Shown here in pieces: positions 1 to 31,021 of a DNA stretch of 31,021 nt. Source of the stretch: a virus. The notes beneath the pieces were generated by a model that did no database searches, was not told the origin of the DNA, and was given only the letters and a program-made list of their open reading frames with translations. Both the position numbers and the translations under genes were made by a program. The stretch covers positions 1 to 31,021 of the IMG/VR virus record IMGVR_UViG_3300032342_001681; one strand, given 5' to 3'. Positions within the stretch are counted from its first letter, which is position 1. Each line of letters starts with the position of its first letter.

Positions 1-578
1 GATATGTTTCCCCACTGGATCATTTTCTATTCTATGTGAATAATCTCTATCACAAGTGAGAACAAGGTTTTCATCAAATTGTCCAAGATAATCGTAAGTA
101 CTTCTCTTAAAAACACAGCAATTTCCTCCTCCGCCACAAAAATAAACATGACTAATTAATTTATTCTGTTTTAACATTTCAGCATGTTTTTCTGGTTCTG
201 TTCTATATGTCCAAGGAATAACAATATCTAATTGGTTTGTATCTATTGCTTCTTTCGCACATTTATACCAGTCTTGATGTACCATTACATCATTAGCTAA
301 TATACATATGTACTCTGAATGTGCCTGAGAAATGCCTAAATTCAATCCTTTACCTAACCGTAAATTTATTCCTTCTTGCGGTAGGTATATATCATTTTCA
401 TTTAGTTCGTTCTTTATCTCTGGAAACAATTGAGACTGGTTATGTACCAATATAATTTCCGTTTTATAAGGATAAGTGAAATATCTGAGGTTATTAATAC
501 AGTTAATCGTTAACTTATACAGATACCAATCGTGTAGCAAGACTGGTAGAATTACTGAAAGGGTGTTTTCTTTATCAT
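1..578 (-). CDS. Family 2 glycosyltransferase, C-terminus cut by window edge
   Basis: About 192 codons are visible from ATG at 578; the gene runs off the left edge. The N-terminus (LSVILPVLLHDWYL) is the first beta strand of a GT-A fold, and ILANDVMVHQDW around residues 94-105 is the metal/nucleotide-sugar (DxD-like) site. A Gly/Cys-rich stretch (VYFCGGGG) precedes FKRSTYDYLGQFDE, a typical acceptor-side segment. The same VYFCGG signature occurs in the glycosyltransferase at 7336-8160, so the two are probably paralogues. The ATG overlaps the stop of the upstream gene by 4 nt (575-578), implying translational coupling. Donor and acceptor are unknown. Confidence 0.85.
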
Positions 579-1600
579 TCATATTTCACTAGATTTAACG
601 ACTTTTCAAAAAATTCACCCCATGTCGGTATCAGTTTTTGCCAGTTCCAGTTGTTAACCACATTTTCTCTGCCTTTTTCTCCCATCTCTTTCCTCTTATT
701 GGGATTGTCCCTTAAAAAGATAACAGCATCCCGAATCTTTTTGGCCATCTCATCAGTATGTTCATACGCCCACATGCGTGGATCTTGTTTGGGATCATCG
801 GGAAGTATATGAATTGCCCCACCACCATCCACCAGATCCTGACTCAACCCGCCCAGAGAGCATATAACGGGTTTTCCGCAAGCGTTGGCCTCTATGGAGG
901 GGAATGAAACAGATACATCGGCATCAGTCTCAATAAGTACATCCAACTGGTTGTAAACATTCGGCATACCAATCCAAGACTTACTTCCTCCCTCTAATCG
1001 TTTAAGAAACTCTACTCCTCCACAATAATCAACTTCTTTCTCAGGTAGAGGCTGTTGGGAGTAAAACATCAATCTAACCCCTTCCAGGTCTTTAAGAGGC
1101 ATCAGGAGATCATTAACAAGCTTCCTGGGGCTGTGTGCCTTCCCTACGAACCCGATATGGAGCAAGTTGTCATCTCTGGCCATTGGATACGGTTTAAACA
1201 GTTCAGTATCTATCCCCACCCGTGTTTTGACGTAAGGTTGACCTGTAATTTCCAGTATCTTATCAGTTAACACATTTGTAGAGGCATAGCAAACCGCATT
1301 TACTTTTCCTATTTCACCAGGTTCCCAAACTACGCCAGCCATTTTGTGAAACCATTTAGCAGGATTATCTAAGTGAGTAATTGGCGTAAACAAGGCTACC
1401 AGCAAATCATAATCATTGGGGTTTTTAGTAAATACTGGCTTGTAAGAAAAGGGATAATTCTCCAAATAGTCAGTTTCATCTCCCAGAGACAGATCAAATA
1501 GATATTTGTCTCCAAGATAACGGATAATATACTCGATATGATTTTCTACATACCAAGGTTCTGTTAATGGCTGGTGTTTAAGAAACAGAATTTTTTTCAT
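575..1600 (-). CDS. GT-B fold glycosyltransferase (group 1/GT4-like)
   Basis: 341 aa. It starts MKKILFLKHQ and has a two-Rossmann GT-B layout. The linker motif VGIDTELFKPYP (about residues 128-139) matches the NGVD..F.P motif of GT4 enzymes. SFPSIEANACGKPVI (about 232-246) is the donor-binding E-x7-E-type region of the C-terminal domain. No signal peptide or membrane helix is visible, so it should act in the cytosol. It lies 2 nt after the stop of the methyltransferase upstream and overlaps the next glycosyltransferase by 4 nt, in one long operon. Sugar specificity cannot be read from the sequence. Confidence 0.85.
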   Translation of the reverse strand: MKKILFLKHQPLTEPWYVENHIEYIIRYLGDKYLFDLSLGDETDYLENYPFSYKPVFTKNPNDYDLLVALFTPITHLDNPAKWFHKMAGVVWEPGEIGKVNAVCYASTNVLTDKILEITGQPYVKTRVGIDTELFKPYPMARDDNLLHIGFVGKAHSPRKLVNDLLMPLKDLEGVRLMFYSQQPLPEKEVDYCGGVEFLKRLEGGSKSWIGMPNVYNQLDVLIETDADVSVSFPSIEANACGKPVICSLGGLSQDLVDGGGAIHILPDDPKQDPRMWAYEHTDEMAKKIRDAVIFLRDNPNKRKEMGEKGRENVVNNWNWQKLIPTWGEFFEKSLNLVKYE

Positions 1601-1602
1601 GC

Positions 1603-2187
1603 CTAAAGCCTTACTCTGGCCATCTCACCGATAATCTCTGCCCTGTTACCAAAGGTTTCATCGACTACCGGCTTAACACCGTCAGAGTTTGGATCAATAT
1701 AGTCATGAAAAAGCATAGTTGATCCCGATTTCATCAACGGCAACCACATATCTACATTCTTTCTGACAGAAGTGTAATTATGGAAACCATCTATGAATAT
1801 CAGATCCACAAAGGGTTGTTTGAATATCTCAGCAAATATATTTGAATCACCATGAACAAAAAAACCGTATTTACCCTCCCCAACCATCTCTTCCCGCTTA
1901 AAGAACTCTCTTCTGCCAATAGAAACCTTCTCTTCATGGACAAAAGCTTCTCCTGGGTCATTAATGTCTATACCAATTCTTAGAACCCCCGATTTAGCTA
2001 GTTTGTGAGCAATGTAGAATGATTTTCCCTCATCCACACCAATCTCAACATAAACCTGACCAGCCTCAAGTTTATCCAACTCTTCTTTTAAAAGTCTGAT
2101 ATTTTCCTGATCGAAAACACCCTGAATCTTAGCATCTGCATAATGCTCAATTTCTTCCAGAGTCATTTCTTTATTATCTTCTTCCAT
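1603..2187 (-). CDS. SAM-dependent methyltransferase (Methyltransf_24-like)
   Basis: 194 aa. YVEIGVDEGKS (about 46-56) is the SAM-binding motif I, IGIDIN (71-76) the acidic motif II, FIDGFHNYTSV (131-141) and LFHDY (159-163) the conserved Asp/His signatures of the class often found in sugar and antibiotic methyltransferases. ATG at 2187 directly follows the stop of the acetyltransferase gene and has a strong Shine-Dalgarno, AAGGAGG, 8 nt upstream. It resembles the protein at 6756-7343 in all these motifs, suggesting duplication within the operon. Acceptor unknown; a sugar hydroxyl is the likely target given the neighbours. Confidence 0.85.
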   Translation of the reverse strand: MEEDNKEMTLEEIEHYADAKIQGVFDQENIRLLKEELDKLEAGQVYVEIGVDEGKSFYIAHKLAKSGVLRIGIDINDPGEAFVHEEKVSIGRREFFKREEMVGEGKYGFFVHGDSNIFAEIFKQPFVDLIFIDGFHNYTSVRKNVDMWLPLMKSGSTMLFHDYIDPNSDGVKPVVDETFGNRAEIIGEMARVRL

Positions 2188-2721
2188 TCAAATCGCCTCC
2201 TTAAAATACTTTTCGATAAACACATCCACATCTTTAAAATCTTCCATTCTGTCAATAATTGTTTGCTGGCTCCAATCCCACCATTTAATCTTTAACAATT
2301 TCTCAATAACATCTTCAGAATAACGATAATGGACAATTTTGGCAGGATTTCCAACTACTACAGCATAGGGTGGTACATCTTTAGCTACCACCGACATCGC
2401 CCCCACAATTGCACCATCGCCAATAGTAATCCCATCCAAAAGGAAAGCCCCCCTACCTACCCAAACATCGTTACCTATCCTGATTGGTCCACGACTTACC
2501 GTTAATTCTGGAAAATAATTTGTTACTTTCCATTGTGAGTCAAAAGCAAAAATACTCACCGCTTTTTTATATTTAACCCAATGGTGGTTTATCGCTCCAC
2601 AGTAAACAATCTTTGGAGCTAACTGACAATACTTTCCCACATATATCTCTTGAGCTACAAAAGCATCATAAACTTCATGATCTGTATCTACCGTACTATG
2701 ATCACCTACATAAAACGGCAT
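2188..2721 (-). CDS. CatB-like hexapeptide-repeat O-acetyltransferase
   Basis: 177 aa from ATG at 2721. A longer open frame to 2913 would overlap the upstream gene by 188 nt and adds sequence unlike the family, so I chose the internal ATG, 4 nt after the upstream stop. Hexapeptide repeats of a left-handed beta-helix run from about residue 80 to 125 (IRIGNDVWVGRGAFLLDGIT, then IGDGAIVGAMSVVAKDVPPY), followed by VVGNPAKIVHYRYS and the KWWDW helix typical of the CatB/Vat xenobiotic-acetyltransferase family. NHHW near residues 45-48 is a candidate catalytic histidine. It should move acetyl from acetyl-CoA to a hydroxyl, here probably of a sugar. Drug inactivation is the alternative, but the setting argues against it. 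Confidence 0.88.
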   Translation of the reverse strand: MPFYVGDHSTVDTDHEVYDAFVAQEIYVGKYCQLAPKIVYCGAINHHWVKYKKAVSIFAFDSQWKVTNYFPELTVSRGPIRIGNDVWVGRGAFLLDGITIGDGAIVGAMSVVAKDVPPYAVVVGNPAKIVHYRYSEDVIEKLLKIKWWDWSQQTIIDRMEDFKDVDVFIEKYFKEAI

Positions 2722-2725
2722 TTTT

Positions 2726-3847
2726 TTATTTGCATATAAATAAACTTCTGGTTCCTGATTCTTTAACTTCACCTTTGTATTCAAAACTAGTATACCCCAA
2801 TTTACCAAATTGTTCAGGATATTCCACAATTTCAACTTCAGGCATCTGACCGGCATTGGTTTCCAAGTACAAAGTGTCTTTACATAAGTCCCGCATGTAC
2901 TGGTGAAATCCAATATGCTGGTTCATGGAAAAGATTGTAACTATATCAAACTGGTCTAGGCCAGTCTGCTGTTTAACCGACTCCTGAATATTATCCTGTG
3001 TAAGGTCACATCCTACAGTTTCTATATTAAAGAACTCATGGAAATTAGCCATCTCAAATGTTATCTTGGCTATCTCTGGTAAGTCTACCCCCACTATCCG
3101 CTTCGCATTCCTTTTGGCAGCCCAATAAAGCACTTGGCCTCCGCTACATCCAATATCTAAAACTGTCTTTCCTGTTAAATCCATATCCATTATTCCCATT
3201 TTTATATATCTATCGTAACTTCGGCATCCCTGAATCCCAATTACAGGAATGTCCTGATAGGCAGCCGCAGTACTTCCCCAGTATGCCGTTTTAGTGTATC
3301 TGTCCACTAATTGAACTTCATATTGGTCTTTATCTCCGAATACGAACTCATCAAAATCAACAAGTTTACCATCTATAAAATTTGATGCCTCACTTGCAGG
3401 ACCATATCTGTCCACATAAAATCTGTTCTTCAGATCCTGTTCATATTTATCCCAAAGAACATAACCTTCTTCAGTAGTCGCAAATTCACCATCAATATAT
3501 TCCATAATGTGAGCATGGTATTCTCTTTCACTATGATAATCCCTTACCATGCAAACTTCGTATACCCTTGGAGCATAACCATTTAACCAAGCAATATTCT
3601 TGATTATGTAACGATCCATATTGAAACCTTTGTTTATAAACTTGTGATTCACTTTTACCGTAAGTGATAAATTGGGATATTTATCTGCTATTTCCGGAAA
3701 ATACTCCTTTAATTTATCTTTCTTGAGAACAAAAGCATTGCCACCCACATGCCAGTCTGGTAAGTCTTGAAAAGCTCCCCTGACACCTTTGTTCCAATCA
3801 GTACTCTGTCCGATTGGTAATGGTTTCATGGATTGATAACTTTTCAT
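2726..3847 (-). CDS. Two-domain protein: degenerate kinase-like N-terminus fused to SAM methyltransferase
   Basis: 373 aa. The C-terminal half is a class I methyltransferase: TVLDIGCSGGQVLYWAAKR (about 228-246) is motif I and IVGVDLPEIA (251-260) motif II. The N-terminal 170 residues suggest a reduced protein-kinase or aminoglycoside-phosphotransferase fold: TVKVNHKF (63-70) could be the beta-3 lysine strand, HIMEYIDGE (113-121) the hinge, and LVDFDEF (162-168) a DFG-like metal site, but no HxD catalytic loop is visible between them. I infer an acceptor-recognition or pseudo-kinase module. ATG at 3847 overlaps the upstream methyltransferase stop by 4 nt. The methyltransferase call is firm; the kinase resemblance is tentative. 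Confidence 0.72.
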   Translation of the reverse strand: MKSYQSMKPLPIGQSTDWNKGVRGAFQDLPDWHVGGNAFVLKKDKLKEYFPEIADKYPNLSLTVKVNHKFINKGFNMDRYIIKNIAWLNGYAPRVYEVCMVRDYHSEREYHAHIMEYIDGEFATTEEGYVLWDKYEQDLKNRFYVDRYGPASEASNFIDGKLVDFDEFVFGDKDQYEVQLVDRYTKTAYWGSTAAAYQDIPVIGIQGCRSYDRYIKMGIMDMDLTGKTVLDIGCSGGQVLYWAAKRNAKRIVGVDLPEIAKITFEMANFHEFFNIETVGCDLTQDNIQESVKQQTGLDQFDIVTIFSMNQHIGFHQYMRDLCKDTLYLETNAGQMPEVEIVEYPEQFGKLGYTSFEYKGEVKESGTRSLFICK

Positions 3848-4431
3848 ATTTTTCTGGCAAACAATTGAAATACAGGATAAACATGTCTTATATAATTCTT
3901 CATTACCTTGAATTTACCATATCCATTCTCACTAAGAATTAATTTTAAATATTCTGGATAATAACCCCAATGATGGACATCATATTTATCTCTGGCATGG
4001 CAATACATCATCCGTAATGCCCATTCTGTTTCTTCTCTATCTTTTGCCGCTAACAACATTTTAGAAATTACTATAATATTCTCTACATCGATTATTAACA
4101 AACCATTAAGCTTCAATATCCTTCTCCATTCTTTTAAAGCTCTAATAAAATCCCAATATTTCAAATGTTCAATAAAATTAACTGATAATATTTCATCTAT
4201 AGAATCGTTTTCATATGGCAATCTGATCGCATCGCTTTTTAAATCTACTACAATTTCTTTCCTGACATTGTGTCCCAATGGCCGTTTTACATATGGAGTC
4301 TTGAAATATTTTTCCACGGTTGTTACATTTTTCTTAACCAAATCAGGTCTGTCTTTAGCCAATTCACCTTTAATATCGATGTTAGTGTATCCCTGGAGGT
4401 AAACTGGCCCACACGCTAAATGAAGTTTCAT
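3844..4431 (-). CDS. SAM-dependent methyltransferase
   Basis: 195 aa. MKLHLACGPVYLQGYTNIDI at the very N-terminus is a short form of motif I plus the acidic loop, as in many phage and O-antigen-cluster methyltransferases. LPYENDSIDEILSVNFIEHL and LKEWRRILKLNGLLIIDVEN are the post-I and post-II segments of the Methyltransf_11 class. It overlaps the genes on both sides by 4 nt. The fold is clear; the substrate is not. Confidence 0.85.
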   Translation of the reverse strand: MKLHLACGPVYLQGYTNIDIKGELAKDRPDLVKKNVTTVEKYFKTPYVKRPLGHNVRKEIVVDLKSDAIRLPYENDSIDEILSVNFIEHLKYWDFIRALKEWRRILKLNGLLIIDVENIIVISKMLLAAKDREETEWALRMMYCHARDKYDVHHWGYYPEYLKLILSENGYGKFKVMKNYIRHVYPVFQLFARKI

Positions 4432-5159
4432 TTTTTTAAAGATGGTAAATATTCATTTATGTATTTACTTTCAGTATCAGTATTTTTTTCAAACTTCTCT
4501 TGTTCAAAAGCCATTGAGTTCCAATAAGTCATCCCGCAAATATGGATTATCGTAGATTTTGTAGTTGATCCAAAACTGATATGTTTCTCCTGCATCTGTT
4601 GAAGAAACCGTTTCCAACCAATCGCCATTGGAATATTTTTGTCCCAACCTCCTACTTTATCAAAGTAAATTCTATCAATTAGCATTAAACCTTGCTCCTC
4701 ACACCCGCCATTTATGGCTTCCTTAAAAGGCATATCGTCATATTTCTTTGTATTTTCATATGTATCAGGTGCTTGTTTTGGAAACACAGCACCAACATCT
4801 CCATTCTCTAAATACCATCTGAGATTAGGCAACCAATTCGGGGTAACAAAAACATCATTCTCAATGAAACAAAGGTATTTACCTTTTGCCTTCCCTGCTC
4901 CAATATTCATGGCTGCGTAATAGCCAAGGTCTGGTTTTACTTCTATAAACTCATCAATCTTAACCGGAGTTGTTCCTTTCGAAATCTTCGGACTGTAATT
5001 AAAAGGATGTATGTCCATCGGATCACAGTCAACCACGATCAACTCATATTCTTTTGGGTCTGTAAAACGGGTTATTGCTACTACGGCAGCCATACTAGTA
5101 TTCCTAGCCGCCTGGGTATGATCATAGCAAGTCATTATTATTGAAGTTAACTCACTCAT
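4428..5159 (-). CDS. Family 2 glycosyltransferase
   Basis: 243 aa, a compact GT-A enzyme. LTSIIMTCYDHTQ is the first beta strand, ELIVVDCDP the second nucleotide-binding strand, and FIENDVFVTPNWL (about 98-110) carries the DxD-equivalent. The C-terminal half has the GGCEEQGLMLI...DKVGGWD pattern of GT2 acceptor loops. No membrane segment is visible. It is coupled by 4-nt overlaps to methyltransferase genes on both sides, repeating the glycosyltransferase/methyltransferase alternation of this operon. Donor and linkage are unknown. Confidence 0.87.
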   Translation of the reverse strand: MSELTSIIMTCYDHTQAARNTSMAAVVAITRFTDPKEYELIVVDCDPMDIHPFNYSPKISKGTTPVKIDEFIEVKPDLGYYAAMNIGAGKAKGKYLCFIENDVFVTPNWLPNLRWYLENGDVGAVFPKQAPDTYENTKKYDDMPFKEAINGGCEEQGLMLIDRIYFDKVGGWDKNIPMAIGWKRFLQQMQEKHISFGSTTKSTIIHICGMTYWNSMAFEQEKFEKNTDTESKYINEYLPSLKK

Positions 5160-5773
5160 ATTGGTTTTATAGCTCTCATTCTAAAATTAAATTCAGGTTC
5201 TGCATGTCCAATTTCAGAGTCATCTCCATGTCCATAACCAACCGATATTTCTTTGATATCAATAAATCCCCGTTCTCTTAACTTGAAAGATAGATACTCC
5301 TTGGTGTATCCGCACAGATGAAACTGACCCTCACCATCTAATCCAGTAGTACCATAAAACAATCCTTCAACTTTATAAAAATCCCTAAATTCATTTTCAT
5401 TTATGTGTGCCAAAGGAAGTAGTTCTGCAGCCTTAATCAAATCAGGCACTTCAATTTCTACCACTCCGCCTTTCTTTGTGACTCTCCAAGCCTCTAAAAT
5501 GGCCAGATTGCCATGCTCCATGGATACATGTTCCAAAACATGTACCAATATTACTTTGTCAAAAGTTTCATCCGAAAAATCCAGTTTTACAATATCTCCG
5601 TAAATCCAAGGAGTATCAGGATGTTTTTCGTTCCAAGTATCAGCCCATGGATGATAAGTAAGGGAAACTGGAGAACCCGGATAATAATACTTGTCTACGT
5701 TAGTAATAGTAAATTCTTCATTAGATTTCAAAGGATTATTTCCACTTCCCAAATTAAGACAGGACTTTTTCAC
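5156..5773 (-). CDS. SAM-dependent methyltransferase
   Basis: 205 aa. CLNLGSGNNPLK (about 5-16) is motif I at the extreme N-terminus, WIYGDIVKLDFSDETFD leads to VILVHVLEHV, and AWRVTKKGGVVEIEVPDL is the characteristic strand after motif II. This is the phage/polysaccharide-locus branch of Methyltransf_11-like enzymes, lacking an N-terminal cap domain. It overlaps both neighbours by 4 nt. The acceptor is not identifiable. Confidence 0.86.
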   Translation of the reverse strand: MKKSCLNLGSGNNPLKSNEEFTITNVDKYYYPGSPVSLTYHPWADTWNEKHPDTPWIYGDIVKLDFSDETFDKVILVHVLEHVSMEHGNLAILEAWRVTKKGGVVEIEVPDLIKAAELLPLAHINENEFRDFYKVEGLFYGTTGLDGEGQFHLCGYTKEYLSFKLRERGFIDIKEISVGYGHGDDSEIGHAEPEFNFRMRAIKPI

Positions 5774-6759
5774 TTGAACGCCCCCTTCAGATATCTGTCT
5801 GCCAGAATCATTAAGTCTGTCATTCTGGCTTCACTCGTGAAACGCTGACGGCCTATTTCATATCCCCGTTGAGCAATCTTTTCCCGTTCTTCATCATGTT
5901 CTAAGAAATACTTTATTTTCTCAATGGCTTCATCCGGACTGGAAAAATATTCTGTGCCATTCCGTAAAAACAGTTCCATCCCAGGTACATACCTGTAAAG
6001 TAGAAATCCACCCAAAGTGAGTATTTTACCAGTCCGATTAGACCAGTAACCCCAACAATGGTCATTAACATTAAAACCAAGCATAATTTTGCTTTCAGCA
6101 ACCCTATTTACAAAGTTCTCACCGTAAACGGCTGGTTCTGCGTTAAATCCATTCTTGCCCCACTCCAGCCAGTTCCAACCAAAAACTTTAATCGGCACGG
6201 ATTTGTTTATTTCTTTCAGCCACTCTATTCTGTCTCCCTGCCCGACATAAGAGCCAAAAAATACCACGTCATATTTCTTCGGCAGAATAACTCTGTCATA
6301 AGCACTATCAGATACATCAAAGGGGAAATAATACAGTTTGCTGATATCGGCACCAGCCTCTTTATATAAATCAACCACCCTGACATCGTTTCCCAGATAC
6401 AAATCTGAACCATTAATCATTTCTATATGCCATTGGGGAATGGCGGCATCAAACATATAATCCCAGACCCAATAAAACACGGGGGCTTGGGTATCTTCCC
6501 TGAGTTTGGAAGCGTATTTAGAATTATTAAAGTGATGCCACTTGCAAATAATATTTATGTCGACAACGGAATCGGGTACGAAATCTTCCCATTGATCCTG
6601 CCATTCACCATCACAAATCGCTTTCCAGATATCCCTTGGAACTCTCTGGACATTGTGACCTAATTTTTCCAACGCATCAGCCAAAATACACTCATCGGCT
6701 TTCTCACCCACATATCCCAGCGAAAAGTTTCCTATAAAGTTTATGTTATATCGTTTCAT
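5770..6759 (-). CDS. CgeB/YkvP-like GT-B glycosyltransferase
   Basis: 329 aa. The C-terminal domain has the Glyco_trans_1_2 (CgeB-like) look: YDVVFFGSYVGQGDRIEWLK, then SKIMLGFNVNDHCWGYWSNR, TGKILTLGGFLLYRYVPGM, and DEAIEKIKYFLEHDEEREKI followed by a helix with RQRF. The N-terminal Rossmann domain starts YNINFIGNFSLGYVGEKADE. Proteins of this type are common in phages and in glycan or spore-coat loci. It is soluble by appearance. It overlaps the next methyltransferase by 4 nt at its 3' end and the upstream methyltransferase by 4 nt at its 5' end. Confidence 0.82.
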   Translation of the reverse strand: MKRYNINFIGNFSLGYVGEKADECILADALEKLGHNVQRVPRDIWKAICDGEWQDQWEDFVPDSVVDINIICKWHHFNNSKYASKLREDTQAPVFYWVWDYMFDAAIPQWHIEMINGSDLYLGNDVRVVDLYKEAGADISKLYYFPFDVSDSAYDRVILPKKYDVVFFGSYVGQGDRIEWLKEINKSVPIKVFGWNWLEWGKNGFNAEPAVYGENFVNRVAESKIMLGFNVNDHCWGYWSNRTGKILTLGGFLLYRYVPGMELFLRNGTEYFSSPDEAIEKIKYFLEHDEEREKIAQRGYEIGRQRFTSEARMTDLMILADRYLKGAFK

Positions 6760-7343
6760 ATTTTGGTAGCACCAGCTATTGAACTTTCTAAACCCAGATT
6801 TCTGGCAATAAAAAAATCCTTAAATAATCCAGAGTCTCTCACCAACTCATTTATTGCTTGGTGGGCAGTAAATTGATAATCACTATAGTCATGGAAAAGC
6901 ATAAAGCCACCTTTCTTTAATAATCCAGACCATGCCAAGATGTCCTTTTTTACGGAAGCATAAGAATGATCTCCATCTATAAATATCATGTCTAGCCTAC
7001 CCTGATTCCAAGTATCAGCTACTTCAATTGATTCACCTAAGATGAAAGTACAAACCCGATTCAAACATTCTTCTTTAAAAAATTCTTCTCTGGATAATTT
7101 GGGTTTTACTCCTTTATCATCTACTATGTCACAAGTCCAAAACCTTACTCCATCGTTAGCCTGAAAAATGGCCGAGGCAATTGATTTACCAGCCGCAGTT
7201 CCTATCTCCAGATATTTATCCCCAGCCTCAAGTTTTTTAACATATTCCCCCAGAATATAAATGTCATCTACCAGAAAAGAACCCCAGATTTTACTGTCGA
7301 TATAGTTATTAATTTCTCCGGCACTATTAAATTTTTTAAGCAT
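6756..7343 (-). CDS. SAM-dependent methyltransferase (Methyltransf_24-like), paralogue of 1603-2187
   Basis: 195 aa from ATG at 7343. An upstream extension to 7565 would overlap the neighbouring glycosyltransferase deeply and is out of character, so I use the internal ATG, which overlaps that gene by only 8 nt. KLEAGDKYLEIGTAAGKS (about 37-54) is motif I with its lead-in; FIDGDHSYASVKKD (121-134) and GFMLFHDYSD (146-155) complete the signature. The same three blocks occur in the same order in the gene at 1603-2187, which supports duplication and divergence, perhaps for different sugar positions. Acceptor unknown. Confidence 0.85.
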   Translation of the reverse strand: MLKKFNSAGEINNYIDSKIWGSFLVDDIYILGEYVKKLEAGDKYLEIGTAAGKSIASAIFQANDGVRFWTCDIVDDKGVKPKLSREEFFKEECLNRVCTFILGESIEVADTWNQGRLDMIFIDGDHSYASVKKDILAWSGLLKKGGFMLFHDYSDYQFTAHQAINELVRDSGLFKDFFIARNLGLESSIAGATKI

Positions 7344-8160
7344 ATTTACCTTCCCACGGAGGGCAATATATTCTGGCTGGAGGTTTTGGCATCTCAAAAT
7401 TAGCTTCCCAGATTCCAGTATCGGTTCTCTCGAATCCCCACTTCTCTTTAAAGTAAGCAAAATTCCTGCCCCAGTAAGGTCGATTTTCCGGATTAAATGT
7501 TCCCGATGTTTGGGAAAAATGATAAACCAGTGTTTCTGTATTTTGGTATGGTTGCACCCCAGCAAGTCTAATTTTGTATTCTAAGTCCGAGTCTCCATTA
7601 CTTCCCCATGGATCATAGTTAATATCATATCCTCCTATAGTATTCCAAAGATCACGATGAATAAGAAATGGCAGATTAAACCCCGTCCTCATACTTGAAC
7701 TAATCGATTGGCCATCTTGTGGATCATTCTTGCTTTTTGAAAATTCCAACCATTTAGCTTTATCAAAATCTCCACCAGCTCCCCCACAAAAATAAACTTC
7801 AAAAGTGGGAGCACCCTTTCGTGGTTCAATTAGTTTAGGAGAAATGCAGGAAACTTCATTAGAAACTGATTTTGTCAATTGTTTAAACCATTGCCATGAA
7901 TAAACCATATCATCGTTGGTCACCATTATCCAAGGGGTGTTTGTAGTAGCTACAGCTGCGTTAACCGCTTTATTCTGTCCCTGCCTTTTTATTTTCATAT
8001 CTCCTTCATGGAAACACATTGGCCCGTTCTTAACCACAATCCTATCTATATCGGGAACGGTTTCTTCCAAAGAAGTTAAACATTGTTCAATTGCATACTC
8101 GGATTCACTACTTCCGCCATAATGCGGGATGATAATCGTAACCTGATCTTCTTTGATCAT
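7336..8160 (-). CDS. Family 2 glycosyltransferase
   Basis: 274 aa. VTIIIPHYGG is the first GT-A strand, IVVKNGP the second, and WIMVTNDDMVYSWQW (about 77-91) carries the DxD-like site. SISSSMRTGFNLPFLIHRDL and a GDSDLEYKIRLAG segment (acceptor side, typical of rhamnosyl- or galactosyl-type GT2 enzymes) follow. The VYFCGGAGG stretch links it to the truncated gene at the left edge. ATG at 8160 abuts the stop of the SAM synthetase gene. Soluble by appearance; sugar not predictable. Confidence 0.87.
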   Translation of the reverse strand: MIKEDQVTIIIPHYGGSSESEYAIEQCLTSLEETVPDIDRIVVKNGPMCFHEGDMKIKRQGQNKAVNAAVATTNTPWIMVTNDDMVYSWQWFKQLTKSVSNEVSCISPKLIEPRKGAPTFEVYFCGGAGGDFDKAKWLEFSKSKNDPQDGQSISSSMRTGFNLPFLIHRDLWNTIGGYDINYDPWGSNGDSDLEYKIRLAGVQPYQNTETLVYHFSQTSGTFNPENRPYWGRNFAYFKEKWGFERTDTGIWEANFEMPKPPARIYCPPWEGKYA

Positions 8161-9153
8161 TTATAATGTTTCCCAAGGATAATTTCTGCCGAATGAACCA
8201 TACTTTGCGGTTTCTTGGTATATAGGTTTCCTCAAGTCAAACCGTTCTATTATGGCATCTGGCCGACAATCATAATCAATGCCTACCGTTAAAGAACCTC
8301 TCGTACTCCCAAAACTGCCAGGAGTTTGAATGGTAGACTCTGCCATTATTGGTTCTGATTTCCCTATCACATAAGCCAATTTAACCAACACCTCTTCAGC
8401 TTCATATTTATACAAATTCTGCAAAGCTATCCACCTCGCCATATAAGCCCCGCTTCTATCCACCTTGGTCGGATCTTTACCTGAGAATGCACCGCCCCCG
8501 ACTGGGATTCTCGGCCCGTAAGCATCCACCACTATCTTCCTGCCGGTTACTCCACTGTCAGCATCAAATCCTCCGAGGTTGAAAGCTCCGGTATTGTTGC
8601 AGTAGACATCAGGCATCACATTATCAGGAAGTACTTTTGCCATAAAACCGCCCACGTATTCCAAGAGTTCTTCTTGAGTTTTTCCTTGGACAGACAATAC
8701 AATTTCCGTCACTTTTCCACCATCTATAGTCACCTGTGATTTCCCGTCTACCACAAATGGCTCTAATAATTTTCTCGCCAAATACATCTCTTGAGGGATT
8801 CTCATTTCATTCTCGGTACAGGCATAGCCGATCATAATTCCCTGATCTCCGGCTCCGCCATAATCCACACCTTGGGAGATATCAGGACTTTGCTTGACGA
8901 TATTAGTTAGAACCCCAATCTCCTTCCCCATCAAATCAAAATAAACTTTTTTAGCAATAGAAGAAAAATCGGTTATAGCTTTTGTTGTGACTTCCCCCAT
9001 AAGAACAACTATCCCATGTCCACCAACCACTTCAATCGCAACTCGTGAATTTTCATCTTGTCTCAAACATTCATCGACTATTGCATCAGAAATCTGGTCG
9101 CAGATTTTATCCGGATGGCAGAAAGTAACTGATTCGGCAGTATATGATGTCAT
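8161..9153 (-). CDS. metK: S-adenosylmethionine synthetase, short form
   Basis: 330 aa from ATG at 9153, which overlaps the upstream stop by 4 nt; a longer frame to 9186 is less likely. It makes SAM from methionine and ATP. All family signatures are present: HPDKICDQISDA (13-24), GEVTTKA, KQSPDISQGV, GAGDQGIMIGYA (100-111), GVTGRKIVVDAYG and GGGAFSGKDPTKVDRS (219-234). Cellular enzymes are usually about 380-400 aa; the missing length seems to come from central loops and the C-terminus, not from motifs, so activity is plausible. It sits among six methyltransferase genes, so its likely role is to supply their cofactor during infection. Confidence 0.95.
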   Translation of the reverse strand: MTSYTAESVTFCHPDKICDQISDAIVDECLRQDENSRVAIEVVGGHGIVVLMGEVTTKAITDFSSIAKKVYFDLMGKEIGVLTNIVKQSPDISQGVDYGGAGDQGIMIGYACTENEMRIPQEMYLARKLLEPFVVDGKSQVTIDGGKVTEIVLSVQGKTQEELLEYVGGFMAKVLPDNVMPDVYCNNTGAFNLGGFDADSGVTGRKIVVDAYGPRIPVGGGAFSGKDPTKVDRSGAYMARWIALQNLYKYEAEEVLVKLAYVIGKSEPIMAESTIQTPGSFGSTRGSLTVGIDYDCRPDAIIERFDLRKPIYQETAKYGSFGRNYPWETL

Positions 9154-10334
9154 ATAGTTTTCTTTAAAAGGCAGAGCCAATTCCAATGGGATTCGTCTGA
9201 ATTGATAGCATCTCCAGCAACTTCATGTTCGACAACTAATCCGTTTTTCTTAAATTCTTCGTCCAACGATTCTCTGGAATACTCCTGCAAAAATGTGTCT
9301 TCCCAAGGTTTTTCATCCTCCTGTTTACCAAACATATTCTTATCATTCAGATTAGTACCTGATAATACAAAAGACCTCCAAAGAATAATACAGACATACT
9401 TTTTAGACACCCTTGCAGCTTCCCTGATAGCTGCTTGGTAATCATCCAAATGATCCAAACAATGCATCAAAAACACACAGTCCCAGGAATTATCAGGTTC
9501 CTCAAGTTTTCTAGCATCGCCTACTGCCCATTCCGCTTCGGGATATGATTTCTTAGCCACTACAATCATTGAATTGGAATAATCTATTCCCTTATATTTA
9601 AAATTCCATCTTCCTCCGCTATCTTTAATCATGCCATAAATTGGACCGGTTCCGGCACCCACATCCAGTAAACTCTCTACTCCTTTCTCTTTAAACAAAT
9701 CCAATGCATAAATTCTGTGTTTCTGGAAACCCATCTGGTAACTGGTAACAAAAGTGTCCCAATAAGTATGAACTCGGTACGGTTTCTTAATTCCCCAAAA
9801 TCTTAAACTAATTTCTGGGTAGTTGGGATGTTCTACATAAGTTAATTCATATTGTTCAAAGTAAACTGGCAAATCAATTGCCTTTTCAATGTCTTCTTTG
9901 CTTAAGTTCCGATAGTAACTTCCCCATTCACCTTCAATCTTTGATGTAAGAGAATCATTTGGATTATTTTCTTTTGTACCATGTTCAGGCCAGACGTGTG
10001 GTGCATCAAACCACATCAGACCATTGGACTTAAGTAGTTTAACCATTTTCCTCAAAGTCTTATCCCAATGAATATCGTGTTCCAATTCAGAAGTAGAACA
10101 CACTACATCAAACGATTCATCAGGAGCATCATATTCATGAGCCACTGAAACCACATCCACATTAGCCCAAGGTGCAATATCCAAACCAACATACTCACAA
10201 TTAGTAAACCATTGTTTGTTGGTTCCGTTTATGTCTGCTGATCCTACATCTAAAACTTTTGCATTATTGAAGTATTGAGGAAAACGGGCTTTCAACCCGT
10301 CTTTCCATTTATTCTGATCTGCATCTCCTGCCAT
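9150..10334 (-). CDS. Tandem two-domain SAM methyltransferase
   Basis: 394 aa with two complete class I domains. Domain 1 (about 20-185) has KVLDVGSADINGTN (26-39), YVGLDIAP and SFDVVCSTSELEHD. Domain 2 (about 195-394) has SLLDVGAGTGPIYGM (221-235), YKGIDYSNSMIVVAKKSYPE, and WDCVFLMHCLDHLDDY. The domains differ enough that this is an old fusion, not a recent duplication. It could methylate two positions of one glycan. It is followed with a 4-nt overlap by the SAM synthetase gene and preceded, 2 nt away, by an HNH endonuclease gene. Acceptor unknown. Confidence 0.87.
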   Translation of the reverse strand: MAGDADQNKWKDGLKARFPQYFNNAKVLDVGSADINGTNKQWFTNCEYVGLDIAPWANVDVVSVAHEYDAPDESFDVVCSTSELEHDIHWDKTLRKMVKLLKSNGLMWFDAPHVWPEHGTKENNPNDSLTSKIEGEWGSYYRNLSKEDIEKAIDLPVYFEQYELTYVEHPNYPEISLRFWGIKKPYRVHTYWDTFVTSYQMGFQKHRIYALDLFKEKGVESLLDVGAGTGPIYGMIKDSGGRWNFKYKGIDYSNSMIVVAKKSYPEAEWAVGDARKLEEPDNSWDCVFLMHCLDHLDDYQAAIREAARVSKKYVCIILWRSFVLSGTNLNDKNMFGKQEDEKPWEDTFLQEYSRESLDEEFKKNGLVVEHEVAGDAINSDESHWNWLCLLKKTI

Positions 10335-10336
10335 AT

Positions 10337-10849
10337 TTATATTATATTTAGTCTAGCATATTCCCCATAACATTGTTCAGCTTTGTTATTATAAGCTTTT
10401 ACTGCTTCTAATTTATCTCTAAATAATCCTATGAATCTTGATCTGCCATTTATTGATATTTGAGCATACCATTTCTTATGTTGTTTATGCCAAACAACTC
10501 CTTTATAACCAGATGTATTGTCTTTTCGAATCCGCACATTTTTTGCATTTCCATCAGCGTGACATAATCTTAAATTAACTCTCCGATTATCTAATGGATT
10601 ACCATTTTTATGATCAACTTGGAAATTATCGGGTGCATTCAATATTTCCCTGTGCATTTTAATCATCTTATTTTTCTTTTTTTCATAATCATATTTTCCC
10701 CTTGTTGCATATCCATATTCATCACCATTGTTGATTGTTCTATAATATTGATAATGCCATTTATATTGACTCAACCACTTAAAGTCTTCATCATCAACCA
10801 AAACGAACCTTCCTTGGCCCCATTTTCCACTTAAATATATATTCTTCAT
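10337..10849 (-). CDS. HNH endonuclease with C-terminal AP2 DNA-binding domain (homing type)
   Basis: 170 aa. The HNH core is MHREIL followed by QVDHKNGNPLDNRRVNLR, and a C-terminal AP2-type domain runs SGYKGVVWHKQHKKWYAQIS then FIGLFRDKLEAVKAYN, ending YGEYARLN. This domain pair is the standard free-standing homing endonuclease of phages. It cuts DNA lacking the gene and spreads by repair. It overlaps the glycosyltransferase upstream by 4 nt and ends 2 nt before the next methyltransferase, so it has slotted in without breaking the operon. AT-rich codon use looks stronger here than in neighbours. Confidence 0.9.
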   Translation of the reverse strand: MKNIYLSGKWGQGRFVLVDDEDFKWLSQYKWHYQYYRTINNGDEYGYATRGKYDYEKKKNKMIKMHREILNAPDNFQVDHKNGNPLDNRRVNLRLCHADGNAKNVRIRKDNTSGYKGVVWHKQHKKWYAQISINGRSRFIGLFRDKLEAVKAYNNKAEQCYGEYARLNII

Positions 10850-11565
10850 AATTTTTCCCAGGTATCATTATTATATTCCCCCATTCGTCCATATACCCAT
10901 GGTCTTGGCCAAATATCACGATGACCATGTTGTTCTGGAATCATCTCAGCAGGATATCCCCATGGGTCAGTTTGTCCCTCTACGCCAAACAAATGAAAAG
11001 CCTTAAGTTTTGATGTATAGCCAAATTTATAACCCGCACCATTTAACTGTGAACAAACACGTTTTTCTTCATGGTTTCTGGATGCTCGAATAACCCTTTC
11101 CCAACCGTTAGCCTTATAAACTGCATCTCTTCGCATTAGTCGCATAACAGCTCCAGTCATTGGCGTATGAAGAATCTCTCCATCATCTTCATAAGCACTA
11201 GGATTCAAACCTATAAAAATATGAGGTTGTAAAGCTATTGCACCATAATCTGGACGAGCATCCATTAAACCAACCAACTGAGTAAGCCAGTCCGGTTCAG
11301 AGTTTGGAACAAGGATATCACTATCACATGTTATGAAGTACTCCGACTCAGCCAACCCGAAAGCAATCTGCCAGGCCGGGTGGATGCCTATGTTTTCCTT
11401 GAAAGGAATGTAGAAGTCTACCTTATCCCGATGCTCTTCATTGCCTCCGTTGTCCAGAAGCCAAACACGGTGAGGGTATTTAGTCCGTTCTTTTAAGTAA
11501 CGAAGAGTTTCGCCAGTGTATTTCTGACGGAGGTAGCTGCAGATGAATAAGTCGATAGGCTTCAT
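10846..11565 (-). CDS. Family 2 glycosyltransferase
   Basis: 239 aa. IDLFICSYLRQKYTGETLRY is the GT-A opening, VWLLDNGGNEE the second strand, NIGIHPAWQIAF the helix before the DxD, and FITCDSDILVPNSEPDW (about 77-93) the canonical DSD metal site. VMRLMRRDAVYKANGWE is the acceptor loop. It lies between two nuclease genes (10337-10849 and 11562-12038) and overlaps each by 4 nt. Soluble; donor unknown. Confidence 0.88.
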   Translation of the reverse strand: MKPIDLFICSYLRQKYTGETLRYLKERTKYPHRVWLLDNGGNEEHRDKVDFYIPFKENIGIHPAWQIAFGLAESEYFITCDSDILVPNSEPDWLTQLVGLMDARPDYGAIALQPHIFIGLNPSAYEDDGEILHTPMTGAVMRLMRRDAVYKANGWERVIRASRNHEEKRVCSQLNGAGYKFGYTSKLKAFHLFGVEGQTDPWGYPAEMIPEQHGHRDIWPRPWVYGRMGEYNNDTWEKL

Positions 11566-12038
11566 TTTAATTGATCCCAGTTGTTTTTATATTTTTCATA
11601 TTTAGAAAGAGATTTGTATTCATTATGTCTTTTATAAATCCTTTTACTATCGGGGGTGGGTATACAAAAAGATATTTTTTGTCCTACCTCTTTATTAGGA
11701 ATGATATAAAAATCATTATGTTCTACACACCAGAATATCCAGTAATCAACAAATCCTACATAATCCTTCTTCATATATTTTTTTCTATATAACCCTTCTC
11801 CAATGTTTCTCACTTGAGGTGCCCTAATAGAAAATGTATATCTATAAGAATAGTCTTTCTTTGAATAAATTGGTTTTAATGATGTTTTTACCCCAATTTT
11901 TTTACCATTCATCAACATTACATCTGTTCCCATATCTATATCATAATGACCCGCAATTATATCTCTTAACATCAACTCCGATCTAACTCTTAGTTCCCCC
12001 GCCTTACCTATCATTGGTGATAATTTTTCTCTTGCCAT
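11562..12038 (-). CDS. Putative PD-(D/E)XK endonuclease, homing-like
   Basis: 158 aa from ATG at 12038 (MAREKLSPMIGKAGELRVRS). The open frame to 12056 would need a TTG start inside a hairpin, so I prefer ATG. GELRVRSELMLRD, then GTDVMLMNGKKIGVKTS (D-x-n-VKT) and DYWIFWCVEHNDFYIIP match the order of a PD-(D/E)XK_5-type endonuclease: helix glutamate, catalytic D, K in the VKT strand, then a Y..P strand. Such genes are mobile in phages. It is preceded by a perfect 10-bp inverted repeat and a promoter-like pair of boxes, unlike its coupled neighbours. Very AT-rich. The fold call is by motif only and moderately sure. Confidence 0.6.
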   Translation of the reverse strand: MAREKLSPMIGKAGELRVRSELMLRDIIAGHYDIDMGTDVMLMNGKKIGVKTSLKPIYSKKDYSYRYTFSIRAPQVRNIGEGLYRKKYMKKDYVGFVDYWIFWCVEHNDFYIIPNKEVGQKISFCIPTPDSKRIYKRHNEYKSLSKYEKYKNNWDQLK

Positions 12039-12044
12039 GAGTAC

Positions 12045-12073
12045 ATGGTACCCCAAGTTACTATTAATGTCAA
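12045..12073 (-). promoter_or_regulatory. Sigma70-like promoter for the PD-(D/E)XK gene, leaderless layout
   Basis: On the minus strand TTGACA (12068-12073) is followed after 17 nt by TACCAT (12045-12050); the ATG at 12038 begins 6 nt after the -10 box. The -35 is perfect and the -10 matches four of six. Transcription from here would start at or next to the start codon. Confidence 0.5.
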
Positions 12074-12086
12074 TCTACTTGGGGTA
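12049..12086 (-). repeat. Perfect 10-bp inverted repeat (hairpin) before nuclease gene
   Basis: TACCCCAAGT (12049-12058) is exactly complementary to ACTTGGGGTA (12077-12086), with an 18-nt loop. It covers the stop codon of the upstream glycosyltransferase and the only G-rich, Shine-Dalgarno-like stretch before the ATG at 12038. In read-through mRNA it could hide the ribosome site. No U-tract follows, so it is not a standard terminator. Confidence 0.75.
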
Positions 12087-12878
12087 TACTAAATAAGGGT
12101 AAATATTAAAGACTAAGGATTGAAACTTTCTTGTATATTTATACCAAAGGTAATAATCTTGCCCCATGGGATTTCCCAATTCCTTAATATAACGTCTTGT
12201 CTCCCCCTCAACGTCTACAATACAAAATTGTCTCAATTCTGGAAATTCTAATTGGGCCATACAAGAAAAATCCCATGGATTTGTTGCCTCCAAGTTTCCC
12301 CTTCTGTGGTAAATCTTTTCCATCTCATCCTGATCTTCAGGAGTAATCACTCCATGTGGGAAACCCCCCAGATCCTCATAGACACTTCTATGAAAGATAA
12401 ATGTTCCATTTACAATTCTACCCTTACCAAAAACTTCATGTCCAACTTCCAATTTGGGCACATCCCAAGGCCCACGATGTACTACTCTACCATCCTTATG
12501 AACATACATGTTACCAAAGTTAAACATCTTATATTCAGGATTTTCATTGATCATCTTTTCACACAGTTCCAAATAATATGGCGAATACTGGTCATCTGAG
12601 TCCAAGAAGCAAAACCACTCCCCCGTGGCTCTTTCAAAGGCATCGTGGTAACTGTTTATCCTTTCCAAATGGGCATCTCTTTTCCAGTAGATTAACTTTG
12701 GATACATTGCCTTGATCTGCTCCAATTCCTCAAAAACAACAGGTGATCCATCATCTATTACAATATGCTCAAAGTCTTCGAATGTTTGATTGCCTACACT
12801 ATGAATTGCCCGAAGTAAACCCTGTTTACGCTGGGGAGAATGAAGGTAGACTGGAGTCAGAACACTAAAGCGAGGCAT
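12075..12878 (-). CDS. Family 2 glycosyltransferase
   Basis: 267 aa and the most canonical GT2 in the window. FSVLTPVYLHS (4-14), HIVIDDGSP (38-46), ERATGEWFCFLDSDDQYSPY (about 82-101, DSDD metal site). It then has GTFIFHRSVYEDLGGF and a TPEDQDE segment, in the place of the usual ED catalytic-base motif. ATG at 12878 follows a 39-nt gap after the coiled-coil gene; no clear Shine-Dalgarno is present. Soluble; sugar unknown. Confidence 0.9.
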   Translation of the reverse strand: MPRFSVLTPVYLHSPQRKQGLLRAIHSVGNQTFEDFEHIVIDDGSPVVFEELEQIKAMYPKLIYWKRDAHLERINSYHDAFERATGEWFCFLDSDDQYSPYYLELCEKMINENPEYKMFNFGNMYVHKDGRVVHRGPWDVPKLEVGHEVFGKGRIVNGTFIFHRSVYEDLGGFPHGVITPEDQDEMEKIYHRRGNLEATNPWDFSCMAQLEFPELRQFCIVDVEGETRRYIKELGNPMGQDYYLWYKYTRKFQSLVFNIYPYLVYPK

Positions 12879-12917
12879 TGTTTTTTAATCTTCTTATAAT
12901 CGGCAGGGTTGCTCATG

Positions 12918-13862
12918 TTATTTATTAAACTTTTTGTGGCAGAATGGACATTCTATCTGTTCATCAAGTAATTTTTGTATTCTTATTTTTTCTAGTTTCT
13001 CAGCTTCAAGTTTTTCTTTTTCTTGAGCTAGTTTTTTTTCTGCTTTTTCTTTTTCTACTTTTGCCAATTCCTCTATCCTAACCCTCTCCACCTCCGCTCT
13101 GGCTCGTTCGTCTGCTAATTCCTTATCTGCTTTTTCTTTAGCTACCCGAGCCAACCTATCCGCCTCCTCTTTTGCCTTTTTTGCCAATTCCTCAACCAAT
13201 AGCCTGTCGGCTTCTGCCTTTGCTCTCTGCTCCGCCAAGACTCTTTCCGCCTTCTCCCTAGCTATTTCTGCCAGCCGGTCCGATTCCTCTTTGGCTTTTC
13301 TTGCAGCTTCTTCCGCCATAATCCTTTCAGCCTCCGCTTTTGCCCGTTCCTCGGCCATCTTTTTTTCTCTAGCTTCCACTTCTTCCTTTAACTTTATATT
13401 TTCTAGCCTAATTCTCTCCTGCTCTTTTCTGTCCGCTTCTTCTTTTGCCAGTCTTTCCTCTTCGGCTTTTTTCTCATCTTCGATTCTTTTTTCTTCCGCC
13501 AATCTCAACTCTTTTAATTCTGTAAACCGTTCTTGTTTATCTAGGTATTCTTCAATCGGCACAATTAACGCCTTTAACACATTGGCAATTCCGTCAATCG
13601 CCTTCCCCTCCCTCAAAGCCTGTTCTTTTAGTTCCACCCTCGCTTTCTCTATTCCAATCCTTTTATCCCTTAAAAATAGCCTGCCGACTCGAGCCATTTG
13701 CATCTCTACTTTATTTGTTTCATCAACAACAACAATATCTCCTGCTTTCTTTTCCCATTCAGCCGCTATCTCAAAATAACCAGTAAATTTATCGAGAATG
13801 TATTGAGCCTTGGTCATTTCAAGACCGCTTTCATTGACAATTAATTGTAATTTATTATCCAT
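12918..13862 (-). CDS. Long coiled-coil protein with 40-residue repeats and CxxC tail
   Basis: 314 aa, no firm family. Residues 1-110 are mixed helix and resemble the N-terminal part of DUF1351-like phage proteins found near recombination genes (tentative). Residues 113-300 are a continuous Glu/Lys/Ala/Arg coiled coil, with three tandem 40-residue units starting at Ala170, Ala210 and Ala250. The end ECPFCHKKFNK gives a single CxxC that could bind zinc only with a partner, for example in a dimer. ATG at 13862 lies 5 nt after the HExxH gene. It is probably a rod-like structural or scaffolding factor; function unknown. Confidence 0.8.
   Translation of the reverse strand: MDNKLQLIVNESGLEMTKAQYILDKFTGYFEIAAEWEKKAGDIVVVDETNKVEMQMARVGRLFLRDKRIGIEKARVELKEQALREGKAIDGIANVLKALIVPIEEYLDKQERFTELKELRLAEEKRIEDEKKAEEERLAKEEADRKEQERIRLENIKLKEEVEAREKKMAEERAKAEAERIMAEEAARKAKEESDRLAEIAREKAERVLAEQRAKAEADRLLVEELAKKAKEEADRLARVAKEKADKELADERARAEVERVRIEELAKVEKEKAEKKLAQEKEKLEAEKLEKIRIQKLLDEQIECPFCHKKFNK
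12996..13355 (-). repeat. Three tandem 120-bp coding repeats
   Basis: These encode residues 170-289 of the coiled-coil protein. Units begin AEERAKAEAERIMAEEAARK, AEQRAKAEADRLLVEELAKK and ADERARAEVERVRIEELAKV. The first two are most alike, the third has drifted. Confidence 0.75.
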
Positions 13863-13867
13863 ATTAT

Positions 13868-14206
13868 TTATTTTTCTTTAATTTCATTTTTCTTTATGTA
13901 CTTTTCCATCGCAACAACTGCCTGTTCTTCTGTCATCCCACAAGCATGAGCATACTCGTGGTACACCAATTCCCTCAATCTCTTGTCATTAAATTTCTCC
14001 CTTTTAATAAAATCCAGGTAAAAAGTGATTGTTCTGGTTCCAGGTTCATGTGAGGCAAAAACCAACAACTTACCGTGTTGCATTATTGTGTTTTCATCGA
14101 ACACGAACCATAAATCACCAACTTTTGCTTTTATTTCTTCAGGGACCAACATATGGAGTTGGTAAATTATTTCCTGCAACTTATTAATCAAGACTTGTTT
14201 GGTCAT
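13868..14206 (-). CDS. Small HExxH zincin-like protein
   Basis: 112 aa. The C-terminal half has LRELVYHEYAHACGMTEEQA: HEYAH (83-87) is the zinc-metallopeptidase signature, and Glu93 or Glu94 could be a third ligand, as in gluzincins. The N-terminal 70 residues contain beta strands (DLWFVFDENT, KLLVFASHE, TITFYLDFI) fitting a minimal zincin such as the SprT/WSS1-like or putative-metallopeptidase group. There is no signal peptide, so it is cytosolic or virion-associated. It overlaps the dehydrogenase gene upstream by 4 nt. Since no other protease appears after the portal/MuF genes, it may act in virion maturation, but this is only a guess. Confidence 0.68.
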   Translation of the reverse strand: MTKQVLINKLQEIIYQLHMLVPEEIKAKVGDLWFVFDENTIMQHGKLLVFASHEPGTRTITFYLDFIKREKFNDKRLRELVYHEYAHACGMTEEQAVVAMEKYIKKNEIKEK

Positions 14207-14976
14207 TTGCTTTTCTTAATCAGTTCTTTATTTATCTCTTGCATCGTATCAATGAGGGGTAAATCAAATTTACCAGCAAAGGCTTCTATGTCCTTGGGCA
14301 AACAATTACCGCCAAATCCCCTTTTTTGGTTGTGCCACACATTCCACCCATTTTTACTTCCCCATTTATGAGATTCCAAGACTTCCCGAACTTGGTCATA
14401 GTTTGCACCTACTTCTTTAGCCACATCCCACAATTGGTTTGCCATTGTCACTTTTAAGGCAAAGAACGAGTTCATGGAGTACTTAATTAACTCTGCCGTA
14501 GTTGGACTGCACTTAATCACCTTTTTCGTTAACATCATCGAATTATTTATAAATAGTTGGGTAACTTTTTCCTTTAGGAGGATGTCCCTGGCTCCCACCA
14601 CCAGAAATTCGGGGTTTAAGGCATCTTCCAGGGCCGTAGATTCAGTTAAAAACTCAGGAACATGAGCAATATTAAGTCCATACAGTTTCGAAAGTTTGTC
14701 CGTAGTCCCGGGAAGGATGGTTGATCTGATAATTACCGATATAGACGGAGCATCAGTCTTTATCATCCCCAACCATTTGTCTATCGCCGACAAGTCCTGT
14801 TTACCGTTTACGGTAGGTGAAGGAAGGCAAAGAATAACAAAAGAAGAACTTTTTAAATGGTAGGAAAGGTTCTCCCGATCAAAGTCTATATCAAACATCC
14901 TAACCCCATCAGTGTAAAACAACGATGAGGTCGCTTTTCCAGTCACGCCATTTCCAGCGATCACTACTCTTGCCAT
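14203..14976 (-). CDS. UDP-glucose/GDP-mannose dehydrogenase family protein lacking the UDP-binding domain
   Basis: 257 aa from ATG at 14976 (an extension to 15006 overlaps the upstream gene). The NAD-binding Rossmann motif is VVIAGNGVTGKA (4-15); STILPGTTDKL (85-95), HVPEFLTESTALEDALNPEF (105-124), AELIKYSMNSFFALKVTMAN (161-180) and GFGGNCLPKDIEAF (220-233, catalytic Cys225) are all family signatures. It should oxidise a sugar-nucleotide C6 to the uronic acid. Family members are usually 390-450 aa; here the protein ends about 30 residues after the catalytic loop, so the C-terminal substrate-binding domain is absent. It may need a partner or accept another substrate. It lies between two glyco-cassette genes. 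Confidence 0.87.
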   Translation of the reverse strand: MARVVIAGNGVTGKATSSLFYTDGVRMFDIDFDRENLSYHLKSSSFVILCLPSPTVNGKQDLSAIDKWLGMIKTDAPSISVIIRSTILPGTTDKLSKLYGLNIAHVPEFLTESTALEDALNPEFLVVGARDILLKEKVTQLFINNSMMLTKKVIKCSPTTAELIKYSMNSFFALKVTMANQLWDVAKEVGANYDQVREVLESHKWGSKNGWNVWHNQKRGFGGNCLPKDIEAFAGKFDLPLIDTMQEINKELIKKSK

Positions 14977-14977
14977 A

Positions 14978-16276
14978 TTATTTCTCAGAAAAAAATAGTG
15001 GTTCAATTTCTTCTCGGAAAGTAAATGAAGGATTCCTGAACTTTCTTAATCTCATCTGTTGAGCTAATACCATATTGTTCTGCAACTCATATTTAATTCT
15101 CATGGCTACATCTGTAAAGTAACCCCTCTCATCACTGTAAGTCGTATTGATGTCTCCATCCAAACCATCAAATCCAATGTTTGCCGAAAACTGTTTATAA
15201 ACAGCATGTTCGCCGTAGATGTCACGGAATGGAGCAAAGTCATGATTCAACACTAACAAGTTTCCCAATAAGGCCGCCTCCTGAGTAATTAAAGAATAAG
15301 TCTCACTCTTAGAAGGCATAATAAATACATTAGATAGTTCAAACAGATCATGCACCACCTTATGTGGTACACTTGTGTGCCAAGATTCATGGTATTCGGA
15401 TGTAAATGTTAGTTCAAAATCATTCAATCCCCAATCGATACCCAATTTCTTTAGTTCCTCACGATATGTTACTTTGTCACCACCGGTAGAATGAAAGTCC
15501 ACAATTACCACCCTGACTATCATATTCAGTTTCTTCAATTGAGCCATAGTCTTGATTACTACCTCTACCTGCTTCCCCCTGTCTAACCTGATCGGATACA
15601 CCGCTATCGCATCTGCGTAGAGCATATTCTTTTCCATTACTAGTTGAGTCACCAGTTCATCCCATTTACAGAAACTGGGCATGTTGGTTGAATGATGAAC
15701 TACTTTAACCTCATCTTCTTCGTATCCAAAGTTTCTAGCCACTCTCGGAATAGAATAAGCATTAGGAAAAATTACAAAACTATTGGGAAACTTTTTTGAG
15801 ATTATATCGTAATAAGCATCTCCCTGAGAAAGTTCTTTACCCAAGGTATAAGGGGAAGTAGCCGAATGTACCCAATGAAGCCACCTGATCTTAGAAACAT
15901 GATCATCGTCTTTAATAGCCTGTCGTGCTGCAACATTCAGCTTCAAACTTTCAGGTTGATATATAAGATCGTGGGTAAAAACTACATCGACATCTTTCAG
16001 ATTCTCTATTAAGGATTTCTTCAGTTTTTCCACATCCTCTTTGAATGTCTTGTCGATTGACTCGTTAATGTAATTACTACAAGGCACTATAGGAATATAT
16101 CTGAGTTCAACTTCAGGGAAAAGATAAACATCCTCTTTCCGAAATCCTTCTTTAACAATAACGACTGGCTTGTAACCATTTCCGACCAACATTCGTACCT
16201 GTTCAGCCACAACCCCACACAAACTATAGGCTTCATCGTGAGATGTAAAAGTTGTAAGTATACAAACTTTTTTCAT
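14978..16276 (-). CDS. GT4-like GT-B glycosyltransferase
   Basis: 432 aa. The N-terminal domain starts KKVCILTTFTSHDEAYSLCG and the C-terminal domain has IAVYPIRLDRGKQVEVVIK (the PxRLDxGK donor motif of GT4) and VFIMPSKSETYSLITQEAAL (E-x7-E equivalent). No membrane helices are seen. ATG at 16276 has a Shine-Dalgarno AAGGAG, 8 nt upstream, that lies inside the small upstream gene, and overlaps that gene's stop by 4 nt, so its translation should depend on the small gene. This is the first glycosyltransferase after the head genes in transcription order. Sugar unknown. Confidence 0.88.
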   Translation of the reverse strand: MKKVCILTTFTSHDEAYSLCGVVAEQVRMLVGNGYKPVVIVKEGFRKEDVYLFPEVELRYIPIVPCSNYINESIDKTFKEDVEKLKKSLIENLKDVDVVFTHDLIYQPESLKLNVAARQAIKDDDHVSKIRWLHWVHSATSPYTLGKELSQGDAYYDIISKKFPNSFVIFPNAYSIPRVARNFGYEEDEVKVVHHSTNMPSFCKWDELVTQLVMEKNMLYADAIAVYPIRLDRGKQVEVVIKTMAQLKKLNMIVRVVIVDFHSTGGDKVTYREELKKLGIDWGLNDFELTFTSEYHESWHTSVPHKVVHDLFELSNVFIMPSKSETYSLITQEAALLGNLLVLNHDFAPFRDIYGEHAVYKQFSANIGFDGLDGDINTTYSDERGYFTDVAMRIKYELQNNMVLAQQMRLRKFRNPSFTFREEIEPLFFSEK

Positions 16277-16410
16277 TTAATTTTCTCCTTTTCTAACTTC
16301 TCCACTTTCTTCGCTAATAAAATAAATAAATCTTGAACTTCAGTCTTTCCTGCTATAATTTTTACCCCCAAATATTTTTCTAACCAGTTTTTCTCTCTCA
16401 ATGCAGTCAT
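16273..16410 (-). CDS. 45-residue helical protein translated ahead of a glycosyltransferase
   Basis: ATG at 16410, stop TGA at 16273-16275 overlapping the ATG of the glycosyltransferase by 4 nt. The peptide begins MTALREKNWLEKYLGV and ends in a charged amphipathic helix (LLAKKVEKLEKEKIK) that could form a short coiled coil. No family recognised. The overlap, the Shine-Dalgarno for the next gene lying in its last codons, and a good promoter just upstream support it as a real gene. It may be a leader peptide or a partner subunit for the glycosyltransferase. Confidence 0.65.
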   Translation of the reverse strand: MTALREKNWLEKYLGVKIIAGKTEVQDLFILLAKKVEKLEKEKIK

Positions 16411-16418
16411 GTTTATCT

Positions 16419-16447
16419 ATTGTATCATTAACAACATTTTTAATCAA
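16419..16447 (-). promoter_or_regulatory. Sigma70-like promoter opening the glyco-cassette
   Basis: Minus strand: TTGATT (16442-16447), 17-nt spacer, TACAAT (16419-16424), then only 8 nt before the ATG at 16410. The predicted start of transcription is within about 2 nt of the start codon, so the mRNA would be leaderless. It sits in a 40-nt non-coding gap, rare in this window. Confidence 0.6.
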
Positions 16448-16450
16448 GAG

Positions 16451-16810
16451 TTAACTTCGGATGAAACCTATTGTGGTCATGCCGGAAAAGGTAACTACGG
16501 TCACTTCCTTGTTCAGCCAGATCTTTTCCTTCTCGCCTGGATCTAAACTGAAAGCTCCTTTTTTGTCTGTGGTTAAAAAGCATGCGACTTCTCCTTGATT
16601 CTTAAGAGTCACGAACATGCCATCACATTCCCCATAGAATAACTTCTGGGGTGTGGTTCCTACTTCAAAAGAAGATATGGTTAAGTCGATGGCCGACTCT
16701 TTTACAAACTGAGTCAGATAATCTTTGAAGTCACGAAGAAACTCAAAATATACCTTCTTTAATTTTTCATTCTCTGTAGATGGTTCTAATTGGGCAGTTG
16801 GATCATCCAT
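16451..16810 (-). CDS. Small probable virion protein following MuF
   Basis: 119 aa from ATG at 16810, 1 nt after the MuF stop (an upstream alternative start at 16831 would overlap MuF). Residues 1-45 are helical and acidic; the rest looks all-beta: GTTPQKLFYGECDGMFVTLK, NQGEVACFLTTDKKGAFSLD, PGEKEKIWLNKEVTVVTFSG. Such short beta-sandwich proteins, with an N-(Q/D)G...PGE pattern, often follow MuF in phages and act as capsid decoration or fibre bases. No direct family match, so the function is inferred from position and shape. Confidence 0.6.
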   Translation of the reverse strand: MDDPTAQLEPSTENEKLKKVYFEFLRDFKDYLTQFVKESAIDLTISSFEVGTTPQKLFYGECDGMFVTLKNQGEVACFLTTDKKGAFSLDPGEKEKIWLNKEVTVVTFSGMTTIGFIRS

Positions 16811-16811
16811 A

Positions 16812-17654
16812 TTATTCCCCAGTCCAGACAATACCCTCTAAATAATGCGGTAACACGGGCAATAAATAACATCTGCAAAATTGATGAGCAGGGGGGCGTT
16901 CCTGACCAGATGGAAATTCCTTACCCACTTCGGTTGGACCAGCCATTTCATTCGGTACACAAGCCGTTGTACAGACACGTTCGTCCTCAGCAGTCCTCCA
17001 AATAACCTGCTTTATCTTGTTTCTTTTGTATACCTCCATTTCTAATTTGTTCATCAGATACATAGATTCAGTTTCGGCAATTAACTCACTCCTGTTTTCT
17101 ACAATAATCGGAATTTCCTTCCTTAACAATCTGACTATCTCAGTAGCACTTAACCCTTGTTTGGCCCAAGTGTCTATCTTGTTAATCGACCACTCAAGGC
17201 CGGTCTTGTCCACTGAATCTACCAGAAAAGTAAGCCGACTCTCTACAATATTTTTCAACGCCTCGTTTCTTAAATCAAAATTATGCTGTGGCACCATTTT
17301 ATCCAAACCCGTCTGACCCCCCTGATCTGCCGCAAAAAACAAGAAGGCCAGTATTCCCGCCTTCCCGCCAGGAAAAGCATCTACAAACGGTATCCACCCA
17401 CGTTTCACATCCCTATATAAATCTTCATCCTGCTTTTTAACAGATTCAACTATTGGAATTATCTCGTCTACCTCAGCCGCCCGCAATAACTGGGTTTTGA
17501 TTGCCCGATTTACCCGACTTTTGAACAATTGCCCTTGTTTACTTTGTAATACCCTTCTTAAGGCAATATTAGTCCTCTCATTAAAAAAGTACTTCTCCAA
17601 ATGGCTACGGATTAGCTTGACCTGCTTAATTGATAGGTTTTTCAGACTCGCCAT
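16812..17654 (-). CDS. Mu F-like head morphogenesis protein
   Basis: 280 aa. The C-terminal 80 residues are the MuF signature: RSELIAETESMYLMNKLEME, then QVIWRTAEDERVCTTACVPN and GKEFPSGQERPPAHQFCRCY with paired Cys and the PP-H-x-C-R-C end. The N-terminal 190 residues are helical, as in other minor head proteins. It is injected with or attached to the portal during procapsid assembly. ATG at 17654 has GGAGG 3 nt before it and overlaps the portal gene by 29 nt. The portal, MuF and terminase order is the standard head-module order. Confidence 0.92.
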   Translation of the reverse strand: MASLKNLSIKQVKLIRSHLEKYFFNERTNIALRRVLQSKQGQLFKSRVNRAIKTQLLRAAEVDEIIPIVESVKKQDEDLYRDVKRGWIPFVDAFPGGKAGILAFLFFAADQGGQTGLDKMVPQHNFDLRNEALKNIVESRLTFLVDSVDKTGLEWSINKIDTWAKQGLSATEIVRLLRKEIPIIVENRSELIAETESMYLMNKLEMEVYKRNKIKQVIWRTAEDERVCTTACVPNEMAGPTEVGKEFPSGQERPPAHQFCRCYLLPVLPHYLEGIVWTGE

Positions 17655-19350
17655 TATCCTCCAAAATTTCGTTTATCTGGTTGTACAGTCTAAATAAACC
17701 ATCCTCGGCAACCTTATTCTCCTTCAGGTATGGTTCAAACACTTTATATATATCATCTTTACTTTTAGCTTTTGCCAACTCCTGTTTAATTAAAAAGAAA
17801 GTTCTCATTTCTATTGAATCAGTCTTGAAGTCTCTGGGAGATTTACCATCCTTAAAATCATTGAGAGCTGCTCTCTTCCATTTCCGCATTTCCTCTATGG
17901 ATAACTTTGCTTGGGATGTAATAGGAAGATTTTTAGCATCACCCGTAGGACTAGAGTTGGTTGTAGGCTTATATGGAGCTACAGGCTGTTGTCCGGCCTC
18001 GCTCTGAGCTACTAGATCCTTTACAAAGATCGGGCCTACTGGAGTCATCAAGAATGGATCTTTAATCCCTATGGGCTTCAAACCTTCACCCAACCTCCAT
18101 TCATCAATTGACATCAAACCATTGTTTACCAAGGTTTTTACTACCTCGGCTTCCTCTACCCTATTTGTGGGGTTAATATTGGTCCAAACAAACTGAAGGT
18201 CTGGTTGTCCTAAGTCATCTTGAATCATTTTATCTAATATTTCTTTTAAAAATAAAGCCGTTGGAAATAATCCCCTTTCCCGCCCGACCTCCCATGCAGT
18301 TTCAGATGTAGAACGGTTTACATCAAAATTAAAACCTATAGAAGATGGGTGTAGTCCAAATGAGCTACACGTACATTGTAGTAACCACTTCTCAAACCTC
18401 TCAAAAGTCATATCTGACGGTTTGAGGGTTGGTTCGTATTTCATTCCCTCCGGCAAAAACTTTAGTTTTCTTTGGAACCTAGGATCTCCTGAAAGCATGG
18501 AGTCCCAAGCATCCTGCCATTCTTTTAATTGATCCCTAGATGAAGCGATATCCCTAGGGAGTGACACAAATCCCTCCGGGACATTTCCCTCTTGCAAATA
18601 ACCCAAATTAAAAGCTTGTAATTTCAAAGCTGTAGATATCGTAATAATCAACGATTCCATTGGAGCAAAACCATATACGCTGTGGGTTCGTGGAGTCATC
18701 ATCGAATAAATCATCTCTTCAGTAGTTAGTCTTGCCTGTTCCCTTCCGTTTACCCGCTGAAGATAAGCAAACTGAGGAGGTTCAGGCAAAGTCCCATCCT
18801 GTTCTAATATTAGTTCTATTGTAGAAGCATCTACGGGTAAATAACCAATAATATCTCCTCTGCGATTGAATTTTTTAGCAATTGCCACAGCGTCTATAAC
18901 CAATAAATCTTCTAATAATTGTTTAATCCAATTGGTGAATGAAGAATCTTTTTTCCCAGTTGGATATTTGAAGAAACTTTTCAATTCCTTAGAATTTTTA
19001 ATATTCTTTTCATCCTGTACTGTTTCATCAGTAATTTCTATCGGCGATATCGACCAGTCCAAGTGTGTGATCTGAGACTTTCTAAATTCAATACAGCTTC
19101 GGGCAATTGGATAATAATCAGCAAAATCCCTTAATGTTTGGGCCGATATTCCGATAGGAAAATTCTTTCTATTGGGTTCGCCCTCGTGGACTATCCCCCG
19201 TGGACTGAATCTCAAAACTTCCCCGCTTGTAACTTTATTTATTTCTGTAGTTACCCTTTCCGAAACCAACTTTTCAATGTCAACATCTTCGGCTGGTTTT
19301 TTAAAAGCCCTTACTATCCTGCTGATAAATGAGTTGTCTTTAGTTGCCAA
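17626..19350 (-). CDS. Phage portal protein
   Basis: 574 aa. It forms the dodecameric ring at the DNA-entry vertex. The core carries YYPIARSCIEFRKSQITHLD, WIKQLLEDLLVIDAVAIAKK, GDIIGYLPVDASTIELILEQ and the long helix region SEGWEVGRE-like (here TSETAWEVGRERGLFP), as in portal families of the HK97/PF04860 type. Residues about 430-500 form the NPTNRVEEAEVVKTLVNNGL wing with a GEGLKPIG end, and a Pro/Ser-rich linker (about 475-500) leads to a C-terminal helical tail. It overlaps TerL by 11 nt and MuF by 29 nt. Confidence 0.9.
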   Translation of the reverse strand: MATKDNSFISRIVRAFKKPAEDVDIEKLVSERVTTEINKVTSGEVLRFSPRGIVHEGEPNRKNFPIGISAQTLRDFADYYPIARSCIEFRKSQITHLDWSISPIEITDETVQDEKNIKNSKELKSFFKYPTGKKDSSFTNWIKQLLEDLLVIDAVAIAKKFNRRGDIIGYLPVDASTIELILEQDGTLPEPPQFAYLQRVNGREQARLTTEEMIYSMMTPRTHSVYGFAPMESLIITISTALKLQAFNLGYLQEGNVPEGFVSLPRDIASSRDQLKEWQDAWDSMLSGDPRFQRKLKFLPEGMKYEPTLKPSDMTFERFEKWLLQCTCSSFGLHPSSIGFNFDVNRSTSETAWEVGRERGLFPTALFLKEILDKMIQDDLGQPDLQFVWTNINPTNRVEEAEVVKTLVNNGLMSIDEWRLGEGLKPIGIKDPFLMTPVGPIFVKDLVAQSEAGQQPVAPYKPTTNSSPTGDAKNLPITSQAKLSIEEMRKWKRAALNDFKDGKSPRDFKTDSIEMRTFFLIKQELAKAKSKDDIYKVFEPYLKENKVAEDGLFRLYNQINEILEDNGESEKPIN

Positions 19351-21085
19351 TTCTGATACCTCCCATTCTTACTAATTTTGCCCATTCAGATAAAGAGCTC
19401 GGAACGAAATCTTTTTTCTCACCCATCGCATATGAATCAAGCAATGCATGTCCAATCGTATCTTTTTGAAAAGCCAAACGATTGTAATTTGCTGCATGTA
19501 AATAGTGATCAGGGCCCCGCTCCATCCATCTAGCTGTTGGTTGACCTGTTCTGGGATTAATCTCCGTCACTCTAATTGATGCGGTCATCTGCTGGTAAAA
19601 TTCAGGAACATACTTAGCATTAGATGGTAATTCCATCTGTTCGTTCTGAATTTCACTAACAAGATAATCCAACGATATTGTTCTGTCAACATAAACCTCC
19701 GCCTTAAAATCATCAAACATGTAATAATTTTGGATATCAAATTTACGAGTTGGGTAATATGCGGCAAAGACTCTTCCCCTATATTTTTCTATTAATTCCT
19801 TAACCTTTCTGGTTTCTGGTTTTGCATCAATAACCAACATTTGGATATTGTATTTGTCCATTAATGCTTCCACCGAGTCCATTGGCCCCAAAAAATTACT
19901 GACTGTTCCAACCCAAACATATCTGGCCTTACCATCAATCTTCTTACTAATTACAATGTGGATTTTTTCTCCCACATCAGCTCCCGCCACACACCCAGTA
20001 ACATCAACTGGAATCGTGTAATTCCTTACGCAGTTATCCAATTCGGACAACAACAGGCTCTTCCCCTCAGCTTCATATGGCAACCCCAGAACCTGATTAT
20101 AAAATTGTTGCATGGCTGAAAAACCTGAATTTTTAGCTTTCTCATAACTTACAATTAACTCATCTACCGTTCTTCTGGGATTGTATATCCCGTTAATCTT
20201 GTAGCCGTGTATTTCTTTATTTTCAGGTTTCTGTGACACCCACCTGCCCATCTTTAATCTGTCAATATATTTTTTACATTGTTTACAAACCGTTTTTCTT
20301 TCATCAAAGTCCACATTAAACAAAAAATCCAGTTCCTGCTCTAATCCACAATCGGTACAAGTAAGCATCCAAAACCGTTGATCACTTTGCATAAATACTT
20401 CATTAACCCCCCTGCCTGGAAATGTTGGTGTCGAAGCCTCCCTTCTCCATTTAAGAGTCGAGTGGAGAAGTCTTTTATCTATATAGGGTACATGATCCTG
20501 GATAAACCTATCTCTCTCATCAAGAACGATAAGGTCTGCATCGACAGATATAATCTGTTGCTGGTTTTGACTTCCCCTTAAATATAAGAATGCGTTTCTT
20601 ATTTGTTTCAAACCAACCTTTTGTATCTTACGGGCCGAATCGACATTTCTCTCTCTTTTCTCATCAGCACTTAATACCCCAGTAATTCTTGAGAGATAGT
20701 CTGATAGGTTAAAAACTGGTTCTAACCTGGCCTGGACAAAATCGTTTAATTGCGCCGAAGTTGGGAAAACATACAATGTATTCTTCCCCAACCTATCACA
20801 AACCCAAACAGCCTCCGAAACAAGTCTTTCAGACAGGCCCATCTGTGCAGCTTTTTGAAAAACAATATTTGGAAATTGATCTTTATAGATATCAATCAAG
20901 TATTTATGGTCATCAAAATTCAGAGGGTCACCCCTCGAAGTTACCCAAACAGCTTGAATCCAAGTGTAATAATCATCCAGTTCCTCCTGATTCAATTTCT
21001 GTTTCGCCTTGGATAACAATACCCCCTCTAGCTCTTCTAGCTCTTTCTCGTTTAACGTTTGCAGCAAGTCTAAGGATGTCTTCAT
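19340..21085 (-). CDS. Terminase large subunit, GpA family
   Basis: 581 aa. It packages DNA using an ATPase and a nuclease. FQKAAQMGLSERLVSE (about 76-90) is the deviant Walker A of GpA-type terminases and DLIVLDERDRF (184-194) the Walker B with catalytic Glu. CTDC (243-246) and CKQC (267-270) form the GpA zinc finger. The nuclease acidic residues lie in GADVGEK (Asp370), MLVIDAKPE (Asp420) and ERGPDHYLHAANY (Asp526, His527). ATG at 21085 makes it overlap the small subunit by 113 nt; TTG at residue 32 would shorten this, but no start is clearly better. Length fits the family. Confidence 0.93.
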   Translation of the reverse strand: MKTSLDLLQTLNEKELEELEGVLLSKAKQKLNQEELDDYYTWIQAVWVTSRGDPLNFDDHKYLIDIYKDQFPNIVFQKAAQMGLSERLVSEAVWVCDRLGKNTLYVFPTSAQLNDFVQARLEPVFNLSDYLSRITGVLSADEKRERNVDSARKIQKVGLKQIRNAFLYLRGSQNQQQIISVDADLIVLDERDRFIQDHVPYIDKRLLHSTLKWRREASTPTFPGRGVNEVFMQSDQRFWMLTCTDCGLEQELDFLFNVDFDERKTVCKQCKKYIDRLKMGRWVSQKPENKEIHGYKINGIYNPRRTVDELIVSYEKAKNSGFSAMQQFYNQVLGLPYEAEGKSLLLSELDNCVRNYTIPVDVTGCVAGADVGEKIHIVISKKIDGKARYVWVGTVSNFLGPMDSVEALMDKYNIQMLVIDAKPETRKVKELIEKYRGRVFAAYYPTRKFDIQNYYMFDDFKAEVYVDRTISLDYLVSEIQNEQMELPSNAKYVPEFYQQMTASIRVTEINPRTGQPTARWMERGPDHYLHAANYNRLAFQKDTIGHALLDSYAMGEKKDFVPSSLSEWAKLVRMGGIRIGN

Positions 21086-21569
21086 AATTTTGGCCGTCTA
21101 ACATTTCATCATATCTTGTTTTAGGAAGATTAACATTTACTTGAGTTAGATTTTGGCCACCTCCTTTCTCACTAATGCCTAAAGCTGCTCTTTCTTCCTG
21201 AAGACCAGACAATAATAATTTTCTTGCTTCTCCAACATCTTCTGGTTTTAAATCTTTTAACCCTTCTGCCCCTTTAAGTTGCATCATCCTCGCCAGTTGT
21301 GCTTGTCTTGCTCTTATTAATTCAAATTCGTCTACCTTTGACTGAAGCAAGTTACTCGTTACTTTCTTTGCAGCTGTGGAAATTAATTCTTGTTTTTCTT
21401 TTACCCAACCCTTCATTTTTTTTGACATATACTGACTCGCCTTATCATTTGGTAACTTTTTATCCCGCCTGAACTGGCTAAGATTCAAACCTGGACTTTG
21501 AAAAAACTCCAACTTTAAAGCATCCCAATTATATTTGTGTCTAGGTTCTATTTGTTTATCATCACTCAT
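20973..21569 (-). CDS. Terminase small subunit-like protein
   Basis: 198 aa, located directly before TerL. The N-terminus YNWDALKLEFFQSPGLNLSQ then FRRDKKLPNDKASQYM looks like a helix-turn-helix for recognising packaging-site DNA. The centre (KEKQELISTAAKKVTSNLLQ to ARKLLLSGLQEERAALGISE) is helical and suits the oligomerisation domain; the tail is Arg- and Gly-rich. The final 113 nt also encode the TerL N-terminus. The call rests on position and fold layout rather than on a strong motif. Confidence 0.72.
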   Translation of the reverse strand: MSDDKQIEPRHKYNWDALKLEFFQSPGLNLSQFRRDKKLPNDKASQYMSKKMKGWVKEKQELISTAAKKVTSNLLQSKVDEFELIRARQAQLARMMQLKGAEGLKDLKPEDVGEARKLLLSGLQEERAALGISEKGGGQNLTQVNVNLPKTRYDEMLDGQNYEDILRLAANVKRERARRARGGIVIQGETEIESGGTG

Positions 21570-22213
21570 AAAATTATTAGTTTCATTAATTTATTTACAT
21601 CTGGATTTCTACCAAAATATTTTAAGGCTTTAACATAATCAGATTCTTCTTCAAATACGAATGAGATTCTTAGCCTTTCTTTTTTTGGTTCATAAGACTT
21701 AGCCAGTCTTTTAGCGTCATCTGATTCAATCACCAAAGATAATCGATCTTCTATTAATTCCCTTCTAAGATCTTCTGAAATGTTATTTATATCATCAGCG
21801 GATATTTTCAAATATGTTGACATTGATTTTTCACTTTCTGGTAATAGTTTAGCCAATATTTCTATTTCTTCCTCAAAGTTTTGATACAATTCTGCTATTA
21901 ATCGTGATCTCTTCCCGATATCATCAATTCCATGTAAAGAATTTAGAGTGGCTAACACTAAATTAGCATCTTTTTCTGTTAAGTCCCAAACTTCGCACCA
22001 AACTTCTTTGTGTCCCAACTCCTTAAGTACCTGATGTCTACTATGACCATCCAATAAAAGGTAACCATTATCACGTTTTAAAACAACTAATGATGGATAC
22101 TGATTAGTTCTTTGGATATTCTCTCTAAGTTTATCCAACTGTTCCAAACTCAATTCATTTGGATTTAGAAAATTCTGGTTGATCTGATTGATCAGTACTT
22201 TTTGTGCTTGCAT
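21566..22213 (-). CDS. ParB/Srx-domain protein beside the terminase
   Basis: 215 aa. YPSLVVLKRDNGYLLLDGHS followed by RHQVLKELG (about 39-67) is the ParB box I/II region, with the GHSR arginine motif. A helical C-terminal domain (about 95-215) could bind DNA. ParB-like proteins often precede TerS in phages and may bind DNA with CTP or act as nicking enzymes. ATG at 22213 has AGGAGG 9 nt upstream and lies 59 nt inside the end of the glycosyltransferase gene; it overlaps TerS by 4 nt. Role in packaging or DNA handling is inferred. Confidence 0.83.
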   Translation of the reverse strand: MQAQKVLINQINQNFLNPNELSLEQLDKLRENIQRTNQYPSLVVLKRDNGYLLLDGHSRHQVLKELGHKEVWCEVWDLTEKDANLVLATLNSLHGIDDIGKRSRLIAELYQNFEEEIEILAKLLPESEKSMSTYLKISADDINNISEDLRRELIEDRLSLVIESDDAKRLAKSYEPKKERLRISFVFEEESDYVKALKYFGRNPDVNKLMKLIIL

Positions 22214-23636
22214 TTTTCCTTTCCTCCTCTAACTTATTATAAACCATTTGGAAATAAGTATCCCACTCTTTGGCTATATTAGTCCAACTATACTTCTGTA
22301 CCCATTCATAAGCCCGATCTACAATTTTTTGAGCCTTTTCCTTATTATCATAAGCCCAGATCAATTTTTTCACAGCATCATCTACATTGGTTAACGGCCT
22401 AACTCTCTCATAATCAACCGGACCAAAGGTAGTCCATTCAGAAGAATTAGATCCAGCCTTAACGGGGATTCCTCTGATTTCCGCAGTTTCCAATTGTGTC
22501 ACATCTTCGTAATTATTACCTTGAGTATTAAATAACTCCGGAATTGAAGTAATGTTCGGAGCAATGTTTAAAACCTTTGCAGACATCGCTTCAGTTATTG
22601 GTAATCCCCAACCTTCTCCATTAGAAGCAGAAATTTGGACATCCATCACGTTGTATATTTTGTTCAATACATCTATAGGATATCCTTGATTTTCACTAAA
22701 GTTACCGGGAAAGATCCAGTCTTTGCCTAATTCTAAATTAAAATTCCTTGCATACTCGGATAATGAACCCCAGACATCCTGCTCTTTGGCATGTATATAT
22801 AACATCGAATCTGGTCTTCTTTTTTGAAATTCTTTAAATATCCTCATTGCTCTGGGTATATCTTTACGCATTTGGTTTCTAGCCACAACTCCCACAATGT
22901 ATGTTGTTTCTGGTTCTATTCTTGCCCTCTGGAAATACATCTTCTTAAACTCCATTTTTTCTTTTTCTGGTATTGGGTGAAAAGCTGTCGTGTCTGTACC
23001 ATGGTAAATTACATCCAAATTAAATTTCATTGGCTTAGATAACTTTTGGTTTGATTTTTCTATCTCAGCCTTACCATATTCAGTATAAGCTACCGAATAA
23101 TCAGCTAATCCTATGGCATGTTCTACCCAATTCTCTTTTATATATGAATCAATTGGCCAATACGAAACCGTTTTAACCCAATTTTGAGGTGGTAGTTTCT
23201 CCTTGTATAATTTAAGAAGTTCCACTATTACATCCATCATTCCCTTATCTGGAGATAACACTGGTTGTTCAAAAATAAATGGATCGTTTAAAGTAAAAAT
23301 TATGTCCCACGGAGGTTTAAGATTATTGTCTGCTCCCCTGACAATGTTCAAAAATCTCAGTCTGCCATAAAAATCGTCTGTTTGGCCAGGTATCATTGCC
23401 GGTAGAATTTTGTAAGGATATTTTACCGGATCTGGGTCAAGAAATCCTTGGTCGTTAATGCCAAAAATTTGTATATCATATCTACCTGTCTTGGCTAAAT
23501 TATTAAAAATACCTCGCATCACGGTCCCAAATCCAGTACTGCAACGTGTTGAATCCCCATAGGCCAACACTCTTATTTTTTTATTATTGTCTATTGTTTT
23601 ATTCTTGTGTGTATTCCTTGTCATATTAAAAGACAT
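22155..23636 (-). CDS. GT4-like GT-B glycosyltransferase
   Basis: 493 aa. Opening IRVLAYGDSTRCSTGFGTVM (about 21-40) is the N-terminal acceptor domain with a Gly-rich loop; VIYHGTDTTAFHP (209-221) the interdomain NG-D motif; VGVVARNQMRKDIPRAM the donor strand; and NGEGWGLPITEAM (339-351) the E-x7-E donor site. The last 25 residues are hydrophilic and overlap the ParB gene. It stands between two glycosyltransferase genes and the packaging block, so it is probably expressed with the virion genes. ATG at 23636 or at 23624 (MTRNTHK) could be the start. Sugar unknown. Confidence 0.88.
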   Translation of the reverse strand: MSFNMTRNTHKNKTIDNNKKIRVLAYGDSTRCSTGFGTVMRGIFNNLAKTGRYDIQIFGINDQGFLDPDPVKYPYKILPAMIPGQTDDFYGRLRFLNIVRGADNNLKPPWDIIFTLNDPFIFEQPVLSPDKGMMDVIVELLKLYKEKLPPQNWVKTVSYWPIDSYIKENWVEHAIGLADYSVAYTEYGKAEIEKSNQKLSKPMKFNLDVIYHGTDTTAFHPIPEKEKMEFKKMYFQRARIEPETTYIVGVVARNQMRKDIPRAMRIFKEFQKRRPDSMLYIHAKEQDVWGSLSEYARNFNLELGKDWIFPGNFSENQGYPIDVLNKIYNVMDVQISASNGEGWGLPITEAMSAKVLNIAPNITSIPELFNTQGNNYEDVTQLETAEIRGIPVKAGSNSSEWTTFGPVDYERVRPLTNVDDAVKKLIWAYDNKEKAQKIVDRAYEWVQKYSWTNIAKEWDTYFQMVYNKLEEERKNASTKSTDQSDQPEFSKSK

Positions 23637-23648
23637 AATTTTTTATAA

Positions 23649-24455
23649 CTACCAATTCTTCAAATCTCTTTTTGGGTCATTAAAAGGATGTTTGTAACCT
23701 TGTTCCAATATACTTTCCGGTGGTGCAAACACTTTATCATGAAAATCTATTCCCCACTTAATACCAATATATAATCGATTATCTTCATATGTCCTTTTGT
23801 TCTTATTATACAATTCATCATCTACTTTAATAGTCCTGGAACCATAGTGGTAAAACTTAGCAGCCGCAGTTTTACCAGCCTTATTGCCAGAGAGTAATAT
23901 CCTGTAATGATAATCTCCGTCTTCCATATAACCCAACTTGATATTTTCATCAAACCACCCTACAGTATCAATTGTCTTCTGATTAACCATAAAGTAAGAA
24001 AAGTGGGGATGATCATCAAACGACCAATTTATATCAGCCTCTTTAATTCCATTCAAAGTTCTTATGTCTATCCATTCCGAAGCTGTCCATAAGACAAACT
24101 CCGAATGCATATCTGCAAATGTAATTAAATTATCTACGCATTTATGGTGAAGAACTATATCGTTATTAATAACCATTACATATTCACAACCATCTGCCAA
24201 AGACTTCTTTATACCCATATTCCAAGCTTTTCCTACTGAATTATCTTTTAACCCTTCTATTACCTCATAACCCTTAACCGATTCGTGCAAACTAAAGTTA
24301 CTCTTACTGGGATAATATTCCGGAAGCGAAAAATTATTAATTAGATATATATTGAGATCATGTTCTTTAGACTGGATTGATTCTATTGTCTGTTTAGTAA
24401 AGTCAAAAAGTATATCTGAAGAAATATATACAGGGCAAACAATTCCTATTTTCAT
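23649..24455 (-). CDS. Family 2 glycosyltransferase
   Basis: 268 aa from ATG at 24455 (MKIGIVCPVYISSD); a longer frame to 24491 would run through the -10 and -35 boxes described at 24463-24491. IYLINNFS is the second strand, DNSVGKAWNMGIKKSLADGC the helix before the metal site, and YVMVINNDIVLHHKC (about 92-106) the DxD-like site; YMEDGDYHYRILLSG carries the ED catalytic-base motif. No Shine-Dalgarno is visible; instead a promoter lies 7 nt upstream. Soluble; donor unknown. Confidence 0.88.
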   Translation of the reverse strand: MKIGIVCPVYISSDILFDFTKQTIESIQSKEHDLNIYLINNFSLPEYYPSKSNFSLHESVKGYEVIEGLKDNSVGKAWNMGIKKSLADGCEYVMVINNDIVLHHKCVDNLITFADMHSEFVLWTASEWIDIRTLNGIKEADINWSFDDHPHFSYFMVNQKTIDTVGWFDENIKLGYMEDGDYHYRILLSGNKAGKTAAAKFYHYGSRTIKVDDELYNKNKRTYEDNRLYIGIKWGIDFHDKVFAPPESILEQGYKHPFNDPKRDLKNW

Positions 24456-24462
24456 TGTGATC

Positions 24463-24491
24463 TTTATAACATATCTATTATGTAAAATCAA
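24463..24491 (-). promoter_or_regulatory. Extended -10 promoter, leaderless layout
   Basis: Minus strand: TTGATT (24486-24491), 17-nt spacer ending TGT, TATAAA (24463-24468, giving TGnTATAAA), and 7 nt to the ATG at 24455. This is the best promoter on the minus strand of the window. Confidence 0.65.
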
Positions 24492-24502
24492 TCCATTGAT
24501 TT
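24485..24502. promoter_or_regulatory. Palindrome over the -35 box, candidate operator
   Basis: AAATCAA (24485-24491) and TTGATTT (24496-24502) form a perfect 7-bp inverted repeat with a TCCA centre. One half contains the -35 box of the promoter for 23649-24455, so a dimeric repressor bound here would block it. Confidence 0.45.
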
Positions 24503-24528
24503 ACCCTATATTTTTGTTACGAATTTTA

Positions 24529-24845
24529 CTAAAACAAATTTGCCCATATGTTCATTGCTTTTTTGAGTTTGTCTCCATAACCATTTATGGGTAATTTCAA
24601 CTTTCTTGCCATTTCTATGTAACAATCTTTATATGTATATTTAGTCAACTTAATATCAGATACAATATTCCACAATACTTCGTTTATATCTAATCCTCCA
24701 GCTTCATTATCTAAATTCCTAATCGGATCAGATAAACGATTATAAGTTATTATTGGTTGTCCCACAGAAATAACATGTCCCAGATGGTCTGTTTTAATAA
24801 TTCCAAACGGTTATATGTTGAAATGACTATTGGTATTGATTCCAT
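24529..24845 (-). pseudogene. Wrecked glycosyltransferase: GT2 N-terminal stub joined out of frame to another gene's C-terminus
   Basis: From ATG at 24845 about 21 residues (MESIPIVISTYNRLELLKQT) are a textbook GT2 N-terminus, then the frame runs into a stop at 24750. In another frame, open from 24810 down to the stop at 24529, about 93 residues begin PFGIIKTDHLGHVISVGQ and end in a helix (KLKKAMNIWANLF) that reads like a genuine C-terminus of an unrecognised protein, perhaps a second glycosyltransferase. Both readings look sensible up to about 24785-24815, which marks the junction. I infer a deletion or recombination that fused two genes out of frame. Alternatively the 78-residue part from GTG at 24765 is a small gene. 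Confidence 0.65.
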
Positions 24846-24858
24846 AGAATTTATATTT

Positions 24859-25338
24859 TCATTTGGTGCATCCAAAACATAACGTCTTTTGTGAATGTGT
24901 TTCTAACTCTTCATATTTTAAAACTTTGATGCCTACCTCATGTAGATAATCTATCATTATCTGACGGTTAAAACCGGTGTGGTGAGCCTCTCCCTTCCTA
25001 CTTTGACCACCGTAAATTATATCCATATCCCATTTATTAGTCTGATGGTTTAGCCACCAATTGCAACACCACTCTAAATCAGGCACAAATATAGTTAATT
25101 TGCCACCAACCTTAAGTACCCTGAACCATTCCTTGAGAGTAAGAACTACCTGCTCTTTATATAAATGTTCCAATACATGAGAACTGTGTATTTCGTCTAT
25201 TGAATTATCACCAAATGGAAGATCCCAAGCAGGTTTTCGTATATCTGCTTCTTTAACATAAGGGTCTACTCTAATCCAGTCTCCTTCTATCCACTCGTCA
25301 GGAGTACCGCATCCAATATCTAATTTTTTTGGTTTCAT
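24859..25338 (-). CDS. SAM-dependent methyltransferase, short
   Basis: 159 aa. MKPKKLDIGCGTPDEWIEGD carries motif I at the N-terminus; WDLPFGDNSIDEIHSSHVLE and LKEWFRVLKVGGKLTIFVPD are the post-I segments typical of Methyltransf_11-like proteins. It is near the minimum size for the fold. It overlaps the upstream glycosyltransferase by 4 nt. An ATGA at its own stop leads to a three-codon frame, probably a leftover start of the decayed gene downstream. Acceptor unknown. Confidence 0.85.
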   Translation of the reverse strand: MKPKKLDIGCGTPDEWIEGDWIRVDPYVKEADIRKPAWDLPFGDNSIDEIHSSHVLEHLYKEQVVLTLKEWFRVLKVGGKLTIFVPDLEWCCNWWLNHQTNKWDMDIIYGGQSRKGEAHHTGFNRQIMIDYLHEVGIKVLKYEELETHSQKTLCFGCTK

Positions 25339-26246
25339 ACATATCCGCCATTTTTGATAATATTATTACCCTTATACTGCAAATTTTCTGGTGTCCAAAT
25401 AGACAGACCACCTTCCCTGAAAGAAAAATCATCATTTACATATAAAGGTAAAGCATCTAATTCTTTCCACTTTTTTATAAATAACTCCGTATTTGCATTA
25501 TGAATTTTTCCATCCTCAAATTTACTGCCGGTTCTTTTTTCCAGCCACGACTGATATTGATTACTTTCTCCGGTAAGTCCCCCAATATGATGACAAGGAA
25601 CATTGACCACAATATTTTTATAACCCCGCCTTAAAGATTCTAAACTCATGTCCCTGTCGTACATATGATGTAATTCATACCTCATATCAAAACCGTTGCC
25701 AGTTTTCAACATTTCCATCGAAAGACACATAGCAAAGGAATCAAAAATAGCACACGATCTCCATTCTTTTTTCAATCTTATGCCATGGATCTCAGCCTCC
25801 AGCATGTTTGAAAGACCGGACATTTGGCCAGGCCATTCGGTATCCTGCATTCTTCCCCCATTTGGCATACAACCCTGTGCCCCAAAGAAACCACCAACAC
25901 CCAATTTGGGTATTTTTTCAAAGTAAGACAAAATTCGCTGATCCCAATTTTTTTCAAATATAAAAGTGTCAGTATGTAATAGCATTAACACATCACTTCC
26001 TGATTCCTGACAAATTTCATAAGCCAGTTTATTCGTTGCCATCAAACCTATATTATCTTCATTCCTGATAAAATTTAGTTTTGCCGGTTTAATATAATTC
26101 CTTACATAATTTTCTATTGGATCAGTAGAACCATTGTCAACAACAAGCCATTCCGCTTCTGGTGAAGTGTTGTATTTCAAACACCCCATCATGGGCATAC
26201 TAAACCTAAGATTATTCATAAACGGTAATAATATTGTCATTTTCAT
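25335..26246 (-). CDS. Family 2 glycosyltransferase
   Basis: 303 aa. MTILLPFMNNLRFSMPMMGC is the first strand and helix, WLVVDNGSTDPIENYV the second strand (VDNGSTD), and VLMLLHTDTFIFEKNWD (about 86-102) the metal site. MYDRDMSLESLRRGYKNIVV matches the C-terminal ED-type segment of GT2 enzymes. Start is ATG at 26246 (MKMTI) or 26240 (MTILLPF). Soluble, coupled to the methyltransferase downstream as a glycosyltransferase/methyltransferase pair. Sugar unknown. Confidence 0.87.
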   Translation of the reverse strand: MKMTILLPFMNNLRFSMPMMGCLKYNTSPEAEWLVVDNGSTDPIENYVRNYIKPAKLNFIRNEDNIGLMATNKLAYEICQESGSDVLMLLHTDTFIFEKNWDQRILSYFEKIPKLGVGGFFGAQGCMPNGGRMQDTEWPGQMSGLSNMLEAEIHGIRLKKEWRSCAIFDSFAMCLSMEMLKTGNGFDMRYELHHMYDRDMSLESLRRGYKNIVVNVPCHHIGGLTGESNQYQSWLEKRTGSKFEDGKIHNANTELFIKKWKELDALPLYVNDDFSFREGGLSIWTPENLQYKGNNIIKNGGYV

Positions 26247-26250
26247 ATTT

Positions 26251-26415
26251 TTAATCGTGTCCCAATATCAATCTTTTAATTAAAGCAAAAATCCAGTAAA
26301 TAATAGCAAAAATACCAAGACACAGGGCATATATTATTCCTAAAAGTATTTCGCCCAACCATAGGCAAAGTACAATAAAGATTCCGAAAACCGCCATTTG
26401 AAATAGTGTGTTCAT
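26251..26415 (-). CDS. 54-residue two-helix membrane protein
   Basis: The frame is open to 26472, but the part before Met (ATG at 26415) overlaps the zinc-ribbon gene; the internal ATG leaves a 7-nt gap and gives a clean membrane protein. Two hydrophobic segments, about 5-22 and 25-46, are separated by GE, with a basic tail KRLILGHD. It could be a holin-like or envelope protein, but two-helix proteins of this size are too common in phages to say which. Confidence 0.6.
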   Translation of the reverse strand: MNTLFQMAVFGIFIVLCLWLGEILLGIIYALCLGIFAIIYWIFALIKRLILGHD

Positions 26416-26422
26416 ATCAATT

Positions 26423-26743
26423 TTACTGGTCAGCCCCTTCCCTGACTTTTTTCCCCACGGCTCTCCAGCCACGGGGATCTTTAATTAAATCATATCGGAC
26501 AGAGGGATCGTCATGCCTCAATTTCTTTCCGTTTTTACCAAGCCAGAGGGGTTGACCGGTTTTTTTATCAAAAACCAATGCCGTCACATCGCTATATTTT
26601 TTTACAAACATATTATTACCAGAAAGTATATCCATCTTGGCAGTTTTTCCGCACTTCAAGCACGGTATGTGGGGATACCATCCAGCATATGGTAACCTAT
26701 ACTTGTAACCACAAGAATTACAGGTATAGGAAACTTTCTTCAT
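26423..26743 (-). CDS. Small zinc-ribbon protein
   Basis: 106 aa. CNSC (8-11) and CLKC (28-31) form a zinc ribbon; the rest (SDVTALVFDKKTGQPLWLGK and RHDDPSVRYDLIKDPRGWRA) is beta-rich and ends in a basic tail. Unknown family; probably binds nucleic acid or protein. It overlaps its upstream neighbour by 4 nt. Confidence 0.7.
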   Translation of the reverse strand: MKKVSYTCNSCGYKYRLPYAGWYPHIPCLKCGKTAKMDILSGNNMFVKKYSDVTALVFDKKTGQPLWLGKNGKKLRHDDPSVRYDLIKDPRGWRAVGKKVREGADQ

Positions 26744-26991
26744 TTCTGGTTAGTTTCTAAAAACGAAATAAAATCAGCCGTTTTTTCAAAATCTAAGTTT
26801 GTAACTAAATCACGAGCAGTTTGATCGTTATAAATGCTTTTTAGATACGGGAGTACCTTATTAATTGTTTTTTTAGCATTCTTTTCAGTATGTGGTACAA
26901 AATACTTACGAATCTTATTATATTTTTCCAAAACTGATTTATCAGATTCCAAAACTTTCATTACTCTTCGTCTTGCAACTCTAATATTCAT
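26740..26991 (-). CDS. Hypothetical small helical protein
   Basis: 83 aa, not recognised. It is basic at the N-terminus (MNIRVARRRVMKVLESDKSV) and helical throughout, with an acidic C-terminus (FEKTADFISFLETNQK). The start 1 nt after the upstream stop and the 4-nt overlap with the next gene support coding. Its content suggests a DNA- or protein-binding helical bundle. Confidence 0.6.
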   Translation of the reverse strand: MNIRVARRRVMKVLESDKSVLEKYNKIRKYFVPHTEKNAKKTINKVLPYLKSIYNDQTARDLVTNLDFEKTADFISFLETNQK

Positions 26992-26992
26992 A

Positions 26993-27181
26993 TTAGTTCA
27001 CTTCACCCACTTTCCTTCTCTCTCCTTTAATTAAGTCACCAAATTCATCGAATGATTCGTTCTTACCACATTCTTCACAAAGAACTGCATAAAACCTTTT
27101 GTCCCAATCAACATATAATACCGTGCGGTGCCGAACAGTCAACTTCTCACAAGCAAGACATACAAGTTTAAAGCGTTTCAT
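26993..27181 (-). CDS. Small zinc-ribbon protein
   Basis: 62 aa. CLAC (8-11) and CEEC (35-38) frame a beta hairpin (TVLYVDWDKRFYAVL), giving a typical four-cysteine zinc ribbon, then an acidic and basic tail. It is one of five zinc-binding small proteins clustered between 26.4 and 29.0 kb. Function unknown; such proteins often bind DNA, RNA or transcription factors in phages. Confidence 0.7.
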   Translation of the reverse strand: MKRFKLVCLACEKLTVRHRTVLYVDWDKRFYAVLCEECGKNESFDEFGDLIKGERRKVGEVN

Positions 27182-27188
27182 AAGTTAA

Positions 27189-27464
27189 TTACTTATCAAT
27201 ACTATTCCACCAATCCTTAACAGCATCCTTATCCTTGACCACCCTCCGTGGTTTATCCTCTTTTTTTTCTGGATATAATTTTGGCCAAGGTTTGTTTTGA
27301 GTTTCTGGATCAGCTTGCCAAGAAACAATACTTACTACATCTTCTTCGGTCATATCTAATTGGTGCGAACCACTTAAATGCATAAGTACCATGGGGGTAA
27401 TAACCCAAATTTGGCCCATATGTTCTACATTACAAGTGATAATTGGACATCTTAATTTAGCCAT
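27189..27464 (-). CDS. Small Cys2His2-type protein
   Basis: 91 aa. Cys6, Cys11, His29 and His34 are spaced as C-x4-C-x17-H-x4-H, a loose single zinc site. The second half is Lys/Pro/Trp-rich (PWPKLYPEKKEDKPRR) and ends in DAVKDWWNSIDK. Not recognised otherwise. ATG at 27464 has no Shine-Dalgarno but an extended -10 box 9 nt upstream. Confidence 0.62.
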   Translation of the reverse strand: MAKLRCPIITCNVEHMGQIWVITPMVLMHLSGSHQLDMTEEDVVSIVSWQADPETQNKPWPKLYPEKKEDKPRRVVKDKDAVKDWWNSIDK

Positions 27465-27473
27465 ATCTTATTG

Positions 27474-27482
27474 TATATATCA
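27474..27482 (-). promoter_or_regulatory. Extended -10 element (TGnTATATA), leaderless layout
   Basis: Minus strand TGATATATA lies 9 nt before ATG at 27464, in a 23-nt gap. No good -35 is visible, so it would depend on the extended -10. Weaker than the other promoters listed. Confidence 0.35.
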
Positions 27483-27487
27483 TAACA

Positions 27488-27664
27488 TTATTTCCTAAAT
27501 TTAACAAGAGGATCAGCATTCTTCATAATTATATTCCTGTCTCTTGAAAAAAGTTTTTTCCGTACCAAGTCACTTATAAATCCAGACCTGGTATCGTGAA
27601 CAGCCTTGCAATACCCATCTATTTTTTTTAGAAGTTCATCTGGAATAGAGATGTTAATTCTCAT
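27488..27664 (-). CDS. Ribbon-helix-helix (CopG-like) DNA-binding protein
   Basis: 58 aa. MRINISIPDELLKKIDGYCK gives the ribbon strand and first helix, DTRSGFISDLVRKKL the second helix with the turn. This is a minimal RHH repressor that binds palindromic DNA as a dimer. The tail RDRNIIMKNADPLVKFRK is basic. It overlaps the zinc-finger gene upstream by 11 nt. It may regulate this phage's own promoters; the 7-bp palindrome at 24485-24502 is one candidate site, but no link is shown. Confidence 0.82.
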   Translation of the reverse strand: MRINISIPDELLKKIDGYCKAVHDTRSGFISDLVRKKLFSRDRNIIMKNADPLVKFRK

Positions 27665-27935
27665 AAGTTAAATGCTTTTTAATAAAATGGCGTTTAGCTC
27701 CCATGCGGGAACTAAAGGTTGCTCCACAAGTCCGACAAACTAATTTTTTGGGATATACGGAAAACCGTTTACCGTATTCTTTTTCCATGTATCTCTGGTG
27801 ATACTCTCTTTTGAGTTTATTTGCACAGATTTTGCAATAGTACTTGTATCCCCGCTTGAAATGTTTAGCCGTTCCAAATTCACTCACTGGTTTGACCAAT
27901 TCACACCTAGTACAAGTCAGAGTGTCATTTTCCAT
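27654..27935 (-). CDS. Two-zinc-site protein, intact paralogue
   Basis: 93 aa. An N-terminal ribbon has Cys8, Cys11, Cys34, Cys37 in the LTCTRCELVKPVSEF...YYCKIC pattern seen in phage HNH/endonuclease VII-like and other small zinc proteins, and a C-terminal classical C2H2 finger has Cys67, Cys70, His83, His88 (LVCRTCGATF). It aligns without gaps with the protein at 28740-29021. Strong Shine-Dalgarno GAGGAGG precedes the ATG. It overlaps the exonuclease gene by 11 nt. Likely binds DNA; role unknown. Confidence 0.75.
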   Translation of the reverse strand: MENDTLTCTRCELVKPVSEFGTAKHFKRGYKYYCKICANKLKREYHQRYMEKEYGKRFSVYPKKLVCRTCGATFSSRMGAKRHFIKKHLTYEN

Positions 27936-28743
27936 TTTTCTCTTCCTCCTCTAATAATTTGATACTTAACCTATCTGGATAAACTATATTCTTTGGCTTT
28001 GGGTTAGGATTCTCCTCTTTCCAGATTGCTTGGGCATACTCAAATAGACGGTAAAGGTGTTCTGGTTCTTCAACCATGTCCAATTTCCACCCTTCTCCTT
28101 GGATTTGTTTACCCGTCTTGTCCGGTCCACGAGTGGCTGCCCTCAAATGGAAACAGCCCATCCTCTCTATAGCAAGGTTATTAGCCTTATCCTTAGCAAC
28201 CACCAGATTCCACAACTTTTGATAAGCAACAGCCTGTATCTTGTTTGCTTTGTAAATTCCACCCCCCGATTTCCAGTCAATATACCAGACCTTACCATCA
28301 AGTCGGCAAACATAGTCTAGGGTTCCGCCAAAACCCAGTTCAGGGGAAATTAAACTCATTTCCACAGCAATCGTTTCCGGTTTGTATGTTTTATAAAAAT
28401 CTACAAACTTAAGTACCATGATCCATTCATCTAAGGTATAATTTTCTTTACGTTCCCATAAATCACCATCCACCTGTTCTTCAAGCATCCACAATACCTC
28501 TTCGCCTTTCAGGAACTTAGCAATAGCATCGTGAATGTGCGTTCCCTGGTCTCCGGCTCTTTTCATTACTTCATCAGCATTAGAACCGAGATCTTTTAAC
28601 CATTGGTTAAAGCCAAATCCACGAGGCCATACTTCTAGGATAGTCGTTACTGATGGATAGTACTGTTGTGTTTTATCATCAAAATAAAACCTCTCATCAC
28701 TCATGGTTATCTGCTGGATGTTGTTATTGTGAAAAATCTTCAT
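27925..28743 (-). CDS. PD-(D/E)XK exonuclease, RecB/Cas4-like
   Basis: 272 aa. RAGDQGTHIHDAIAKFL (about 62-78) is the GTxxH motif, GFGGTLDYVCRLDGK (137-151) the catalytic Asp strand, YIDWKSGGGIYKANKIQAVA (154-173) the D-W-K-S strand and QxxxY motif. This is the RecB-like nuclease fold often found as a phage single-strand or 5' exonuclease. Start ATG at 28743 overlaps the upstream zinc-protein gene by 4 nt; ATG at residue 14 (MSDERFYF) is an alternative. Flanked by the two paralogous zinc proteins, which may assist it. Likely in phage DNA recombination or end processing. Confidence 0.87.
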   Translation of the reverse strand: MKIFHNNNIQQITMSDERFYFDDKTQQYYPSVTTILEVWPRGFGFNQWLKDLGSNADEVMKRAGDQGTHIHDAIAKFLKGEEVLWMLEEQVDGDLWERKENYTLDEWIMVLKFVDFYKTYKPETIAVEMSLISPELGFGGTLDYVCRLDGKVWYIDWKSGGGIYKANKIQAVAYQKLWNLVVAKDKANNLAIERMGCFHLRAATRGPDKTGKQIQGEGWKLDMVEEPEHLYRLFEYAQAIWKEENPNPKPKNIVYPDRLSIKLLEEEEKNGK

Positions 28744-29021
28744 GTCTTTTGTGTTAAATGATTTTTAATAAAATGTCTTTTTGCCCTTAAACTAGTACCC
28801 AAAGTAGTTCCATAAGTACGGCAAACCAATTTGTGAGAGTATACAGCAAATCGATGTAACAATTCTTTTTCTCTTTTATTTGTGTTACTTTTCATTTGAA
28901 TTGTATTTTCACAACTTTTGCAATAATAATCATATCCCCGTTTTAGTCTTCTTTTGACATAAAAGTCACTAATCGGTTTAACCAGTTCGCATTTCGAACA
29001 AGTGAGAGTATCAGATTTCAT
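28740..29021 (-). CDS. Two-zinc-site protein, paralogue with lost finger ligand
   Basis: 93 aa, aligning end to end with 27654-27935. The N-terminal ribbon keeps Cys8, Cys11, Cys34 and Cys37. In the C2H2 half Cys67 and both histidines remain, but the second cysteine is Tyr70 (LVCRTYGTTL), and the finger-core Phe is Leu, so the finger should no longer fold normally. The ATG at 29021 lacks a Shine-Dalgarno and follows a stem-loop. It may be a specialised or decaying copy. Confidence 0.75.
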   Translation of the reverse strand: MKSDTLTCSKCELVKPISDFYVKRRLKRGYDYYCKSCENTIQMKSNTNKREKELLHRFAVYSHKLVCRTYGTTLGTSLRAKRHFIKNHLTQKT

Positions 29022-29031
29022 AATCTTTATT

Positions 29032-29071
29032 GAAGGCAGGAAAGACCTTGTCCAGAGATTGTCCTGCCTTC
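29032..29071. repeat. Perfect 10-bp stem-loop between genes
   Basis: GAAGGCAGGA (29032-29041) pairs with TCCTGCCTTC (29062-29071) around a 20-nt loop, in the 57-nt gap between the secreted protein and the zinc protein. No U-tract follows on either strand, so it is not a standard terminator. It might protect mRNA ends, be a processing site or bind a protein. Confidence 0.75.
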
Positions 29072-29078
29072 TAAAAAA

Positions 29079-29981
29079 TTACCTGACTAGTTCCACATGG
29101 GAAAAGCCATAAGTAACTGGCTTCGGCCCATCAACTACAGTAGCAATAGCAATGCTTCCATCACTACAACCGTTGTGCTGATAAACTCCGAAGTCGTAAG
29201 CAGTATTAGGATCAAGAGCCTGAATAGTGAAAGAGTTCCAGTCAAAAGTTTTTAGATCTCTGACTGAGTTCTCATTCCAACCATCATGCCCTGATACTCG
29301 ATAAACAATAGTAGCTTCATCTCCTGCTGTTCTAAACCATGTTACAGTCGCTTCAGTGGGCGTTCTGTGAACAAATAAAGCTTTAGGAAGCAAGACAACT
29401 TTTCCATTCGGACACATCCAAGCTGAAGGCTGTTCACCACAACCATTACAAGAGCCAGGATCTGGCTGTCTTTTTTCTTCCATTGGAGTTGGAGTCACTT
29501 CCGGTTCACAAGCAATAAGTTCAGTTTCGCATTTAACTTCCCTTATTTCTTTGTCAGCTGGAACAGAAACTTCTGCTATCCATTTACGACAAGAAACTTC
29601 ATTCTGGATAAATCCTTCAGGACAACCAGTAGGAGCTTTATGTTCTGGATGAATAGAGTTGTTATTTCTATGACACCTTTCATTCCAATTACCACTATTT
29701 TGAGCATGGTAATTAAGAGGACAAATAGGATCTGTATAATCCCAGTGTGCAGCAATGAAAGTTCCAATACCGCACTGGTAGTTATCACCACCTACAACAC
29801 AAGTCCTTTCTTGGTTTTTAGTTCCAACAGTTGTATCACACTTAGCAATACAAACAGTGGTATCATGCCATTCTCCCCATCGAGTATGAAGTACACTAGC
29901 TTTTACTGGAAATCCCCAGATAAAAAGACCTGCCAAAATACCTAAAACTAGGAATAAAAGATATATTTTGATATATTTCAT
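29079..29981 (-). CDS. Secreted protein with TSP1-like Cys segment and fibronectin-III domain
   Basis: 300 aa from ATG at 29981, with GGGGGGTG as Shine-Dalgarno (a TTG at 29999 is less likely). Residues 4-25 are a hydrophobic export segment followed by GFPVKASV, a possible cleavage region. Residues 34-70 (WGEWHDTTVCIAKCDTTVGT, QERTC) resemble a thrombospondin-1 repeat; more cysteines follow to residue 160. A TPTP linker and a second Cys cluster (SCNGCG) lead to a fibronectin-III domain (about 200-290; ATVTWFRTAGDEATIVYRVS, LDPNTAYDFGVYQHNGC). It should act at the host surface, as an adhesin, receptor mask or superinfection factor. Such domains are uncommon in phage morons. Confidence 0.78.
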   Translation of the reverse strand: MKYIKIYLLFLVLGILAGLFIWGFPVKASVLHTRWGEWHDTTVCIAKCDTTVGTKNQERTCVVGGDNYQCGIGTFIAAHWDYTDPICPLNYHAQNSGNWNERCHRNNNSIHPEHKAPTGCPEGFIQNEVSCRKWIAEVSVPADKEIREVKCETELIACEPEVTPTPMEEKRQPDPGSCNGCGEQPSAWMCPNGKVVLLPKALFVHRTPTEATVTWFRTAGDEATIVYRVSGHDGWNENSVRDLKTFDWNSFTIQALDPNTAYDFGVYQHNGCSDGSIAIATVVDGPKPVTYGFSHVELVR

Positions 29982-30014
29982 TATTTTTTCACCCCCCAAC
30001 TTTATTTTTAATAA

Positions 30015-30443
30015 TTAAAAACCCGTCACTCCCTTCAACTTGAAAGAAGTTACTTCATCGTCCATAACAATAGCTTTGTATTTCCAAATGCCATTTGATT
30101 CCAAGTTGTTTAAATTAGCCATAGCACTTCCAACTTGGCTTCCATCTTTGTCATAAAGATTAAATTGAATTTGGACATAGCCATATTGTTTGGTTGAATT
30201 ATTTCTGACAGTTCCGGAAACATATTTCAAATAACCCTCCTTAACCAATGAACTAGTTAAAACTTCCAGTTTTTCTTTTTCAACAACCGGAGTGACCTTA
30301 GTTTCCACAGTTTCTACAGTTTTAATACTTTTAACTGTTTCAACCGTTGTATTCACTGTGGTTGTAGATTTTGAAGTAAGACCTGAACCAACAGCAAAAG
30401 CAATCATTGAAATACCAAGCATTATAAAAATCTTTTTTAGCAT
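30015..30443 (-). CDS. Exported FxLYD-domain-like protein
   Basis: 142 aa from ATG at 30443, with AAGGTG as Shine-Dalgarno; an in-frame GTG at 30455 is an alternative. Residues 1-20 are a signal or anchor segment (KKIFIMLGISMIAFAVGS), residues 23-55 a Thr/Val-rich linker. The second half (YLKYVSGTVRNNSTKQYGYV, QIQFNLYDKDGSQVGSAMAN) has the F-x-L-Y-D strand that names PF14345, an extracellular domain. Function unknown; it probably sits at the cell surface next to the immunity protein. Confidence 0.75.
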   Translation of the reverse strand: MLKKIFIMLGISMIAFAVGSGLTSKSTTTVNTTVETVKSIKTVETVETKVTPVVEKEKLEVLTSSLVKEGYLKYVSGTVRNNSTKQYGYVQIQFNLYDKDGSQVGSAMANLNNLESNGIWKYKAIVMDDEVTSFKLKGVTGF

Positions 30444-30465
30444 GTTTTTATTCACCTTCTTTCAG

Positions 30466-30633
30466 TTAATCTTTCATCAAACTCCAAATCAAGCTAATGA
30501 CCCACCCAATGAAAGTCCAACCTAAAAATAAATTTGTGACAAAAATGGCAGTGGCATTCTTTTTACCACGACCCACAATGGCCGGTATAAAGTAAATGAA
30601 GAGAACTATTATAAAATATATCAATCCTTCCAT
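30466..30633 (-). CDS. Superinfection immunity-like membrane protein
   Basis: 55 aa: two membrane helices, LIYFIIVLFIYFIPAIVG (4-21) and TNLFLGWTFIGWVISLIWSL (33-52), split by a basic turn (GRGKKNA). The YFIPAI and LGWT-IGW pattern is that of the Imm_superinfect family (PF14373, T4 Imm-related), which stops later phages' DNA from entering. ATG at 30633 has GGGAGGGG 8 nt upstream. It is encoded in the same leftward unit as two secreted proteins. The family match is by eye but quite characteristic. Confidence 0.82.
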   Translation of the reverse strand: MEGLIYFIIVLFIYFIPAIVGRGKKNATAIFVTNLFLGWTFIGWVISLIWSLMKD

Positions 30634-30635
30634 AG

Positions 30636-30743
30636 TTAATCCCCTCCCGCCAAATAGAGTTTCTGCCCACTATCTCCAGAAGATTCCGAAGTAATAGCCG
30701 GAGGGGCAAACTTTGATAGATCTCCATAAAACTCTAATTTCAT
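30636..30743 (-). CDS. 35-residue peptide at the head of the leftward operon
   Basis: From ATG at 30743: MKLEFYGDLSKFAPP to KLYLAGGD, TAA at 30636-30638, 2 nt before the immunity gene. An upstream ATG at 30752 (38 aa) is possible, but lies directly against the -10 box. No family recognised. Leaderless translation, if the promoter is right. The Shine-Dalgarno of the immunity gene lies in its last codons, so it may be a leader peptide. Confidence 0.5.
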   Translation of the reverse strand: MKLEFYGDLSKFAPPAITSESSGDSGQKLYLAGGD

Positions 30744-30752
30744 TCTACACAT

Positions 30753-30780
30753 AGTATACACAAGTTTTATAAAAATACAA
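30753..30780 (-). promoter_or_regulatory. Leftward promoter of the divergent region
   Basis: Minus strand TTGTAT (30775-30780), 16-nt spacer, TATACT (30753-30758); ATG at 30743 follows 9 nt later. It would drive the small peptide, immunity and surface-protein genes. Confidence 0.55.
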
Positions 30781-30795
30781 TACCAAGATTACCTA

Positions 30796-30824
30796 TTGAC
30801 ACAATTCACAATATGGAATATTCT
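30796..30824 (+). promoter_or_regulatory. Rightward promoter of the divergent region
   Basis: TTGACA (30796-30801), 17-nt spacer, TATTCT (30819-30824), then GTG at 30832 after 7 nt. This is the only plus-strand promoter seen and the two -35 boxes of the divergent pair are 15 nt apart. Confidence 0.55.
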
Positions 30825-30831
30825 TCATAAA

Positions 30832-31021
30832 GTGAATAATCAAGAAAGTGACTACTGGACACCATCTGGACTTTATCTTTGCGGAATAAATGATAATGGA
30901 GATTTGACAATAAGTAAAAACTCATATCACAAAATAATGGTAAAAATAGGCGAATCGTTCCCAGATAAAAACTCAGATTTTATTTTTAATGCGTTTATTG
31001 ATTATTGGCAATCGCATATTC
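30832..31021 (+). CDS. Rightward gene, 3' end beyond the window, unrecognised
   Basis: 63 codons from GTG at 30832, open to the edge: NNQESDYWTPSGLYLCGIND, then SYHKIMVKIGESFPD and FNAFIDYWQSHI. All three minus-strand frames are broken here, so plus-strand coding is favoured. The frame is open further upstream; TTG at 30796 would add 12 residues (LTQFTIWNILHK), but would place the start on the -35 box. No family recognised. It marks a change of transcription direction, so a different module probably starts here. Confidence 0.5.
   Translation, partial: MNNQESDYWTPSGLYLCGINDNGDLTISKNSYHKIMVKIGESFPDKNSDFIFNAFIDYWQSHI

Follow-up and report, generated by a model that had tools for sequence, protein, structure and literature searches.

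The window analysed here is a single virus contig, IMGVR_UViG_3300032342_001681, taken at its full length of 31,021 bases, and nearly all of its genes lie on the - strand. These include genes for terminase, portal, head morphogenesis and exonuclease, as well as a long run of glycosyltransferases and methyltransferases and one nucleotide-sugar dehydrogenase. A scan for tRNA genes found none in the window and none in its relatives. The relatives (L002-L011 and L019-L023) have in common with the window a terminase, at 63-71% identity, or a portal, at 49-65% identity; the relative G004 is 93.9 kb long and includes the locus L013. In a phage collection, the terminases among the best matches listed were only ~25-28% identical. 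Alignment of the terminase to genome contigs in search of a host gave zero relatives, and alignment of the glycosyltransferases gave just loci that are 26-41% identical, in MAGs from several lineages, so that we claim no host.

The original prediction for this DNA was that six genes (sites 1 to 6) share a repeated promoter layout in which the -10 box sits 6-9 nt before the start codon. The six boxes are present with the sequences and at the positions reported, the first five on the - strand and the sixth on the + strand, although not all of them are meaningful: site 4 was misread and site 5 is weak. To score them we combined -35 box, spacer, -10 box and TG extension in a single sigma70 score, expressed in bits, with E. 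coli-like matrices that were set by hand and may not be the promoter rules of the host.

Sequence of 37% GC, such as this window, will carry -10-like boxes near many starts by chance, and the six could be a selection of these. Under a loose rule (four or more of six bases matched in the -10, three or more of six in the -35, 6-9 nt to the start), 6 of 45 starts qualify, exactly the six predicted earlier. Dinucleotide shuffles give 5.81 ± 2.21 (P = 0.52), and 77 of 701 internal ATGs (11%) match as well. At this stringency the scan proposed with the original prediction thus finds in shuffled sequence as many boxes as in the real one, the result named beforehand as refuting it, and the count alone is no evidence. 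Neither is there an overall enrichment of promoter-like matches in the region (49, vs 63.6 in shuffles), and spacing histograms based on starts called automatically and on the -10 box alone have no peak at 4-9 nt. A signal appeared only when -35 and -10 were scored jointly: with a strict rule (at least 9 bits, -10 to start 4-10 nt), three of the 45 starts qualify (12038, 16410 and +30832) vs 0.18 in shuffles, none of 200 shuffles reaches three, and a single one of the 701 internal ATGs matches. This strict count is flattered, because two of its three starts, those of a 45-aa ORF and of a GTG ORF truncated at the contig end, were chosen for their box. Among the starts of other relatives, 1 of 99 has a match of at least 9 bits at 4-10 nt, which is no significant excess (P = 0.23). 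The cleaner and decisive evidence is conservation in relatives, rather than the strict count. Chance leaves unexplained both the conservation between orthologues at sites 1 and 3 and a group-wide spacing of the initiator, and we find it improbable as an account of the whole set.

The initiator spacing was obtained from the window and its relatives taken together. Strong promoters are enriched there in intergenic over coding sequence, ~7-fold at 10 bits, 14-fold at 11 bits and 42-fold at 12 bits, and many of them have in common the motif -10-N5-CAATA. In a scan of TAYNWT-Nk-CAATA across spacings, nine intergenic matches were found at k = 5 and two or fewer at every other spacing except k = 10, where the six matches are due to TATGTTATAAT overlap. 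Sigma70 promoters usually start at a C(-1)A(+1) initiator, seven nt past the -10 box. The CAATA spacing matches this usual start, and a +1 placed seven nt after the -10 therefore serves as an internal ruler. By this ruler, the predicted leaders of sites 1 to 6 are 0, 2, 1, 8, 3 and 1 nt long. In G004, small genes have promoters of 9.7-15.1 bits at 6, 7, 9, 11 and 14 nt from their ATG, and there are also promoters 17-60 nt from an ATG. Searching viral contigs with the promoter pattern returned G004, L032 (a near copy of part of G004) and one further contig, in which the distance from -10 to ATG is long.

The promoter of site 1 (12045-12073, - strand; 10.9 bits) consists of TTGACA (12073-12068), 17 nt and TACCAT (12050-12045), and lies 6 nt from the ATG, so that its predicted +1, position 12038, is the A of the start codon itself. 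Behind it lies a gene (11562-12038, - strand) for a protein of 158 aa that we describe as PD-(D/E)XK (PDDEXK_5) homing-endonuclease-like via its orthologue in L024, which matches PF11645 (PDDEXK_5) with 31.9 bits for a cut-off of 26.1; the match in L010 is under the cut-off and the window copy has no Pfam match. The AlphaFold model of the protein (pLDDT 39.8) was too poor for use, and its profile found no convincing relative in the PDB. The window reads TTGACA-17-TACCAT-GTACTC-ATG, the L024 orthologue (65% identity over the aligned part) TTGACA-17-TATAAT-GTACTC-ATG, with 14.2 bits, and the L010 orthologue (59%) TTGACA-16-TATGAT-AGTACC-ATG, with 12.2 bits. All three orthologues keep both boxes and the 6-nt distance, but they have little of the sequence in between in common.

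At this site the conserved block could also be coding, with translation beginning at a TTG, TTG or ATG 18 nt upstream, in which case the apparent -10 would encode Tyr-His/Asn/Asp (TTG GGG TAC CAT GTA CTC ATG in the window, and equivalents). Indeed, these 18 nt keep the frame and can be aligned across the three orthologues, and two of the codons differ by synonymous changes of the third base, but the bases that vary are at the same time those at which a -10 box tolerates change. Moreover, these upstream TTG/TTG/ATG codons have no preceding Shine-Dalgarno, and a perfect TTGACA is kept further upstream, outside the extension, across a spacer that is not conserved. We regard the coding alternative as very unlikely, and a promoter abutting the ATG as the better description of site 1.

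Conservation is also found at site 3 (24463-24491, - strand), a moderate promoter of 7.7 bits with the sequence TTGATT-17-TATAAA and a TG extension, 7 nt from the ATG; its predicted +1 is 24456. The gene behind it (23649-24455, - strand) codes for a GT2-like glycosyltransferase (PHROG 29879, E = 4.9e-16; slightly under the cut-off for Pfam GT2). Its L003 orthologue, with 59% protein identity, has TTGATT-17-(TG)TATAAA-8-ATG, while the homologues in G004 and L023 apparently have leaders instead. Leaderless or near-leaderless initiation is thus supported by orthologue conservation at sites 1 and 3, yet not as a general rule.

At site 2 the promoter itself recurs and its distance to the start varies. 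TTGATT-17-TACAAT, preceded by TG (16419-16447, - strand; 10.5 bits), lies 8 nt from the start of a putative coding ORF of 45 aa (16273-16410, - strand) without family matches, and the predicted +1 is 16412. The ORF is ATGA-coupled to a glycosyltransferase gene (14978-16276). A promoter is present at the same gene boundary in L019, L013 (G004), L017, L011 and L005. Its -10 lies 11 nt from the glycosyltransferase ATG in L019, 17 nt from the ATG in G004, and ~29-38 nt from it in L011 and L017, with AAGAAAGGA, so that leaders in the site 2 orthologues range from ~5 to 35 nt.

This variation bears on a further possibility, that the promoters are real and the functional starts lie further downstream, giving mRNAs with normal leaders. 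As an example, site 2 would serve the glycosyltransferase gene at 16276 (AAAAGGAG) and the 45-aa ORF would be untranslated, just as the boundary promoter of L011 and L017, whose -10 stands at the long distance given above together with AAGAAAGGA, serves the glycosyltransferase. The short distance in L019 speaks against it, since there the glycosyltransferase ATG is itself close to the -10, as does the ATGA overlap by which the window 45-aa ORF runs into the next gene; at site 1, moreover, the L010 orthologue offers no second start codon ahead of the conserved domain. We hold downstream starts to be a possible but doubtful explanation, and leaderless or near-leaderless initiation remains likely at site 2, as it is at site 6.

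Site 6 is divergent from the others and is the best match on the + strand: TTGACA-17-TATTCT (30796-30824; 11.4 bits) lies 7 nt from the GTG of an open frame that is truncated at the contig end, with 63 codons visible (30832-31020, + strand), and its predicted +1 is 30831. No homologue of this frame was found in the relatives compared. At site 4, the box first given, 9 nt from the ATG, scores 0.2 bits and was a misreading. The real -10, TATGAT at 27479-27484, belongs to TTGTTA-17-TATGAT with TG, followed by CAATA (27479-27507, - strand; 10.4 bits), fits the group motif -10-N5-CAATA and lies 14 nt from the ATG of a 91-aa gene (27189-27464, - strand). With a predicted +1 at 27472, site 4 is compatible with a short leader of 8 nt. 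The search of viral contigs found no relative of this gene; a homologue in L014 (G004), 35% identical, has AGGAGA upstream and no box. Finally, site 5 (TTGTAT-16-TATACT, 30753-30780, - strand) is weak, with 7.4 bits and 9 nt to the ATG of a 36-aa ORF (30636-30743, - strand) that has no homologue in the relatives compared, and chance is its likely explanation.

The six starts had also been said to have no convincing Shine-Dalgarno, which is correct for a strong one and equally true of most other starts. Good pairing with CCUCCUUU (-8 kcal/mol or lower) is seen at just 9 of 45 starts, vs 2.95 in shuffles, so that lacking it does not set the six apart. Eight of these nine belong to close-packed genes, but of the 32 genes whose gap does not exceed 5 nt, 24 have no strong Shine-Dalgarno, and 14 genes overlap the preceding one by exactly 4 nt (ATGA). 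The proposed division of labour, leaderless at the heads of units and Shine-Dalgarno inside operons, is therefore wrong in its Shine-Dalgarno half. Genes inside operons mostly have 4-base ATGA overlaps or abutting stop and start codons without a Shine-Dalgarno, and the main device there looks like stop-start coupling. Leaderless heads do not hold as a general rule either: in the relatives, some promoters are followed by leaders tens of nt long, either with a Shine-Dalgarno, as in L011 and L017, or lacking one. The start types of this phage are a mixture, and not a clean alternative to Shine-Dalgarno starts.

Taken together, we think it probable that sigma70-type promoters, presumably read by the host polymerase, abut start codons in a minority of transcription units and give leaderless or near-leaderless mRNAs. 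The promoters would follow TTGAnn-17-TAnnnT, often TG-extended, and in a sizeable minority of units would stand directly against the start codon. Transcripts would begin at the A of the ATG or 1-3 nt before it at sites 1, 2, 3 and probably 6, and ~8 nt before it at site 4. Such short-leader mRNAs would have no space for a Shine-Dalgarno, and ribosomes would bind the 5'-terminal AUG, in a phage that is generally Shine-Dalgarno-poor and whose downstream genes seem mostly coupled to the stop codon before them. The DNA itself shows where the promoters lie, how far they are conserved, the calibrated start point and how scarce Shine-Dalgarno sequences are; from this we infer where the transcripts really begin, which polymerase makes them and that their translation is leaderless. 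Counting against this explanation are the loose count, which equals chance, the varying leaders at site 2, and the homologue of the site 4 gene with its Shine-Dalgarno and no promoter.

Site 1 has a further feature, a 10-bp perfect inverted repeat (12049-12086, - strand) with arms at 12077-12086 and 12049-12058 and a loop of 18 nt that holds the -35 box. The RNA folds with -20.7 kcal/mol (z = -4.15; 0 of 200 shuffles as good), and the ATG is covered by another small hairpin. We rejected a reading of the repeat as an intrinsic terminator, because the loop is 18 nt long and no T run follows the repeat. In an RNA begun at the local promoter, the 5' arm of each hairpin would be missing. One may speculate that the homing-endonuclease-like gene is under a hairpin-gated leaderless promoter: read-through RNA would form the 10-bp hairpin and the second hairpin over the AUG and be silent, whereas a transcript of the promoter that lies within the hairpin would have its 5' end exactly at the AUG and be translated. 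We consider this unlikely as it stands. The hairpin is found in the window only and is absent from the L024 and L010 orthologues. As for a sequestered Shine-Dalgarno, the 3' arm holds no more than GGGG (-5.0 kcal/mol), at too great a distance from the ATG.

The layout recalls T4 I-TevI and segB and Aeh1 mobE, which are controlled by a hairpin and a promoter, with a sequestered Shine-Dalgarno (PMC2988022). As in those systems, an endonuclease-like gene lies within a long transcription unit, and a stable hairpin would form only on read-through RNA, the transcript of the local promoter being without the 5' arm. Unlike them, site 1 has no good Shine-Dalgarno and its local transcript would be leaderless; its promoter is sigma70-like, unlike a T4 late promoter, and its hairpin is not kept in the two orthologues. 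Lacking a good Shine-Dalgarno, and with the hairpin missing in both orthologues, site 1 at most works like I-TevI-type control. If true, it would be the logic of T4 I-TevI minus the Shine-Dalgarno, and the gene with this hairpin-promoter layout merits a bench test.

More generally, a TA-like box ~10-12 nt before the start is the accepted mark of a leaderless gene in bacteria (Zheng et al. 2011, PMC3160421), and a pattern of -10 boxes next to ORFs is described for Deinococcus-Thermus (PMC12340547). A TANNNT-like box at that distance is present at sites 1, 2, 5 and 6, and at site 3 as TATAAA, but not at site 4 as first described. Like those genes (PMC3160421, PMC12340547), ours have a -10 ~10-12 nt before the start and no Shine-Dalgarno, and the TG extension in AT-rich genomes is likewise common to TA-led genes and to this phage. 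Those surveys cover cellular genomes, whereas the cases here are few, come from an uncultivated phage and mostly have good -35 boxes. In the Thermus phage phiYS40, most middle and late mRNAs are reportedly leaderless (PMC3594737). Both phages would have leader-free transcripts, here predicted, to which the host ribosome must be directed, but unlike phiYS40 the group of the window phage has coexisting leaders of 0 to more than 30 nt, predicted from sequence alone. The leaderless cI mRNA of phage lambda (PMC3160421, PMC9031893) likewise comes from a phage promoter ending at the AUG, whereas the genes here are those of an endonuclease, a glycosyltransferase and small proteins, with no repressor among them. 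Nothing usable was found in the literature on leaderless genes in candidate-phyla bacteria.

The earlier interpretation was over-general, and the best reading is that of a known phage strategy, now in a new phage group and real for part of the listed sites. Leaderless transcripts have been described in phages before, so that what is gained is mainly a new natural set with a start-point motif, -10-N5-CAATA, that can be tested. If this is true, gene finders that rely on the Shine-Dalgarno will put starts of this phage group in the wrong place, and such phages must rely on recognition of a 5'-terminal AUG for some of their genes.

Just upstream of site 4 (the promoter TTGTTA-17-TATGAT, 27479-27507, - strand) lies the gene of a 58-aa ribbon-helix-helix/HicB-antitoxin-like protein (27488-27664). 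Genes 29079-29981 and 28740-29021 are separated by an inverted repeat at 29026-29077, with 16-nt arms matching at 88%, a 20-nt loop and a T-rich flank, a terminator-like sequence; our search found no promoter at the ATG directly after it. Elsewhere, the stretch 13001-14000, covering gene 12918-13862, differs from the remainder of the window by a strong local skew (GC skew -0.47, AT skew -0.40).

Shortly 5' of the ATG, the leaders of several genes in two relatives carry variants of TTCGACAAGCTCAGGGTAAAC or TTCGGTTACACTCACTATAAAT, a repeated element: near 9284, 44002 and 41190 (- strand) and 52490 (+ strand) of the 93.9-kb relative G004, and near 5175 (- strand) of locus L017. In another related locus, L005, a possible tRNA-like stretch (~7080-7210) lies 3' of the conserved promoter; ARAGORN did not call it as a tRNA.

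Some genes of the relatives are interrupted or oversized. The glycosyltransferase of G004 (20360-22486; locus L013, 381-2462), a homologue of the window gene 12075-12878, is interrupted at residue 94 by an insertion of ~450 codons with a single open frame retained, the pattern expected of an intein. In L008 (3014-7066), the portal frame spans ~1,350 codons vs 574 in the window, and its matches are split into separate segments; in L011 (1049-3634), the match to terminase is ~290 codons longer than it should be; both oversized frames probably reflect inteins in these relatives.
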